Shown here in pieces: positions 1 through 64,000 of a stretch of DNA of 64,000 nucleotides. The notes beneath the pieces are model-generated. The model saw nothing but the letters and a program-made list of their open reading frames with translations, was not told where the DNA came from and ran no database searches. Within the stretch, counting starts at the first letter, position 1. Every line of letters starts with the position of its first letter. This DNA is from Novosphingobium sp. (GTDB taxonomy: Bacteria > Pseudomonadota > Alphaproteobacteria > Sphingomonadales > Sphingomonadaceae), in NCBI GenBank assembly GCA_016719755.1, contig JADJYM010000001.1:62001-126000 (forward strand), read 5' to 3'. The position numbers and the translations under genes were made by a program.

Positions 1-559
1 GCGCATTACCGAAATCGTCGAGCCCGAGGCCCGTGCCCTTGGCTTCGATCTCGTGCGTGTGCGCTATTACAAGGGCGGAGAGATCGGCCCGCTGTCCGAC
101 GCCGAGGAGCATACGCTCCAGATCATGGCCGAACGTCCCGATACCGGGCAGCTGGTGATCGAGGACTGCGCCGCGCTGTCGCACCGCATTTCCGACGCGA
201 TCGACGCGCTGGAAGAAGCGGGCGAGGTGCTGATCGCGGACGCCTATCGCCTCGAAGTGTCCTCTCCGGGGATCGACCGGCCGCTGACCCGCCCGAAGGA
301 TTATGTCCAGTGGGCCGGGCACGAGGCGCGCGTCCAGCTGGTCAATCCGGTCGAGGGCAACCGCAAGTCGCTCCAGGGCGATCTGGTCGGCCTCGATGGC
401 GATACCGTGACGCTTGAAGACAAGAAGTCCGGCCGGGTGTCTTTTCCGCTGGCCGATGTCCATTCCGCCAAGCTGGTCCTCACCGACAAGCTGATTGCCG
501 CTACCCGCCCGCTGGATTCCAGCGGGGCCGACGATATTCTCGAAGAACAGGAAGACTGA
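1..559 (+). CDS. rimP: Ribosome maturation factor RimP (5' end outside window)
   Basis: RimP helps mature the 30S ribosomal subunit in the cytoplasm. The frame is open from base 2 with no start codon, so the first few residues lie outside the window. Visible hallmarks are the N-terminal EIVEPEARALGFDLVRV segment, the central LEVSSPGIDRPL motif typical of RimP, and an Sm-like C-terminal part ending in an acidic tail. It ends with TGA one base before the nusA start, the classic rimP-nusA-infB operon order. An internal GTG at 53 gives a 168-residue version, but homology runs upstream of it. The assignment is secure. Confidence 0.95.
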   Translation, partial: RITEIVEPEARALGFDLVRVRYYKGGEIGPLSDAEEHTLQIMAERPDTGQLVIEDCAALSHRISDAIDALEEAGEVLIADAYRLEVSSPGIDRPLTRPKDYVQWAGHEARVQLVNPVEGNRKSLQGDLVGLDGDTVTLEDKKSGRVSFPLADVHSAKLVLTDKLIAATRPLDSSGADDILEEQED

Positions 560-560
560 T

Positions 561-2180
561 ATGGCCAGTCCGATTTCCGCCAACCGCGCTGAACTGCTTG
601 CGATCGCGAACAGCGTCGCGACCGAGAAGATGATCGACAAGTCGATCGTCATCGAGGCGATGGAAGAAGCGATCCAGAAGTCCGCGCGCAACCGCTATGG
701 CGCCGAAAACGACATTCGCGCCAAGCTCGATCCGCGCACCGGCGACCTGCGCCTGTGGCGCGTCGTCGAGGTGGTCGAGGTGGTCGAGGACTATTTCAAG
801 CAGGTCGACCTGAAGGCCGCGCAGAAGCTCGATCCCGATGCCAAGCTGGGCGATTTCATCGTCGATCCGCTGCCCCCGGTGGACCTGGGCCGGATCGACG
901 CGCAGTCGGCCAAGCAGGTGATCTTCCAGAAGGTCCGCGATGCCGAGCGTGACCGCCAGTACGAGGAATTCAAGGACCGTGCCGGCGAAGTCGTCACCGG
1001 GGTGATCAAGTCGGTCGAATTCGGCCACGTGATCGTCAACCTTGGCCGCGCCGAGGGCGTGATTCGCCGCGACCAGCAGATCCCGCGCGAGGTCGCCCGC
1101 GTGGGCGAACGCGTGCGCGCGCTGATCCTCAAGGTGGAGCGCCAGAACCGTGGTCCGCAGATCTTCCTGTCCCGCGCGCACCCGGAATTCATGAAGAAGC
1201 TGTTCGCGCAGGAAGTGCCCGAAATCTACGACGGCATCATCACCATCAAGGCCGCCGCCCGCGATCCGGGCAGCCGCGCCAAGATCGGCGTGATCAGCCG
1301 CGATTCGAGCATCGACCCGGTCGGCGCCTGCGTCGGCATGAAGGGCAGCCGCGTCCAGGCGGTGGTCCAGGAACTGCAGGGCGAAAAGATCGACATCATC
1401 CCCTGGAGCGAGGATACCGCGACCTTCGTGGTCAACGCGCTCCAGCCTGCGACTGTCAGCCGCGTCGTGATCGACGAGGAAGAGAGCCGGATCGAGGTGG
1501 TGGTGCCCGACGATCAGCTTTCGCTGGCGATCGGCCGCCGCGGGCAGAACGTGCGTCTCGCCAGCCAGCTGACCGGCTCGCAGATCGACATCATGACCGA
1601 CCAGGAAGCCTCGGAAAAGCGCCAGAAGGAATTCGCCGAGCGTTCCAAGATGTTCGAGGAAGAACTCGACGTCGACGAAACCCTGTCGCAGCTGCTGGTC
1701 GCCGAAGGCTTCAGCGAGCTGGAGGAAGTGGCCTATATCGAACTGGCCGAACTCGCCACGATCGAAGGCTTCGACGAGGAACTGGCCGAGGAACTGCAGA
1801 GCCGCGCGGCCGAGGCGCTGGAGCGCCGCGAGGAAGCGAACCGCGAAGCCCGCCGCGCGCTGGGCGTCGAGGATGCCCTGGCCGAAATCCCGCACCTGAC
1901 CGAAGCCATGCTGGTCACGCTGGGCAAGGCCGGGATCAAGACGCTCGACGATCTTGCCGACCTTGCCACCGATGAACTGATCGCCAAGAAGCGCGCCGAA
2001 CAGCGCCGCCGCGACGGCGCCGCGCCGAAGCGCTCGGAACGCGAGCAGGACAAGGGCGGCGTGCTCGGCGAATACGGCCTGAGCGAGGAACAGGGCAACG
2101 AGATCATCATGGCTGCCCGTGCCCACTGGTTCGAGGACGAACCCAGCGAGGAGGCCGCCAATGCGGATTCCTCACAATGA
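561..2180 (+). CDS. nusA: Transcription termination/antitermination factor NusA
   Basis: NusA binds RNA polymerase and nascent RNA and modulates pausing, termination and antitermination. The ATG at 561 gives 539 residues; a longer in-frame start at 495 would overlap rimP and adds non-homologous residues. Domain order: N-terminal RNAP-binding domain (about 1-130), S1 domain (about 135-200, GEVVTGVIKSVEFGHVIVNL), two KH domains (about 230-350, with VGMKGSRVQAVV and AIGRRGQNVRLASQL), then helix-hairpin-helix/acidic repeats (about 365-530), as usual in proteobacteria. A short direct repeat encodes VVEVVEVVEDYF near residue 75. Its 3' end overlaps the next gene by 20 bases, which suggests translational coupling. 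Confidence 0.97.
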   Translation: MASPISANRAELLAIANSVATEKMIDKSIVIEAMEEAIQKSARNRYGAENDIRAKLDPRTGDLRLWRVVEVVEVVEDYFKQVDLKAAQKLDPDAKLGDFIVDPLPPVDLGRIDAQSAKQVIFQKVRDAERDRQYEEFKDRAGEVVTGVIKSVEFGHVIVNLGRAEGVIRRDQQIPREVARVGERVRALILKVERQNRGPQIFLSRAHPEFMKKLFAQEVPEIYDGIITIKAAARDPGSRAKIGVISRDSSIDPVGACVGMKGSRVQAVVQELQGEKIDIIPWSEDTATFVVNALQPATVSRVVIDEEESRIEVVVPDDQLSLAIGRRGQNVRLASQLTGSQIDIMTDQEASEKRQKEFAERSKMFEEELDVDETLSQLLVAEGFSELEEVAYIELAELATIEGFDEELAEELQSRAAEALERREEANREARRALGVEDALAEIPHLTEAMLVTLGKAGIKTLDDLADLATDELIAKKRAEQRRRDGAAPKRSEREQDKGGVLGEYGLSEEQGNEIIMAARAHWFEDEPSEEAANADSSQ

Positions 2181-2883
2181 GCGCCTAGGCTCCGGCATCC
2201 CCGCTGACGCACCGGAAAGGAAATGCATCCTTTCCGGAGCCCACGGTGTGCGCGACGATCTCGTCCGGCTGGCGATCTCTCCGGATGGAGAAGTGCTGCC
2301 CGATGCGCTGGCGCGTGCGCCGGGGCGCGGCGCGTGGATCGGCGTCAGCCGGGCAGAGCTGGAAACCGCGATCGCCAAAGGCAAGCTCAAGGGCGCGCTG
2401 GCGCGGGCTTTCAAGGGCGCCGCGCTGACCATTCCCGATGACCTGCCCGAACGGATCGAGGCCGCGCTGCGCCGTGCCTTTACCGACCGACTGGGGCTGG
2501 AAATGAAAAGCGGCAAGCTGCTGCTCGGTTCCGACCGGATTGCCGAGCACGCGCGCGGCGGACAGGTGGCCTGGCTGGCCCATGCTGCCGACGCCCGCGC
2601 CGATGGCTCGCGCAAGCTCGACCAGGCCTGGCGGGTGGGGCGCGAAGAAGAAGGAACCGGGCTGGCGGGGACCACCTTGCCACTGGACCGGGCGACGCTG
2701 TCTGTGGCATTGGGCCGGGATAACGTCGTCCACCTGGCGCTGACCGATCCGGCAGCGGCCCAAAGGCTGGAAATCCCGCTCCGGCGCCTGCTGCGCTACC
2801 TGGGGCAGGCCGAAACGACCGGAACGGATGAGGGTGATGCAGCGGCCATTGCGGCTGCGGCTTCGCCTGTGACGACGAATTGA
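2161..2883 (+). CDS. YlxR/DUF448 nucleic-acid-binding protein with L7Ae-like C-terminus
   Basis: 240 residues from the ATG at 2161, which lies inside the end of nusA. The N-terminal part (about 15-95) is a DUF448/YlxR domain: PERKCILSG, then LVRLAISPDGEVLPD and the GRGAWIGVSR segment typical of the family. Residues about 110-200 resemble the L7Ae-like fold that alphaproteobacteria fuse to YlxR. YlxR-type proteins are encoded between nusA and infB in most bacteria and are thought to bind RNA or nucleoid DNA; the exact role is unsettled. The upstream in-frame start at 2119 is less likely because it adds only nusA-overlapping sequence. Confidence 0.88.
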   Translation: MRIPHNERLGSGIPADAPERKCILSGAHGVRDDLVRLAISPDGEVLPDALARAPGRGAWIGVSRAELETAIAKGKLKGALARAFKGAALTIPDDLPERIEAALRRAFTDRLGLEMKSGKLLLGSDRIAEHARGGQVAWLAHAADARADGSRKLDQAWRVGREEEGTGLAGTTLPLDRATLSVALGRDNVVHLALTDPAAAQRLEIPLRRLLRYLGQAETTGTDEGDAAAIAAAASPVTTN

Positions 2884-2904
2884 GATTGAAGGGCGTAATT
2901 GAGA

Positions 2905-5460
<2,556 letters not shown>

Positions 5461-5467
5461 GGCGGTT

Positions 5468-5489
5468 CCCCTCCCGCTGGCGGGAGGGG
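5468..5489. repeat. Perfect 10-bp-stem intergenic palindrome
   Basis: A CCCCTCCCGC / GCGGGAGGGG inverted repeat with a 2-base spacer lies just after infB, followed at 5499-5513 by a partial second copy (CCCTCCCGCGGGGGG). There is no T-run after either stem, so it is not a canonical intrinsic terminator. Dispersed palindromes of this CCCTCCCG type are common between genes of sphingomonads, and this may be a REP-like unit. It could also act as an mRNA 3'-stabilising hairpin between infB and the next gene. Confidence 0.7.
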
Positions 5490-5525
5490 GCAGTCATCCC
5501 TCCCGCGGGGGGAAGGAGCCTGGTG

Positions 5526-6068
5526 ATGCCGCGCTACGCTGCCTTCTTCGGTTCGATCAATGTCGGCGGTAACCGGCTGACCATGGCCGACCTGCGCTGG
5601 GCCTTCGAACGCGAAGGCTTCAGTCAGGTCGAAACGGTGGTGGCCAGCGGCAACGTGCTGTTCGAGTTTGACGAGCGGCCGACCGACGGTCTGGAAGAAC
5701 TGTTCGCCCACATGATGGCCGAGCGGTTCGAAATTACCAGCTTCGTCGCGGTGCGCAGCCGCGATGAAGTGGAGCGGGCGATCACCGGCAATCCGTTTGC
5801 CGCCGATGGCGCGGAGAACCTGGTTCACACCCAGTTTCTCGGCGGGCAGCCTGCCCAGGCGCGGTTCGACGATCTGGTGGCCGCCTATGCCGGGCGCGGA
5901 CCGGAAAGGCTCGCCTTGGGGGACCGCGCCCTCTATATCGATTACGTCGCTGGCGCGGGCAACTCGCGGCTGACCGGCCCGTTCATCGAACGGCGGCTGG
6001 GATGCCCGGGCACTGCGCGCAATCTGCGTTCGTTGCGGCGGATACTGGACAAGATGGACGAGACTTGA
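5526..6068 (+). CDS. DUF1697 family protein
   Basis: A 180-residue protein of the DUF1697 family, whose biochemical role is unknown. Family features visible are the N-terminal [17 protein letters not shown] segment, the repeated VASGNVLFE strand-loop motif, and a C-terminal [19 protein letters not shown] segment matching the usual TARNWRT-type ending. The ATG at 5526 has a good ribosome site (GGAAGGAG, 7 bases upstream); a GTG three bases earlier is possible. It overlaps rbfA by one base (TGATG), so it seems co-transcribed within the infB-rbfA block. Its presence there is probably incidental to translation. Confidence 0.85.
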
Positions 6069-6460
6069 TGGCAAAGCAGCCAGCCACCCCCGAAACCCGC
6101 TCGGTCCGCCTGCTCAAGGTGGGCGAACAGGTGCGCCACGTGATTTCCGAACTGCTGATGCGTCAGGAAGTGCATGATGACGTGCTGACCGCCCACGCGA
6201 TCAGCGTCACCGAAGTGCGGATGAGCCCGGACCTGCGCCACGCCGGGGTCTATGTGAAGCCGCTGCTGGGCGCGGACGAGGAGGTTGTGCTCAAGGCGCT
6301 GCGCACCCATACCGCGTTCTTCCAGAAGGAAGTGGCGGGCAAGCTGCGGCTGAAATACGCCGCGAAGATCCGCTTCCTGCCCGATGAGAGCTTCGATGTC
6401 GCCAGCAAGATCGACGCGCTGCTGAGCGATCCCAAGGTGGCCCGCGACCTTGAGGAGTGA
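6068..6460 (+). CDS. rbfA: 30S ribosome-binding factor RbfA
   Basis: RbfA is a KH-fold protein that binds the 30S subunit near the 5' end of 16S rRNA and is needed for late maturation and cold adaptation. The ATG at 6068 gives 130 residues, the usual length. Recognisable segments are [34 protein letters not shown] and the C-terminal [19 protein letters not shown] longer in-frame ORF starts at 6002 but extends into DUF1697 and lacks homology. Its stop is 18 bases from the end of a convergent transporter gene. Confidence 0.95.
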
Positions 6461-6478
6461 TCGTCCGGTATTCCGGCG

Positions 6479-8062
6479 CTAGGGGGCGACTGCCCCCGGC
6501 ACCGGAATGAACACCGAGGCGCCCGGCCCCAGCGGCAGGTCAAGCGCGACCCAGGCCGCGACCAGCACCAGTCCCGATAGCAGCACCCCCATCGAATAGG
6601 GCAGCATGGTGGCGGCAAGGCTGCCCAGGCCGAAATCCGGCCGCCAGCGCTGGCAGAACACCAGGATCAGCGGAAAATAGACCATCAGCGGGGTGATGAT
6701 GTTGGTCGATCCATCGCCGACGCGATAGGCTGCGGTTGTCATTTCCGGGCTGATCCCCAGCAGCATCAGCATCGGCACCAGGATCGGGGCGAGCAGCGCC
6801 CACTTGGCGCTGGCCGAACCGATGAACAGGTTGAGCAGCGCGGTCAGCAGCACGATCAGCACCAGCAGGGCCCAGGCCGGCAGGCCCGACGCCTGCAGCG
6901 CGGCCGCGCCCTCCACAGCGAGGATCAGGCCCAGGTTCGACCAGGCGAACATCGCCACGAAATGCGCCGCGACAAAGGCGATGACCAGGTAATAGGCCAT
7001 GTCGCCCATCGCGTCGCTCATCATCTTGACCAGGCTGCGATGATCGGTGATCGCGCCGGTCGCCCGGCCATAGGCCCAGCCGGCCAGCAGGAAGAGCAGG
7101 AAGAAGCCGGCCACCAGGCTCTGGTACAGGGGCGTCAGCCGGGCACTGGGGGCGGCATCCTCGTCGATCAGCGGCGTGCCCGGTCCCAGCGTGAAGAACA
7201 GCCACAGGCCGGCCACGAACAGGCAGACCAGCCCGGCATGGCGCAGGCCCTTGCGTTCCGCCGGGCCAAGTTCCCCGCCCGCTGCCGCTGCAATGCCCGC
7301 CTCTGCGGCGTCGGCGGGCGTCCACGGCCCCAGGCGCGGTTCGATGATCCGGTCGGTCACGTACCAGATCACCGGCAGGAAAATCACCAGCATGGCCGAA
7401 ATGAAGTACCAGTTGCCCGCGATGTTGGCGCTGAAATCGCTGAACACGGTCTTGACCGCGGCCTCGGTGATGCCGAACAGCAGCGCGTCGAGCTGTCCGG
7501 GCAGGAGATTGGCGGAAAAGCCCCCCGCCACCCCGGCGAAAGCGGTCGCGATCCCGGCCAGCGGATGGCGGCCAGCGGCATGGAAGATGATACCCGCCAG
7601 CGGGATCAGCACGACATAGGCGGCGTCGGCCGCCAGATTGCCCATCATCGCCACAAAGGCGATCATCGGCGTCAGCAGCCCCTTGGGCACGTCGCTCAGC
7701 GCGGCGCGCATGGCCGAACCGAACAGGCCGGTCCGTTCTGCCACGCCTGCCCCCAGCATGACCACCAGCACATAGCCGAGCGGGTGGAAATGGGTGAAGG
7801 TCTTGGGCATCTCGACCCACAGGTTGCGGATGTTGTCCGCCGCCAGCAGGCTCTTGGCGGCAACCACGCGCCCCTGTCCGGTCGCCTCGTCGATCTCGGT
7901 CGGGTGAACCACCGACCAGCCGGCCAGCGACGCGGCCAGCGAGATCAGGATCAGCCCGCCGATCAGCCACAGGAACAGGAACACCGGATCGGGCAGGCGG
8001 TTGCCGGTTCGCTCGATCCACGAAAGAATGCCGCCCTGTGGCCTTGCCGGTGCCTGCGCCAT
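6479..8062 (-). CDS. AbgT-family transporter
   Basis: A 527-residue polytopic inner-membrane protein of the AbgT family (p-aminobenzoyl-glutamate transport in E. coli; other members export sulfonamides). Matching features are the N-terminal IERTGNRLPDPVFLF, the long early periplasmic loop, FTHFHPLGYVLVVMLGAGVAE, and the helix-breaking segments GFSANLLPGQLDALLFG and VGDGSTNIITPLM, all family hallmarks. It lies on the opposite strand inside the translation block, convergent with rbfA and divergent from tdk with about 77 bases between starts. The substrate cannot be deduced; antimetabolite efflux or folate-precursor uptake are the family options. Confidence 0.88.
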   Translation of the reverse strand: MAQAPARPQGGILSWIERTGNRLPDPVFLFLWLIGGLILISLAASLAGWSVVHPTEIDEATGQGRVVAAKSLLAADNIRNLWVEMPKTFTHFHPLGYVLVVMLGAGVAERTGLFGSAMRAALSDVPKGLLTPMIAFVAMMGNLAADAAYVVLIPLAGIIFHAAGRHPLAGIATAFAGVAGGFSANLLPGQLDALLFGITEAAVKTVFSDFSANIAGNWYFISAMLVIFLPVIWYVTDRIIEPRLGPWTPADAAEAGIAAAAGGELGPAERKGLRHAGLVCLFVAGLWLFFTLGPGTPLIDEDAAPSARLTPLYQSLVAGFFLLFLLAGWAYGRATGAITDHRSLVKMMSDAMGDMAYYLVIAFVAAHFVAMFAWSNLGLILAVEGAAALQASGLPAWALLVLIVLLTALLNLFIGSASAKWALLAPILVPMLMLLGISPEMTTAAYRVGDGSTNIITPLMVYFPLILVFCQRWRPDFGLGSLAATMLPYSMGVLLSGLVLVAAWVALDLPLGPGASVFIPVPGAVAP

Positions 8063-8139
8063 CTGCGTTTCTTTCCCCAGTATCCCGCTGTCGCGCGAGT
8101 TTACGTTGTGCAGTGCTTCAAGGTAGAGGAAAGCGCGTC

Positions 8140-8718
8140 ATGGCCAAGCTCTATTTCTACTACGCCAGCATGAACGCGGGGAAATCGACCACGCTGTTGC
8201 AGGCAGATTTCAATTACCGCGAGCGCGGGATGGCGACCATGCTGTGGACCGCCGCGCTGGATGACCGGGGCGGGGAAAAGGCGATCGAAAGCCGCATCGG
8301 CCTTCATGCCGAGGCGCACCGTTTCGACGGCGCGACCGACCTGTGGCAACGCGTGACCGCCGCCCACCGGGTGGAGCCGCTCGCCTGCGTGCTGGTGGAT
8401 GAGGCGCAGTTCCTTACCGAAGGGCAGGTCTGGCAGCTTGCCCGGCTGGCGGACGAGGCGAACATTCCGGTGCTGTGCTATGGTCTTCGCACCGATTTCC
8501 AGGGTGAATTGTTCCCCGGCGCAAAGGTCCTGCTGGGCATCGCGGATTCGCTCGTGGAACTGAAGGCCGTGTGCCACTGCGGGCGCAAGTCGACTATGAA
8601 CCTGCGGGTCGATGCCAGCGGCGCGGCGGTGAAGCAGGGCGCGCAGACCGAAATCGGTGGCAATGACCGTTATGTTGCGCTGTGCCGCAAGCACTTCACC
8701 GAGGCGCTGGGCCGATGA
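8140..8718 (+). CDS. tdk: Thymidine kinase
   Basis: Salvage kinase that phosphorylates thymidine to dTMP using ATP. The ATG at 8140 gives 192 residues, typical of type II bacterial Tdk. Key motifs are the P-loop SMNAGKST (about 11-18), Walker B-like LVDEAQFL (about 86-93) and the zinc-binding cysteines of VCHCG and ALCRKHF near the C-terminus. The 34 extra residues of the longer ORF from 8038 overlap the divergent transporter and are not family-like. It overlaps the next gene by four bases (ATGA). Confidence 0.95.
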   Translation: MAKLYFYYASMNAGKSTTLLQADFNYRERGMATMLWTAALDDRGGEKAIESRIGLHAEAHRFDGATDLWQRVTAAHRVEPLACVLVDEAQFLTEGQVWQLARLADEANIPVLCYGLRTDFQGELFPGAKVLLGIADSLVELKAVCHCGRKSTMNLRVDASGAAVKQGAQTEIGGNDRYVALCRKHFTEALGR

Positions 8719-9266
8719 GCGATGCCGCACTTTACACAGAGCTGGGCGCGGGCCAGTTGCGGCTGGTCCCGCTCGCCGAAGTCCACCGCGAACCGCTGCG
8801 CAGGGCTTGCGCGCTCGATTTGGAGATCTGGCAGATCTACCCCTTCTCCTGCCAGGGTGACGCGTTCGACCCGCAATTCGACCTGATGCTGGCAGCCGGC
8901 CGTCCGCGCCGCTGTTATGCGATTGAATGGCAGGGCAAGGTCGGGGGCATGACCGCTTGGATCGACCATGGCCAGCCGGGCTGGTCGATCGAGATCGGCA
9001 ATACCTATATCGTGCCGGAGTTGCGCGGGACGGGGCTCAACCGGAAGATCAAGACGCTGATGCTGGATCATGCTTTTGCCTGCGGGCTGGAGCGGGTGGC
9101 CTTCAAGGTCGATGCGATCAACCTGCGCAGTCGCGCCGCAGTGTTGAAGCTGGGCTGCGCGCAGGAAGGCATAATGCGCCGCGAACGCAAGACCTGGACC
9201 GGGCGACTGCGCGACACGGTGCTGTTCAGCATTCTCAGGCACGAATGGATCAAGGCAGGCGCATGA
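8715..9266 (+). CDS. GNAT-family N-acetyltransferase (RimJ/RimL type)
   Basis: 183 residues of the GNAT fold, closest in pattern to the RimJ/RimL-like group that acetylates protein N-termini or small amines. Visible motifs are TYIVPELRGTGLNRKIKTLM (acetyl-CoA-binding motif A with the R/QxxGxG/A-type turn) and the following VAFKVDAINLRSRAAVLKLG, where the Asn-x-x-Ser/Arg motif B is typical. The C-terminal TGRLRDTVLFSIL matches the common ending of this subgroup. The start overlaps the tdk stop, and its end overlaps the next gene by four bases, so tdk to truB form one transcription unit. The substrate is unknown. Confidence 0.85.
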   Translation: MSDAALYTELGAGQLRLVPLAEVHREPLRRACALDLEIWQIYPFSCQGDAFDPQFDLMLAAGRPRRCYAIEWQGKVGGMTAWIDHGQPGWSIEIGNTYIVPELRGTGLNRKIKTLMLDHAFACGLERVAFKVDAINLRSRAAVLKLGCAQEGIMRRERKTWTGRLRDTVLFSILRHEWIKAGA

Positions 9267-9952
9267 ACGACACGATCTACCAGGCCGCCGCACTGATCGT
9301 GCCGCTGGTCATCGCCATTGTCTTCCACGAGGTCGCGCATGGCTGGACGGCCCGGGCGCTGGGCGATCCGACGGCGGCGGAGCTGGGGCGGCTGAGCCTC
9401 AACCCGATCCGCCACGTCGATCCGTTCGGCACGGTGATCCTGCCGGGCATGCTGATGCTGGCGGGCTGGCCGGTGTTCGGCTGGGCCAAGCCGGTTCCTG
9501 TCGTGAAGGCGCGGCTGCGCAACCCGCGCCGCGACATGATGATCGTCGCGGCCGCCGGGCCGGGCAGCAACCTGGTGATGGCGGCCATCGCCGCTGTCGC
9601 GCTGGGGCTGCTGCTGCCCGGACAGGGCGAAGGGCAGGGCGGGCCGCTCCAGACCTTCCTGTTCGCCAACCTGCTGATGTTCATTTCGATCAACGTGTTC
9701 CTGGCGCTGTTCAACCTGCTGCCGATCCCGCCGTTCGACGGCGGCCACATCGTTGAGGGGCTGCTCCCTCCTGCGGTGGCGCGGCGCTATGCGGGGCTCC
9801 ACAGCAAGGCGCTGCTGATCATGATCCTGCTGCTGGTGGTGGTGCCGCTGGCCTTTCCCAGCCTTAACGTGGTGCGCTGGCTGGTCGGCCCGCCGGTGGA
9901 ATGGCTGACCGGGCGCTACATGGAACTTGCCGCTGCCATTGCTGGCGCGTGA
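9263..9952 (+). CDS. Site-2 protease family (M50) membrane metalloprotease
   Basis: 229-residue integral membrane protein of the compact M50/S2P group. The zinc-binding HEVAH motif is at about residues 21-25 in the first membrane segment, and the third ligand motif [13 protein letters not shown] is near residue 155. Four to five membrane segments are apparent. Members cleave membrane-embedded substrates, though the compact YwhC-like group has no well-defined targets. The ATG at 9263 overlaps the acetyltransferase stop, and the TGA overlaps the truB ATG by one base. Placement immediately before truB appears to be passive operon membership. Confidence 0.9.
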
Positions 9953-10849
9953 TGCCGCACGGCTGGATCATCCTCGACAAGCCGCTGGGGCTTGGCTCCA
10001 CCCAGGCGGTCGGCGCGGTCAAGCGGGTCTGCCGCGAGGCGGGGCTGGGCAAGGTCAAGGTCGGCCACGGCGGCACGCTCGATCCGCTGGCCAGCGGCGT
10101 GCTGCCGATCGCGCTGGGAGAGGCGACCAAGCTGTGCGGGCGGATGCTGGACGCCAGCAAGGAATATGCCTTCACCATCGCCTTCGGAGAGGAAACCGAC
10201 ACGCTCGACCTTGAAGGCAAGATCGTGGTGGAAAGCGACACGCGCCCGACGTTGGCAGAAGTCGAGGCCGTCCTGCCGCGCTTCACCGGACCGATCGAGC
10301 AGGTCCCTCCGGTCTATTCGGCGATCAAGGTCGATGGGGAACGCGCCTATGATCTTGCTCGTTCGGGTGAGGCGGTTGAACTAAAGTCGCGCCAGGTGAC
10401 CATCCACACGCGGCCTGGCCGGGGAGAGGCCGGAATCGGTCACCCTGGTCGCCCACGTCTCCAAGGGCACCTATATCCGCTCCCTCGCGCGCGACATCGC
10501 CCGGGCGCTTGGCACGGTGGGCCACGTCACGATGCTGCGCCGCCTGCGGGCCGGGCCGTTCGGGCTGGATCAGGCGATTTCACTGGACAAATTGAACGAA
10601 GTGGGTAAGGGCGCCCCACTTGAGAACGTACTCTTGCCGCTGGAGGCAGGGCTGGTCGACATCCCGGCTCTCAACCTCGGTCCGGAACAGGCAAGCATGG
10701 TCCGCCAGGGCCGGGTTCTGACCGGACTGCCCCAGATCGACGGGCTGCACTGGGCGCGATGCGGAACTGTTCCGCTCGCGCTGATGCAGCTTTCGGGCGG
10801 TAACGCCACGGTGATCAGGGGTTTCAATTTTCCCGATGTCGCGGAGTGA
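9952..10849 (+). pseudogene. truB: tRNA pseudouridine(55) synthase TruB, frameshifted
   Basis: TruB makes pseudouridine at position 55 of the T-loop in tRNAs. The ATG at 9952 opens with [11 protein letters not shown] and the catalytic-Asp motif [19 protein letters not shown], both canonical. After RQVTIH (about 10407) the original frame degenerates, while the +1 frame picks up [11 protein letters not shown], then [19 protein letters not shown] and the full C-terminal domain to the stop at 10847-10849. The break lies in 10408-10415 (ACGCGGCC); removing one base restores one continuous protein. Flanking frames show no other damage, so this is either a very recent mutation or a sequencing error. 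Confidence 0.9.
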
Positions 10850-10854
10850 ATGAT

Positions 10855-11124
10855 ATGTCGGTTAGCCCCGAAAAGAAGCAGGAAATCATCCAGGACAACG
10901 CGCGCCAGGCCGGTGATACCGGTTCGCCGGAAGTGCAGGTCGCGATCCTCACCTCGCGGATCCAGACCCTGACCGGGCACTTCAAGGCGCACCACAAGGA
11001 CAACCACTCGCGCCGTGGCCTGCTGATGATGGTCAACAAGCGTCGCAGCCTGCTTGACTATCTCAAGCGCAAGGATGTCGATCGCTACAACGCGCTGATC
11101 CAGAAGCTGGGTCTTCGCAAGTAA
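10855..11124 (+). CDS. rpsO: 30S ribosomal protein S15
   Basis: 89 residues, the standard S15 length. S15 binds the central domain of 16S rRNA and is a primary assembly protein. The sequence carries the typical [35 protein letters not shown] and LLDYLKRKD segments. The ATG at 10855 lies five bases after the truB stop. The truB-rpsO-pnp order is conserved in many proteobacteria, and an intrinsic terminator follows immediately. Confidence 0.98.
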
Positions 11125-11132
11125 CCAAGCGG

Positions 11133-11160
11133 AGCGGCCCTGCGGGGCCGCTTTTGCTTT
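11133..11160 (+). terminator. Intrinsic terminator after rpsO
   Basis: AGCGGCCC-TGC-GGGGCCGCT forms an 8-bp GC-rich stem with a short loop, followed by TTTTGCTTT. It starts nine bases after the rpsO stop and separates rpsO from the pnp leader, although pnp may also be reached by readthrough as in other proteobacteria. Confidence 0.85.
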
Positions 11161-11196
11161 GTGCCTTCCCTTCGCAATTCGGCGGAGGAAGCCACT

Positions 11197-11276
11197 GGGG
11201 CCACAAGTGCCCCGCACCGGACCGGGACGGCTTTGCCCGGCACAAGAGGCCCCGCGCCGCAATCGGGCCGCGCGGG
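11197..11276 (+). promoter_or_regulatory. Structured leader upstream of pnp
   Basis: The 132 bases between the rpsO terminator and the pnp ATG contain three successive potential hairpins: GGGGC/GCCCC (11197-11213), CCGGG/CCCGG (11222-11240) and CCCGCGC/GCGCGGG (11251-11276). In other proteobacteria pnp is autoregulated through leader stem-loops cut by RNase III and then attacked by PNPase. The arrangement here is consistent with that, but no function is shown by sequence alone. No clear sigma-70-like promoter stands out. Confidence 0.4.
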
Positions 11277-11292
11277 TTCACAAGGAAAACAC

Positions 11293-13614
11293 ATGTTCGA
11301 CGTTAAGACCGTATCGATGGAGTGGGGCGGAAAGACCCTCACCCTGGAAACCGGCCGCATTGCCCGTCAGGCCGACGGCGCGGTGCTTGCCACCCATGGC
11401 GAAACCGTGGTGCTTTGCGCCGTGACCGCCGCCAAGAACGTGAAGGAAGGGCAGGATTTCTTCCCGCTCACCGTTCACTATCAGGAAAAGTTCTTCGCTG
11501 CCGGGCGCATCCCGGGCGGCTTCTTCAAGCGCGAGCGCGGCGCGACGGAAAAGGAAACGCTGGTTTCCCGCCTGATCGACCGTCCGGTCCGCCCGCTGTT
11601 CCCCGAAGGCTTCTACAACGAGATCAACGTCATCGCCCAGGTGCTGAGCTATGATGGCGAGACCGAGCCTGATGTTCTGGCGATGATCGCCGCCTCGGCC
11701 GCGCTGACCATCTCCGGCGTGCCCTTCATGGGTCCGATCGGCGCGGTGCGCGTCGGCTTCAAGGACGGCGAATACACGCTGAACCCCAAGCAGGACGCCG
11801 CCATCGCCGAAGGCGAGCTCGACCTGATCGTCGCCGCCACCGGCAATGCCGTGATGATGGTCGAATCCGAAGCCAAGGAGCTTTCGGAAGAGGTCATGCT
11901 GGGCGCCGTGATGTTCGCGCATGACGAGTGCAAGAAGGTCGTCGACCTGATCGTCAAGCTGGCCGAAAAGGCCGCCAAGGATCCCTGGGACATCGCCATC
12001 AGCGACAACTCCGCGATCAAGGCGAAGCTCAAGGACCTGATCGGCAAGGACGTTGCCGCCGCCTACAAGCTGACCGACAAGTCGGCCCGCTCGGCCGCGC
12101 TCAACGCCGCGCGCGACAAGGCGAAGGAAGCCTTCTCCAGCGAAGACGCGCAGACCCAGATGGTCGCGATCAAGTCGATGAAGAAGGTCGAGGCCGACAT
12201 CGTTCGCGGCGCGATCCTCAAGGACGGCACCCGCATCGATGGCCGCAAGGTCGATCAGGTCCGCCCGATCGAGGCAATGGTCGGCTTCCTGCCCCGCACC
12301 CACGGTTCGGCGCTGTTCACCCGCGGCGAAACCCAGTCGATCTGCACCACCACCCTTGGCACCAAGGACAGCGAGCAGATGATCGACGGGCTGGAAGGCC
12401 TGTCCTATTCGAACTTCATGCTGCACTACAACTTCCCGCCCTATTCGGTTGGCGAAGTTGGCCGCTTCGGCGCTCCCAGCCGCCGCGACATCGGCCACGG
12501 CAAGCTTGCCTGGCGCGCGCTGCAGGCGGTGCTGCCGACCAAGGAAGAGTTCCCCTACACGATCCGCGTGGTCTCGGACATTACCGAGTCCAACGGTTCC
12601 TCGTCGATGGCGACCGTCTGCGGCGGCAGCCTGGCGATGATGGACGCGGGCGTGCCGCTGAAGCGCCCGGTTTCGGGCATCGCGATGGGCCTGATCCTCG
12701 AAGGCGACGAGTTCACCGTGCTGTCCGACATCCTGGGTGACGAAGATCACCTGGGCGACATGGACTTCAAGGTGGCCGGCACGTCCGAAGGCATCACCAC
12801 GATGCAGATGGACATCAAGGTGGCCGGCATCACCAAGGAGATCTTCTCCGCCGCGCTCAACCAGGCCAAGGGCGGCCGCGCGCACATCCTGGGCGAGATG
12901 ACCAAGGCGCTGGGCACTGCCCGCACCGAGCTTTCGGCCCATGCCCCGCGCATCGAGACGATCCAGATCGACAAGTCGAAGATCCGCGACGTCATCGGCA
13001 CCGGCGGCAAGGTGATCCGCGAGATCGTCGCCGAAACCGGCGCCAAGGTGGACATCGACGACGAGGGCACGATCAAGATCTCGTCGTCCGACATCAACCA
13101 GATCGAGGCCGCCAAGAACTGGATCCTGGGCATTGTCGAGGAACCGGAAGTCGGCAAGGTCTACAACGGCAAGGTCGTCACGATCGTCGACTTCGGCGCA
13201 TTCGTGAACTTCATGGGCGGCAAGGACGGTCTGGTCCACGTTTCGGAAATGCGCAACGAGCGCGTCGAGAAGCCGACCGATGTCGTCTCCGAAGGCCAGG
13301 AAGTGAAGGTCAAGGTGCTCGAGATCGATCCGCGCGGCAAGGTTCGCCTGTCGATGCGCGTCGTCGATCAGGAAACCGGCGCCGAGCTGGAAGATACCCG
13401 TCCGGCCCGCGAACCGCGCGAACCGCGCGGCGACCGGGGCGATCGCGGCAGCGACCGTCGTGGTCCGCGCCGTGAAGGCGGGGATCGTGGCCCGCGCCGC
13501 GAAGGCGGCGACCGTGGCCCGCGCCGTGAAGGCGGGGATCGCGGTCCGCGCCGCGACCGTGAAGAAGGCGGCAACCCCGACCATCTTCCGGCCTTCCTCA
13601 AGGGCGACGACTAA
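11293..13614 (+). CDS. pnp: Polyribonucleotide nucleotidyltransferase (PNPase)
   Basis: 3'-5' phosphorolytic exoribonuclease of the mRNA-decay machinery. The ATG at 11293 follows AAGGAAAACAC and gives 773 residues. Two RNase PH domains (about 1-215 and 310-540; [20 protein letters not shown] and [16 protein letters not shown]), a KH domain (about 555-615; [16 protein letters not shown]) and an S1 domain (about 620-690; [20 protein letters not shown]) are present. The C-terminal tail (about 700-773) is unusually Arg/Gly-rich, with in-frame repeats of GPRREGGDR. The final segment [13 protein letters not shown] resembles the alphaproteobacterial PNPase ending. A longer ORF from 11161 is leader sequence. 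Confidence 0.97.
13462..13560 (+). repeat. 27-bp in-frame tandem repeat in pnp tail
   Basis: Three full 27-base units (13462-13488, 13489-13515, 13516-13542) plus a partial fourth encode GPRREGGDR repeats. Units differ only at third-codon positions (CGT/CGC, GGG/GGC, GAT/GAC). This suggests expansion by slippage followed by synonymous drift, with the peptide under selection. Arg-Gly repeats of this kind usually bind RNA or drive multivalent protein contacts. Confidence 0.85.
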
Positions 13615-13642
13615 ACACCGTCTCCCAATCGGGAAAATTGCG

Positions 13643-13675
13643 AAGGGGGCTGCTGCGGCGGCCCCCTTTTTGCTT
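13643..13675 (+). terminator. Intrinsic terminator after pnp
   Basis: AAGGGGGC-(TGCTGCGGCG)-GCCCCCTTTTTGCTT forms a strong stem followed by a T-run, 30 bases after the pnp stop. It ends the rimP-to-pnp superoperon. Confidence 0.85.
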
Positions 13676-13744
13676 GCCAGCCGGGGCTGCGCGCGGAAGA
13701 TATCGGGCAGTCGCGCGCCACTGTTCAAACCAAGGATTGCCCCG

Positions 13745-15859
13745 ATGAAGAAGCTTGCCCTGCTTGGCGCTGCCGCGCTTGCCGCGCTGGCCGTTCCCTC
13801 GGCCTTGCAGGCCAGTGCCGACATGACCTGCTACCCATCGTGGCGGCTCGATGCGCGCGAACTGGGCTGTTCGGGCAAGGCGGCGCTTTCGCCCGGCAAC
13901 GATACCCGGATCAACCTGCTGCTGCTGCTGCGTGACCGCCAGGGCACATCGGCGCGGGGGCTGACCCTGCCCAAGCCGGAATGGGACGAATTCGGCTATG
14001 GCGGCACCTTTTTCGACTGGGACTACCTGCGCGCCACCTTCTATCCGCGCCCGGCGGACGCCGAGGGCGGAGGCTATGGCGGATCGCGCTGCGACAGTGT
14101 TGGCAATTCGGCTCCCGCTTTCGAGGCCGCGCTTGCCGCCAATCGCGCGCTGCGGGCGGAGGAGCGCAGCGTCCTTGCCGCCGCCCGCACCCGCCTCCAG
14201 CAGACCTGCTCCTCCGCCGAAAACCTGACGCCGTGGCCCGATGGCGCCATTGCCAGCGCGGCGGGGCGCGAGTTTCTGGGTTACCTCAAGGCGGCCGACG
14301 CCTTCTACGCCGCGCGCTGGGACGAGGCGACGCCCGGCTTTGCCGCTCTGTCCGGGGCGTCCGACCCGTGGGTGCGCGAAGCGGCCACCTATATGACCGG
14401 GCGCAGCGCGCTCAACGCGGCGCAGGACAAGGCGTTTGACGACTGGGGCGGGTTCGATGGCCAGGACAAGGTCGACAAGGCCTCTGCCACCGCCGCGCGC
14501 GATGGCTTCGCCGCCTATCTCAAGGCCTGGCCCGAGGGGCGCTATGCCGCCTCGGCGCGCGGGCTGCTGCGCCGGGTGCTGTGGCTGGAAGGCGATCTGA
14601 AAGGCCTGTCGGCGGAATACGACCGCCTGCTCGCCGCAGTCCCGGCGGGAGAGGACAAGGCGGCGGAGCTGATCCAGGAGATCGACAACAAGCTGCTGAT
14701 GACCGAAGGCGTGAACAAGGCCAGCACCAGCCCGCTGCTGCTCGCCACGCTCGATCTGATGGCGCTGCGCTCGTGGGAGGTTGATCCGGACAGCGGCGAG
14801 ACGGTCGAGGTCAAGGGGCTCCTCACCGCCGGGGACCTGGCCAGCCAGCAGGCCGCATTCGCCGCCCATCCGCAGCTCTATTCCTTCCTCCAGGCCAGCC
14901 AGGCCTATTACGCGGCGGGCGACATGAAGGCGGTGCTGACGCTGCTGCCCGACGATGCCCGGCAAAAGGCCTATGGTCCGCTGTCCTTCAGCCGCCAGGT
15001 GCTGCGCGGCATGGCGCTCGCTGCGCTGAACGATCCCAACGAAAGCGGGTTCTGGCGCGAACTGCTGGGCGGGGCCGATCCGCTCCACCAGCGACCGCTG
15101 GTCGAACTGGGCCTGGCCATGAGTCTTGAGCGCGATGGCAAGCTGGCCGAGGTGTTTGCCAAGGGATCGCCGATCGGGGATACCAACGTGCGCTCACGCC
15201 TGCTCCTGCATTCGGCGGGACCGGAGCTGCTTCGCGCCGAGGCTGCCAACGCCGCGCGGCCCCAGCGCGAGCGCGACATTGCCCTGTTCACCCTGCTTTA
15301 CAAGCAGCTGACGCGCGGACGCTATGCCGCCTTTGTCAGCGATGCCCCGCTGGTGCGGGCCGGGGCGAACACCGATGCGGGGCTGTGGTCGATCAGCACG
15401 CAGGAGCAGGTCCCCGTCGGCCTGTTCCGGGCCGGGCGGGTCAGCGATGGCTATCCCTGCCCGGCGCTGGTCCAGACCGCGCGGACCCTTTCGGCACGGC
15501 CGCTTGACGTGAAGGCAAGGCTCTGTCTGGGCGAGTTTCTGCGGCTGGGCGGCTTTGACGATTTCACGACGCTCGATGTCCGCCCCGACAAGCGCGATCT
15601 GGGCGGGGCAGCGAACGAATTTCCGGGTGAGCCGCTGACCCGCGCCGCGATCTATGCCGCGATCATGGATGACAAGGCCGCAGCGCCCGGCGACCGGGCC
15701 TATGCCCTGTACCGTGCCGTGCGCTGCTATGCGCCGTCCGGCAACAACAGCTGCGGGGGCGAGGCGGCCGAGCAAGCGGTACGGCGCGGCTGGTTCGAGC
15801 GGCTGAAGCGCGACTATCCGGGCAGCCCGTGGGCAAAAAAGCTCAAGGTCTATTGGTAA
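13745..15859 (+). CDS. Exported hypothetical protein, helical-repeat-like
   Basis: 704 residues from the ATG at 13745, which follows an AAGG-like site. The N-terminus MKKLALLGAAALAALAVPS...LQASA is a clear Sec signal peptide, so the mature protein is periplasmic or outer-membrane-associated. The body is Ala/Leu-rich and largely alpha-helical, with pieces resembling TPR/SEL1-type repeats (for example YLKAADAFYAARWDEATPGF and AAYLKAWPEGRYAASARGLL). Sphingomonad homologues are often loosely annotated as outer-membrane assembly proteins, which the sequence does not prove. No catalytic motif was seen. The next gene overlaps its end, suggesting a two-gene unit. Confidence 0.7.
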   Translation: MKKLALLGAAALAALAVPSALQASADMTCYPSWRLDARELGCSGKAALSPGNDTRINLLLLLRDRQGTSARGLTLPKPEWDEFGYGGTFFDWDYLRATFYPRPADAEGGGYGGSRCDSVGNSAPAFEAALAANRALRAEERSVLAAARTRLQQTCSSAENLTPWPDGAIASAAGREFLGYLKAADAFYAARWDEATPGFAALSGASDPWVREAATYMTGRSALNAAQDKAFDDWGGFDGQDKVDKASATAARDGFAAYLKAWPEGRYAASARGLLRRVLWLEGDLKGLSAEYDRLLAAVPAGEDKAAELIQEIDNKLLMTEGVNKASTSPLLLATLDLMALRSWEVDPDSGETVEVKGLLTAGDLASQQAAFAAHPQLYSFLQASQAYYAAGDMKAVLTLLPDDARQKAYGPLSFSRQVLRGMALAALNDPNESGFWRELLGGADPLHQRPLVELGLAMSLERDGKLAEVFAKGSPIGDTNVRSRLLLHSAGPELLRAEAANAARPQRERDIALFTLLYKQLTRGRYAAFVSDAPLVRAGANTDAGLWSISTQEQVPVGLFRAGRVSDGYPCPALVQTARTLSARPLDVKARLCLGEFLRLGGFDDFTTLDVRPDKRDLGGAANEFPGEPLTRAAIYAAIMDDKAAAPGDRAYALYRAVRCYAPSGNNSCGGEAAEQAVRRGWFERLKRDYPGSPWAKKLKVYW

Positions 15860-16560
15860 GCCGCCGCGCGGTCCTTGCTGGCGCGCTGGCGGCTGCGGCC
15901 TGTTCGCCGGGCGCGCCAAGCCGCGTCGATCCGCGCCGCTATCACGCATTCTTCCTGTGGGCCGGGGTGCGCGCGCCGGACTGGCTGGGCGAGGCGGATG
16001 AAGTCTATGTGCTGATGGGCGAGGTTCGCGCGGGCGATCCCGGCGCAATCGTGCCGCTGCGGCCCCAGCCGCCGCGCGCGGTGCGGCCCCGGCTGTGGCT
16101 GACCGTCCGCGCCGAGCGGCTGGACTGGGGGGAGGGGGTCTATGCCCGCCTGCTGGCGGAACTCTCCCGCTGGGAAGCGCGGGGCAACCGAGTGATCGGG
16201 CTGCAGGTCGATTTCGATGCCGCGACGCGCGGGCTGGAAGGCTACGCCGCGTTCCTTGCCGCACTGCGCCGCCGCCTGCCGCCGCGCTGGCGCCTGTCGA
16301 TTACTGGCCTGCTCGACTGGAGCGCTAACGGCACTGTCGCGCTGGGCAGTCTGGCCGGTACGGTCGACGAGATGGTGGTCCAGACCTATCAGGGCCGTTC
16401 CACCATTCCCGGCTATGCGGACTATCTGCGCCGCATGGAGCGGGTGCCGGTGCCGTGGAAAGTCGGCCTGGTCGAGCGCGGCGAGTGGCAGGAGCCGCCG
16501 GGCCTGACCCGCCACCCGCTGTTTCGCGGGTACGTGGTGTTCCTGGTCAACCCGGCCTGA
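15829..16560 (+). CDS. DUF3142-like exported lipoprotein
   Basis: Up to 243 residues starting with GTG at 15829, overlapping the preceding gene by 31 bases; a TTG at 15853 (LVSRRAVLAG) is an equally plausible start. The N-terminal SRRAVLAGALAAAACSPG has a lipoprotein-type cleavage site before Cys. The rest matches the DUF3142 pattern: YHAFFLWAGVRAP, then GLQVDFDAATRGLEGYAAFL with the QxDFD core of a TIM-barrel-like hydrolase fold, and a TYQGR segment. Function is unknown; a carbohydrate-related role is possible from the fold alone. It is convergent with the diguanylate cyclase, six bases apart. Confidence 0.65.
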   Translation: MGKKAQGLLVSRRAVLAGALAAAACSPGAPSRVDPRRYHAFFLWAGVRAPDWLGEADEVYVLMGEVRAGDPGAIVPLRPQPPRAVRPRLWLTVRAERLDWGEGVYARLLAELSRWEARGNRVIGLQVDFDAATRGLEGYAAFLAALRRRLPPRWRLSITGLLDWSANGTVALGSLAGTVDEMVVQTYQGRSTIPGYADYLRRMERVPVPWKVGLVERGEWQEPPGLTRHPLFRGYVVFLVNPA

Positions 16561-16565
16561 AGGGC

Positions 16566-17714
16566 TCAGGCAGCGAGCGCGGCGGGTTTCGTCTCGTTGG
16601 GACCGGCAATCAGGATGCGGTTGCGCCCCTCCTGCTTGGCCCGGTAAAGCGCCGCATCCGCCGCCTTGAGTGCGCTGCGCGGATCGCCGCAGGCGAAGAC
16701 GTCGGCAATCCCTCCGGAAAAGGTGATCTGCCCGAACGGTACGTCGGTGGCGCGGTTGACCAGCCGCCGCTCGGCCAATTGCTCGCGCAGAAGGTCGAGC
16801 TTTTCCAGCGCCTGCTCGGCGGTGCAGTCACGAAACAGCAGGACGAACTCCTCGCCGCCATGGCGGGCTACATGGCAGCGGTCGCCCGATATGCGGGCAA
16901 GGCATTCGGCCACCACTTTCAGCACCCGGTCCCCGGCATCGTGGCCATGGGTGTCGTTGACCTTCTTGAAGTGGTCGATGTCGCAAAAGGCCACGCTCAG
17001 GGCCTCGGCGGCGGCGCGGGCATCGCGGAACTCGGCGGTGAAGCGGGCCTCGAAGGCGCGGCGGTTGGGCAGGCCGGTCAGGTGATCCTCTTCCGCGCTG
17101 CGCCGGGCCTCGTCCAGCCTCCGCTTGAGCGCGCGGGTCTGCGCCTCGCTGCGCAGCATCTGCTGTTCGATCCCGCGCGTGCGCTTGAGCATGACCCGCG
17201 CGATCGAGGCGAGCTCGGAAATCACCTCGCCCGCGCGGGTCACCTGCTCCAGTTCGGTGACGTGCTCTTCCAGCGCGGAGTGGTATTCGCTGGTCGCCTT
17301 GTGGGCGTCGCGGCTGGTCTTGCCGAATTCGTCGATGCTTGTTTCCAGCCGCGCCATCAGTCTGGTCAGCATTTCGATTTCGTCGGTTTCGCCGGGCCGG
17401 GCGAGTACCTCGTCCAGCCATTCCAGCGTCACCGGCTTGCGCGCCTGCATCTGCCGGTCGATCAATCGGGCGAGCTGCGGATCGGCCCCCGACAGATAGT
17501 TCCAGGCGATGGTCAGCGTGTTGGCGCTGACTTCCAGCTGGTGGTAGGACAGAAACGAGCCGATTTCCTCCAGCTGGCGATGGCGCGGCGCCTCGCGGCG
17601 GTCGCGTTGCGGCGGTGCTGGGCCTTGCTCGTCTTCGATGCGGCGGGCGCCGAGGCCAAGCCAGCCAAGAAGGCCGCCGCCTGAACGGGTCAGCGAAGGG
17701 TCATGCGCGGTCAT
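16566..17714 (-). CDS. GGDEF diguanylate cyclase
   Basis: 382-residue cytoplasmic enzyme making cyclic di-GMP from two GTP. The C-terminal GGDEF domain (about 220-370) has DHLTGLPNRRAFEARF, FCDIDHFKKVNDTHGHDAGD and the active-site variant GGEEF (ARHGGEEFVLLFR), a normal functional form. The N-terminal 200 residues have no membrane segment. They form a helical region with a coiled coil immediately before GGDEF (EHVTELEQVTRAGEVISELASIARVM), a likely dimerisation module. No classical RxxD inhibitory site is obvious. Its start lies about 90 bases from the end of gcrA, transcribed in the same direction. Confidence 0.92.
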   Translation of the reverse strand: MTAHDPSLTRSGGGLLGWLGLGARRIEDEQGPAPPQRDRREAPRHRQLEEIGSFLSYHQLEVSANTLTIAWNYLSGADPQLARLIDRQMQARKPVTLEWLDEVLARPGETDEIEMLTRLMARLETSIDEFGKTSRDAHKATSEYHSALEEHVTELEQVTRAGEVISELASIARVMLKRTRGIEQQMLRSEAQTRALKRRLDEARRSAEEDHLTGLPNRRAFEARFTAEFRDARAAAEALSVAFCDIDHFKKVNDTHGHDAGDRVLKVVAECLARISGDRCHVARHGGEEFVLLFRDCTAEQALEKLDLLREQLAERRLVNRATDVPFGQITFSGGIADVFACGDPRSALKAADAALYRAKQEGRNRILIAGPNETKPAALAA

Positions 17715-17807
17715 GGCATGGTTAACGGACCGCGCGGCGGATTTTTAAGCCCGGGCGCGGTCAATCGTCATGCCGATGCCCGGGCCGGGCCGGAAATCAG
17801 GGCCCGC

Positions 17808-18500
17808 TCAGCGCACCCGCGGACCGCCGAACGGCATCGGCGGGGTGGGGCGGCGATGGCCGCGCGGCAGCTGCGCCTGATAGGCCCGGCCGCAGTGTTC
17901 CACGCAATAGGGGAACCCGGGGTTCACCTTCTCGCCGCAGAAGTGAAAGTCTGGCTCGCCCGGATGACCCATCGGCCAGCGGCAGATCCGGTCGTTGAGA
18001 TCGAGCAGGCTGGTCTTGTCGGCGATTTCCGGGCTGGGCTTGGCGGGCACCAGGCGGCGCGGCGGCGCGGGCGGAATCGGGGCCTGCTGATCACCGGGGC
18101 CCTGGCGAAGGAAGCCGCCCGGACCGACCGAGACGATTCGCGGCTGCGGGGCGGGTGCGGGCGCGTCACCCGCAGGGGCAGCCGCAGCCGACGCAGGAGC
18201 CGGCGCGCGCGGAGCGGCGGCAGGAGCGGGGGCAGCAGCGGCCGGAGCGGGCCGCGACACGGGGGCCGCCCGCTGCGCTGGTTCGGCTGCTGGTTTTGCG
18301 GGCTTGGCCGCCGGAGCCGGACTTTCCGTTTTTTCGTTTGCTTTCACAGGGCTGGGGCGCGCTTTCAGCCCAAGCCGGTGCGCCTTGCCGATCACGGCGT
18401 TGCGGCTGACCCCGCCGAGCACTTCGGCGATCTGGCTGGCGGTGGCTCCGCCTTCCCACATCTTGGTCAGCTTTTCGATCCGTTCGTCGGTCCAGCTCAT
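17808..18500 (-). CDS. gcrA: GcrA cell-cycle regulator
   Basis: GcrA is an alphaproteobacterial transcription coactivator that works with sigma-70 at CcrM-methylated GANTC promoters. The ATG (CAT at 18498-18500) gives 230 residues. The N-terminal MSWTDERIEKLTKMWEGG and ASQIAEVLGGVSRNAVIGKA helix-turn-helix are diagnostic, as is the C-terminal segment CRWPMGHPGEPDFHFCGE with its Cys-rich sigma-binding zone. Between them lies a very long Pro/Ala linker (about 60-130). The family is usually about 170-180 residues, so the linker explains the extra length. It starts 77 bases from the divergent ABC permease. Confidence 0.95.
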   Translation of the reverse strand: MSWTDERIEKLTKMWEGGATASQIAEVLGGVSRNAVIGKAHRLGLKARPSPVKANEKTESPAPAAKPAKPAAEPAQRAAPVSRPAPAAAAPAPAAAPRAPAPASAAAAPAGDAPAPAPQPRIVSVGPGGFLRQGPGDQQAPIPPAPPRRLVPAKPSPEIADKTSLLDLNDRICRWPMGHPGEPDFHFCGEKVNPGFPYCVEHCGRAYQAQLPRGHRRPTPPMPFGGPRVR

Positions 18501-18577
18501 CTGTGTTCCACTTCCTTGACGCGCCCAGCGCGGGCGCGCGCTTGCCTTGCGGCCGGTGTGCGGATAGTCGCCACACC

Positions 18578-19468
18578 ATGTCCGATCAACCTGTTCCTGC
18601 ATCCGCAGCCCCGCCGTCCCACCCGCCGATGGGCAAAGGTGCGCAAGGCGGCTTTCCGGCCCAGGGAGTGCCCGTAATCCACCAGGTCAACTGGCTGGGG
18701 CTGTGGACGCTCTATATGAAGGAAGTGCGCCGATTTTTCAAGGTGCAGACCCAGACGATCTGGGCCCCGGCGATCACCACGCTGCTGTTTCTGGTGATCT
18801 TCACCGTGGCGATGGGGCGGGAAGGGCGCACGGTGCTGGGCGTCAACTTCGCCACCTTCGTCGCTCCGGGTCTGATCGTGATGGGGATGATGCAGAATGC
18901 CTTTGCCAATGCCAGCTTCAGTTTCCTGGCCGGCAAGATCCAGGGCACGATCATTGATTACCTGATGCCGCCGCTGTCGGAAGGCGAACTGATGCTGGCG
19001 ATGTGCGCCGCCGCCGTTACCCGCGCGGTGCTGGTCGGGCTGGCGCTGGCCGGGGCCATGCTGCTGTGGCCGGGCGTGCATCTTGGCATGGCTCATCCGT
19101 GGGCGGTGGTCTGGTTCGGCCTGATGGGCGCGATCCTGCTGTCGCTGGTCGGCCTGCTGACTTCGCTGTGGGCGGAAAAGTTCGATCACAACGCGGCGGT
19201 AACCAACTTCGTGATCGCGCCGCTGTCGCTGCTGTCGGGCACTTTCTACGTGATCGACAATCTGTCGCCCGCATTCCAGGCGGTCAGCCGGCTCAACCCG
19301 TTCTTCTACGTGATCTCTGGCTTCCGCTTCGGATTTCTGGGGCAGAGCGACATCGGCTCGACCAACACTGCCGTGCTGCATGGGGCGCTGGGGCTGGGCC
19401 TGCTCAACCTGGTCGTCGCGCTGGTGCTCTACCGCCTGCTGCGCAGCGGCTGGAAGCTGAAGAGCTAG
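18578..19468 (+). CDS. ABC-2 type transporter permease
   Basis: 296 residues with six predicted membrane segments, typical of the ABC-2 permeases used in polysaccharide or drug export. Characteristic sections are NWLGLWTLYMKEVRRFFK, VAPGLIVMGMMQNAFAN, and PLSLLSGTFYVIDNLSP followed by NPFFYVISGFRFGFLG. The ATG at 18578 is chosen because the longer ORF (from 18503) runs into the gcrA promoter region. No ATP-binding subunit lies next to it, so the ATPase must be encoded elsewhere. A soluble Pro-rich N-terminal tail (about 35 residues) precedes the first helix. Confidence 0.85.
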   Translation: MSDQPVPASAAPPSHPPMGKGAQGGFPAQGVPVIHQVNWLGLWTLYMKEVRRFFKVQTQTIWAPAITTLLFLVIFTVAMGREGRTVLGVNFATFVAPGLIVMGMMQNAFANASFSFLAGKIQGTIIDYLMPPLSEGELMLAMCAAAVTRAVLVGLALAGAMLLWPGVHLGMAHPWAVVWFGLMGAILLSLVGLLTSLWAEKFDHNAAVTNFVIAPLSLLSGTFYVIDNLSPAFQAVSRLNPFFYVISGFRFGFLGQSDIGSTNTAVLHGALGLGLLNLVVALVLYRLLRSGWKLKS

Positions 19469-19476
19469 TTCTTCCC

Positions 19477-20283
19477 ATGCCCCAGCCCTTGCTCAACCTC
19501 CAGCCCACGGCTGACCCCATGCGTTTTCGCCTGGAAGTCACCCCGCAGCTCTGCGTTGGCCCGCGCGAACACGTCTTCATGTTCGGCGGCGTCGGCCTCG
19601 CCAGCGCGGTCGAGGCGGCGAAGCGTGTTGCCGGGCGCGAACTGATCTGGGCGACTGCCCAGTACCTGTCCTACGCCCGTCCCGGATCGGTGCTGGAAGT
19701 CGATGTACGCTTGCCCGTGCAGGGCCACAACATCACCCAGGCGGTGATCAACCTGCACTGCGGGGACGAGGTGATCATTTCTGCCACTGCCGCGCTGGGC
19801 GACCGGACGGGATGTCCGGAACACCAGTGGTTCGATCTGCCCGCCATGCCTCCGCCACAGGACTGCACCGATTGGATGGCCTGGGACCACCAGACGGGCG
19901 AACTGATGCGGCGCCTTGAGGTCCGCGTGGCTCCGGACAGCGTGGCACTCGCTCCGCGCCTTGGCGTGCCCGACCCCTCGGGCCGGATGCAGATGTGGAT
20001 GCGCCCGCGCGAGGACGTGGCGGTCGATGCCACCTTGCTGGCGCTGCTGGGCGATTTCGTACCGACCGGGGCGGGCGTGGCGCTGGGCCTGGATGGCGGG
20101 GGCAACAGCCTCGACAACACGCTGCGCCTGCGCCGCGTGGTGCCGACCGAATGGGTGCTGTGCGACATCCAGATGAGCAGCGCCGATCGCGGCTTTGCCC
20201 ACGGTCACCTGCGGTTGTTTACCCAGGACGGCACCCTGATGGCCACCGCTTCGCAATCGCTGGTGCTGCGCTGGCGCAAATAG
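19477..20283 (+). CDS. Thioesterase (TesB/hotdog-like) domain protein
   Basis: 268 residues from the ATG at 19477, eight bases after the permease stop. The pattern of two hotdog-like halves fits the TesB-like acyl-CoA thioesterase group: an N-terminal half with FGGVGLASAVEAAKRVAGRE, a middle with PRLGVPDPSGRMQMWMRPRE, and a second half with LLALLGDFVPTGAG followed by SLDNTLRL and HGHLRLFTQDGTLMA. The last parts match the DxxxxSLDHT and GRGLxFGxxxxxDGxLVAS motifs of acyl-CoA thioesterase II, though degenerate. Substrate chain length is unknown. Confidence 0.8.
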   Translation: MPQPLLNLQPTADPMRFRLEVTPQLCVGPREHVFMFGGVGLASAVEAAKRVAGRELIWATAQYLSYARPGSVLEVDVRLPVQGHNITQAVINLHCGDEVIISATAALGDRTGCPEHQWFDLPAMPPPQDCTDWMAWDHQTGELMRRLEVRVAPDSVALAPRLGVPDPSGRMQMWMRPREDVAVDATLLALLGDFVPTGAGVALGLDGGGNSLDNTLRLRRVVPTEWVLCDIQMSSADRGFAHGHLRLFTQDGTLMATASQSLVLRWRK

Positions 20284-20314
20284 GGCTGGTTCCGACCCGT
20301 GCGGACCGCTGATA

Positions 20315-20695
20315 TCAGTGCGTCATCGACCGGCGCAGCGGATAGCGCGCGCCGTCGAACTCGTCGAACAGTTCGGGCAGTCCCGGATGGTCCACCGGGC
20401 CACTCTCGCCATCGGCCAGCAGGTTCTGCTGGCTGACATAGGCGACATAGCTGGCTTCGCCGTTCTCGGCGAGCAGGTGGTAGAACGGCTGTTCGCGGTG
20501 CGGGCGGACTTCCTTGGGGATGGATTCGTACCATTCCTCGCTATTGGCGAAGACCGGGTCGATATCGAACACCACGCCGCGGAAATCGAACACGCGGTGA
20601 CGCACGACATCGCCGATGCCAAAGCGCGCCTTTGTGCGCAGCGGGGCATCGACCTTGCGTTTGGCCTGGGCTGAAAAGAAGCTCGCGCGATCCAT
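20315..20695 (-). CDS. hspQ: Heat shock protein HspQ (YccV-like)
   Basis: 126 residues after choosing the ATG at 20693-20695 (MDRASFFSAQAKRK). HspQ (YccV) binds hemimethylated DNA in vitro and acts as a specificity enhancer of Lon protease. Family features are ARFGIGDVVRHRVFDFRGVV, FDIDPVFANSEEWY and QPFYHLLAENGEASYVAYVS. Length fits the family (about 105-130). The gene is convergent with the thioesterase-like protein and sits 156 bases from the tRNA gene on its other side. Confidence 0.9.
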   Translation of the reverse strand: MDRASFFSAQAKRKVDAPLRTKARFGIGDVVRHRVFDFRGVVFDIDPVFANSEEWYESIPKEVRPHREQPFYHLLAENGEASYVAYVSQQNLLADGESGPVDHPGLPELFDEFDGARYPLRRSMTH

Positions 20696-20851
20696 GCCGG
20701 GCAATATAGGGCTTGTGCAGGTGCGAAACAACGCCCGCGCGAAGCGGTTCCCCGGTTTTCGCCGGGAAAGGGCTTGGCAAGCCCGCGATCATCGGCTAAC
20801 CGCCCGCTTCTTCGACCAAGACAGCCGTTCGCGCGGCACCGGCGATCTCGC

Positions 20852-22506
<1,655 letters not shown>

Positions 22507-22575
22507 GATCCTTCTCCTGCGGGGTGGTCAAATCATACCCCAGTCGGATTCCTGAACCAACAGGATATGGACCGG

Positions 22576-22905
22576 TCAGGCACAATCTCGCAGCAGCTCA
22601 TCGAACAGGTCGCCGAACCAGCGTTCGAACAGCATGACCTCGTCCGATGTCACCGGCACAGGATCAGGCCAGTCATCGGTGACAGTCCAGGTCGAGAGAT
22701 CATAGCGCGGCGGGCGACCAGTATAGGGCCATGGATAGCCAAGCAGCAATTCGAGTTGCTGCGATGCGCTGAGCGCTTCTTTGGCCGGGGCTTTGCCATG
22801 CACGCAATGTCGCAGAATCCAGCAATTCCCGACATCGCTGCTTCTGCGCCCCACTACACCCCGTAGCCAAGCGTAGACAAACAGGCTGCCGGGAAGCGGG
22901 GGCAA
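22576..22905 (-). CDS. Small hypothetical protein of the island
   Basis: An open frame whose last 90 residues look protein-like: NCWILRHCVHGKAPAKEALS, then ELLLGYPWPYTGRPPRYDLS and an acidic C-terminus with FERWFGDLFDELLRDCA. The frame is open far upstream, but that part overlaps the inverted-repeat element and looks non-coding. No ATG is available; the TTG at 22903-22905 is used as a conservative start (109 residues), so the gene may have lost its true 5' end. It lies 69 bases upstream of the recombinase, in the same direction. No function is recognised. Confidence 0.4.
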   Translation of the reverse strand: MPPLPGSLFVYAWLRGVVGRRSSDVGNCWILRHCVHGKAPAKEALSASQQLELLLGYPWPYTGRPPRYDLSTWTVTDDWPDPVPVTSDEVMLFERWFGDLFDELLRDCA

Positions 22906-22960
22906 CTGGGGAATGTTGGCGGCGGAACGGCTGGAGGTGAGGAAATTAGGGCATTTCGGA

Positions 22961-23390
22961 GGGCGAGATAAAAGGAGTGCCAGCACCCATGGTTGAAGTG
23001 ACTGAGAAAATTGAGAAAACTTGTATGGCACCGGAATGCCGGTGCCATACGGACGCGCTAAATCTGACGGAAATCCAGCGCTGCACTGTCTGGCACCACT
23101 GCAATCCCTTCTAGCGCGGCTCACAGGGGGCGCACTCGCTCCACCCGAACTTTCGGAGGCTGCTGGCCCGCTGGGTGACAAGCCGACGGCAGGAAGCCGC
23201 CGCCCCCCTTTCCGGCCAGCCTCAAAACATGCGTTCAATCCGCAAAAGCAGAAGGTGCCATACGCTCCCGGCGCAGAAACCGCCAGAAACGGACAGCCCG
23301 TATGGCACTGCCCGCGTGGTGCCATACGAAATTCCGCAATTTAACCAACCACATAAGGGACAGGGGCTGGCACTCCTTTTATCTTGCCCT
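22961..23390. repeat. 430-bp element with inverted ends and internal palindromes
   Basis: The left end (22961-22984, beginning GGGCGAGATAAAAGGAGTGC) recurs inverted at 23367-23390 with 23 of 24 bases matching. The 72-base arms on both sides end inward with GTATGGCACC (23023-23032) and its complement (23319-23328). Right after the left arm is a perfect 12-bp-stem hairpin, GTATGGCACCGG/CCGGTGCCATAC with loop AATG (23023-23050). Additional GTGCCATACG copies lie at 23255-23264 and, inverted, at 23299-23308. No coding sequence is evident inside. This resembles a non-autonomous (MITE-like) unit or a protein-binding site array. Confidence 0.7.
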
Positions 23391-23615
23391 CATCAAAACT
23401 ACGCCACACTCCACTACCCGACTGCGATTGCTTGGGCTGCATAGGGAAAAGTTATGCCAAGCTTTGTGGGGTTCAATCACGAGTTGAAACACGCGCTGAT
23501 GGGCAGGTATCGGGCGATCCATCGTCTATTACGACAGGAATAGCTGTCCGCACCCGACCAGACCCGGTCGCTCAGATCAGTTACAGTAAAGGTCGGCTCC
23601 AGATAAAAGCGGTCG

Positions 23616-23792
23616 ATGGAACGCTGCGAAGCAGACCGTCAGCAAGCCGCCGAAGCCGCCGTCGCGCAGTTGCGCGCGGAGAAGGCTGCGGCTGATCGGC
23701 GAACGCTGTCGATCGTCCAGCTGGCCGACAAACTCCTCGGCTATGGCCCGTCGCGGGCGAAAATGAACACCCCGCCGAACCCGGCAAGGTGA
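23616..23792 (+). CDS. Small ORF, coiled-coil-like fragment
   Basis: 58 codons from the ATG at 23616 (MERCEADRQQAAEAAVAQLR...) to TGA at 23790-23792. The first 40 residues form an Ala/Glu/Arg-rich helix typical of plasmid-type coiled-coil DNA-binding proteins, and the second part includes VQLADKLLGYGPSRAKM. Downstream, in another frame, a similar helix (YHAVEARLRSYAADVEAQRQ) continues to about 24052, so this may be one broken gene rather than a functional short one. No ribosome site is convincing. Confidence 0.3.
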   Translation: MERCEADRQQAAEAAVAQLRAEKAAADRRTLSIVQLADKLLGYGPSRAKMNTPPNPAR

Positions 23793-24198
23793 CCCATCGC
23801 GTCTGGCTCAACCCTCCGACGCGAGCTACCACGCCGTCGAGGCCCGCTTACGCAGCTACGCCGCTGACGTCGAGGCCCAGCGCCAACGCGAAAAGGCGGC
23901 GGCCGACGCGCGCACCCCCTGCCTTTCGACCGCGCATCGCGCCGGTCTCGCCTGCTTCGGCCTTGGCGCGGCGCACCGGATCGACCCCGGCTTAAAAGTG
24001 CTGGGCGCTGCGCTCAGCGTCCTCGCCCGCGCCCGTTTAATCGCGCCCAAATAGACGCAATCCGCGCCTTCTTCCATCGTCACCGGACGCTGGCCTTTGC
24101 TGTGATCTTGCTGGCGTTGTTGATGAAGGTGCTAGTGCCCTCCGGCTTTATGCCGCTGGCTGTAGGGTATTGGTCTGGGTTCTCTGGCTCTGGTCTCG
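23793..24198 (+). pseudogene. Gene remnants, including a DUF2946-like fragment
   Basis: No intact gene lies in this 406-base stretch. One frame encodes AVEARLRSYAADVEAQRQ and a Gly/Ala-rich continuation up to TAG at about 24052. A following frame (about 24058-24160) encodes IRAFFHRHRTLAFAVILLAL and then LMKVLVPSGFMPLAVG. This matches the typical start of DUF2946 proteins (a membrane helix followed by LVPxGFMP), which often sit in copper or heavy-metal gene clusters. It then runs without a stop into the integrase remnant, so a deletion fused the two. Both assignments are from short segments only. Confidence 0.4.
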
Positions 24199-25138
24199 TT
24201 GAAGGAAGCCCGCGATGCGGCCTTCGAGCTGCGGCGTGACATCCAGCGCGGGATCGATCCGGTGGCGGAGCGCAAGCGGCGCAAATTGGAGATTCTGACG
24301 TTCAAGGCAGCCGCGCTGCGGGTCCATTCCGAGCAGAAGGCGAGCTGGAAGAACGGCAAGCACCAGGACCAGTGGATCACCACGCTGGAGAACTATGCCT
24401 TCCCCTTGTTGGGCAATCGCTTGGTCAACGACATCGAAGGCCCACTGATCCGCGAAGTGCTACTGCCGATCTGGCTGGACAAACCGGAGACCGCCCGGCG
24501 GGTCAAGCAGCGGATCGGCGTGGTTCGCCTAGCAGGGCATGGCCCACAGAAGCGCCGGATGCGTTCGGTCAACTGGTGTTAGGCGTTGCTAGCCCTATGA
24601 TGCAGTGCCCTCATTCATGACCCATCTGCATGCCCGATTGAGCGTGCCGAGGCTGGCCCTGGAGTTCCTGATCCTGACCGCTGGTAGGTCTGGAGAGGTA
24701 CGCGGCGCCAAGTGGAACGAGATCGATCTGGAGGCCAAGCTGTGGACCATCCCGGCTTCCAGAATGAAGGTCGGCAAGGAACATGTCGTTCCCCTTTCCG
24801 CTGCCGCCATCGACGTGCTGGGGCGCACCAGACAGTTCCATGCCCCGTGCAGCAACCTGCTCTTCCCGGGACGCGACGTGCGCCGTCCACTGTCCGACAT
24901 GACCCTGCTCAAGATCCTGCGTTACGCCGACATTCCCTACACCGTGCACGGCTTCCGTTCGGCATTTCGCGACTGGGCAGCAGAGCAGACCAGCTACCCA
25001 GGAGAGGTCGCTGAAGCGGCCCTGGCGCACACTGTCGCCAACAAGGTCGAGGCCGCCTATCGGCGCACCAACTACCTCGACAAGCGCCGCGTCATGATGG
25101 TCGATTGGGCCATTTACTGTACCAGCGAAAACCGCTGA
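24199..25138 (+). pseudogene. P4-type tyrosine integrase remnant (frameshift, N-terminus lost)
   Basis: Two overlapping-family pieces in different frames. The first (24199-24582) encodes EARDAAFELRRDIQRGIDPV, then ILTFKAAALRVH and RLVNDIEGPLIREVL, the DUF4102/SAM-like core-binding region of P4-type integrases. The second (about 24590-25138) encodes LEFLILTAGRSGEVRGAKW (catalytic Arg), VHGFRSAFRDWAAEQT (catalytic His-x-x-Arg) and EAALAHTVANKVEAAYRRTN (late His and the Tyr). About 30-40 residues between them are missing, and the frame shifts. The N-terminal 60-70 residues are also absent. This is a second, unrelated integrase in the same island. Confidence 0.85.
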
Positions 25139-25480
25139 CGGTGATCAGAACAGTGCTGAACTATGGTCTTTGAGGCGCGTCGGGCCAGTATATGCCCTGC
25201 GCCCGATGCAATGTGTGAGAATTCATTCAGAGTTGAAAATAAATACGCAATTTTAAATGCATAACTACGATACGATTTCGTTTGCAAATTGCACTTTGCC
25301 GTCAAATCGTTTGGACACCAGGCTCAAAATTCAAACCAAATGCATGTTTTCAAATGAGTATTTCAAGCAGTGGTACTGCGTACGGTGTGCCTGAATCTGT
25401 TCCCAACTTGGACACGTAATGTTCTAGAAATTGCTGCTCGTGTTTTCAGGGAAAATGAGCATCAATCCCGCAGGATACCT
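25139..25480. other. AT-rich gene-free segment
   Basis: 342 bases with no plausible gene. The sequence is clearly richer in A/T than the rest of the window (for example AAATAAATACGCAATTTTAA around 25228-25248), with short runs resembling poorly conserved promoter boxes. It separates the integrase remnant from the insertion-sequence cluster and looks like foreign DNA imported with the island. It might contain a former regulatory region or part of the excised element's end; no repeat or tRNA-like sequence was identified in it. Confidence 0.6.
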
Positions 25481-25952
25481 AGGTCGTGTTGACAAAAGAC
25501 TTCAGCCAGAGGCGTGAAGCAGCGAGGTTGAGGAAGCTCTCGAAGGACAGGACAGTCTTGTCGTAGCGGGTGGCGATGCGGCGTTGTTGTTTGAGCTTGC
25601 CGAACATGCGCTCGACGCGGTTGCGATCCTTGTAGCGCCGGTAGTCGGGATGCTCGGGCGCTTTGCGGTTCGAGCGTGGCGGGATGATCGGCAGAATGCC
25701 GCGCATGAGCAGGTTTTCGCGGAACCTGTCGCCGTCGTAGCCTTTGTCAGCGAGCAGCGCTTTGGGTTTGGGCAAAGGCAGGGCCATGAGGTCGTCGGCG
25801 GCCGTATAATCCGATGCCTCACCGCCGGTCAGGATGAAGCCGATAGGCAGTCCCTGATTGTCGCAGCGGGCGTGGACTTTGCTCGTAAAGCCGCCGCGTG
25901 ATCGACCAAAAGCCTGCGCACAGCCCCCCTTTATGGATGGCCCGCCCCTCAC
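25479..25952 (-). pseudogene. IS5-family transposase, 5'-truncated
   Basis: 157 residues of the C-terminal two-thirds of an IS5-family (IS427-like) DDE transposase. Landmarks are FGRSRGGFTSKVHARCDNQG, LLADKGYDGDRFRENL (second Asp), and RNRVERMFGKLKQQRRIATR (Glu of DDE). The N-terminal helix-turn-helix and first Asp are missing; the frame runs into IS110 sequence at about 25955. The 3' end carries a terminal repeat starting GGTCGTGTTGAC (25489 onward), preceded by CTAG, a typical target duplication of this IS group. Another frame near the break repeats the same residues, probably from a homopolymer slip. Confidence 0.82.
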
Positions 25953-25996
25953 TCCAGCTTGGTGTACAATGGTGACGAGGAGAAAGGAGCCGGACC

Positions 25997-26892
25997 ATGA
26001 TCATTTCCGTACTCGGTATCGACCTTGGGAAGAACATCTGCAGTATTGTTGGCCTTGATAAGGCTGGGGCGGTTGTCGTGAGGCGCCGCATGCGGCGCGA
26101 AGGCGTAATCGCGTTTGCCTCGAAGCAGCCGACGTTTGTTGTTGCGATGGAAGCGTGCTGCGGCGCCCACCACATGGGCCGGATTCTCGCTGCGCAGGGA
26201 CATACAGTTCGCCTGATGTCGCCGGAATATGTCCGACCCTATGTCAAAGCCCAAAAGAACGACGACCGAGATGCCGAAGCGATTGCGGAAGCCGCGACCC
26301 GGCCGACCATGCGATTTGTCGAGCTCAAGTCCGAGGAGCAGCTGGACATGCAGACCCTGCACCGGGTGCGGGATCGATTGATCTGTGATCGGACGTCTTT
26401 GATGAACCAGATGCGTAGCCTGCTGCTGGAACGTGGTCACATCGTCCCACAGGGCCGGGCCCAGCTGAGAGAGCATTTGGCTCGGCTGCTCGACTTCGAG
26501 GAGTCGCCGCTTACCTCGAGGATCCGCGAACTCTTGATCGACATGCGTCAACGATGGGAGGCGCTGAACAAACGGATTGCAGATCTGGATGCCGAGTTTG
26601 TTGAGGCAGCCCGCGCAGATGAACGAACGCAACGCCTGCTGTCGATCCCTGGCATCGGTGCATTGAACGCGACCGCACTCGTTGCGGCGGTTGGAGATGC
26701 GCGCACCTTTAATCGTGGCAGGGACCTCACCGCCTGGCTGGGCCTTGTTCCGCGCCAAGCGACAACCGGCGGCAAACCACGCCTCCTTGAATCACCTCGC
26801 GAGGTAGCCGATACCCGCGAAAGAACCTGATCCAGGAGAAGGGCTGCGCTACCGGAGCTGTCAGTCTAATGCGAAACGCTCTCCGTTGGTAA
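25997..26892 (+). pseudogene. IS110-family transposase, frameshifted and 3'-truncated
   Basis: Begins with ATG at 25997 after GGAG. The N-terminal DEDD RuvC-like domain shows VLGIDLGKN (Asp), VVAMEACCGAHHMGR (Glu) and KNDDRDAEAI (Asp-Asp). The C-terminal part has LLSIPGIGALNATALVAAVG and LTAWLGLVPRQATTGGK, typical of the IS1111-like group. The original frame stops at 26828-26830. A shifted frame encodes LGITSRGSRYPRKNLI, the expected continuation, to TAA at 26890. One base is missing near 26790, and the last 40-50 residues are absent where the IS6-family sequence starts. It is therefore inactive. Confidence 0.85.
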
Positions 26893-26902
26893 GGGGAGGG
26901 TG

Positions 26903-27604
26903 ATGCAACAGATATCCTTCAGGCGGCACCGGTTCTCCCCGGATGTGATCCGATATGCGGTTTGGCTCTATTATCGTTTCACGACGAGCCTGCGCTGATG
27001 TCGAGGACTTGCTGGCGGAGCGCGGATCGACGTGGTGCTACGAGACCGTAAGATGCTGGGCGAACAAGTTCGGCCCGGCTATCGCGGCCAACATCCGCAA
27101 AGCGCGCGGGCGTGCCGACAGTGTCTGGCACCTCGATGAAATGGTGGTCCGCATCAACGGCAAGAGGATGTACATGTGGCGGGCCGTCGACAAGGAGGGC
27201 GAGGTCCTCGACATGCTGGTGCAAAAGCGTCGGAATAAGGCGGCTGCGCTGAAATTGCTCAGAAAACTGTTTAAGAACCAGGGCGAGCCGCCCGAGCAGA
27301 TCGTTACCGATGGACTGGCCTCTTACAAGGCTGCGATGAAGGTTCTGGGCTGTCGGGGCAAGCACTGCCCCGGCCGATTACGGGACAACAACAGGGTGGA
27401 GAACTCGCACCTGCCGGTCCGACGACGAGAGCGCAAAATGCAGCGCTTCAAGTCCCAAGGCCAAGCGCAGCGCTTCGTTTCCACCCACTCCGCAATCTAC
27501 AACACCTTCGCCATCCAGCGTCACCTCGTTTCCCGCAAGACCATGCGCATCTTCGCGCGGCAGCATTTGCCGAATGGAGCACTGCGTCCGGGGCGTGCGC
27601 CTAA
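26903..27604 (+). pseudogene. IS6-family transposase with two compensating frameshifts
   Basis: The ATG at 26903 opens MQQISFRRHRFSPDVIRYAV, a standard IS6 start. The frame reaches TGA at about 26996, where an extra base follows SLR. The middle, in another frame, encodes DVEDLLAERGSTWCYETV, WHLDEMVVRINGKRMYMWRA (first Asp), IVTDGLASYKAA (second Asp) and NNRVENSHLPVRRRERKM (Glu). Near 27550 a further one-base change returns to the original frame, giving AAAFAEWSTASGACA and TAA at 27602-27604, the normal ending. Terminal repeats were not identified. Confidence 0.85.
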
Positions 27605-27655
27605 ATCCTGCCTGATGGGGCGTATCTGGTGCGGTGAGATTTAACCTGACAAGAC

Positions 27656-28299
27656 CTCAGCGCGGCCTTCAGGCCCAGCGCGCCGCAATCGCCAGTGAAC
27701 AGGCCGGTCAGGTCTGGCCCATAGTGGCGCGTGGCCCGGCTGGCGGCGGTGTTGAGCAGCGTGCCATCGGCCAGCACCACCTCGATCCCCAGCACGGACT
27801 GCGCGGAAATGCCGTGCGCGCCGCTGCCGTGGCTGATGGTGTTCTGGCTGACCGACCCGCCCACGCTGGCGGCGATGCCCGAAAACGGACCCCAGAACGG
27901 CGTGCGCAGTCCCAGCGGATCGAGCGCCGCCTTGAGCGCGGCCCAGGTCGTCCCCGCGCCGACCCGCACCATGGCATTGGCCGCGTCGATCTCGATGAAG
28001 TCCAGCGCCGACAGGTCAAACAGCACGTGGGGGCGGTTGGTCAGGTAGCCATCGGTGTAAGAAGCGCCGCCGCCGCGCGGGACCATGGCCACGCCCGCAG
28101 CGGCGCAGGTCCGCACCGCGGCCTGCAGCGCGGCGATGCTATCCGGCCGCACCACGCACAGCGCCCGCGCGCCCTGTGCGAAAACGTCATGCGCGAAGAA
28201 GTCCAGGCTGTCCGCGTCAGAGCGCACGGCCCCGGCGCCCAGCACCTGCGCCAGCTGCTGCGGAAGATCGCCTGCCTTGGCTGAAGCGCTTGCTGTCAT
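27656..28299 (-). pseudogene. FAD-linked oxidase, C-terminal half removed at island edge
   Basis: The ATG at 28297-28299 starts a VAO/GlcD-type flavoprotein: substrate-independent FAD-binding motifs include VAMVPRGGGASYTDGYLT (PP-loop), FWGPFSGIAASVGGSVSQNT and LTGLFTGDCGALGLKAAL. Normal relatives are 460-530 residues. Only about 213 native residues remain, after which the frame enters island DNA (RSCQVKSHRTRYAP...) and stops at 27601. The substrate domain is missing, so activity is unlikely. A related oxidase at 44860-46372 shares the same motifs. It is divergent from the aldehyde dehydrogenase, and the 168-base gap should hold both promoters. Confidence 0.88.
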
Positions 28300-28467
28300 G
28301 CGGTGCTACGAAGCTCCTGTTGGCCGTGCCCGTTCATCACCATAGAGCGGCTTGGTGCAACATTGGCCAGCGTCAATCTATCCGCCTTGCGGGTGATGGG
28401 CCGGAAATGGTTACAAGGCGGACACGACTTCCTAGCTTGACCGCCAGTCCCAAGGAGCACCCTGCGC

Positions 28468-29967
28468 ATGGTCCATACCCGGCCACCCCTGTCCGAAGCT
28501 GCCACCGCCTTCCTTGCCCGGCGCGGGCGGGGTGAGGGGCTGCTGATCGCCGGAACCTGGCGGGCGGCGGCAAGCACGTTCGAAACGGTCGATCCCGCGA
28601 CCGGCGATTGCATCGGCGTGCTGCCGCGCGGCGGCGCGGCGGAAATTGACGAAGCGGTTGCGGCGGCGCGCGGCGCGCTGCCCGGCTGGAAAGCCACTAC
28701 GCCGGTCAACCGGGCGAAGATCCTGTGGGCCATGGCCGACCTGATCGAGGCGCATATCGATGAATTGGCCGAACTGGAAACGCTGGACCAGGGCAAGCCG
28801 CTGTTCGTTGGCCGCTGGGCCGAAATTCCGGGTGCGGTGAACCAGTTCCGCTTTTTTGCCGGGCAGGCCATGGCGATCGAGGGGCAGACGATCGAAAGCT
28901 CGATCGATTATCAGCCGGCGGGCCGCAAGATGGCCACCTGGACCCGGCGCGAGCCGGTTGGCGTGGTGGGCGCGATCGTGCCGTGGAATTCGCCTATCGT
29001 GCTGACCGCGATGAAGCTGGCGCCCGCGCTGGCCGCTGGCTGCACGATTGTCCTGAAACCGGCGGAGAACACCTCGCTCACCGCGCTGCGGCTGGGCGAG
29101 CTGCTGGCCGAAGCGGGACTGCCCGCAGGCGTGTTCAACGTGGTCACCGGGCTGGGCGGGGAAGCGGGCGCGGCGCTGGCCGGGCATCCCGGGGTGGACA
29201 AGATCGCCTTCACCGGATCGACCCAGACCGGCCGCGCGATCATCGATGCGGCCAAGGGCAATCTCAAGCGGGTCAGCCTGGAACTGGGCGGCAAATCGCC
29301 GATGATCGTCATGCCCGATGCCGATCTGGACCTGGCGATTCCGGGCGTGGCCAACGCGATCTTCTTCAACGGCGGGCAGGTTTGCGTCGCGGGATCGCGG
29401 CTTTATGTCCACAGCGCGATTCGCGATGCCCTGCTGGAAGGCGTCGCGGCCTATGCGAAAGGGCTGGTCGCGGGACACGGGCTGGACCCGGCCACGCAGA
29501 TGGGGCCGCTGGTTTCCGCCGCGCAGGCCCAGCGGGTCGAAGGCTTCATCGCCGATGCCCGCGCCGCCGGGGCCACGGTGCTGACCGGGGGCAGCCGGTT
29601 TGGCGCTGCGGGTACGTTCATTCAGCCGACCGTGATCACCGATGTAACGCCGGACATGCCGATCGTGCGCGACGAGGTGTTCGGCCCCGTGCTGGTGGCT
29701 CAGGCGTTTGACGATGCCGATGCGGTGATCGCGGCGGCGAACGACAGCGACTATGGCCTTGCCGCCTCGGTCTGGACCCAGTCGCTCAGCCATGCCCACC
29801 GCATGGCCGATGCGCTGGAAGCGGGTACGGTGTGGATCAACTGCCACCTGATGTACGACGCGGCACTGCCGATCGGCGGGGTCAAGCAATCGGGCTATGG
29901 CCGCGACAGCGGGCGCGCGGCGCTCGACAGCTATCTTGAATGGAAGACGGTCTGCGCCGTCGTCTGA
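28468..29967 (+). CDS. NAD(P)-dependent aldehyde dehydrogenase
   Basis: 499 residues of the ALDH superfamily, oxidising an aldehyde to an acid in the cytoplasm. Visible landmarks are PWNSPIVLTAMKLAPALAAG (cofactor domain), FTGSTQTGRAI, the catalytic base motif ELGGKSP, the catalytic Cys in GGQVCVAGSR, and the C-terminal DEVFGPVLVAQAFDDADA. The ATG at 28468 follows AAGGAGC. It is followed ten bases later by the DUF1838 gene, suggesting an operon. Its residues resemble the phenylacetaldehyde/betaine-type class, but the substrate is open. Confidence 0.9.
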   Translation: MVHTRPPLSEAATAFLARRGRGEGLLIAGTWRAAASTFETVDPATGDCIGVLPRGGAAEIDEAVAAARGALPGWKATTPVNRAKILWAMADLIEAHIDELAELETLDQGKPLFVGRWAEIPGAVNQFRFFAGQAMAIEGQTIESSIDYQPAGRKMATWTRREPVGVVGAIVPWNSPIVLTAMKLAPALAAGCTIVLKPAENTSLTALRLGELLAEAGLPAGVFNVVTGLGGEAGAALAGHPGVDKIAFTGSTQTGRAIIDAAKGNLKRVSLELGGKSPMIVMPDADLDLAIPGVANAIFFNGGQVCVAGSRLYVHSAIRDALLEGVAAYAKGLVAGHGLDPATQMGPLVSAAQAQRVEGFIADARAAGATVLTGGSRFGAAGTFIQPTVITDVTPDMPIVRDEVFGPVLVAQAFDDADAVIAAANDSDYGLAASVWTQSLSHAHRMADALEAGTVWINCHLMYDAALPIGGVKQSGYGRDSGRAALDSYLEWKTVCAVV

Positions 29968-29977
29968 AGGAAACACG

Positions 29978-30985
29978 ATGATCTATGAAGCGGTGTGCGC
30001 GGCGGTTTCGCGGCGGAGTCTGATGGGCGGCATGGCGGGCCTTGCCGCGGCAAGCGCGGTTCCGGCCGCAGCGGCGCGGGGGCCGCGCAACCTGCGCCCG
30101 CTCGATATCATGGACCCGCGCGACAACCTTTACGGCTTTGCCAAGATGTGGGGCACGATCGGACCAAAGGCGGTGCTTTCGGGCTATCAGGGCGTGCAGT
30201 ACGCTGTCGTCGGCAACCAGCGGGCCAAGCCGGTGTTCGGCTATTGCGGCTTCGGCAATATCCGCAACGCGATCCAGAGCGACGGATCAGTGCGGGTGAT
30301 CGGCAAGGAATGCGGCTATTTCACCGATCTCGCCACCGGGGAGATCCTTGACCACTGGGACAATCCCTGGACCGGTGAGCGGGTGGAGGTGTTCAACTTC
30401 GTCAATGACAAGTTTCGCGGCACGCTGGGCCTGACCCGCAAGGTGTTCAAGGTGGGCGACGGCGAGACGGTGAACAACGATACCGGCAAGGGCACTGCCA
30501 ATGCCGCCGCCGAACCCTACCGCCTGCCGTGGCAGGCGATCGGTGATCAGTACCTGCTGGGGTGGGACTATGCCCATGAATATACCAACCCGGTGACGCC
30601 CGCCGGCTGGCCGAAGGCCTCCACCGGCGTGCGGGTCAATCCGTCCGAGCATTTCACCCTGTTCACCCCGCGCGCGGAAATCGACGACCGTGACCTCCTC
30701 TCCGCGCGCTACACCGGCGGGTTCATGCGGCAGGCGCCGTGGTGGCCGTGGATGCGCATGGGGCAAAGCGGCGTGCAGGGTGTGCTGATGGGCCGGATGC
30801 ACACCTACAAGATCACCGGCGGGATGGACGACGTGCCCCCGGCCGTGCGCAAGCGGGTGGAGCGTGACCGCCCCGACCTGTTCGAAGAGCCGCAGGACGG
30901 GCCGGACCTGGGCGTGATCGGCACGCTGGAGCACTATGCCCAGCAGGTGCCGCCGGAAGTGGCAGGCTATTCGCGGCCCGGCTGA
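29978..30985 (+). CDS. DUF1838 family Tat-exported protein
   Basis: 335 residues from the ATG at 29978. The N-terminus SRRSLMGGMAGLAAASAVPA fits a twin-arginine signal with a cleavage site after AAA. The remainder follows the DUF1838 pattern (NLYGFAKMWGTIGPKAVLSG; ECGYFTDLATGEILDHWDNPW; YDYY-poor, Trp-rich C-terminus with RQAPWWPWMRMG). DUF1838 proteins occur in catabolic clusters of sphingomonads and marine bacteria and have no established activity. The stop falls within a palindrome shared with the convergent serine hydrolase. Confidence 0.82.
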   Translation: MIYEAVCAAVSRRSLMGGMAGLAAASAVPAAAARGPRNLRPLDIMDPRDNLYGFAKMWGTIGPKAVLSGYQGVQYAVVGNQRAKPVFGYCGFGNIRNAIQSDGSVRVIGKECGYFTDLATGEILDHWDNPWTGERVEVFNFVNDKFRGTLGLTRKVFKVGDGETVNNDTGKGTANAAAEPYRLPWQAIGDQYLLGWDYAHEYTNPVTPAGWPKASTGVRVNPSEHFTLFTPRAEIDDRDLLSARYTGGFMRQAPWWPWMRMGQSGVQGVLMGRMHTYKITGGMDDVPPAVRKRVERDRPDLFEEPQDGPDLGVIGTLEHYAQQVPPEVAGYSRPG

Positions 30986-31001
30986 GGCCGCGCGGCCTCA
31001 G
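30982..31001. terminator. Perfect 20-bp palindrome between convergent genes
   Basis: CTGAGGCCGC/GCGGCCTCAG is a perfect palindrome that contains the TGA of the DUF1838 gene (30983-30985) and, on the other strand, the TGA of the serine hydrolase (30998-31000). It could fold as a hairpin at the end of both transcripts. There is no T-run, so intrinsic termination is not certain. Confidence 0.45.
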
Positions 31002-32182
31002 CGTTTGCCCATCGCGCCAATCAGCAGGTTGGGCAGATAGGCGTTGTCCCACTCCGGCTCTTTCGGCGGCGTTTCGCCCATGCGCAGCACGATCAGCTGG
31101 TGGCGGGGCGAGATGTGCACCGTCTGGTTGCTGTTGCCATCGAACAGGAACAGGTCCGGATCGAGGTAGGGAGCGGAGTGCAGCACTTTCGGCCCGGGCG
31201 CGTCCGGCGCGCCGAAGCCGCGCCGCTGGCGATAGGGCTGGCCCAGCCACAGCCCAAGGCCATAGCTGGGGTTCTGCGCCGTGCCGGTGCGCATCTGCCG
31301 GACATAGCCCCGGGGCAGCAGGCGCCTGCTCCCGGCCTTGCCGTCATTCAGCAGCAGGATCCCCAGCCTTAGCCAGCTTTCCGCCGGCAGCGTCATGCAG
31401 CAGCCCGAATGGGCCAGTCCGCCCGGGCGGTTGATCCACACCGCGCCGCCCGCCGCGCCAATCGGTTTCAGCACTTCGCTGCCGACGAATTCGGCATAAC
31501 GCCGCCCGGTGGCCCGCTCGATCAGCAGGGCGATCAGTTCGCTTGGCGCGTTGGCATAGGCATAGCGGCTGCCCGGCGGGTCGATCAGCGGATAGCTGCG
31601 GACGATGTAGTTGCCATGATCTGGATCGAGATAGGCCCGGTTCCAGGGATGATCGGGATCGGGCGAAAACCCCTGATCCAGCAGGCCCGATCGCATATCG
31701 AGCAGGTGGCGGACCAGGATCGCGCCCTTGGGCTGGCCGTTCAGTTCGGTGATGATTTCACCGATCGGCTGGTCAAGGCCCTTGATCCTGCCCAGCGCGA
31801 TGGCGCGGCCGATGACAATGGCGGTCAGCGGCTTGGCCAGCGATTTGGACACCAGCGGCGTTGCGGCACTGGTGCCGCCAAAATAGCGCGCCGTCTGCAG
31901 CTTGCCGCCCTGCCAGATCAGCAGCGCGCTGGACCGGCTGGCCGCGGCATAGGCTTCGGCCTGGTCAAGCGCCTCGCGCCGCAGCGACGGGCGGGTGGCG
32001 GCAGGCAGCGGGCGATAGCGCGCCGCGCCGGCAACCGGCTCCATCGGTGCATAGGCGAAATGCGCGGGATCGCGCAGGAACGCGGCGAAGCGATCCTCGT
32101 AGGTCCCGGCAGAAGCGTTGGCGCTGCCGGTCAGCAGCGCCAGCGCGGCCAGGGCCCGGGCGGGCGCCTTAAATGCGTTCAA
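30998..32182 (-). CDS. Serine hydrolase, beta-lactamase/esterase (class C) fold
   Basis: About 394 residues when started at the TTG (complement of 32180-32182), which overlaps the end of the flavin oxidase by 14 bases. The N-terminus (KAPARALAALALLTGSANA) is a signal peptide, indicating export. The beta-lactamase-related catalytic motif is SLAK within LVSKSLAKPLTAIVIG, with YAN in RYAYANAPSELIALLIERAT. The normal third motif (KTG/HxG) is replaced by a segment near LHSAPYLDPDLFLFDG. Family members hydrolyse esters or D-amino peptides; the substrate here is unknown. A longer ORF upstream is antisense-type shadow. Confidence 0.8.
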   Translation of the reverse strand: MNAFKAPARALAALALLTGSANASAGTYEDRFAAFLRDPAHFAYAPMEPVAGAARYRPLPAATRPSLRREALDQAEAYAAASRSSALLIWQGGKLQTARYFGGTSAATPLVSKSLAKPLTAIVIGRAIALGRIKGLDQPIGEIITELNGQPKGAILVRHLLDMRSGLLDQGFSPDPDHPWNRAYLDPDHGNYIVRSYPLIDPPGSRYAYANAPSELIALLIERATGRRYAEFVGSEVLKPIGAAGGAVWINRPGGLAHSGCCMTLPAESWLRLGILLLNDGKAGSRRLLPRGYVRQMRTGTAQNPSYGLGLWLGQPYRQRRGFGAPDAPGPKVLHSAPYLDPDLFLFDGNSNQTVHISPRHQLIVLRMGETPPKEPEWDNAYLPNLLIGAMGKR

Positions 32183-33638
32183 GCAGTTCAAGCGCCGCAA
32201 TCTCCGACGTTTCCATCGCGGATTCCATCCCCGGCTCCATCCGCCGCAGATGTTCCCCGGCAAAGTGGATGCGGCCGTGGGGCAGGGCCATTTCCTTGGC
32301 GAACATCTTGACCTGGCCAGCCGCGAAGCAATGCTTGTTGCCTCCAACGAAGGGGTTCTTTTCCCACGAATATTCGACCAGCAGTTCCAGCGCGTCCTTG
32401 GTCGAAGGGCGGGCTTCGGCCAGTTCCTTCAGGATGAAGGCGCGCTGGGTGGGCAGGTCCATCGAATTGAGCCGGGTCGCCCCGTCGCCGTTCATCCACA
32501 CGATCAGCGAACCGTGTTCGCCGCCCCGGCCCTCCATCACGAAGGCGCGTTCGAAATAGCGGTCGGACCACATCGAGGGCGGCAGGCCGTCCGCTTCCCA
32601 GAACGGCTTCAGCACCCGGAAATGGAACTGGGTGGTGGCGGAATAGATCGCGCCGCGCACCGCGTTGGCCTGCGGCGCGGGCAGGCCGGGATTGAAGACC
32701 ATGCGGCGCAGCGCCGAGAACGGCGCGGCCATGACCATGAACCGGGCGCGCAGCCGTTCGCCGCCGTGCAGCAGGATTTCAACCTCGTCCGCGCCCTGGT
32801 TGACCGCGGCGACCGGCGAGTTGAGCATCACCCGGCCTTTCAGCGCGGCGGCCATCGCCTTGGGCAGCATGTCCGATCCGCCAACCACGTAGTGGCTCTT
32901 GTTGGTGTTGCCCGCGCCGTACTGCGGCTTGGTGGGATCGCGGAAGCCTTCCACTTTCAGGCGGGCAAGGTCGCGGAAGATGCTCATAGCGGAAACCGCA
33001 TCCAGGCTGGGGCCGTTGAGGTCAACATCGGCCAGCCGGATCGCGGCTTCGGACACGCCCTTCATCCGCATATAGGCGGCGGCGGAAATGTCGTGCTCGT
33101 AATACTTGGGCTCCAGCCAGTCGGCCGGGTCCTCGAACGGCACCCAATCGAAGAACAGGCGGTTCTGGATCAGGAACGGCAGGATTTCGCGCTCGGCACC
33201 GATGGTGTGGTTGGCGCTGGACGATGCCCAGTCCTTGGGCAGGATCGCCTGGCCTTCGATGTCGAGCAGGAACGGCATGGATTTGGCGCCCTCGTCGGTC
33301 AGGCCGACGTTGAACTGGGCGCAGGCGTTGCGGACCCGGCCATACAGCGGCCCGACCTCGCTACCGCCGAGTTCGGCGTAATAGCCTTCGGCGCGGCCCG
33401 TGCGCAGGCGTCCGCCCACCCGGTCATTGGCTTCCACCACGGCAACCTTCAGCCCCTGGCTTTCCAGGATGTTCGCGGCGTTGAGCCCGGCGAGACCAGC
33501 GCCGACGACGATCACGTCAAGCTTTTCAGGCTGGCCGCCGCCCTTGGCTTTGGGCTTGGCGACCGCTGCGGTGGCGAACAGGGCTCCGGCACCGGCGATG
33601 AAGCTGCGGCGGGAGGCGGGCAGGATGAGGCTGGACAT
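32169..33638 (-). CDS. Flavin monoamine oxidase family protein, Tat-exported
   Basis: 489 residues. The N-terminal SRRSFIAGAGALFATAAVA looks like a twin-arginine signal. The Rossmann FAD motif DVIVVGAGLAGLNAANILES, then VVEANDRVGGRLRTG and the C-terminal GRIHFAGEHLRRMEPG complete the amine-oxidase FAD-binding fold. It would oxidise a primary or secondary amine, or a related C-H bond, in the periplasm, releasing H2O2. The gene lies downstream of a CoA-transferase and upstream of a serine hydrolase in the same direction, and could deaminate the cluster's substrate. The Lys normally near the flavin was not identified with confidence. Confidence 0.88.
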   Translation of the reverse strand: MSSLILPASRRSFIAGAGALFATAAVAKPKAKGGGQPEKLDVIVVGAGLAGLNAANILESQGLKVAVVEANDRVGGRLRTGRAEGYYAELGGSEVGPLYGRVRNACAQFNVGLTDEGAKSMPFLLDIEGQAILPKDWASSSANHTIGAEREILPFLIQNRLFFDWVPFEDPADWLEPKYYEHDISAAAYMRMKGVSEAAIRLADVDLNGPSLDAVSAMSIFRDLARLKVEGFRDPTKPQYGAGNTNKSHYVVGGSDMLPKAMAAALKGRVMLNSPVAAVNQGADEVEILLHGGERLRARFMVMAAPFSALRRMVFNPGLPAPQANAVRGAIYSATTQFHFRVLKPFWEADGLPPSMWSDRYFERAFVMEGRGGEHGSLIVWMNGDGATRLNSMDLPTQRAFILKELAEARPSTKDALELLVEYSWEKNPFVGGNKHCFAAGQVKMFAKEMALPHGRIHFAGEHLRRMEPGMESAMETSEIAALELLERI

Positions 33639-33743
33639 GGCGCGGGGGATCCTTGCTGCTGACCCGGTCTTATGCCCGTGCCGCTGGCGCTGGCCAGAGC
33701 AAAGGCGGTTGTCTGTTCACTTGGCGGATAGCGGCGCGCCGCT

Positions 33744-34925
33744 TCACCTCGCCTGAACGGCGCCGCTGGCGATCAGCGCGTCGATCTCGGCCGTCTCCAG
33801 CCCAAGCCCGGCCAGCACGGCGCGGCTATCCTCGCCCGGCTGGGGCAGGTGGGCCGGGGCGGAGGGGCGCATTCCGCCCATGGTGATCGGCAGGGTCGGC
33901 AGGCGGGTTTCGGTGCCGCTGTCCAGCCGGACCGGCTCCATCCCCGCTGACGCGGCCAGGTGGGGATCGTCGAACAGCTCTTCCGGGCGGCCGATCGGCG
34001 CGAAGGGCAGGCCGGTGCCTTCCAGCTTCGCGATCAGTTCGGCGCGGGTGTAGCCGGCCACCAGTTCGCGGATTTGCGGCATGATCCGGTCGCGCGACAG
34101 GACCCGCTGGTTGTTGGCACGCAGGCTTTCGTCGGCCCACAGCGCGTCGAGCGCGAACAGCTTGCAGAACTTCTCCCACAGGGGATCGGAAACCACGCCG
34201 ATGAAGATCGGATCGTCGCGGGTTTCGAACACGTCGTAGATCGCCCAGGCCGAGATGCGCGCGGGCATCGGCGCGGCGGGCTGGCCGGTGACGGCATATT
34301 GCGCCATGTGCTGGCCAACCAGGTAGACCGTGGTTTCGAACAGGCTGGCGATGACCATCTGCCCCTTGCCGGTGCGGTGGCGTTCCTCCAGCGCGGCAAG
34401 GATCGCGATCACCCCGAACATCCCGCCAGTCACGTCGATCACGCTGGCCCCGGCGCGCAAGGGACGGCCCGGTGGGCCGGTCATATAGGCCAGCCCGCCC
34501 ATCATCTGCGCCACTTCGTCCAGCGCGGTCCGGTCTTCGTAAGGACCGGGCAGGAACCCTTTTTCCGAGCAGTAGATCAGCCGCGGGTTATCACTGGCCA
34601 GCGCTTCGTAGCCCAGCCCCAGCCGCTCCAGCGCGCCAGGGCGGAAGTTTTCCACCAGCACGTCGGCGCCTGCGGCCAGCCGCCGCGCGACATCCAGCCC
34701 GGCTTCGCTCTTGAGGTCCAGGCAGATCGACTGCTTGTGGCGGTTGTACATCGGGAAATAGCCTGCGCCCGATCCCAGCAGGCGGCGGGTCTGGTCGCCG
34801 CCGATCGGCTCGATCCGGATCACTTCGGCGCCCAGGCTGGCGAGGATGTGGCCAACCGCCGGCCCCATCACCATGTGGGTAAATTCGACGACCTTGATGC
34901 CGGCCAGCGGGGTGGGTGAAGTCAT
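33744..34925 (-). CDS. Class III (CaiB/BaiF) CoA-transferase
   Basis: 393 residues. Class III enzymes move CoA between carboxylic acids using a catalytic Asp. The signature AGIKVVEFTHMVMGPAVGHI and EVIRIEPIGGDQTRR is at the N-terminus, DVLVENFRPGALERLGLGYE follows, and the catalytic Asp is in TALDEVAQMMGGLAYMTG. The C-terminal half fits the family. It overlaps the HMG-CoA-lyase gene by four bases (ATGA), so the pair is co-translated: the transferase probably activates an acid and the lyase cleaves it. Confidence 0.92.
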   Translation of the reverse strand: MTSPTPLAGIKVVEFTHMVMGPAVGHILASLGAEVIRIEPIGGDQTRRLLGSGAGYFPMYNRHKQSICLDLKSEAGLDVARRLAAGADVLVENFRPGALERLGLGYEALASDNPRLIYCSEKGFLPGPYEDRTALDEVAQMMGGLAYMTGPPGRPLRAGASVIDVTGGMFGVIAILAALEERHRTGKGQMVIASLFETTVYLVGQHMAQYAVTGQPAAPMPARISAWAIYDVFETRDDPIFIGVVSDPLWEKFCKLFALDALWADESLRANNQRVLSRDRIMPQIRELVAGYTRAELIAKLEGTGLPFAPIGRPEELFDDPHLAASAGMEPVRLDSGTETRLPTLPITMGGMRPSAPAHLPQPGEDSRAVLAGLGLETAEIDALIASGAVQAR

Positions 34926-35842
34926 GCGTGGTTCCCTTGCGCGAAGTCCAGCGGCAGTCCGGCATCGGGCGTGAAGCCGTACAGCGGCTCTCCCGGCAGG
35001 GCGGCGCTGACGATTTCGCGGACTTTCAGCAGTTGATGAAGGTCGATCCCGGTATCCAGGCCCATCGCCTGGAGCATGAAGACCAGATCTTCGGTGACGA
35101 TGTTGCCCGACGCGCCCGGTGCGAAAGGGCAGCCGCCGATCCCGCCGAGCGAGGCATCAAGCGTGGTGATTCCTTCGTTCAGCCCCGCCAGCGCGTTGGC
35201 AAGGCCAAGGCCCCGGGTGTTGTGAAGGTGCAGCGTGGTCAGCATATCCGCGCCCACCGCCGTCTTGATCCGCCGCACCAGCCGTTTGACCTTGGCCGGA
35301 TCGGCATAACCCGTTGTGTCTGACAGGCTGAGTTCCTGCGCCCCGGCCTCTACCGCGGCAATCGCCAGGCGCTCCACCGCGTCCTCGCTCACCGCGCCCT
35401 CGATGGTGCAGCCGAACGCGGTGGAAAGGCTCACCGCGAAATCGATGCCCGCCGCGCGCGCGATGGCCGCCACCGCGCCGATTTCCTCGATCATCGCGGG
35501 GTGCGACTTGCGGACGTTCTTGAGGCTGTGCGTTTCCGACATCGAGAACGGGATCGACATCGCGTGAACCCCGGCCTCCGCAGCGCGCGCCGCGCCTTTT
35601 GCGTTGGGGACCAGCGCGACCACCCGAAGGCCCGGGATGGTGCGGGCAAAGGCCACCAGCTCCGCCGTGTCGGCCAGTTGCGGCAGCAGCGATGGCGGCA
35701 CGAAGCTGCCGACCTCGATCTCCTTGACCCCCGCCGCCGCCTCGGCCGCGATCCAGGCCTTCTTGGCTTCCAGCGGCATGATCCGGCTGATCGATTGCAG
35801 CCCGTCGCGCGGGCCGACTTCGGAAACGAGGATTGCGGTCAT
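34922..35842 (-). CDS. Hydroxymethylglutaryl-CoA lyase-like aldolase
   Basis: 306 residues from the ATG at 35840-35842. The DRE-TIM pattern is clear: SEVGPRDGLQS with Arg and Asp of the metal/acid site, VSLSTAFGCTIEGAV, TLHLHNTRGLGLANALAG (HxH metal site), and the Cys loop GGIGGCPFAPGASGN typical of HMG-CoA lyases. The enzyme cleaves 3-hydroxy-3-methylglutaryl-CoA or a related methylmalyl-CoA to acetyl-CoA plus a keto acid. Here it sits between leuD and a CoA-transferase instead of in a leucine-catabolic operon, so citramalyl-type substrates are equally likely. Confidence 0.9.
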   Translation of the reverse strand: MTAILVSEVGPRDGLQSISRIMPLEAKKAWIAAEAAAGVKEIEVGSFVPPSLLPQLADTAELVAFARTIPGLRVVALVPNAKGAARAAEAGVHAMSIPFSMSETHSLKNVRKSHPAMIEEIGAVAAIARAAGIDFAVSLSTAFGCTIEGAVSEDAVERLAIAAVEAGAQELSLSDTTGYADPAKVKRLVRRIKTAVGADMLTTLHLHNTRGLGLANALAGLNEGITTLDASLGGIGGCPFAPGASGNIVTEDLVFMLQAMGLDTGIDLHQLLKVREIVSAALPGEPLYGFTPDAGLPLDFAQGNHA

Positions 35843-36432
35843 GCGCGTGTCTCCAGATAGACCCAGGGCCGCTGTGCCCGGTCCGCCGCCTGCCAGGCGG
35901 CAATGGCATCGCGGTGCTTGAAGGTAAGGTCGATGGCGTCCAGCCCTTCCAGCAGCATCGCCTTGGCCTCCGCATCGATGGCGAAGGGGTGTCCTTCCAC
36001 CACCTGACGGGCAAGGTCGGCGGTGATGGTCCGGCCCGCCAGCGCAGCAATCGCCGCGCGCGGCAGCTCCACCGGCAGCACGCCGTTGCGCACGCAGTTG
36101 GTGCGGAAGATCGGGGCGAAGCTCTCCGCGATCACGCAGCGGATGCCCCATTCGGCCAGCGCCCAGACCGCGTGCTCACGGCTTGATCCGCAGCCGAAGT
36201 TGGCCCCGGCCAGCAGGAACGGCGCGGCGGCGTATTCCGGCTGGTTGAGCACGAAGTCCGGATCGGGCGCGCGGCTGGCGGGATCGGCATAGCGCCACGG
36301 CGCGAACAGCCCTGCGGCAAGGCCGGTCTTGCCGGTCGATTTCATCTCGCGGCTGGGGATGATCGTGTCGGTATCGACATTGTCGCGCAGCAGCGGCGCG
36401 GCGATTCCGGTGAGGGTGGTGAACGGGATCAT
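35839..36432 (-). CDS. leuD: 3-isopropylmalate dehydratase small subunit-like (LeuD)
   Basis: 197 residues from the ATG at 36430-36432. LeuD/aconitase swivel domain motifs are DNVDTDTIIPSREMKSTG, GANFGCGSSREHAVWAL and RTNCVRNGVLPVEL. With LeuC it forms a heterodimer that isomerises a 2-hydroxy-acid by dehydration and rehydration. Four-base overlaps with leuC and the lyase gene place it in the middle of the operon. No leuB is nearby, so a catabolic isomerase role (for example citramalate or dimethylmalate type) is possible. Sequence alone cannot separate this from leucine biosynthesis. Confidence 0.88.
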   Translation of the reverse strand: MIPFTTLTGIAAPLLRDNVDTDTIIPSREMKSTGKTGLAAGLFAPWRYADPASRAPDPDFVLNQPEYAAAPFLLAGANFGCGSSREHAVWALAEWGIRCVIAESFAPIFRTNCVRNGVLPVELPRAAIAALAGRTITADLARQVVEGHPFAIDAEAKAMLLEGLDAIDLTFKHRDAIAAWQAADRAQRPWVYLETRA

Positions 36433-37787
36433 GCCGCACCCCCGCACGGATCGGCGATGGCCCCGGCCAGCGCGCTGGCGGCGACCGTTTCAGGGCTGGC
36501 GATATGGGTGCGGATGCCCGGCCCCTGCCGCCCTTCGAAGTTGCGGTTGGTGGACGAGATCACCCGCGCGCCTGCCGGAAAGCTTTCCCCGCCAGCATAA
36601 AAGCACATCGAACAGCCGCTCATCCGCCATTCGAACCCGGCGTCTGTGAACACCTTGTCCAGCCCTTCCGCCTCAGCCGCGCGGCGCACCGCGCCCGATC
36701 CCGGCACCACCAGCGCGGTGCGGATCGATGGGGCTATGCGCTTGCCCTTGAGGATCGCGGCGGCCCGGCGCAGGTCGGACAGGCGGGCATTGGTGCAGCT
36801 GCCGATGAAGGCAACGTCGATCGGGGTTCCGGCAATCGGCTGGCCGGGGGCAAGGCCGATATAGTCGTGCGCGCGCTCCGGACCCTGCGGCACCGTGCCG
36901 CTTACGGCAATGGCCTGCCCCGGCGAGGTGCCCCAGGTGACCATCGGCGCCAGACTGGCGGCGTTGATCTCGATTTCGGCATCGAACACCGCGTCGGCGT
37001 CGCTGGTCAGGTCCGACCAGTCGGGCAGGGGGGACGGGGCATAACGGCGCCCTTCCAGCCAGGCGCTGGTCGCGGCGTCAGGCGCGATCAGCCCGGTCAT
37101 CGCGGCGAATTCGGTGGCCATGTTGCACAGCGTCATGCGCGCTTCCATGTCCAGCGCGCGCACCGCTTCCCCGGCGAATTCCACGGCATGGCCCGCCCCG
37201 CCGCCCGCGCCGTGATCGGCCAGCAGGCGCAGGATCATGTCCTTGGCGGTCACGCCCGCCGGCAAACGGCCCGTGAAGGTGACGCGCATGGTGCGCGGGC
37301 GGGCGACGCGCAGGGTGCCGGTGGCCATGGCGTGTTCGGCCTCGCTGCTGCCGATCCCCCAGGCCAGCGCGCCAAAGGCCCCTTGCGTGCAGGTGTGGCT
37401 ATCGGGCGCGATCAGGGTCAGCCCCGGCAGTACGATGCCAAGTTCGGGCGAGATGACGTGGGTGATGCCCTGATCGGGATCGTTCACATCGAACAGGGTG
37501 ATGCCCGCTGCCCGGCAGGCGCTGCGGGTTTCGGTGATGAAGCCCGCGCCGCCCTCCATCAGGGTGCCGTCGCCGCGCCCGGGGCGGGTATCGACGATGT
37601 GGTCCATCACCGCGAAGACCCGCGCCGGATCGGCCACTTCGCGCCCCGCCGCCGCCAGCGATTTCAGCGCCGCCGCGCCGGTGCGTTCATGCAGGAACAC
37701 CCGGTCGATCGCGATCAGCGCGCTGGTGCCGGAAAGCTCGGCAATCAGGTGGGCATCCCACAGCTTGTCGAACAGGGTCCGGCCCAT
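36429..37787 (-). CDS. leuC: 3-isopropylmalate dehydratase large subunit-like (LeuC)
   Basis: 452 residues, shorter by a little than the usual 465-475. The 4Fe-4S cysteines are in IGSCTNARLSDLRRA and MSGCSMCFYAGGE, and the substrate-loop STNRNFEGRQG is present. N-terminal features are MGRTLFDKLWDAHL and IDRVFLHERTGAAAL (in which E. coli LeuC has DRHLVHEVTSPQAF), with DSHTCTQGAFGALAWGIG (His and Asp/Ser active-site segment). It follows the alpha/beta hydrolase stop by four bases. Its coupling to catabolic genes suggests a dedicated dehydratase for the cluster rather than the housekeeping LeuC. Confidence 0.88.
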   Translation of the reverse strand: MGRTLFDKLWDAHLIAELSGTSALIAIDRVFLHERTGAAALKSLAAAGREVADPARVFAVMDHIVDTRPGRGDGTLMEGGAGFITETRSACRAAGITLFDVNDPDQGITHVISPELGIVLPGLTLIAPDSHTCTQGAFGALAWGIGSSEAEHAMATGTLRVARPRTMRVTFTGRLPAGVTAKDMILRLLADHGAGGGAGHAVEFAGEAVRALDMEARMTLCNMATEFAAMTGLIAPDAATSAWLEGRRYAPSPLPDWSDLTSDADAVFDAEIEINAASLAPMVTWGTSPGQAIAVSGTVPQGPERAHDYIGLAPGQPIAGTPIDVAFIGSCTNARLSDLRRAAAILKGKRIAPSIRTALVVPGSGAVRRAAEAEGLDKVFTDAGFEWRMSGCSMCFYAGGESFPAGARVISSTNRNFEGRQGPGIRTHIASPETVAASALAGAIADPCGGAA

Positions 37788-37791
37788 CGGT

Positions 37792-39147
37792 TCAGACCCC
37801 CGCGCCCAGCCGGGCGAGATGCAGGGCCCGGGCCGCGCTGGACCGCAGCAGGGCGCGGTGCTCCACTGCCAGCCGTTCGGGCGTCAGCGCGGCGCTATCG
37901 ATCGGAATGGCGAAATCGCGACCGACCTCGTTGCGCGGTGCAAAGACATGGCCCGCGCGCAGCAGCCCCCAGGCCTTGACCAGGTAGAGGCCGAAGCGAT
38001 CGGGCGCGAGATCGGGATAGAGCAGGTCCGGATCGCCAATGGGCAGCGGTTCGTGCCGCACCGTTGCCGCGCCGAAATGGCTCGCCAGCGCGTCGATCAC
38101 GGCCTGCCAGCTCGCCCAGCCGCGCGGGGCTTCGCCCGGCCACGGATCGGACAGGCCGTGGCCAGGCAGATCGATCCGGATGCCGCCATCGCCAACCAGT
38201 TCGCCCGCGCGGCCAGGGCCGTGGATCGCCAGCACATCGCCGTCGCCCTGCCAGTGGATCAGCCCGTCGAACCCACCTGCGCGGATGTGAACAAAGCCTG
38301 CCCCGTCATCCTCGGCCGCCGTGAAGCCGGGCGCGGGGTAGCGGGCGAGAAAATCGCGGGATTCGGCGTAGTGATCTTCGGGGGTGGGCTGTTCGCGCAG
38401 TTCCCAGCCGGTCGGCAGGGGATCGAACCGCTCGGCATGGGCGGTCATCGGATCGCCGGTGTAGGACGAGACCAGCGCCGGGGGCACCGCAGTGCCGGCT
38501 GGGGGAATATCATACTCGCCGGCAAAGGCGGCGCGGTAGCCAAACCGATAGGCATCGCCCGAATCGAGCAGGTCCATCACCATCGCGTGGATCTGATCCA
38601 GCCGGGCATGGGGGTTGGGCAGGCGGCGGGCCTGCTCCGGCTTGAACCACGGGAAATACCACGACTGTTCCAGAAAGCGGTTCCAGGCCCAGACCAGATG
38701 CTCGCCAAAGGGCTGGGGGCGGAACGGGAGCAGGTATTCCTCGCCCACATCGCCCGCTTCCTCGGGGCGGAAGCGCGGATAGCCGCCCACCGCCAGCGCC
38801 GTGAAGCGCCGCGGATGGCGGCGCAGCGCGTTCATCAGGAAGATCCCGCCGGAATGAAAGCCATAGGCGGCAATGCCGTTGAATCCCGCCGCATCGGCGA
38901 AGGCGATGATCGCATCGCCAAAGTCGTCGGTGCCCGGTTTGGCAAGCGGCAGGGGATCGGACTGTCCGAAGCCCGGAGAGTCTGGCGCGTAGCAGGTGAA
39001 CTGGCGGCCCCAGTCGCGCATCAGATCAAGATACTCCGCGGACGAACGCGGGCTTTGATGGATCAGCAGCACCGGCGGGCCGTTGCCACACTTGCGATAG
39101 TGGACGCGGCGACCTTCGACGGTGAGGAAATGACGGGTAATGCGCAT
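37792..39147 (-). CDS. Alpha/beta-fold hydrolase
   Basis: 451 residues from the ATG at 39145-39147. It is long for the family because a second segment (about 265-450) follows a typical alpha/beta hydrolase core. Core motifs are VLLIHQSPRSSAEYLD (oxyanion loop), APDSPGFGQSDPL, and YGFHSGGIFLMNALRRHP, a nucleophile elbow with Ser in the GFHSGG variant. The second half has another GHGLSDPWPGEAP-like loop. First gene of a seven-gene minus-strand operon, it may hydrolyse the ester, lactone or amide that feeds the isomerase and lyase. The start is only 18 bases from the divergent amidohydrolase start. Confidence 0.8.
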   Translation of the reverse strand: MRITRHFLTVEGRRVHYRKCGNGPPVLLIHQSPRSSAEYLDLMRDWGRQFTCYAPDSPGFGQSDPLPLAKPGTDDFGDAIIAFADAAGFNGIAAYGFHSGGIFLMNALRRHPRRFTALAVGGYPRFRPEEAGDVGEEYLLPFRPQPFGEHLVWAWNRFLEQSWYFPWFKPEQARRLPNPHARLDQIHAMVMDLLDSGDAYRFGYRAAFAGEYDIPPAGTAVPPALVSSYTGDPMTAHAERFDPLPTGWELREQPTPEDHYAESRDFLARYPAPGFTAAEDDGAGFVHIRAGGFDGLIHWQGDGDVLAIHGPGRAGELVGDGGIRIDLPGHGLSDPWPGEAPRGWASWQAVIDALASHFGAATVRHEPLPIGDPDLLYPDLAPDRFGLYLVKAWGLLRAGHVFAPRNEVGRDFAIPIDSAALTPERLAVEHRALLRSSAARALHLARLGAGV

Positions 39148-39165
39148 GATGCGGAAAGGACTGGC

Positions 39166-39846
39166 ATGACGGTGCTCGGCACGAAAATGGTCTCTGACGG
39201 AAAGACCGCCAGGCAGATATTCGAAGCGGTGATGGCCAACCCGGCGCGGCGCAAGTTCGGCTTCGGCAGCAAGCTGGCCATCGTCAACGTCGATTTCCAG
39301 CGCGCCTATACCGATATTGCGGCCTTCCCCACCGCCTATGAAACCGATCCCCGGCAGATCGAACACGTCAACACCATCAGCCGTCTGGCGCGCGAACGCG
39401 CCATGCCGGTGATCTGGACCCGGGTGGCCTACAAGGCGGACGGCGGCGATGCCGGGGTCTGGGGCACGCGCACCGACACGCCGGATTCACTTCAGAACAT
39501 CAAGTATGACAGCGAGCGCCACCAGTATGATCCCCGGGTGGAAATCGGCGCGGACGATCTGCAATATACCAAGCGGATGCCCAGCGCCTTCTTCGAAACG
39601 CAGCTGGCCAGCTATCTGGTCTGGCACAAGGTCGATACGGTGGTGGTGACCGGCGGCAGCACCAGCGGCTGCGTGCGGGCGACGGCGGTCGACGCGTTGA
39701 GCCACGGCTACCGCACCATCGTTCCGATCGAGTGCTGCGCCGACAAGCATGAATCCTATCACTTTTCCAACCTGACCGACCTTCAGCTGAAATATGCCGA
39801 TGTGGAGCCGGTCCAGGCGGTGATCGACTGGCTGGAGGCGCGCTGA
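39166..39846 (+). CDS. Isochorismatase-fold amidohydrolase (N-carbamoylsarcosine amidase-like)
   Basis: 226 residues from the ATG at 39166, which follows GGAAAGGA. The cysteine-hydrolase fold shows Asp in LAIVNVDFQRAYTD, a Lys in LQYTKRMPSAFFET, and the nucleophile Cys with the cis-peptide in VVTGGSTSGCVRATAVDALS. This pattern is close to N-carbamoylsarcosine and maleamate amidases. It releases ammonia from an amide. It overlaps the next deacetylase-fold gene by one base (TGATG) and faces the alpha/beta hydrolase. It is a candidate for a half-amide or maleamate amidohydrolase, but substrate specificity is not visible. Confidence 0.88.
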   Translation: MTVLGTKMVSDGKTARQIFEAVMANPARRKFGFGSKLAIVNVDFQRAYTDIAAFPTAYETDPRQIEHVNTISRLARERAMPVIWTRVAYKADGGDAGVWGTRTDTPDSLQNIKYDSERHQYDPRVEIGADDLQYTKRMPSAFFETQLASYLVWHKVDTVVVTGGSTSGCVRATAVDALSHGYRTIVPIECCADKHESYHFSNLTDLQLKYADVEPVQAVIDWLEAR

Positions 39847-40724
39847 TGCGGGAAGGAGCGGGCGATCCCGGGCTCTACGATTTCCAGCCCTATCGCGGGC
39901 GGGGCAAGATTACCTGGCCGGGCGGCAAGACCGTGGCGGTGTGGGTTGCGCCCAATCTGGAGTATTACGAGATCGATCCGCCCGCGCATCCCCGGCGCAA
40001 GGCCTGGGCCAGGCCCCATCCCGATGTGGTCGGCTATGCCCACCGCGATCATTCCAACCGCGTGTCGCACTGGCGCATGGCCGAGGTGATGAGCAAGCAC
40101 GGCTTTCCGGGATCGGTCAGCCTGTCGGTCGCGCTGTGCCAGCACCACCCGGAAGTGGTTGCCGATGGCGCGGCGCGCGGCTGGGAATTCTTCAGTCACG
40201 GCATTTATAATACGCGCTATGCTTATGAAATGTCGGAAGAACAGGAACGCGAAATCATCGCGGATTCAATCCGCACCGTGCGCGAGGCGACCGGGCAGAC
40301 GATCCGTGGCTGGCTCGCCCCGGCACTGACCCATACGCCGCGCACGCTCGATCTGATCGCGGAAATGGGGCTGGATTACACTTGCGACCTGTATCACGAC
40401 GACCAGCCGCAGTGGGTGAAGGTGCGGCAGGGCAGCCTCGTTTCGATCCCCTACAGCCTTGAGGTCAACGATCACTACGGCTTCTTCGTCTACAACATGA
40501 GCCCGCGCGAATACGCCGATACGCTGATCCGGCAGTTCGAGCGGCTGGCGGCCGAGGGTGAGCAATCGGGAACGGTGATGTGCATCCCGCTGCACGCCTA
40601 CCTGATCGGTCAGCCGCACCGCATCGGTCCGTTCGAGGAGGCGCTGCGCCATATCGCCGCCGATGGCCGCGCGTGGATCGCGCGGGCCGGCGAAATCGTC
40701 GATGCCTGGAAAGGACAGCAGTGA
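39846..40724 (+). CDS. Polysaccharide-deacetylase-fold hydrolase (allantoinase/imidase-like), copy 1
   Basis: 292 residues from the ATG at 39846. NodB-type fold with VAVWVAPNLEYYEI, RVSHWRMAEVMSKHGFPGSV, WEFFSHGIYNTRYAYEMSEE and GQTIRGWLAPALTHTPRTLD. These segments match the PuuE (non-standard allantoinase) subgroup rather than chitin deacetylases. Its length agrees with the bacterial cyclic imide hydrolase of about 293 residues, which is the same subgroup as I recall it. Expected action is hydrolysis of a cyclic amide or imide. It overlaps the next gene by one base (TGATG) and forms a three-gene unit with the isochorismatase-fold enzyme. Confidence 0.85.
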   Translation: MREGAGDPGLYDFQPYRGRGKITWPGGKTVAVWVAPNLEYYEIDPPAHPRRKAWARPHPDVVGYAHRDHSNRVSHWRMAEVMSKHGFPGSVSLSVALCQHHPEVVADGAARGWEFFSHGIYNTRYAYEMSEEQEREIIADSIRTVREATGQTIRGWLAPALTHTPRTLDLIAEMGLDYTCDLYHDDQPQWVKVRQGSLVSIPYSLEVNDHYGFFVYNMSPREYADTLIRQFERLAAEGEQSGTVMCIPLHAYLIGQPHRIGPFEEALRHIAADGRAWIARAGEIVDAWKGQQ

Positions 40725-41644
40725 TGGCGCTCGATCCGGCCTATCTTGAGTACCCGCGCCGCCGCCACGGCTACGATCACGATCTCTATCCCTGGTCGGC
40801 GCTGCACCAGCGCCCGCCGGTGGCCTGGCCGGGCGGCAAGGGCGTGGCGGTGTGGCTGTGCGTCAGCCTGGAATGGTTCCCGATTCTGCCGCAGGACGCA
40901 CCCTTTCGCGCGCCGGGGCACATGCAGACCGCCTATCCCGACTATCGCCACTACACCGCGCGCGAATACGGGACGCGGATCGGGATGTACCGCCTGCTCG
41001 ATGCCTGCGCGAAGGCCGGGGTGCGGATGAGCGTGGCGACCAACGGCGCGATTGCCGAGCGCTATCCGCAGCTGGTGCGCGAGATTGTGGAGGCCGGGCA
41101 CGAGATCATCGCCCATTCGACCGACATGAACGGCACCATTGCCAGCGGTCTGCCGATCGAGGAGGAGCGCGCGTTGATCGCCGCCTCGCTCGATGCGCTT
41201 CAGGCCGTCACCGGCACACGGCCCGCAGGCTGGCTGTCAATCGCCCGCTCGCAAAGCTGGAATACCGTGAACCTGCTTGAAGAAGCGGGGTTAAGCTATT
41301 GCTGTGACTGGGTGAATGACGAACTTCCCTGGCGCTTTGCCAATGGCCTGATCAACCTGCCGCTCAATCACGAGCTGTCCGACCGGCAGGTCATCACCGT
41401 CCAGCAACAGTCGGTCGACAGCTATGCCCGGCAGATCGAGGACGCCTGCGACTGGCTGGCAGGCGAGGCGCGCAGCCATGGCGGGCGGATGCTGCCGATC
41501 CACCTGACGCCCTATATCTCCGCGCTGCCCTATCGGATCGACGCGATTGACGCGCTGCTCGCCCGGCTGGCGGCGCGCCAGGACACGTGGTTTGCCACCG
41601 GGGGAGAGATCGCCGCGTGCTGGGCCGGGCAGGTCAGCGCCTGA
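40724..41644 (+). CDS. Polysaccharide-deacetylase-fold hydrolase, copy 2
   Basis: 306 residues, clearly related to the preceding gene but diverged: VAVWLCVSLEWFPIL, YGTRIGMYRLLDACAKAGVR, GHEIIAHSTDMNGTI and GTRPAGWLSIARSQSWNTVN. Two tandem copies in one operon suggest either a heteromeric enzyme or successive steps. As for copy 1, the PuuE/imidase subgroup is the best fit; metal ligands of true deacetylases (DD...HxxxH) are partly replaced, as is normal in this subgroup. The stop overlaps the convergent gene by 11 bases. Confidence 0.82.
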   Translation: MALDPAYLEYPRRRHGYDHDLYPWSALHQRPPVAWPGGKGVAVWLCVSLEWFPILPQDAPFRAPGHMQTAYPDYRHYTAREYGTRIGMYRLLDACAKAGVRMSVATNGAIAERYPQLVREIVEAGHEIIAHSTDMNGTIASGLPIEEERALIAASLDALQAVTGTRPAGWLSIARSQSWNTVNLLEEAGLSYCCDWVNDELPWRFANGLINLPLNHELSDRQVITVQQQSVDSYARQIEDACDWLAGEARSHGGRMLPIHLTPYISALPYRIDAIDALLARLAARQDTWFATGGEIAACWAGQVSA

Positions 41645-42347
41645 GCTCGACCAGTTCGTACCAGGTCAGCATGTAGCCGCCGACCCCGCCCTTGAGGAAG
41701 ATCGCGTCCTCGTCGTCGGTGACCCACAGCTCGTAGGGCGGGTGGGCGCCGTCCATCCCGCTGGTGCCGTCGTCCTCGAACTGGAACTTGCGCGCGGCGA
41801 AGGTTCCGGCGGCGACGGTAACCTCTTCCTTGCCTAGGTAGCGGGCGTCGATCCGGACCTGCGCGATCATCGGCGCGGTGGCGCCGCGATGGTCGGGCGA
41901 GGGGACATAGCAGTTGAGCTTGCGCTTTTCGTTCACTTCCCAGTGCTTGCTGCCCAGCATGTAGCCGTCCGCGACAATCGGGTGGGTGCCGAACCCGTCA
42001 AGCGGCAACTGCGCCGCGACCTGCTGGCTGAGCCGCCCGATCGAGGGGCCATAGCTTTCGCACTCGATCGTGTGCCCGTCAAAGCGCAGCCAGCCCGATC
42101 CCATGAAGGCATCGCCCACGGTCAGGCGCACGTGCAGGTCCATCGGCTGGCCGTGCTCGTCCAGTGAATAGATGATGTCGCGCATCACCGCCGGATCGGG
42201 CTCCTCGATCTCGCAATGCGCGCGCAGGGTTACCTTGCCGTCGGAATGGCGGGTGAACATGAAGGTTTCAAACCCCCGCACCTCGCCTTCCCGCCCGGGC
42301 TTGCGCGAGGTGTAAACTAACCGCCCTTCGATCAATCTGTGCTTCAT
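41634..42347 (-). CDS. Conserved hypothetical protein (DUF3108-like fold)
   Basis: 237 residues without signal peptide. Beta-rich pattern: LIEGRLVYTSRKPGREGEVR, ETFMFTRHSDGKVTLRAHCE, VRIDARYLGKEEVTVAAGTF and AARKFQFED...ELWVTDDEDAIFLKGG resemble DUF3108-like lipocalin-type barrels that monitor or carry small ligands. No catalytic site is evident. It is convergent with deacetylase copy 2 and lies 99 bases from the divergent membrane protein. Function is unknown; location suggests a role in the catabolic cluster. Confidence 0.6.
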   Translation of the reverse strand: MKHRLIEGRLVYTSRKPGREGEVRGFETFMFTRHSDGKVTLRAHCEIEEPDPAVMRDIIYSLDEHGQPMDLHVRLTVGDAFMGSGWLRFDGHTIECESYGPSIGRLSQQVAAQLPLDGFGTHPIVADGYMLGSKHWEVNEKRKLNCYVPSPDHRGATAPMIAQVRIDARYLGKEEVTVAAGTFAARKFQFEDDGTSGMDGAHPPYELWVTDDEDAIFLKGGVGGYMLTWYELVELRR

Positions 42348-42446
42348 GTGCCACTCCTGTCGGCATTGTTCATACGACAGGGCCCTGACTTGCCAAGCCG
42401 CTGGGGCGGCAAGCGTCTACTGTGCGGATAAGCGGGGAGACCACCG

Positions 42447-43130
42447 ATGCACTTTGCCGAACTCGATGTGCTGCGCTGGGTACACATCATATGCATGGTC
42501 TACTGGCTGGGCGGCGAATGGGGCGTGTTCCAGACCAGCTACAACATCGTCAACCTCAACCTCAGCCTCGAAGAGCGGCGCCGCCATCTGGAAACGGCCT
42601 ACCGGATCGACATCCTGGCGCGCACCGGCATTGTCCTGCTGCTCCCGCTGGGGCTGCACATGGGCAAGATCTATGGCTTCGTTCCCAGCCTGGAAGGCAA
42701 CGGCGTGGTCTGGATGTGGGCCTTCTTCATCGCCTGGCTCGCGCTGACCTGGACCGCGTTCCTGCGCCGCGAATCCGACCTTGGCATCAAGGTGACCAAG
42801 TTCGAGGAAATGGCGCGCTATCCGCTGATCGTGGCCATCGTCGTGGTGGCGATCATGGCCTTCCAGGGCAGCGGCCCGATCCAGACGCCCGAAGGCACCT
42901 GGTGGTATCCGACCAAGATGATCCTTTATGCCTGGGCGCTGGTGATCGGCCTGTTCCTGCGGCTGGTGATGCGCCGCTGGACCACCCGCTTCCGCAAGCT
43001 CGCCATGGGTCCGGACGCGGCGGAAGAAGCCGCGCTGCAGCGCGAGATCGTCCAGGCGCGGGTTGCCGCCTACATCTACTGGATCACCATTTCGGGGATC
43101 TGCTTCCTGGGCGCGACCAAGCCGTTCTGA
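42447..43130 (+). CDS. Membrane protein, urate-oxidase N-terminal/DUF2269-like
   Basis: 227 residues, about five membrane segments. The N-terminus LDVLRWVHIICMVYWLGGEW carries a conserved RWxHI motif, and a second motif near residue 65 (LARTGIVLLLPLGLHMG) is typical of membrane proteins related to the urate oxidase N-terminal and DUF2269 families, which probably bind heme. Such proteins are often electron-transfer partners for oxidoreductases. The ATG at 42447 is used; no better start is seen. A bidirectional terminator follows. The heme proposal is family-level inference. Confidence 0.68.
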   Translation: MHFAELDVLRWVHIICMVYWLGGEWGVFQTSYNIVNLNLSLEERRRHLETAYRIDILARTGIVLLLPLGLHMGKIYGFVPSLEGNGVVWMWAFFIAWLALTWTAFLRRESDLGIKVTKFEEMARYPLIVAIVVVAIMAFQGSGPIQTPEGTWWYPTKMILYAWALVIGLFLRLVMRRWTTRFRKLAMGPDAAEEAALQREIVQARVAAYIYWITISGICFLGATKPF

Positions 43131-43152
43131 TCGCGCCGCGAGCGGGCACAGA

Positions 43153-43192
43153 AAAGGGCGGGCCGGAGCAATCCGGTCCGCCCTTTTTCTGT
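43153..43192. terminator. Bidirectional intrinsic terminator
   Basis: AGGGCGGGCCGGA-GCAA-TCCGGTCCGCCCT forms a 13-bp stem (one mismatch/wobble) with a GCAA tetraloop. TTTTTCTG follows on the plus strand, and AAAA before the stem gives a T-run on the minus strand. It separates the membrane protein gene from the convergent operon that ends at 43211. Confidence 0.88.
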
Positions 43193-43210
43193 TTGCCGTT
43201 CTCCGCCCCG

Positions 43211-43567
43211 TCAGTGGGTCAGTTCGTCAACCACCTCGTCGATGGTCGGCTCGGGATTGGCGGTCGCTTCGAGTTCGTGCTGGAGCGGCCGCATGATCCG
43301 GGCAAGGTATTCGCGGATGATGCGGTTGCGCTCCTTGCCGGTTTCCAGATCGGGGGCATAGCCCTCGATGTCGGCGCGGCTGATCGTGCCCTTGGCCTCC
43401 AGCAGCCGCTCCACCGTGTCGAGCCGTTCGCGCACCACCGATACCTCGGCGACCAGCGCCATCAGCATCGACAGCATCCGTTCCTCGTTGGTGTTGCCCA
43501 GGAAGTCCGGACGGCGGCCCTTGGGCTTCGCGCCCGAACGGCTGATCCAGTCGATTGCGTCGGTCAT
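43211..43567 (-). CDS. Small hypothetical protein, coiled-coil
   Basis: 118 residues from the ATG at 43565-43567. Composition and pattern (EERMLSMLMALVAEVSVVRE, DTVERLLEAKGTISRADIEG, ERNRIIREYLARIM) suggest a helical, possibly dimeric protein without membrane segments. The methyltransferase ATG-to-stop overlap (four bases) indicates translational coupling with the gene upstream. No family is recognised with confidence; it may be a partner subunit of the methyltransferase. Confidence 0.6.
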   Translation of the reverse strand: MTDAIDWISRSGAKPKGRRPDFLGNTNEERMLSMLMALVAEVSVVRERLDTVERLLEAKGTISRADIEGYAPDLETGKERNRIIREYLARIMRPLQHELEATANPEPTIDEVVDELTH

Positions 43568-44775
43568 GCGGCGGCTCCTTCGGGTTTCCACGCGCCATAG
43601 GCGTTCCAGATCGCGGCGCGGCCATAGTCTTCCTGATCGCCCGAGGGGGCGGGCGGGAAGATCGTTTCGTCGACCACCGCCTTGACCCCCACGGTGAACT
43701 GGCTGTCGCGGGGCAGCCCGGCGCTGGCCATGACATCGGCCATGTCGAGCCCGTGCATCGCCGACCAGAACGGCTCGTTGTTGTTGTAGGCGTCCCAGTC
43801 GCGCATGAACTGTTCGAACAGCGGCATGGCATCGGTGTATTCGGGCTGCTCGATGTGGAGCATCAGCCCGCCCGGCTTCAGCACGCGGCTGGCTTCCTGG
43901 ATGATGCGGGGCAGGGAACTGGCCGAAAGCTCGTGCAGGAACATCGTGGTCTGTACCCAGTCAAAGCTGGCGTCGGCAAATTCGGACAGGTCCTCGGCAT
44001 CGGCCTGGCGGAAGATGATGTTCTTCACCCCCAGCGACTGGGCGCGGGCATGGCCATAGCGCAGCGCGGGCGCGGCAACGTCGATCGCCACCACTTCGGC
44101 ATCGGGATAGGCCTGGGCCAGCGGCACCGCGTTGTGGCCGATGGTGCAGCCGATATCGAGAATGCGCGTGGGCTTCCAGCCGGGCCGGGCCGATTTCGAC
44201 CAGGCGGCAACCGCCTGCCCGCCGCCATCGTTGAGCGCGCCCAGCGCGCCGCCGGTGGTGGCGAACAGGCCGCTGTCGTAATTGGCCCCGGCCGAAACAT
44301 CGCCTTCGCGTTCCTCGCCGTAATAGGACCCGGGCATGCAGTGGATGTCCACCGCGGTCTGATAGCGCGGCACCTGCACCGACGGATCGAGTTGCAGCGT
44401 GTTGGCCCCGGCGTTGAGCGCGCGGGCGCGGGCGTCCAGCTCGTCAAGCTGGCGCAGCACGGCGGCGCGGCCGTTCTGCTGGCGCATTTCCATCGAATTG
44501 CGCTTCATGGCCGACCAGAAGCGGTGCCAGGTATCCTGGTTCATTGCCGCGCGCACTTCGTGCCGGTCGGCCGGTTCGCGGCCATGCTCGGCCCGGAAGG
44601 CGGGCAGCACCCGCTTTTCATAGGCGAGCTTGTTGCCCGCCCCCAGATCGCCCGCCAGATAGCGGTTGAGGTTGGCCAGAAAGTTGAAGCGCGCCGCTTC
44701 GTCATGCTTGACCTCGGGGAAAAGGTCGTGGCGCGTGACCGCCGTGTAGGGCGGGGGTACGTCGTTCGCACTCAT
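43564..44775 (-). CDS. SAM-dependent methyltransferase
   Basis: 403 residues from the ATG at 44773-44775. A class I methyltransferase domain occupies about 195-330: motif I RILDIGCTIGHNAVPLAQAY, motif II EVVAIDVAAPALRYG, then QADAEDLSEFADASFDWVQT and EASRVLKPGGLMLHIEQPEY. The N-terminal 190 residues (with RFNFLANLNRYLAGDL) have no recognised domain and may bind the acceptor. A longer start at 44838 is less likely. The gene is coupled to a small downstream gene and follows the FAD oxidase, so it might O- or N-methylate a pathway intermediate. Confidence 0.82.
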   Translation of the reverse strand: MSANDVPPPYTAVTRHDLFPEVKHDEAARFNFLANLNRYLAGDLGAGNKLAYEKRVLPAFRAEHGREPADRHEVRAAMNQDTWHRFWSAMKRNSMEMRQQNGRAAVLRQLDELDARARALNAGANTLQLDPSVQVPRYQTAVDIHCMPGSYYGEEREGDVSAGANYDSGLFATTGGALGALNDGGGQAVAAWSKSARPGWKPTRILDIGCTIGHNAVPLAQAYPDAEVVAIDVAAPALRYGHARAQSLGVKNIIFRQADAEDLSEFADASFDWVQTTMFLHELSASSLPRIIQEASRVLKPGGLMLHIEQPEYTDAMPLFEQFMRDWDAYNNNEPFWSAMHGLDMADVMASAGLPRDSQFTVGVKAVVDETIFPPAPSGDQEDYGRAAIWNAYGAWKPEGAAA

Positions 44776-44859
44776 GTCAGTCTTTCCTCTGCTGTGCGGC
44801 CGGACCTTGCGGGACCGGTCGCGCGGGCTTCTCCCCACAGCGGGTTCTTGCTTGTTGTA

Positions 44860-46372
44860 TCACAGTCCCAGCGCGCCGGGATTCATCCGGCCCTGCGGAT
44901 CGAGCCGGGCCTTCAGCGCCTGCAGGGCGCCCCAGGCGGCGGGATCGCTGCGCTGGCGCAGCGGATAGGTCCGGCCGATCTGGAAATGGATGCCCTCGTT
45001 CTCGCCGATCACCGCGATCACTCCGGCACGCAGCTTTTCCACCACGGCGCGCGCCTCGGGATTGGCGGGATAGTCGTTCAGCTTGGCCAGGTGTGCCGGT
45101 TCGATCGATGCGCGGTGCAGGGTGTGCAACTTGTCCGGCCAGTAGAAGCACGGCTCGATCAGGAAGCCGCTGGTCCCCACGGTCAGGAACAGATAGCCCG
45201 CCCCGATCGAGAAGCGCTCCATTTCCTCGGCATGGTCCTCGAACAGCCGGGTGAAACCGGCGATGGTCGATACCGCGCGGGAATGGCGCACGATCCCGTG
45301 GACCGGCAGCCAGCGTTCGCCGTTCGGCCCGGCCATCGAATTGGTCGGCGGGAAGGGGTTGGCGCGCAGGATCTTGGGCACGGTGTTTTCCACCTGGCGG
45401 CCGCGGTTCGCTTTCGACGATGGCCACGATCCGGCGCATATCCTCGTCCGCGGCGGCCTGGATCCGTCCCTCGCTGGTGCAGTGGATCGAGAACTTGGCC
45501 TCGTCGAGGAACGAGCGTCCGGCGGCAACAACCTTGGCCCCTTCCTTCACCGCGCGCCAGAACCCGCCCTGCGACTTCATCATGTTGACCAGCGATTTGG
45601 CATCGGCGGCCAGGCTGTCGCGCCGCATCCGCTGGGCGGTCAGGAACGGGTCGAAGCCGAAGGCCTCGCTGGCCAGGCCCTGGCGCGAGATTTCGCTCAT
45701 CGCCGCGCAGTAATCCTCGGGCGTGTCGAACGCGAAGGAACCATAGGCAAAGGCTTCCGCCTCGCGCATCAGCGGCAGAGTGATGTGCGCCTTGACGCCC
45801 AGCGCCCCGGCATCGGCGCAGAACAGGCCGGTGATATCCGGGCCGAAGCCGCGCAGGAAATGGTTGCCGGTATCGATCACCGATCCATCGGCCAGCACCA
45901 CCTTCATCGCCACCACGCCCTGCATGAAGGTGCCGTGCTGCCCGGCGCCCCAGAAGGTGCCGTTCTGGCTCATACCCCCGCCGACGCTGGCCTTGATGCC
46001 CGAAAGCGTGCCCCACAGCGGGGTGCGCAGGCCCAGCGGCTGAAGCGCCTCGTACAGCTGCTTCCAGCTGCACCCGGCCTCTACCGTCACGGTCATGTCG
46101 GCCTGATTGATGTCCAGCACGCGGTCCATCGCGCTCAGGTCCACCAGAATCGCCTGCGGATCGTCCTGGACATAGCCGCCGGTATAGCTCAGCCCCGCGC
46201 CGCGCGGGACGATGGCCAGGCCATCGCGCGCGGCGGCGGCGATCCCGGCGCTCAGTTCCTCGATCGAAGACGGGCGCAGCACCGCCTGGGGCAGGGCGCC
46301 GCGATTGTGGACGTCGTGGCTCATCGCCTCGCGCAGGGCTTCGTCGCGCAGCAGGGTAACGGGTTGGGTCAT
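44860..46372 (-). pseudogene. FAD-linked oxidase (VAO/GlcD type), frameshifted
   Basis: From the ATG at 46370-46372: LAIVPRGAGLSYTGGYVQDD, LWGTLSGIKASVGGGMSQNG and ITGLFCADAGALGVKAHITL are FAD-domain motifs shared with the truncated gene at 27656-28299. After EDMRRIVAIVESE (about 45407) the frame degenerates. An alternative frame supplies GRQVENTVPKILRANPFPP and the normal C-terminal substrate domain (IHFQIGRTYPLRQRSDP) to the stop at 44860-44862. The shift lies in 45399-45406 (GGCCGCGG). The restored protein would be about 504 residues. It overlaps the MFS stop by four bases. Confidence 0.88.
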
Positions 46373-47601
46373 GCCTGGCCTTCCAGCTTGTCGGGATAGC
46401 GGCCCATCAGCAGCAGCAGCGCGCCGCCCGCCACGAAAGCGATGGCGGCGGCGGTCAGGGCCGGGTCGTAGGACCCCGTGCGGTCACGGATCATGCCGTA
46501 GGCAACGGGGGAAATCGCGCTCATCAGCGCGAAGGGCATATAAAGGCTGCCATAGATGCGCCCGAACTGGGCCATGCCGAAATAGCGCGCGGCCATGAAG
46601 GCAATGAGGTCGGCCTCCGCGCCCGCCGCAAAGCCCAGCAGGAACGCCGCGAGCGAGATCTGCATGGCCGCGCTCGACGTGCCGAGCAGAAGTATGCAGG
46701 CAATCGCGGGCAGGCACAGCACCGGAAAGGCCACCGCCGGCCCCCAGAAACGGTCAAGCAGCAGGCCCACCGTTATCCGGCCGACCAGCAGGCCGGTGCC
46801 GACGATCCCCATGATCCCGGCCGCCGCACCAAGGCTGATGCCGTGGTCCTTGACGATCGCGGGCATATGGCTGTGCGCCCCGCCATAAGCCAGCGCGATC
46901 AGCAGGATCGAGCACCACAGCAGCCAGAACTGGCGGGTCTTCAGGGCCTCGCCAAACGCCATGCCGGTGGTGGTGCCGTCGCTTGCCTTCAGCTCGCCGG
47001 GCAGTTCATCGGCGCGCGGTTCGCGGAACAGGGCGATCACGGCGGGCAGGGCGATCAGCAGCGGCAGCAGGGCCACGGCGGGGAACACCGCGCGCCAGCC
47101 GCCGTTGGCCAGCGCCCAGACCGCGATGCGCGGGACGATGAACGCCGCCGCGCTGGTGCCCAGCAGCATGATCGCCAGCGCCAGGCCCCGGTTCTTCACG
47201 AACCACAGCGCGATGGCGCGGCTCCACACCACCGGGGTCGATCCGATCCCGACCAGCCCGACCACGAACCACAGCAGGTAGAACGCCGCGAGCGAGGGCG
47301 GGATCACGGCAAAGGCGGCGAAGCTGACGATAAACCCGATCAGCGAAAGGATGCCGACCTTGCGCACCCCGTGGCGATCGGCCAGCCCGCCATAGACCGG
47401 CGAAAGCAGCGCGGCGGTGACGCCGAAGATAGTGATGCCCAGGCTCACCTGGGTGCGGCTCCAGCCAAGCTCCGCCTCAAGCGGGGCGAGCAGGAAGCCC
47501 AGCACGTTGAACGGCAGCGGCGAGGCACCGCACATCGTGCCCAGGAAGCCCGCCAGCAGCGTCTTCCATCCGCCTGCAAATTCCGACCGGCCTTGCGCCA
47601 T
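46369..47601 (-). CDS. MFS transporter, oxalate/formate-antiporter-like
   Basis: 410 residues, twelve predicted membrane segments. The ATG at 47599-47601 (MAQGRSEFAGGWK) was chosen over an upstream in-frame start at 47664. Family features are LGWSRTQVSLGITIFG, the loop-2-3 motif GGLADRHGVRKVGIL (G-x-x-x-D-R-x-G-x-R) and ADLIAFMAARYFGMAQFGRI, typical of the monocarboxylate/OFA branch. It probably imports an organic acid substrate of the neighbouring operons. Its position at the head of the minus-strand unit (before the FAD oxidase and methyltransferase) and opposite the CoA-pathway operon supports that. Confidence 0.87.
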   Translation of the reverse strand: MAQGRSEFAGGWKTLLAGFLGTMCGASPLPFNVLGFLLAPLEAELGWSRTQVSLGITIFGVTAALLSPVYGGLADRHGVRKVGILSLIGFIVSFAAFAVIPPSLAAFYLLWFVVGLVGIGSTPVVWSRAIALWFVKNRGLALAIMLLGTSAAAFIVPRIAVWALANGGWRAVFPAVALLPLLIALPAVIALFREPRADELPGELKASDGTTTGMAFGEALKTRQFWLLWCSILLIALAYGGAHSHMPAIVKDHGISLGAAAGIMGIVGTGLLVGRITVGLLLDRFWGPAVAFPVLCLPAIACILLLGTSSAAMQISLAAFLLGFAAGAEADLIAFMAARYFGMAQFGRIYGSLYMPFALMSAISPVAYGMIRDRTGSYDPALTAAAIAFVAGGALLLLMGRYPDKLEGQA

Positions 47602-47747
47602 GGCGCTCCCTTTTCGTGCCCCTGATAAGCCGCAGCTAGGCCTTATCCGGGCGGCGCGCTCCATCGGGGCGGGGCATTTGGTCGCCTAGCGGATACAACC
47701 CGGCTGACAGGGTGGAAGGCGCGCGCGCTCCAACCAAAGGGGAGGAC
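47602..47747. promoter_or_regulatory. Divergent promoter region
   Basis: 146 bases between the divergent MFS gene and the 13-gene operon starting at 47748. It must contain promoters for both. The GGGGAGGA ribosome site of the plus-strand operon sits at 47739-47746. I cannot assign -35/-10 boxes or an operator confidently, and no regulator gene is encoded next to it. Confidence 0.4.
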
Positions 47748-48569
47748 ATGAGCCCAGTTCTGCAATCGCTGCTGTTCGTCCCCGGATCGCGTCCCGAACG
47801 CTTCGCCAAGGCGCTGGCGAGCGGCGCGGACTGCGTGTGCATCGATCTGGAAGACGCCGTCCCGCCCGAAGGCAAGGATGCGGCCCGCGCCGCCGCGCTG
47901 GAGGCCGTTGCCGCCGATCCGCGCCATGCCATCCGGATCAACGGCCTGCGCACCCGCGCCGGGCTGGCCGACCTGCTGGCGATTGCCGCCGCACCGCTGC
48001 GCCCGCGCGTGGTGCTGGTGCCGATGGTGGAGGACGCCGCCGAAATGGCGATTGCCCGGCAGGTGCTGGCCGATCCGGCGATCATGCTGGTGCCGCTGGT
48101 CGAAACCGTGCGTGGCCTGGCCAATGCCGCCGCCATCGCCGCCGATCCGGCGGTAGGGCTGGTGATGTTCGGCGGCGGAGATTTTTCGGCGGAGCTGGGC
48201 GTCGCCCTGGCGTGGGAGCCCTTGCTGGTCGCCCGCGCGCAGCTGGTGATGGCCTGCGCCTCGGCTGGCAAGGGGGTGCTCGACGTGCCGTTCATCGCGC
48301 TCGACGACGAGGCGGGGCTGGCGGAGGACTGCGCCCGGGCAAAGGCGCTGGGCATGGTCGCCAAAGCGGCAATCCATCCCGCCCAGATCGCGGCGATCCA
48401 TACCGCTTTCCGCCCCTCCGCCACCGAGCTGGAAGAGGCCGAGGCCGCTGCCGCAGCCTGGGCCGAAGCCGGCGGCGGGGCGGTCCGCTTCCGGGGCAAG
48501 ATGTTAGAGGCGCCGGTCATGGCGCGATACAACAAGATACTGGCGTTGAAGGAAAAGATCGATGCGTGA
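47748..48569 (+). CDS. CitE-like lyase (citramalyl-/beta-methylmalyl-CoA lyase type)
   Basis: 273 residues from the ATG at 47748 with an excellent GGGGAGGA site. HpcH/HpaI-CitE TIM barrel: LLFVPGSRPERFAKALASGA, CIDLEDAVPPEGKDAAR (Asp), HAIRINGLRTR (Arg), VLVPMVEDAAEMA, VPLVETVRGLANAA (catalytic Glu) and MFGGGDFSAELG (metal Asp). The length equals that of bacterial citramalyl-CoA lyase (about 275). Expected reaction: C5 hydroxy-acyl-CoA to acetyl-CoA plus pyruvate or glyoxylate. It overlaps the MaoC gene by eight bases. With its neighbours it fits the itaconate pathway. Confidence 0.87.
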   Translation: MSPVLQSLLFVPGSRPERFAKALASGADCVCIDLEDAVPPEGKDAARAAALEAVAADPRHAIRINGLRTRAGLADLLAIAAAPLRPRVVLVPMVEDAAEMAIARQVLADPAIMLVPLVETVRGLANAAAIAADPAVGLVMFGGGDFSAELGVALAWEPLLVARAQLVMACASAGKGVLDVPFIALDDEAGLAEDCARAKALGMVAKAAIHPAQIAAIHTAFRPSATELEEAEAAAAAWAEAGGGAVRFRGKMLEAPVMARYNKILALKEKIDA

Positions 48570-49071
48570 TGGTGTTATCCAGGTTGGCCCGCAGCGTTAC
48601 CGCGAAACCTATGGCCGCTATTTCGAAGAGTTCCACGTCGGCGATATCTATGAACATCGCCCCGGCCGGACGATCACCGAGAACGACAATATCTGGTTCT
48701 CGCTGCTGACCATGAACCAGCATCCGTCGCACTGTGATGCCCATTTCGCCAGCCAGACCGAATTCGGCAAGCCGCTGGTCGCATCGCCGCTGACCGTGGC
48801 GATCATGACCGGGCAGAGCGTTTCCGACGTCAGCCAGAAGGCCGTGGCCAATCTTGGCTGGAAGGAAATCCGCCTGCTCAAGCCGGTGTTCGCGGGCGAT
48901 ACGCTCTATTCGGAATCCGAAGTGCTGGAAAAGCGCGAGAGCGAAAAGCGGCCGACGCAGGGGATCGTGACGATCAAGACCGTGGGCAAGAACCAGCGCG
49001 GCGAAGTGGTGTGCGATTTCACCCGCGTCATGCTGATCTGGAAGAAGGGCTTCGGCCCGATGGACGAATAA
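48562..49071 (+). CDS. MaoC-like enoyl-CoA hydratase (mesaconyl-/itaconyl-CoA hydratase type)
   Basis: 169 residues of the hotdog-fold MaoC family. The hydratase-2-like motif is TENDNIWFSLLTMNQHPSHC followed by DAHFASQTEFG, with the Asn/His/Asp arrangement used to add water to an alpha,beta-unsaturated CoA ester. The ending RVMLIWKKG is common in mesaconyl-CoA-hydratase-like members. It is coupled to the lyase upstream and the acyl-CoA dehydrogenase 15 bases downstream. Hydration of itaconyl- or mesaconyl-CoA to citramalyl-CoA would supply the CitE-like lyase. Confidence 0.87.
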   Translation: MRDGVIQVGPQRYRETYGRYFEEFHVGDIYEHRPGRTITENDNIWFSLLTMNQHPSHCDAHFASQTEFGKPLVASPLTVAIMTGQSVSDVSQKAVANLGWKEIRLLKPVFAGDTLYSESEVLEKRESEKRPTQGIVTIKTVGKNQRGEVVCDFTRVMLIWKKGFGPMDE

Positions 49072-49086
49072 GGAAGGCCCCGGACC

Positions 49087-50262
49087 ATGAGCGGCAGTTC
49101 CACCATCCGCCCCGCGATGCATCCCGACGACGAAGCGGCCCTGCTCGATTCGATCCAGAAGTGGATCGACAAGGACGTCCGACCGGTGGTGATGCACCAC
49201 GATCACGGCGACATCTGGCCCGAGGCGATCGTCGCCCAGATGACCGAAATGGGCCTGTTCGGCGCGACCATCGGCGAGGAATACGGCGGGCTGGGCCTGC
49301 CGGCCCAGACCTATGCCAAGATCGTGATGATGATCAGTTCCTACTGGATGGCGCTGACCGGCATTTTCAATTCGCACCTGATCATGTCCTGCGCGGTGGA
49401 ACGCTTTGGCACCGAGGCGCAGAAGCAGGCCTGGCTGCCCCGCTTTGCCAGCGGCGCAGTGCGCGGCGGGCTGGCCCTGACCGAACCCAACGCCGGAACC
49501 GACCTGCAATCGATCCGCACCACCGCGCGGCGCGATGGCGATCATTACGTGCTGAACGGGACCAAGACCTGGATCTCCAATTCGATCAACGGCAGCTGCT
49601 TTGCCCTGATCGCCAAGACCGATCCCAAGGCCGAGCCGCGCTACAAGGGGATGAGCTTTTTCATCGCCCCCAAGGGCGAAGGGCTGAGCGTCGGCAAGAA
49701 GTTCGACAAGCTGGGCTACAAGGCGATCGACAGCGCCGAACTGATCCTTGAAGACTATCGCATCCCGGCGGAAAACCTGATTGGCGGGGTTGAAGGGCAG
49801 GGCTTTTTCCAGGCCACCGGCGGGCTGGAGCTGGGCCGCATCAACGTGGCCGCGCGCGGGGTCGGGATTGCCGAGGGCGCGCTGCGGCTGGCGACCGAAT
49901 ATGCCCAGGTCCGCGAATCGATGGGCAAGCCGATTGCCGAGCATCAGGCGATCCAGCTCAAGCTGGGCGAAATGGTCACCCGCGCCCGCGCCGCCCGGCT
50001 GCTGACGCTGGATGCGGCCGCCGCCTATGACCGGGGCGAACGCTGCGACATGGAAGCGGGCATGGCCAAGTACTTCGCCTCCGAAGCCGGCGTGGCCAAC
50101 GCGCAGGATGCGATGCGGATCTTCGGCGGCTATTCCTATTCCAAGGAATACGAGATCGAACGCTATTACCGCGATGCCATGCTGATGTGCATCGGCGAAG
50201 GCACCAACGAAATGCAGCGGATCATCATTTCCAAGCAATGGGTCAAGCGGAACCCGGCATGA
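49087..50262 (+). CDS. Acyl-CoA dehydrogenase
   Basis: 391 residues. FAD-dependent enzyme introducing an alpha,beta double bond in an acyl-CoA. Visible: EEYGGLGLPAQTYAKIVMMI, GLALTEPNAGTDLQSIRT, HYVLNGTKTWISNS, the FAD loop RESMGKPIAEHQAIQLKL, and GEGTNEMQRIIISKQ with the catalytic Glu. The ATG at 49087 follows AGGAAGG. The stop overlaps the CoA-transferase start by four bases. In the pathway it may act on methylsuccinyl- or a related branched dicarboxylyl-CoA, feeding the hydratase. Confidence 0.92.
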   Translation: MSGSSTIRPAMHPDDEAALLDSIQKWIDKDVRPVVMHHDHGDIWPEAIVAQMTEMGLFGATIGEEYGGLGLPAQTYAKIVMMISSYWMALTGIFNSHLIMSCAVERFGTEAQKQAWLPRFASGAVRGGLALTEPNAGTDLQSIRTTARRDGDHYVLNGTKTWISNSINGSCFALIAKTDPKAEPRYKGMSFFIAPKGEGLSVGKKFDKLGYKAIDSAELILEDYRIPAENLIGGVEGQGFFQATGGLELGRINVAARGVGIAEGALRLATEYAQVRESMGKPIAEHQAIQLKLGEMVTRARAARLLTLDAAAAYDRGERCDMEAGMAKYFASEAGVANAQDAMRIFGGYSYSKEYEIERYYRDAMLMCIGEGTNEMQRIIISKQWVKRNPA

Positions 50263-51458
50263 GCGAGAGCCGCGCCCTTCCGCTTGCGGGCTTCCGCGTG
50301 CTCAGCGCCGAACAGTACGGCGCCGGGCCTTATGGCACGCTGTTCCTGGCCCAGCTGGGGGCAGAGGTCATCAAGATCGAACCGCCCAGGGGCGGCGATA
50401 CCGCGCGCGGGGTGGGGCCGCATTTCCTGCGTGACGGGGAAAGCCTTTATTTCCAGACCTTCAACCTCAACAAGCGTTCGATCACGCTCGATCTGGCGAG
50501 CGAGCGCGGGCAGGCGGTGCTGCACCGGCTGGTGGCGCGCAGCCACGCGGTGGCCAACAACCTGCGCGGCGACGTGCCGGGGCGGGTGGGCCTGACTTAC
50601 GAAGCGCTGAAACACGTCAATCCGGCGATCGTCTGCGCCCATGCATCGGCCTATGGCCGCGACAATCCGCGCGCCAGGTGGCCGGGCTATGACTATCTCG
50701 CCCAGGCCGAAGCGGGGTTCTGCGCCCTGACCGGAGAGCCGGACGGACCGCCCGCGCGCTTTGGCCTGTCGATGGTCGATTTCATGACCGGCACCCAGAT
50801 GGCGGTCGGCCTGCTGGCCGCGCTGCTCGATGCCCAGCGCAGCGGGGTGGGGCGCGATGTCGATGTCGATCTCTATTCGGCGGCGCTGCACCAGCTGACC
50901 TATCCGGCGGTATGGTACATGAACAAGGGCGACGTCACGCAGCGGGTGCCGCGGTCGGCCCATCCTTCGGCCACCCCCAGCCAGATGTTCCGCGCGGCGG
51001 ACGGCTGGATGTTCGTGATGGCCCAGATTCCCAAGTTCTGGCCGATCCTGTGCGAACGCATCGGCCACGCCGAACTGATCGCCGACCCGCGCTTTGCCGG
51101 GCCTGCGGACCGGCTGGCCAACCGCGCCGTGCTGACCGAGATCCTGGACGGGATATTCTCAGCCGCGCCGGTTGCGCACTGGCAGGGCCTGCTGGAAGGA
51201 CACGTTCCGGTCGCGCCGGTTTATGAACTGGACCAGGCGCTGGACAACCCGTGGGTCGATGCCGTGGGGATGCGCCAGCACGTGCCCCATCCCGACCTGC
51301 CCGATATGCAGGTGCTGGCCAGCCCGATCCGGCTGGACGGGCAGCGGCTCCCGGCGCGCGCCGCGCCGTTTCTGGGCGAGGATACGGACGAGGTGCTGGG
51401 CGAAAGCGGCTTCACACCGGATGAGATCGCCCAGCTGCGCGATGCCGGAGCGATCTGA
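50259..51458 (+). CDS. Class III CoA-transferase, copy 1 of pair
   Basis: 399 residues from the ATG at 50259. CaiB/BaiF fold: FRVLSAEQYGAGPYGTLFLA, AEVIKIEPPRGGDTARG and FQTFNLNKRSITLDLASERG at the N-terminus; catalytic Asp in GYDYLAQAEAGFCALTGEPD. Class III members use succinyl-CoA or another donor to activate dicarboxylates such as itaconate or mesaconate. Its place directly after the dehydrogenase, and the tandem second transferase, suggest either a heterodimer or two substrates. The gap to the next gene is three bases. Confidence 0.92.
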   Translation: MSESRALPLAGFRVLSAEQYGAGPYGTLFLAQLGAEVIKIEPPRGGDTARGVGPHFLRDGESLYFQTFNLNKRSITLDLASERGQAVLHRLVARSHAVANNLRGDVPGRVGLTYEALKHVNPAIVCAHASAYGRDNPRARWPGYDYLAQAEAGFCALTGEPDGPPARFGLSMVDFMTGTQMAVGLLAALLDAQRSGVGRDVDVDLYSAALHQLTYPAVWYMNKGDVTQRVPRSAHPSATPSQMFRAADGWMFVMAQIPKFWPILCERIGHAELIADPRFAGPADRLANRAVLTEILDGIFSAAPVAHWQGLLEGHVPVAPVYELDQALDNPWVDAVGMRQHVPHPDLPDMQVLASPIRLDGQRLPARAAPFLGEDTDEVLGESGFTPDEIAQLRDAGAI

Positions 51459-51461
51459 CCC

Positions 51462-52544
51462 ATGGGCAAGCTGAGCGGGATCACGGTGGTCGATCTTTCG
51501 GTGTTCCTGCCGGGGCCGATGATGACCATGATGATGGCCGATCAGGGCGCCGAGGTGTGGAAGGTGGAAAGCCCCAGCGGCGATCCCGCGCGCGAACAGG
51601 CCCCGTTCGAAGGCGGCCAGTCGGTATGGTTCCGCAATCTCAACAGGGCCAAGAAAAGCGTGGCGCTCGACCTCAAGACCGAGGCCGGACAGGCGCGGCT
51701 GTGGGAACTGATCGAACGCGCGGACGTGTTCGTCGAAGGGTTCCGTCCCGGCGTGATGCGGCGGCTGGGGTTCGATTATGCCGCCGTTTCGGCGCGCAAT
51801 CCCCGGATCGTCTATTGCTCGATTTCCGCCTTCGGGCAGGAGGGCGAGCTGGCCCACCATCCCGCTCATGACATGGCGACCCAGGCGCTGGCCGGGTTCC
51901 TTTCGGTCAACGACGGGCCGGACGGCACTCCGGTGGTGCCGGGGGTTCCCGCCGCCGACATGGGCGCCGGGCTGACCGCGCTGTCGGCCACGCTGATGGC
52001 GCTGATCGGGCGCGAGCGCACCGGGCGCGGCGATTACATCGACTGCGCGATGTTCGACAGCCTGCTGCCGTGGTGCTCGCACACCGTGGGCATGGCCCTG
52101 GCGGGGGGCGAACCGCCGCGTTCGGCCACGCAGCGTTCGCTGGGCGGGGCGGCGTTCTATCAGGTCTATGCCACCGCCGATGGCCGCCACGTGGTGCTGG
52201 GCGGTCGCGAACCGAAGTTTGCCGCGAACCTGCTGGGCGCGCTGGAGCGGATCGACCTGCTGCCCATCACCGAACGCCCGGCGGGCGAGCAGGGTGAACT
52301 GATCGCCTTTCTGCGGGATACCTTCGCCAGCCGCACCCGTGACGAATGGGTTGCCTGGTTCGCCGACAAGGACGTGGCGTTTTCGCCCGTGCTGGATTTC
52401 CGCGAAGCCTTTGCCCAGCCGCACATTGCCGAACGCGGCCTGCTGATCGAGGCGGGGGGCGGGCACATGATCGCCCCGGCGATCCGCTTTGCGGGTGAGG
52501 AATGGCATCCGGCCCCCGCGCCCGAACTTGGCGCGGACGGCTAG
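51462..52544 (+). CDS. Class III CoA-transferase, copy 2 of pair
   Basis: 360 residues, with the CaiB/BaiF core: ITVVDLSVFLPGPMMTMMMA, AEVWKVESPSGDPAREQAPF and the catalytic Asp in HPAHDMATQALAGFLSVNDG. It is related to, but clearly different from, copy 1 and about 40 residues shorter, mainly at the C-terminus. Such tandem pairs occur for enzymes that form alpha-beta heteromers. It precedes the MmgE/PrpD gene by 11 bases. Confidence 0.9.
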   Translation: MGKLSGITVVDLSVFLPGPMMTMMMADQGAEVWKVESPSGDPAREQAPFEGGQSVWFRNLNRAKKSVALDLKTEAGQARLWELIERADVFVEGFRPGVMRRLGFDYAAVSARNPRIVYCSISAFGQEGELAHHPAHDMATQALAGFLSVNDGPDGTPVVPGVPAADMGAGLTALSATLMALIGRERTGRGDYIDCAMFDSLLPWCSHTVGMALAGGEPPRSATQRSLGGAAFYQVYATADGRHVVLGGREPKFAANLLGALERIDLLPITERPAGEQGELIAFLRDTFASRTRDEWVAWFADKDVAFSPVLDFREAFAQPHIAERGLLIEAGGGHMIAPAIRFAGEEWHPAPAPELGADG

Positions 52545-52555
52545 GGCCGCGCGGC

Positions 52556-53848
52556 ATGACCCCGACTGCCCGCCTGCTTGCCTTCGCCGCCGCTCCGCAC
52601 GTTCTGCCCGGTTCCGTCCGCGCCGATTGCGAGCGGCTGGTGGCCGATACGCTGGCGGTAGGCGCGGCGGGCTGGACCGCGCCGGGCATGGCGGGCGTGC
52701 TCGCCGTGGCGCGCGGCTGGGGCGAAGGGGCCGAAGCGCGGCTGCTGGGCGAGGCGGATGCGCGCCTGCCCGCCGGGGCCGCCGCCTATGCCAACTGCTT
52801 TGCTATCCATTGCCTGGAATGGGACGCGGTCCACGAAGGGGCGGTGTGCCATGCGCTGACTGCGGTGGTCCCCGCCGTGCTGGCCGTGGCCGACCGCCGG
52901 GGCGGGGCCGCGCTGGATGATATGCTCACCGCGATCGCGGTGGGGGTCGATGTCGCTAGCGGGCTGGGGATCGCGGCGGACAGCGCGCTCAGCTTTTTCC
53001 GTCCGGCAACCGCAGGGATTTACGGCGCGGCGCTGGCGGCGGCGCGGATCGCGGGCCTGCCCGCCGCCGCCTTTGCCGATGTGCTGGGACTTGCCCATGC
53101 CCATGCCGCCGGGACCATGCAGGCCCACAGCGAAGGCTCCATCGCCCTGCCGCTGCAACTGGCCAATGCCGCGCGCGGCGCGGTCCACGCGGTCGATCTC
53201 GTCCGCCATGGTCTGACCGGCCCGCACGACGTGCTGCAAGGTCCGTTCGGCCACTTCAGCCTGTTCGAGCGGGGCGATCTGGCGCGGTATACCGGCGGGC
53301 TGGGGCAGGTCTGGCGGATATCGGAGATCAGCACCAAGCCGTTCCCCTCGGGCCGGGCCAGCCACGCCGCGCTGGGCGCGCTGGCGGAATTTGCCGGACG
53401 CGAGGTGGCGGGGGTGCAGCTCCACGTGCCGCCGCTGATCCGGCACCTTGTCGGTCGGCCCGCCTTGCCGGACATGACGGCGGCCTATGCCCGGCTGTGC
53501 CTGCCGTTCCTCGCCGCGCTGATGCTGACCGACGGGCAGATCGATCCGCGCCGGTTCACGGCTCCGGTCTTTGCCGATGCGGCGCTTCAGGCCCTCGCCG
53601 CGCGGGTGGAGCTGGTGGACGATGGCAATGCGGATCCCAACGCGCTCTCGCCGCAGCGCCTGATCGTGACGCTGGCTGACGGGACGCGGATCGAGCGCTC
53701 CGTGCCGGCCACGCTGGGCTCGCCCTTGATGCCGCTTGGTGCCGTTGAGGCGCGGGTCAAAGCCGCTCTGTGCCGCTCACTCGCCCCTCCCGGCCACGAT
53801 CCGCGCCTTTTCGCAGCCCCGATGGCCTATCTGACGGACCCGACATGA
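52556..53848 (+). CDS. MmgE/PrpD family protein
   Basis: 430 residues. This family includes 2-methylcitrate dehydratase (PrpD) and cis-aconitate decarboxylase (itaconate former). Recognised segments are CFAIHCLEWDAVHEGAVCHA (the conserved HxxDxDD-like region, here HCLEWD), FFRPATAGIYGAALAAARIA, and STKPFPSGRASHAALGALAE. In bacterial itaconate clusters an MmgE/PrpD gene is a regular companion. The ATG at 52556 is chosen as the longer frame starts inside the transferase. The stop overlaps the ligase start by four bases. Confidence 0.88.
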   Translation: MTPTARLLAFAAAPHVLPGSVRADCERLVADTLAVGAAGWTAPGMAGVLAVARGWGEGAEARLLGEADARLPAGAAAYANCFAIHCLEWDAVHEGAVCHALTAVVPAVLAVADRRGGAALDDMLTAIAVGVDVASGLGIAADSALSFFRPATAGIYGAALAAARIAGLPAAAFADVLGLAHAHAAGTMQAHSEGSIALPLQLANAARGAVHAVDLVRHGLTGPHDVLQGPFGHFSLFERGDLARYTGGLGQVWRISEISTKPFPSGRASHAALGALAEFAGREVAGVQLHVPPLIRHLVGRPALPDMTAAYARLCLPFLAALMLTDGQIDPRRFTAPVFADAALQALAARVELVDDGNADPNALSPQRLIVTLADGTRIERSVPATLGSPLMPLGAVEARVKAALCRSLAPPGHDPRLFAAPMAYLTDPT

Positions 53849-55215
53849 GCTATCCTACCTACTTCGAAGCCTTCGATATCAAGCAGTTGCTGGCCGATTA
53901 TCCGGTCGGCGACGCGTTCGTGGCACGCTATGCCAAAATCAGCCGCGACGAACTTTTCGCGCTGCAGGACGCCCGCTTTCGTCAGCTGATGCGGCGCGGC
54001 TGGGAGATTCCCTTCTACCAGCGGTTGTGGGGCGCCATGGGCATAGAGGCAGGCGATATCAATGGCTTGGCTGATATTGCCAAGCTGCCGACCTATGACA
54101 AGTCGGACCTCATGGCCTCGATCGCGGCGCACCCGCCCTACGGTGATTTCGCGGGCCTTGGCGGCGCCAACCGCCCCCCGGCGATTCTCCACACCACCTC
54201 CGGCACCACCGGCCGCCCCCAGACCCTGCTGTTCGGCCCCAAGGGCCGCGAAGTGGGCAATTTGCTGGTCGGGCGGCTCTATCGCTGGCTTGGCCTGCAG
54301 CCTTCGGACGTGGTCCATTCGGTCTACGGCCACGGCATGATCAACGGCGGCCACTATATCCGCGAGGCCGTAACCCATTATACCAACTCGCTATTCCTGT
54401 CCGCAGGGACAGGGATAGAAACCCGTTCGGCCCAGCAGGTGCAACTGATGGCTGACTTTGGCGTCACGGTCGCGGTGGGCTTTGTCGACTATCTGCGCAA
54501 GCTGGCCGATACGGCCCGCGCCGAAGGGCTGATGGACCGGATCAATCTGCGCATGATCATCGGCCACCTCGGCACCGAAGACCGCGCCGCCACCGAGGCC
54601 GCCTGGGGCGGGGCCAAGGCCTATGACTGGTACGGGGTTGGCGATACCGGCTCGATCGCTGGCGAAGGGCCGGACCGTGACGGGCTCTATGTCTGGGAAG
54701 ACGCGCACTATCTTGAGCTTCTGGATGTCGACAGCGGCGCCCCGGTTGCCCCGGGCGGCACGGGGGACATGGTGGTGACCTGCCTCTACAAGGATGACAT
54801 CGCCCCCTGCATCCGCTTCAACACCCACGACATTACCCATGTCCTGGACGGGCAGGGCGAGATCGCGTTCCAGCGCATTGCCGGGTTCAAGGGGCGCAGC
54901 GACAACATGGTCAAGCTGCGCGGGATTAACCTGTTTCCCCACGCGGTCGGCGCACTGATCGAGAACCGCGCCGATCTGACTGGCGAGTATGTCTGCAAGG
55001 TCGTTCGCGATCCGGCGAGCCAGCGCGACGACATGACGGTGCTGATCGAAAGCCGCGGCGGGACCGATGCGGCGGAACTGGGCGAAGTGCTGCGGCGCGG
55101 ACTGGGCGTGGAAGTGCGGGTGGAGCTTTGCGCGCCCGGCAGCACCGCGCCGCTGACCCAGTTGGAAGTGCGCCAGAAGCCGCTGCGGCTGATCGACGAG
55201 CGCGGACTCAAATGA
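53845..55215 (+). CDS. Phenylacetate-CoA-ligase-like adenylating enzyme
   Basis: 456 residues of the ANL superfamily, PaaK-like branch. The ATP loop is HTTSGTTGRPQTL, the A5-like motif is DWYGVGDTGSIAG, and the C-terminal hinge/second-domain segment is FKGRSDNMVKLRGINLFPHA. It would activate a carboxylate to its acyl-AMP and then acyl-CoA. It overlaps the MmgE/PrpD stop and the amidase start, both by four bases. The carboxylate substrate is unknown; an acid released by the amidase next to it is an attractive candidate. Confidence 0.9.
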   Translation: MSYPTYFEAFDIKQLLADYPVGDAFVARYAKISRDELFALQDARFRQLMRRGWEIPFYQRLWGAMGIEAGDINGLADIAKLPTYDKSDLMASIAAHPPYGDFAGLGGANRPPAILHTTSGTTGRPQTLLFGPKGREVGNLLVGRLYRWLGLQPSDVVHSVYGHGMINGGHYIREAVTHYTNSLFLSAGTGIETRSAQQVQLMADFGVTVAVGFVDYLRKLADTARAEGLMDRINLRMIIGHLGTEDRAATEAAWGGAKAYDWYGVGDTGSIAGEGPDRDGLYVWEDAHYLELLDVDSGAPVAPGGTGDMVVTCLYKDDIAPCIRFNTHDITHVLDGQGEIAFQRIAGFKGRSDNMVKLRGINLFPHAVGALIENRADLTGEYVCKVVRDPASQRDDMTVLIESRGGTDAAELGEVLRRGLGVEVRVELCAPGSTAPLTQLEVRQKPLRLIDERGLK

Positions 55216-56372
55216 CCGATTTTCAGGCCCTTGCCAGCGCCAACGCACCCTACGGAGCCTTCGTCGAGTTCGATTCCGGGGCGAACGGCGGAGCCGGTCC
55301 GCTGGGCGGGGTGACACTGGGCGTTAAGGCCAACATCATGGTCAAGGGACTGGCCTGGACCGCCGGCATGGAGCTTTACCGCACCCGCCGCGCGCACCGC
55401 GACGCGGCGGCAGTGGCGCTGCTGCGTGCGGCAGGGGCCGAAGTGCTGGGCACGCTTAACATGCACGAAGCCGCGCTGGGGGCGCATGGCGACAACCCGT
55501 TCTATGGAACCTGCCACAATCCCCGCCGCGCGGGCTTTTCGCCGGGCGGCTCGTCAAGCGGGAGCGCGGCAGCGGTGGCGGCAGGGCTGTGCGACCTGGC
55601 GCTGGGCACCGACACGCTGGGATCGATCCGCATCCCCGCCGCCTATTGCGGCGTCTATGGCCTTAAACCCACACACGGCGCGGTGAGCCAGGACGGGCTT
55701 GCCTGCCTTGAGCCCGAATTCGACTGCATCGGCCCGCTGGCCCGGTCGCTCGATCTGATAGAGCGGTGCTGGGCCGTGCTCTCGCCCGCCAGCCCGCCCC
55801 CGCCCCCGGTGCCGCTGCGGCGGATGCTGGTGCTGGACGGGCTGGGCGCAGTTACATGCGAACCGGCGGTCTTGTCAGCCTACGAAGCGGCACTCGCCCA
55901 GGCCAGACTGCCGCGAGAAACCCTGGCCCTGGCCGATGATGCGGCCGCGATCCGCCGCGCCGGGCTGGCCCGCGCCGGACAATGGCTGCTGCGCGATATG
56001 GGGCCGCTCTATCGTTCGGACAGTCCGCACTTTTCCGAAGAACTGCATTTCATCCTGGGGGCCTGTGCCCGGATGGCGCCGCAGGGTGAAGTGCTGGAAC
56101 GCACGCGGACCGCGCTGCACACCGCACTGGGCGATGATGGCGTGCTGATCCTGCCCACCGCGCCGCAGCCAGCCTTTGCCCACGGCACCCGTCCTCCGGC
56201 CAACCAGGCTGATTTTACCGCGCTGGCCTCTGTCGCAGGCCTGCCCGCACTGTCGATTCCGGCGGGCTGCGAGGCAGGCGGATTGCCTGTTGGCGTCCAG
56301 CTGGTCGGGCCGATGGGTTCGGAAAATGCGCTGATTGCACTGGCGCGACAGATCGAAGCGAAGGGAGATTGA
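55212..56372 (+). CDS. Amidase signature family hydrolase
   Basis: 386 residues, a little short of the usual 450-500. The Ser-cisSer-Lys triad is visible: Lys in TLGVKANIMVKG, cis-Ser in SPGGSSSGSAAAVAAG, and nucleophile Ser in GTDTLGSIRIPAAYCGVYGL (where most members have GTDTGGS). It releases ammonia or an amine from an amide in the cytoplasm. A possible role is the half-amide step that follows ring opening by the deacetylase-fold enzymes. It sits between the ligase gene and a small HapK-like gene, two bases from the latter. Confidence 0.9.
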   Translation: MTDFQALASANAPYGAFVEFDSGANGGAGPLGGVTLGVKANIMVKGLAWTAGMELYRTRRAHRDAAAVALLRAAGAEVLGTLNMHEAALGAHGDNPFYGTCHNPRRAGFSPGGSSSGSAAAVAAGLCDLALGTDTLGSIRIPAAYCGVYGLKPTHGAVSQDGLACLEPEFDCIGPLARSLDLIERCWAVLSPASPPPPPVPLRRMLVLDGLGAVTCEPAVLSAYEAALAQARLPRETLALADDAAAIRRAGLARAGQWLLRDMGPLYRSDSPHFSEELHFILGACARMAPQGEVLERTRTALHTALGDDGVLILPTAPQPAFAHGTRPPANQADFTALASVAGLPALSIPAGCEAGGLPVGVQLVGPMGSENALIALARQIEAKGD

Positions 56373-56375
56373 CCT

Positions 56376-56681
56376 ATGCGTATCGTGGTACTCTTCAACC
56401 TCAAGCCGGGCGTCGATCCGGCCGCCTATGAAGCCTGGGCGCGCGGCACCGACATTCCGGGGGTCAATGCGCTGTCTTCGGTTGATCGGTTTTCAGTGCA
56501 CCGGGCGACCGGCCTGTTCGGCAGCGATGCGCCTTCACCCTACCAGTATGTCGAGGTGATCGACATCGCCGCGCTCGATCCCTTCGTCGCCGAGATTTCG
56601 ACCGAGGCCTTTCAAAAGGTCGCCGCGGCCTTTGGTGACTTTGCGGAGAATCCCCAGTTCATCATGACGGAAGACCTGTGA
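56376..56681 (+). CDS. HapK/RedY-like small protein
   Basis: 101 residues with the ferredoxin-like dimeric alpha/beta barrel pattern of RedY-like/HapK proteins: MRIVVLFNLKPGVDPAAYE, GVNALSSVDRFSVHRATGLF and YQYVEVIDIAALDPFVAEI. Relatives act in prodigiosin (HapK, RedY) and polyketide-like pathways with no settled chemistry. Its presence in a catabolic operon is unexpected, and it may stabilise or isomerise an unstable intermediate. It overlaps the SDR gene by one base (TGATG). Confidence 0.78.
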   Translation: MRIVVLFNLKPGVDPAAYEAWARGTDIPGVNALSSVDRFSVHRATGLFGSDAPSPYQYVEVIDIAALDPFVAEISTEAFQKVAAAFGDFAENPQFIMTEDL

Positions 56682-57478
56682 TGGGCCGCTTTGCGGGCAA
56701 GACCGTGGTGGTGACCGGTTCGGGCCGACAGAAGGGACTGGGGCAGGCGATCCTCCAGCGCTTTGCCGACGAGGGCGCCAACTGCGTGGTGTCCGACCGT
56801 CATTTGGGCGAAGAGGCCGAGGCCGTTGCCGAAGACCTGCGCGCGCGCGGCGCGAGGGTTGCGGCCATCGCCTGCGACGTGGCGGACCCGGACCAGTGCG
56901 AGGCGCTGGTGCAGGGTGCGGTGGAAGCGTTTGGCGGGATCGACGTGTTCGTCAACAACGCCGGGATCGGCTTCATGATGACCCCGCTGCTGGAGGTGAA
57001 GGCGGCGGATTGGCAAACCGTGATCGGCGTGAACCTGTCCGGCGCGTTCCATTGCACCCAGGCAGCGGCGCGGGCGATGATCGCGCGCGGATCGGGAGGG
57101 CGGATCATCAACATCGCCAGCCAGGCCGCCAAGACCGGCTTTCCGCACCTGGCCGCCTATGTGAGTTCGAAGCACGGGATGATCGGCCTGACCCGCGCCT
57201 CGGCAATCGAGCTGGGCGGGCACGGTATCACGGTCAACGCGGTCTGCCCCAATCACGTCACGACTGCGCTGGGGGCGGAGCAGAACGCCTATTTCTCGAA
57301 GCTGCTCGGCTTTGATACGGTAGAGGCTTACCTTGCCAACATGAGCGCCAAGAACCCGATGGGGCGCCCCGGGCTGCCCGGCGACACTGCGGCGACCTGC
57401 GCCTGGCTGGCGAGCGCGGACGCGGGCTACATCACGGGCGAGGCGATCAACGTTTCGGGCGGCGAGGAGATGCACTGA
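56681..57478 (+). CDS. Short-chain dehydrogenase/reductase (SDR)
   Basis: 265 residues. Classical SDR signature: glycine-rich TGSGRQKGLGQAI, DVADPDQ, NNAGIGF, catalytic Ser in IINIASQAAKTG and the YxxxK motif YVSSKHGM. It uses NAD(P)(H) to interconvert an alcohol and a ketone. The ATG at 56681 is preferred over GTG at 56678. It overlaps the downstream deacetylase-fold gene by one base. The substrate may be a hydroxylated intermediate of the same pathway. Confidence 0.92.
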   Translation: MGRFAGKTVVVTGSGRQKGLGQAILQRFADEGANCVVSDRHLGEEAEAVAEDLRARGARVAAIACDVADPDQCEALVQGAVEAFGGIDVFVNNAGIGFMMTPLLEVKAADWQTVIGVNLSGAFHCTQAAARAMIARGSGGRIINIASQAAKTGFPHLAAYVSSKHGMIGLTRASAIELGGHGITVNAVCPNHVTTALGAEQNAYFSKLLGFDTVEAYLANMSAKNPMGRPGLPGDTAATCAWLASADAGYITGEAINVSGGEEMH

Positions 57479-58344
57479 TGCGCGAAGAGCGGATGGACTG
57501 GCCGAACGGTGCCCGGATCGCGCTGTCGGTCGTGGTCAATGTCGAGGAGGGCTCCGAACAGTCGGTCCTGCGCGGTGATCGCGGGATGGAACCGGTCGAC
57601 GAACTGGGCATTTTCATCAAGGGCCCGATCCGCAATTATTCAAACGAATCCAATTACCTTTACGGGATCAAGGCCGGGGCGCCACGGATCGTCAAGCTGC
57701 TGCGTCGCTATGACATCATGGCCAGCTGGACCGTTGCCGCGCAGAGCCTGGAAAACCATCCCGAAATCGCCGCTGCGATCGTCGAGCTGGGACACGAGCC
57801 GGTCAGCCATGGCTGGCGCTGGCTGCACCAGTTCCGCATGGACGAGGCGCAGGAGCGCGAGTTCATCCGGAAAGCCGTCGCCTCGATCGAGCGGACCTGC
57901 GGGCGCCGCCCCTCCGGCTGGCTGTCGCGCTATATGCTGACCGACAACACCCGCCGGCTGCTGGTGGAAGAGGGTTTTGCCTATCACATGGACGATTACT
58001 CGGGCGACGTTCCCTTCTGGGACCGGGACACCGTGCCGGGCAGGCCCATCGCCATCGTTCCCTACCAGGTCGACAACAACGACATGAAGATGTGGACCGA
58101 TCCGGCCGTCTCGCCCCATGCCTGGCTCGACTATGCGAAGGCGAATTTCGACCAGCTGTACCGCGAGGGCGAAGAGGGCAATCCCAAGATGATGTCGCTG
58201 GGGCTGCATCTGCGGATCATCGGGCGTCCCGGGCGGGTCTGGGCGCTCGAGGAGTTCTTCCGCCACGTCCGCTCGCACGGCGATGTCTGGATTGCCAGCC
58301 GCGAGGAAATCGCCGCCCATCTCGCCAAGGTTGAACCGGCGTGA
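57478..58344 (+). CDS. Polysaccharide-deacetylase-fold hydrolase, copy 3
   Basis: 288 residues, related to the two genes at 39846-41644. Landmarks are VVVNVEEGSEQSVLRGD, PRIVKLLRRYDIMASWTVAA, HEPVSHGWRWLHQF, GRRPSGWLSRYMLTDNTRRL and LHLRIIGRPGRVWALEEF, again the PuuE/imidase subgroup. As the third copy of this fold within 20 kb it makes hydrolysis of a cyclic amide or imide a central theme. The stop codon overlaps the next GTG start by four bases (GTGA). Confidence 0.85.
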   Translation: MREERMDWPNGARIALSVVVNVEEGSEQSVLRGDRGMEPVDELGIFIKGPIRNYSNESNYLYGIKAGAPRIVKLLRRYDIMASWTVAAQSLENHPEIAAAIVELGHEPVSHGWRWLHQFRMDEAQEREFIRKAVASIERTCGRRPSGWLSRYMLTDNTRRLLVEEGFAYHMDDYSGDVPFWDRDTVPGRPIAIVPYQVDNNDMKMWTDPAVSPHAWLDYAKANFDQLYREGEEGNPKMMSLGLHLRIIGRPGRVWALEEFFRHVRSHGDVWIASREEIAAHLAKVEPA

Positions 58345-59093
58345 GCCTGCGGCTTGAAACCGAAGGCGCCGTCGCCCGGCTGCTGATCGACCGGCCGGAA
58401 AAGCGCAACGCCTTTAACCAGGCCATGTGGCTTGAACTGCCGGGCCTGCTCACCCGGGCCGATGCCGATCCTGCCGTGCGAGTGATCGTGGTTGAGGCTG
58501 CGGGTGGCGGGGTATTCTGTGCCGGGGCGGACATCGGCGAACTGATGGCCAACCGCGAGAACGAGGCATGGCTCGCCGCCAATCAGGCTGCGATCAACAC
58601 CGCGCAATGGGAACTGGCGCGCAGCCCCAAGCCGACCATCGCGATGATCGACGGGGATTGCGTGGGAGGAGGCTGCGGCCTGGCGCTGGCGTGCGATATC
58701 CGCCTGGCAACGCCCCGGGCGCGGCTGGGGATTACGCCCGCCAAGCTGGGGCTCGTCTATCCCTTGCACGATACCAAGCTGCTGATCGACGCGGTCGGCG
58801 CGTCCCAGGCCAGGCGGATCATGTTCACCGGGGCGCTGCTGGGCGCCGATGAAGCGCTGCGGATCGGACTGATCGACGATCTGGCCGAGAGCGCCGAGGC
58901 GCTGGCCGGAACGATTGCCGCCAACTCGCTGGACAGCACTCGCGCGATCAAGCGCTTCGTGCGCCGCATACTCGACGGCCAGACCGAGGACGACGCCGAT
59001 ACGCTGCGGATCTTTGCCGATGCCTTTGCCGGGGCGGATTTCCGGGAAGGCGCGGATGCCTTCCTCGCCAAGCGCAAGCCGGCCTTCCGATGA
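58341..59093 (+). CDS. Enoyl-CoA hydratase/isomerase
   Basis: 250 residues from a GTG start that overlaps the previous stop. Crotonase fold: ARLLIDRPEKRNAFNQAMW, the oxyanion-hole segments FCAGADIGELM and IAMIDGDCVGGGCGLALACD, then LGLVYPLHDTKLLID. The Glu residues used for water addition in true hydratases are not obvious, so the enzyme may be an isomerase or a different crotonase. It overlaps the VOC gene by four bases. The class is certain, the reaction is not. Confidence 0.9.
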   Translation: MSLRLETEGAVARLLIDRPEKRNAFNQAMWLELPGLLTRADADPAVRVIVVEAAGGGVFCAGADIGELMANRENEAWLAANQAAINTAQWELARSPKPTIAMIDGDCVGGGCGLALACDIRLATPRARLGITPAKLGLVYPLHDTKLLIDAVGASQARRIMFTGALLGADEALRIGLIDDLAESAEALAGTIAANSLDSTRAIKRFVRRILDGQTEDDADTLRIFADAFAGADFREGADAFLAKRKPAFR

Positions 59094-59992
59094 GCGCGAA
59101 GGTATCCCACGGCGCGATCCTTGGCGCGCTGTCCTGCGTGCCCGATCTGGACGCAGCGCTTGCTGACTATTGCGGAGTTCTGGGGCTTGAATGCGTGCAC
59201 AGGGGCGTGCTGGACCCGGAGCTTGCGGCAAGCTGGGGCTACGCTGCAAGCGCGGGACGGCGCATGGCGCTGCTGCGTCCCGCCAGCGGCTTTCCGTGCT
59301 GGTACCGGCTGGTCGAACAGCCTGTCCCGCCAGACTATCGCCCGACCCGCAGTTATGGCTGGGCCAGCTTCGAACTGACCGTGAAGGACGTGTTCGAACT
59401 GCGTGAGCAGGTCCGGGATAGCACCTTCACCGTGCTGGGCGAACCCAAGGAGATCGCGGCAATTCCCTTCTTCGTCGCCATGCAGGCGCTGGGGAGCGGC
59501 GGCGAGATGCTGTACTTCAACGAGACGCGGGCGATGATGCCGGGCACCGATCTGCCTTTCGCGGTTTCGCGCGCGGATCAGGTGTTCATCGTGATTCTGG
59601 CCGCGCCCGACCGCCAGGCGGCGACCGACTGGTACCGCGACCGGCTGAAGCTGGACGAGGCCGATACCTTCCGCATTCCCTATTCGATGATCAACAAGGC
59701 CTTCGCGCAGCCGGACGATACGCTGACCGCGCTGACCATGATCCAGCAGGGCCGGATGCCGATTGTCGAGATCGACGAGTACCCGGCAGCGGCAAGGCTT
59801 CGGCCGTGTCTCGACGGTTCGCTGCCGCCCGGCAACGCTCTGGTGACGCTGGCGGTGCGCAGCCTTGACGAGCTTGGGCTGGACTGGATCGTGGCTCCCC
59901 GGCCACGCGCCGAAGCCCCGTATCTCGGCGCCCGCGCGGCAACGGTGCGGGGGCCTGCGGGCGAACTGCTGGAACTGGTCGAGCTGGCCTAG
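59090..59992 (+). CDS. VOC (glyoxalase/dioxygenase-fold) protein
   Basis: 300 residues with two beta-alpha-beta VOC-type modules, about 1-145 and 160-300. Segments are GALSCVPDLDAALADYCGVL, ASFELTVKDVFELREQV, VILAAPDRQAATDWYRDRLK and GPAGELLELVEL. Candidate metal ligands are sparse (few His), so it may not be a ring-cleaving dioxygenase; isomerase or binding functions are possible. It ends the 13-gene operon. Its TAG (59990-59992) and the TAG of the opposite gene share the CTAG palindrome, with zero-gap convergence. Confidence 0.8.
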   Translation: MSAKVSHGAILGALSCVPDLDAALADYCGVLGLECVHRGVLDPELAASWGYAASAGRRMALLRPASGFPCWYRLVEQPVPPDYRPTRSYGWASFELTVKDVFELREQVRDSTFTVLGEPKEIAAIPFFVAMQALGSGGEMLYFNETRAMMPGTDLPFAVSRADQVFIVILAAPDRQAATDWYRDRLKLDEADTFRIPYSMINKAFAQPDDTLTALTMIQQGRMPIVEIDEYPAAARLRPCLDGSLPPGNALVTLAVRSLDELGLDWIVAPRPRAEAPYLGARAATVRGPAGELLELVELA

Positions 59993-60963
59993 GGCAGGAG
60001 CAGTCCCGATCCGATTGTGCGGCGTCCCTCAAGCTCGGCATGGGCGCGCGCCACCTCGTCAAGCCGGTAGCGCTGGCCGATGATCGCCTCGATCACGCCG
60101 CGCTCTAGCAGATCGAACACGCGCGCGGAGCCGGCGGAGCGTTCTTCCGGCGTCAGGTAATAGTCGTAGAGCGCGGGTCGGGCGTTATAGAGCGAGCCGC
60201 GCAGCAGCAGTTCGCCCGGATTGATCGATTCGAGCGCGGAACTGGCCGCGCCATAGTTGACAATCATCCCGCGCCGTCCGGTTGCGGTGAGCGAGGCCTG
60301 CCACGTCGCCGCGCCGACTCCGTCGAAAGTCACCCGCACGCCTTCTCCGTCGGTCAATTCGCGGACCCGCTGGCCAGCATCCTCCTGGGTATAAAGGACA
60401 ACGTGATCGGCGCCCGCCGCGCGGGCAATCTCTGCCTTCGCCGAGGTGCTGACCGTGCCGATCACTGTGGCACCGATGTGCTTCAGCCATTGCACCAGCA
60501 TCAGTCCGACCCCGCCTGCCGCCGCGTGGACCAGTACCGCCTGGCCGGGCTCGACCCGCGCGCAGCGCTCGATCAGGAATTCGGCGGTGCAGGCCTTGAG
60601 CAGGGCCGCGGCCGCCAGTTCGTCGCTGATCGCGTCCGGCGTGCGGAACAGCAGTGCGGCGGGCACGGTCCGCGCTGTTGCATAGGTTCCGGGGAGTGGG
60701 CCGAAGGTGCAGACCCTGTCCCCTGCGGCAAGGTTCGTAACGCCGGGGCCGACCTGTTCGACAAATCCGGCGGCCTCCATGCCCAGACCGGTCGGCAGTC
60801 CGATCGGATAGGAGCCGCCGCGCTGGCCGATGTCGATGAAGTTCAGCCCGATCGCGGTATGGTGCATCAGCACTTCGCCCGGGCCTGGTTCGCCAGGGTC
60901 AAAGGATTCGCATTCCAGCACTTCCGGGCCGCCCTGAGCCCTGATCACGATCCGTTTTTCCAT
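59989..60963 (-). CDS. Quinone oxidoreductase (zinc-free MDR family)
   Basis: 324 residues of the medium-chain dehydrogenase family without structural-zinc cysteines, as in NADPH:quinone reductases. Visible: AIGLNFIDIGQRGGSYPIGL, GMEAAGFVEQVGPGV, and the nucleotide loop VLVHAAAGGVGLMLVQWLKH. It reduces quinones or enones with NADPH in the cytoplasm and may serve a pathway intermediate or quinone stress. It is convergent with the 13-gene operon and divergent from the FAD hydroxylase, with a 144-base promoter region. Confidence 0.9.
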   Translation of the reverse strand: MEKRIVIRAQGGPEVLECESFDPGEPGPGEVLMHHTAIGLNFIDIGQRGGSYPIGLPTGLGMEAAGFVEQVGPGVTNLAAGDRVCTFGPLPGTYATARTVPAALLFRTPDAISDELAAAALLKACTAEFLIERCARVEPGQAVLVHAAAGGVGLMLVQWLKHIGATVIGTVSTSAKAEIARAAGADHVVLYTQEDAGQRVRELTDGEGVRVTFDGVGAATWQASLTATGRRGMIVNYGAASSALESINPGELLLRGSLYNARPALYDYYLTPEERSAGSARVFDLLERGVIEAIIGQRYRLDEVARAHAELEGRRTIGSGLLLP

Positions 60964-61107
60964 GCTCCCCGGCTAAATGCGCAAGGGCGGATGCAGTCGC
61001 TTCTGCACATCACTCGCCGCAAGGCGGATAGTTTGGTTCATTTCCCCTCCGGCCATTCTGCAATCGTCCCATAGCTTTCCACCGAACAAGATGTGGAGCA
61101 GGGCGGT

Positions 61108-62313
61108 ATGTCCGCGGAAGAACGGTGCCAGGTTGTGATTGTCGGGGCGGGGCCGGTTGGCACCACCATGGCGACTTTGCTGGCCAAAGCGGGAATTGAT
61201 GTGATTGTCCTCGAAGCGAACGAGGATTGTGCCCAGGATCTGCGGGCATCGACCTTCCATCCGCCGACGCTGGAAATGCTCGATCAGGTGGACGTGACCC
61301 CGCTGCTGCTTGAGCGTGGGCTGAAGGCGCCGGTCTATCACTGGCGCGACCGGCGGTCTGGCGAAGTGATCGATTTCGATCTTTCCGAGATTGCGGATGT
61401 CACCCGCTATCCGTTCCGCATCCAGTGCGAACAGTACCACCTGTCGCGCGCCCTGGCCGAGGGTCTTGCGCGCTATTCGAATGCCAGCGTGCGGTTCCTC
61501 AATCGCCTTTTGGCCTTCGATCAGGACGATAGCGGTGTCACCGTTTTTGCCGAGACGCCGACCGACATCGCGCGAATCCGCTGCGATTTCCTGATTGCGG
61601 CGGATGGCGCGAACAGCGTGGTCCGCAAGTGGCTGGGGGTGCAGTTCGACGGGTTCACTTATCCCGAACGCTTCCTGTGCCTGTCCACCGACGAGGATCT
61701 GACCAGCTATCTCGATAACCTTGCTCTGGTGAACTACGTTTCGGATCCGGAAGAATGGCTGGTTCTGCTGCGGGTTCCGTCGGTATGGCGGGTGCTGCTG
61801 CCGACCGATGCCGCGCGTGGGGACGACGATCTGCGCTCGGACGCGACCAAGAACGCGATCTTCGAGCGGCTTATCGGCCACGGCGCCGATGTGAAGACCT
61901 TCCACCGCACGCTGTACCGGGTCCACCAGCGGGTCGCGAAAAGCTTCCTCGAAGGGCGGGTGATGCTGATCGGCGATTCCGCCCATCTCAACAATCCGCT
62001 GGGCGGGTTCGGGATGAATTCGGGCGTGCACGACGCGTTCAACCTGTTCGAGAAACTCATGCCCGCGCTCCAGACCGGCAAGCCCAACGGGTCGCTGGCC
62101 CTGTTCGATCGCCAGCGCCGCCAGGTGACCCACGCCTTTACCCAGGCGCAGACCATCGAGAACATGGAATTCATCCGCAGCGGCAATGCCGAAGGACACG
62201 AAAAGCGCCGTCAGGCCATGCTTGCGATCAAGCAGGATGACGAGCGCCGCCGCGCCTACCTGATGAAGCAGGCGATGTTCGAGAGCCTGGAGCAGGCTCG
62301 CGCTATCAACTGA
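61108..62313 (+). CDS. FAD-dependent (class A) aromatic hydroxylase-like monooxygenase
   Basis: 401 residues from the ATG at 61108, which has GGAG nine bases upstream. p-Hydroxybenzoate-hydroxylase fold: VVIVGAGPVGTTMATLLAKA (FAD), DFLIAADGANSVVRKWLG (DG motif) and VMLIGDSAHLNNPLGGFGMN (GD motif). Such enzymes hydroxylate phenols, pyridinols or other activated rings using NAD(P)H. An in-frame GTG/ATG slightly upstream is possible. It is the first gene of a unit that includes the maleate-isomerase-like protein. The ring substrate cannot be determined. Confidence 0.92.
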   Translation: MSAEERCQVVIVGAGPVGTTMATLLAKAGIDVIVLEANEDCAQDLRASTFHPPTLEMLDQVDVTPLLLERGLKAPVYHWRDRRSGEVIDFDLSEIADVTRYPFRIQCEQYHLSRALAEGLARYSNASVRFLNRLLAFDQDDSGVTVFAETPTDIARIRCDFLIAADGANSVVRKWLGVQFDGFTYPERFLCLSTDEDLTSYLDNLALVNYVSDPEEWLVLLRVPSVWRVLLPTDAARGDDDLRSDATKNAIFERLIGHGADVKTFHRTLYRVHQRVAKSFLEGRVMLIGDSAHLNNPLGGFGMNSGVHDAFNLFEKLMPALQTGKPNGSLALFDRQRRQVTHAFTQAQTIENMEFIRSGNAEGHEKRRQAMLAIKQDDERRRAYLMKQAMFESLEQARAIN

Positions 62314-62348
62314 TCCGGTCGCATGCCGGAAAGACAGGAGTTCAGCTC

Positions 62349-63095
62349 ATGGTTGACGTGCTCGGGTGGCGCAAGCTGCTGGGAGTGATCGCTCCATCCA
62401 CCAACACCACGGTCCAGCCGGACATGGAGCGGATGCGCCCTGAAGGGGTCACGAACCATTTCTCGCGTATCTATGTCGAGGATCCGCTGGCGCTGTCGAA
62501 CGAGGATTTCATCGCGGGAACCACCGCGATTGCCGAGAACACGCTGGATGCCGTGCGCTCGGTGATGACCTGCAAGCCCGATTATCTCGTGCTCGGCATG
62601 TCGGCGATCACATTTTATGGCGGGGTCCAGGGATCGGTCGATTTCAAGCGCAAGATCGAGGATTTCGCAGGTATCGGCGCAAGCACCGGCGCGGAAGCGA
62701 TCGCTGCCGCGCTCAGGGCCTATGGCAACATCAGGACCGTCAGCTTCGTTTCGCCCTATTATCCGGTGGCGAATGCCGAGGTGCGCCGTTTCCTTGAGGA
62801 ATCCGGCTTTTCGGTGGTGCGTGACACGCCCCTGCAATGCAAGCGCTGGACCGACATTGCCAAGGTCACGCCGGACCGGCTGCGCGAAGTGATCGCCTAT
62901 CTCGATGGCGATGATGTCGACGCCATTGTCCAGGTCGGCACCAATCTGTCGATGGTCGATCTGGCGGCCGAGTATGAGGCCAAACTGGGCAAGCCGGTGA
63001 TCGCGATCAACACCGCGACCTACTGGCACGCGCTGCGCGCCTGCGGCATCGAGGACCGGATCGACGGTCTGGGTTCGCTGCTCGCCAACTATTGA
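62349..63095 (+). CDS. Maleate cis-trans isomerase-like Asp/Glu racemase family protein
   Basis: 248 residues. It follows the maleate isomerase/arylmalonate decarboxylase pattern: GVIAPSTNTTVQPDMERMRP at the N-terminus (a Asn/Thr-rich anion site), DYLVLGMSAITFYGGVQGS and VQVGTNLSMVDLAAEYEAKL. In maleate isomerases two Cys act as nucleophile and base (CxxxS and CTN-type motifs). Here the corresponding positions look like S (GMSA) and T (GTNLS), so the classical pair is missing. It may isomerise or decarboxylate another dicarboxylate. The start at 62349 follows AGGAG. Confidence 0.8.
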   Translation: MVDVLGWRKLLGVIAPSTNTTVQPDMERMRPEGVTNHFSRIYVEDPLALSNEDFIAGTTAIAENTLDAVRSVMTCKPDYLVLGMSAITFYGGVQGSVDFKRKIEDFAGIGASTGAEAIAAALRAYGNIRTVSFVSPYYPVANAEVRRFLEESGFSVVRDTPLQCKRWTDIAKVTPDRLREVIAYLDGDDVDAIVQVGTNLSMVDLAAEYEAKLGKPVIAINTATYWHALRACGIEDRIDGLGSLLANY

Positions 63096-63162
63096 GGCGT
63101 CCCACCCCGGCGCGCTGGCGTGGTATGCTTTCAGTTCTCGTGACATTGGATCGGCGCAAACT

Positions 63163-64000
63163 ATGCCAGTTGAACTTTTCCGCACCCGCTGCCTGATCGG
63201 CGGGGAATGGTGCAACGCCGATGACGGCCGCACGATCGAGGTGACAGATCCCGGCAGCGGCGCGCTAATTGGCACGGTTCCCCTGATGGGGGCGGCGGAG
63301 ACGGCGCGGGCGATTGCCGCCGCCGAGGCCGCGCTTCCGGCCTGGCGGGCGCGAACCGCGGCGGACCGGGCCCGGATCCTGCGCCGACTGTTCGATCTGA
63401 TGCTGGAACACCAGGACGCGCTGGGCGATCTGCTGAGCCGCGAACAGGGCAAGCCGCTGGCCGAAGCGCGCGGCGAGATTGCCTATGGCGCCAGTTTCAT
63501 CGAATGGTTCGCTGAAGAGGGCAAGCGGGCCTATGGCGAGGTGATCCCGCCCCACGCGGCGGACCGCCGGATCGTCACCCTGCGCCAGCCGGTCGGGGTG
63601 GTGGCGGCAATCACTCCGTGGAACTTTCCCAACGCGATGATCACCCGCAAGCTGGGACCGGCGCTGGCGGCGGGCTGCACCATGGTGCTCAAGCCGGCCT
63701 CGGCCACGCCCTATTCGGCGCTCGCGCTCGCGGCGCTGGCCGAGCAGGCCGGAGTGCCTGCGGGTGTTTTCAACGTGGTCACCGGCAGCGCGGGGGCCAT
63801 TGGCGGCGAGTTGGCGGGCAATCCCGCGGTGCGCAAGCTGACTTTCACCGGATCGACCGAGGTCGGGATCAAGCTGCTGCGGGCCTGCGCCGATACGGTC
63901 AAGAAAGTGTCGATGGAACTGGGCGGCAATGCGCCGTTCCTGGTGTTCGACGATGCGGATGTCGATGCGGCGGTCGACGGCGCGATTGTTTCCAAGTTCC
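63163..64000 (+). CDS. Succinate-semialdehyde-type aldehyde dehydrogenase (3' end outside window)
   Basis: The first 279 residues of an ALDH, cut by the window end. Recognised: PWNFPNAMITRKLGPALAAG, MVLKPASATPYSALALAALA, FTGSTEVGIKLL and SMELGGNAPFLVFDDADVDA. The PWNFP segment, TRKLGPALAAGC and MELGGNAPF are typical of GabD-type NAD(P)+ succinate-semialdehyde dehydrogenases. The catalytic Cys lies outside the window. The ATG at 63163 is unambiguous. It would oxidise a semialdehyde, giving succinate or a homologue, and could drain the upstream reactions into the TCA cycle. Confidence 0.88.
   Translation, partial: MPVELFRTRCLIGGEWCNADDGRTIEVTDPGSGALIGTVPLMGAAETARAIAAAEAALPAWRARTAADRARILRRLFDLMLEHQDALGDLLSREQGKPLAEARGEIAYGASFIEWFAEEGKRAYGEVIPPHAADRRIVTLRQPVGVVAAITPWNFPNAMITRKLGPALAAGCTMVLKPASATPYSALALAALAEQAGVPAGVFNVVTGSAGAIGGELAGNPAVRKLTFTGSTEVGIKLLRACADTVKKVSMELGGNAPFLVFDDADVDAAVDGAIVSKF

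Follow-up and report, generated by a model that had tools for sequence, protein, structure and literature searches.

PuuE-type hydrolases among dicarboxylate and CoA genes of Novosphingobium sp.: a possible two-module pathway for cyclic imides

Introduction

Nicotinate fermentation in Eubacterium involves a dimethylmaleate hydratase and a dimethylmalate lyase. For the nicotinate pathway of Aspergillus, the available part of the report describes HxnM as a cyclic imide hydrolase and HxnN as an amidase, and names HpPgdA as the closest structural relative of HxnM (PMC9304392). A further relevant system is the ict-ich-ccl-mcd-mmgE cluster, which unites CoA transferase, hydratase, lyase, dehydrogenase and MmgE/PrpD genes; in the available part of this 2025 paper, methylsuccinate is inferred to matter in the environment (PMC12290011).

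Here we analyse a stretch of 64,000 nucleotides (the window) from Novosphingobium sp. (assembly GCA_016719755.1, contig JADJYM010000001.1). The host is described as a soil and water bacterium. A sequence-only reading of the window had proposed that three deacetylase-fold genes and two amidases convert imides via half-amides to dicarboxylates, followed by CoA activation. This shares its proposed logic, deacetylase-fold imide opening and then half-amide hydrolysis, with HxnM and HxnN as presented in the available text (PMC9304392).

Results

All five hydrolase genes are confirmed at their stated positions, each with an in-frame ATG (Table 1); the starts of P1, P2, the amidase and P3 each overlap the stop of the preceding gene. 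The Pfam families agree as well. PF01522 (polysaccharide deacetylase) matches P1 (6.5e-9), the open reading frame (ORF) holding P2 (1.1e-9) and P3 (8.2e-12), all above Pfam's cut-off. PF00857 (isochorismatase) matches the IsoC part of a longer ORF (9.4e-28), and the ORF holding the amidase combines PF01425 with the Lys/Ser/Ser motif, which assigns it to the amidase signature family. The Asp-Lys-Cys triad of IsoC is retained in the aligned sequences (Asp in 74 of 76, with two gaps; Lys and Cys in 76 of 76). Its nearest solved chains are 4l07/4l08 and the N-carbamoylsarcosine amidohydrolases 26st and 1nba, followed by 3ot4, which we take to be a maleamate amidohydrolase. IsoC shares triad and fold with both of these enzyme types, but its partners are PuuE-type proteins and it reaches no NCBIfam equivalog.

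Table 1. Genes of the two modules in the window
Feature	Position	Strand	Evidence and recurrence
CaiB3, family III CoA transferase of trio module	33744..34925	-	PF02515; 44/61 full-flank loci
HMG-CoA-lyase-like protein (ORF)	34922..36151	-	NF004283 266.6 bits (cut-off 246); 46/61 loci
LeuD-like small subunit, proposed substituted-maleate hydratase	35839..36447	-	TIGR00171 173.9 bits (cut-off 116.25)
LeuC-like large subunit	36429..37787	-	NF009116 634 bits (over 531); TIGR00170 496 (under 560)
Alpha/beta hydrolase	37792..39150	-	PF00561; 33/61 loci
IsoC, isochorismatase-fold cysteine amidohydrolase (D43-K136-C169)	39166..39846	+	PF00857, conserved triad
P1, PuuE-type hydrolase, probable catalytic member of P1/P2 pair	39846..40724	+	PF01522, motifs
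P2, PuuE-type partner, eroded active site	40724..41644	+	PF01522, motifs
FAD-linked oxidase (FAD_binding_4)	44777..46372	-	PF01565; 29/61 loci
MFS transporter	46369..47664	-	PF07690; 21/61 loci
HpcH, citramalyl-CoA-lyase-like (best match RipC/Ccl)	47712..48569	+	NF038242 204.9 bits (cut-off 375)
MaoC, itaconyl-CoA-hydratase-like (best match RipB/Ich)	48562..49071	+	NF038241 225.3 bits (cut-off 340)
Acyl-CoA dehydrogenase, in methylsuccinyl-CoA dehydrogenase position	49087..50262	+	PF00441, PF02770, PF02771
CaiB1 CoA transferase	50187..51458	+	PF02515
CaiB2 CoA transferase	51462..52544	+	PF02515
MmgE/PrpD family protein	52502..53848	+	PF03972, PF19305
Phenylacetate-CoA-ligase-like protein, weak match	53770..55215	+	PF14535 28.3 bits (cut-off 25)
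Amidase-signature hydrolase (K39, GGSSSG at 112, GSIRIP)	55212..56372	+	PF01425 4.1e-73
REDY-like HapK family protein	56376..56681	+	PF11639
SDR oxidoreductase	56678..57478	+	PF13561
P3, PuuE-type hydrolase	57478..58344	+	PF01522; TIGR03212 252.5 bits (cut-off 424.6); 3cl6 E 1.1e-66
Enoyl-CoA hydratase/isomerase (ECH) family protein	58341..59093	+	PF00378
VOC-fold protein	59090..59992	+	PF00903

Judged from their sequences, P1, P2 and P3 sit on the PuuE side of the family, and none resembles an ordinary allantoinase. The proposed membership of a PuuE-like subgroup holds best for P3, for which PuuE 3cl6 gives E 1.1e-66, and more loosely for P1 (9.7e-26) and P2 (4.3e-19; its best match is 3rxz, 6.2e-20). 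In the PuuE model TIGR03212, P1 (119.9 bits) and P2 (93.2 bits) score below the cut-off, as does P3. The predicted structures of P1 (pLDDT 86.4; best PDB folds 1z7a/3cl6) and P2 (pLDDT 83.9; best fold 3cl6) share the fold of the PuuE allantoinase.

Neither metal-dependent imide hydrolysis nor equal rank of the three proteins is supported. We reject the metal-dependent identity, because the second His of HxxxH is missing from each of them (SHGIYN in P1, AHSTDM in P2 and SHGWRW in P3, versus AHGYSH in HpPgdA). HpPgdA, whose metal His pair is intact and which stands here as a proxy for the sequences of HxnM and the Pseudomonas imidase, is matched weakly by the three proteins (E 7.5e-9, 1.7e-5 and 2.6e-18). 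The Asp-His-His metal triad of carbohydrate esterase family 4 is likewise incomplete in all three. The metal-free Glu/His/His motif of PuuE, which has no HxxxH, is present in P1 (E39, H118 and H250, with N122 replacing the second metal His; E, H, N and H each in 84 of 84 aligned sequences) and in P3, where Trp replaces the second metal His. Equal rank lacks support as well: P2 (numbered from 40715) carries T265 at the last catalytic His of PuuE, and M138 replaces its second metal His. The motif is intact in all 23 P1-type sequences, whereas P2-type proteins have lost at least one of its residues in 18 of 22 cases, at sites differing between lineages, and keep all in four. P1 and P2 may together form one enzyme in which one subunit is degenerate, a putative heteromer; we know of no other PuuE-type enzyme that has a pseudo-subunit, as this one then would.

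The genes of IsoC, P1 and P2 (the trio) overlap. Among 80 related loci, picked by similarity to P1, the order isochorismatase-PuuE-PuuE occurs in 79, so this hydrolase cluster is more than chance. The sole exception is genuine: 981 bases precede its P1 match, and IsoC is found nowhere. Full flanks (9 kb or more on each side) are present at 61 loci. LeuC, the HMG-CoA-lyase-like protein and CaiB3 all lie beside the trio in 44 of them, and the set is missing in 17; in none of the 61 does it occur together with PrpD and HapK. The best NCBIfam match of CaiB3, below cut-off, is succinate--glutarate CoA-transferase. The HMG-CoA-lyase-like domain begins at residue 105, placing the real start near 35840, and the genome has other matches to the LeuC-like protein (48% and 33% identity). 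In pJE1 and TomTYG65, a LeuCD-type hydratase and an isocitrate-lyase/PEP-mutase-type gene adjoin the trio, as in the Eubacterium dimethylmaleate system; the window differs in having the HMG-CoA-lyase-like gene together with a CoA transferase. Literature searches on the trio's terms and on strain JE1 found nothing. Elsewhere in the window, a role of the gene at 62349 (PF17645) as maleate isomerase is doubtful, no Cys being seen where we presume the catalytic Cys pair of that enzyme to lie.

P1-type genes were found in 33 of 148 relatives and in 11 of 398 genomes sampled across the phylum, the own genome being counted in both. At ten distant P1 loci, four have no IsoC beside P1 and one has no P2; dicarboxylate-type genes, among those sought, are absent from five.

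The second module is an operon in which homologues of ccl, ich, mcd, ict and mmgE lie together (47712-53848) with the amidase and P3. It has its CoA transferase, hydratase, lyase, dehydrogenase and MmgE/PrpD genes in one run, like the methylsuccinate cluster in the available description, but differs in that the RipB and RipC models are matched below their cut-offs (Table 1) and that the run also holds PuuE, amidase, SDR, HapK, ECH and VOC genes (PMC12290011). The MmgE protein has HxxEx10H, no YxxxH and one Lys near the later site, and it lacks a Lys present in the neighbouring paralogue of one relative (G079). The residues given for the (S)-(R)-methylsuccinate isomerase in the available text are His88, Glu91, His102, Tyr148, His152, Lys202 and Lys266; by spacing and by alignment with proteins other than that isomerase, the window's MmgE seems to have neither the earlier Lys nor the Tyr/His pair (PMC12290011).

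Within the genus, the complete P3 operon recurs in G079 and G062 (with two extra genes), and parts of it recur in G042 and G058. Together with the 44 trio loci above, this upholds the claimed link of the hydrolases to dicarboxylate and CoA genes. In Tistrella, P3 lies with MmgE, the dehydrogenase (70% identical) and both CoA transferases. In a distant genome from the phylum sample, G237, the trio directly adjoins HapK-SDR-P3-HpcH-MaoC-dehydrogenase-CaiB1-CaiB2. A search at E 1e-4 finds no amidase, CoA-ligase-like or VOC gene in the P3 stretches of Tistrella and G237, and no HpcH or MaoC in that of Tistrella. The two amidases do not form one pair: the isochorismatase-type enzyme goes with P1 and P2, and the amidase-signature enzyme with P3, to which it is tied only in the window, G079, G062 and G042. 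P3 orthologues (at least 78% identity) occur in five of the 148 relatives, and four of these five also count among the 33 P1 carriers (Fisher p 0.009, or 0.032 when the own genome is left out). Among the literature matches listed for HapK with Sphingo, none concerns such a cluster by its title.

Discussion

Our preferred reading, held tentatively and at slightly less than even confidence, is that of a catabolic island in which two linked modules open a nitrogen ring, free ammonia and pass a dicarboxylate to CoA chemistry. The sequence imide, half-amide, dicarboxylate, CoA ester is a well-supported hypothesis, and the conserved ring-opening and amide-cutting enzymes probably turn cyclic imides into small acids that the cell can burn. 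We infer each substrate, the order of steps and the partner of P3 as follows. In module A, P1, as catalytic member with the degenerate P2 and probably as a heteromer with it, would open a substituted-maleimide-type cyclic imide without metal, and IsoC would then take ammonia off the half-amide; LeuC/LeuD would hydrate the substituted maleate, CaiB3 would form a CoA ester and the HMG-CoA-lyase-like enzyme would split it. In module B, P3 would open a substituted succinimide and the amidase would remove ammonia. CaiB1/2, the acyl-CoA dehydrogenase, MaoC and HpcH would take the alkylsuccinate through the methylsuccinate/itaconate route and yield an acyl-CoA and a 2-oxo acid; this route is suggested because the gene families are those of the published cluster, as far as its available description goes (PMC12290011).

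The two-module pathway is favoured because the order of the trio and its LeuC, HMG-CoA-lyase-like and CaiB3 neighbours are conserved, because the P3 operon recurs and G237 joins the trio to P3 genes, and because the IsoC triad is kept and the Glu/His/His motif is intact in P1-type but rarely in second proteins. It is weakened by the sub-cut-off RipB, RipC and PuuE matches, by the residues that the MmgE protein seems to lack, by the neighbour sets missing at some loci, by the distant P1 loci short of IsoC, P2 or dicarboxylate-type genes and by the four second proteins that keep the motif; the lack of an amidase beside P3 in Tistrella and G237 lowered our confidence slightly. It also counts against the scheme that it gives no place to HapK, SDR, ECH, VOC, the FAD oxidase or the ligase-like gene. 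The earlier imide proposal is thus supported in part: the dicarboxylate/CoA company is borne out, whereas metal dependence, three equal enzymes and a single amidase pair are not supported.

An unlikely alternative is that the PuuE-type proteins deacetylate sugars or open lactams, lactones or pyridones of a larger compound, imides never being intermediates. It draws on the recurrent neighbours of the trio, which suit a large nitrogenous substrate with several C-N bonds: nitrilase-type hydrolases (30 loci), the FAD-linked oxidase (36 loci) and TonB receptors (annotated in pJE1, read from sequence in 15 loci). Sugar deacetylation by this fold, however, needs the metal triad that is incomplete in P1, P2 and P3, and a half-amidase and dicarboxylate genes beside PuuE-type genes are what the imide pathway predicts.

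Slightly less likely again is a hydantoin route, in which the PuuE-type proteins open a substituted hydantoin, IsoC acts as N-carbamoyl amino acid hydrolase and the rest degrades the carbon chain. Allantoin is itself a substituted hydantoin, the named solved relatives nearest to IsoC are N-carbamoylsarcosine amidohydrolases, and pJE1, Salipiger, Acidiphilium and G435 carry hydantoinase A/B genes no more than about 30 kb from a trio. Yet LeuCD, the CoA transferases, the HMG-CoA-lyase-like and the methylsuccinate-type genes fit dicarboxylates, not amino acids; the nameable recurrent neighbour clusters include no aminotransferase or amino acid dehydrogenase, and the single hydantoinase B of the own genome is on another contig.

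Purine catabolism with at least P3 as an ordinary PuuE allantoinase is very improbable: P3 shares 41.5% and 44% identity, and the metal-free motif, with two annotated PuuE proteins, but it misses the PuuE cut-off, forms with its orthologues a clade apart from these two sequences and lies in a dicarboxylate operon. The genome, in a search that covered these two steps, has no allantoicase (with a Pseudomonas record detected as positive control) and no OHCU decarboxylase (controls likewise detected).

If the imide pathway is right, the boldest candidate source of its substrates, a long shot at present, is the pyrrole rings of tetrapyrroles (breakdown products of chlorophyll, haem or bilins). Each ring would then be met in the form of a substituted maleimide (methyl-vinyl-maleimide, haematinic imide) or succinimide. 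Ring opening would fall to separate PuuE-type modules, among them a heteromer in which one subunit is catalytic and the other degenerate; amidases would release the nitrogen, and the alkyl-dicarboxylates would be burned by LeuCD- and methylsuccinate-type enzymes. Maleimides are degradation products of tetrapyrrole pigments according to the available part of a paper on bacterial change of porphyrins, a part in which "Sphingo-" is not mentioned (PMC8669743). Haem oxygenase (PF01126) gave no match in five of five genomes, with positive controls, which disfavours haem as the entry compound by that enzyme but does not weigh against exogenous bilins or imides. The small protein family c7 was dropped as a pointer to bilins: its match to DUF3598_N is sub-threshold (E 0.0057), and the window has no c7. 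A tetrapyrrole source, if true, would account for several ring-opening modules per cluster and for the TonB receptors, and would be one origin of environmental methylsuccinate.

More generally, a ring hydrolase and an amidase in a methylsuccinate-type operon propose cyclic imides as a source of methylsuccinate, and the occurrence of P1-type genes among the relatives and across the phylum suggests that the process is not rare.

Gene organisation and the trio of module A

The window (positions 62001-126000 of contig 1) belongs to a 3.7-Mb genome, and its genes were placed by codon-position G+C gene calling together with Pfam and NCBIfam. Core genes (NusA, IF-2, TruB, PNPase) occupy its left end, followed rightward by mobile-element genes and then by catabolic genes. 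The sequence-only reading had placed three PuuE-type genes, here P1, P2 and P3, an isochorismatase-fold gene (IsoC) and an amidase-signature gene in this region, and Pfam and NCBIfam bore out all five, the first three as PF01522. IsoC, P1 and P2 form a trio with stop-to-start overlaps; the amidase gene and P3 each overlap the stop of the preceding gene.

Features of the window and of loci compared with it (window coordinates unless a locus is named)
Feature	Position	Remarks
Mobile-element genes	21328-27644	recombinase, integrase, transposase
Catabolic island edge	21328-28299	recombinase, integrase and transposase genes
Short FAD_binding_4 gene	27601-28299	adjoins DDE transposase at island edge
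CaiB3	33744	module A
HMG-CoA-lyase-like gene	34922	module A
LeuD	35839	module A
LeuC	36429	module A
IsoC	39166-39846	module A, trio
P1	39846-40724	module A, trio
P2	40724-41644	module A, trio
hyp126 and methyltransferase	43211-44838	126-aa protein without Pfam match; methyltransferase with long N-terminal part
P3 operon	47712-59992	module B
CaiB2-PrpD interval	52502-52600	without GntR-like and second MmgE/PrpD-like genes
Amidase	55212	module B
P3	57478-58344	module B
FAD monooxygenase and Amdase-family genes	61093-63095	right end of window
Example of family c7	L029:7354-7857	small protein
Variovorax paradoxus megaplasmid run	L126:12226-17910	MmgE/PrpD, PuuE-like, enoyl-CoA hydratase, CoA transferase, amidase
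Genes right of the window	L136:3654-9551	putative, named from sequence reading: TonB receptor-, 2-hydroxypentadienoate hydratase-, acetaldehyde dehydrogenase-, 4-hydroxy-2-oxovalerate aldolase-like

IsoC, whose Asp-Lys-Cys triad is intact, immediately precedes P1 in 79 of 80 loci, chosen as the best 80 of 325 retrieved by P1 similarity, so that counts on this set apply to close relatives. The sole exception (L080) has space for IsoC before P1, yet IsoC is absent. Where the sequence extends 9 kb or more to each side (61 loci), CaiB3 (44), the HMG-CoA-lyase-like gene (46) and LeuC (44) lie beside the trio, all three together in 44; seven of the remaining loci carry PrpD and HapK, and ten neither set. 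CaiB, HMG-CoA lyase, the trio and LeuCD also occur together on pJE1, TomTYG65 and Acidiphilium plasmids, with an isocitrate-lyase/PEP-mutase-family gene in addition in pJE1 and TomTYG65. In leucine synthesis, LeuCD hydrates substituted maleates, and another LeuC (48%) is encoded elsewhere in the genome, outside the window. According to our proposal, module A would convert an imide via a half-amide to an alkylmaleate, an alkylmalate and a CoA ester, which would finally be cleaved.

Around the trio, the small protein family c7 has 63 copies in 43 loci, none of them within the window, and gives a sub-threshold DUF3598_N match. In the 61 loci, hyp126 is found near the trio in 38 and the methyltransferase in 37.

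The P3 operon

Module B runs from HpcH, MaoC, acyl-CoA dehydrogenase, two CoA transferases and MmgE/PrpD to CoA-ligase-like, amidase, HapK, SDR, P3, ECH and VOC genes. The best models are RipC for HpcH and RipB for MaoC, both below cut-off, and the module's gene families equal those of the methylsuccinate/itaconate cluster described in PMC12290011. The operon is complete in the relatives G079 and G062; G042 has part of it, as does G058, where it meets the end of a contig. In G079 and G062, a GntR-like gene (labelled by sequence reading) and a second MmgE/PrpD-like gene are inserted between CaiB2 and PrpD. Judged by their residues, the two MmgE/PrpD paralogues seem to retain different active-site parts. 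HxxEx10H is present in the window MmgE, from which the earlier Lys and the Tyr/His pair appear to be missing. In Tistrella, P3, MmgE, the dehydrogenase and both CoA transferases are present; amidase, HpcH and MaoC were not found in the stretch read.

The two modules belong together

Searching with P3 at E 1e-60 gave matches in 20 of 148 relatives. Fifteen, at 41-47% identity, were taken for other PuuE proteins, and five, at 78-100%, are the own genome, G042 (residues 1-175 only), G058, G062 and G079. P1 is present in 33 of the 148, including four of these five (Fisher p 0.009; 0.032 without the own genome; kinship uncorrected), and in G079 P1 and P3 share one contig, 49 kb apart. In G237, a distant member of the phylum sample, the trio and a group made up of HapK, SDR, P3, HpcH, MaoC, dehydrogenase and CoA transferase genes are placed back to back, and FAD oxidase, nitrilase-type and PEP-mutase genes lie at most 15 kb away; amidase, PrpD, ligase-like and VOC genes were not found in the stretches read.

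The phylum sample, queried with a Burkholderia plantarii homologue and less biased than the 80 loci, gave a match in 11 of 398 genomes, the own genome counted. At ten distant P1 loci, IsoC lies beside P1 in six, dicarboxylate-type genes occur within the stretch in five, and an amidase-signature gene adjoins P1 or P2 in two.

P1 and P2, its putative degenerate partner

P3 is near PuuE by sequence (3cl6, 1.1e-66), and P1 (9.7e-26) and P2 (3rxz, 6.2e-20) are distant PuuE-type members; PuuE structures are the best matches of the AlphaFold models of P1 (pLDDT 86.4) and P2 (83.9). The metal-binding site differs from that of the deacetylase-fold protein HpPgdA, which, according to PMC3084791, binds a metal in contrast to PuuE: the His pair of its AHGYSH motif is absent from P1 (SHGIYN), P2 (AHSTDM) and P3 (SHGWRW) alike.

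P1 and P2 are adjacent in all 80 loci and in nine of ten distant genomes. In the sphingomonad set, E39, H118, N122 and H250 of P1 are conserved in 84/84 sequences, and E53 and H134 of P2 (numbering from 40715) in 75/76; at the position of the last catalytic His, P2 has Thr in 74/76, with a His conserved two residues before it in 67/76. When trios from other lineages and the phylum sample were added, the catalytic Glu/His/His was retained in 23/23 first proteins and 4/22 second proteins (L148, L156, L157 and Variovorax), the losses differing by lineage: Glu (3), first His (6) or last His (13). The first proteins form a single clade (support 0.97); the second proteins do not. From these residues P2 looks like a degenerate partner, and a heteromer of P1 and P2 would be the simplest reading, although P2 may carry out another chemistry.

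Candidate substrates and parallel clusters

Whichever chemistry applies, the substrate is likely to be a larger nitrogenous compound containing several C-N bonds, because nitrilase-type hydrolases, TonB receptors (labels at unannotated loci being readings of sequence) and hydantoinase genes recur. Tetrapyrrole-derived imides, a more speculative candidate, would match the number and kinds of modules, and PMC8669743 lists maleimides among the breakdown products of tetrapyrrole pigments. Against this, haem oxygenase was absent from all five genomes searched. Hydantoin chemistry, which suits PuuE and an IsoC resembling N-carbamoylsarcosine amidohydrolase, fits in part, the dicarboxylate genes being less well explained. 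Allantoin catabolism is unlikely given the gene content, in which allantoicase and OHCU decarboxylase were looked for and not found, and the PuuE model (NCBIfam), whose cut-off is far from reached by P1, P2 and P3. For imide breakdown, the reading we prefer, a cyclic imide hydrolase, HxnM of the Aspergillus nicotinate pathway, is described in PMC9304392.

Variovorax carries a cysteine hydrolase-PuuE-PuuE trio with an amino acid ABC transporter, 16 kb from the MmgE-amidase run. The PuuE of that run was rejected as a P3 orthologue (27% to P3, 30% to P1 and P2), and the cysteine hydrolase has only distant likeness to IsoC; the run therefore parallels the module without being identical with it. 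In G435 (L160), 13 kb past the trio, an FAD monooxygenase and Amdase pair, as also found at the window's right end, is followed by another PuuE-like gene, an aldehyde dehydrogenase and hydantoinase A/B; these genes possibly form a third ring-opening module.
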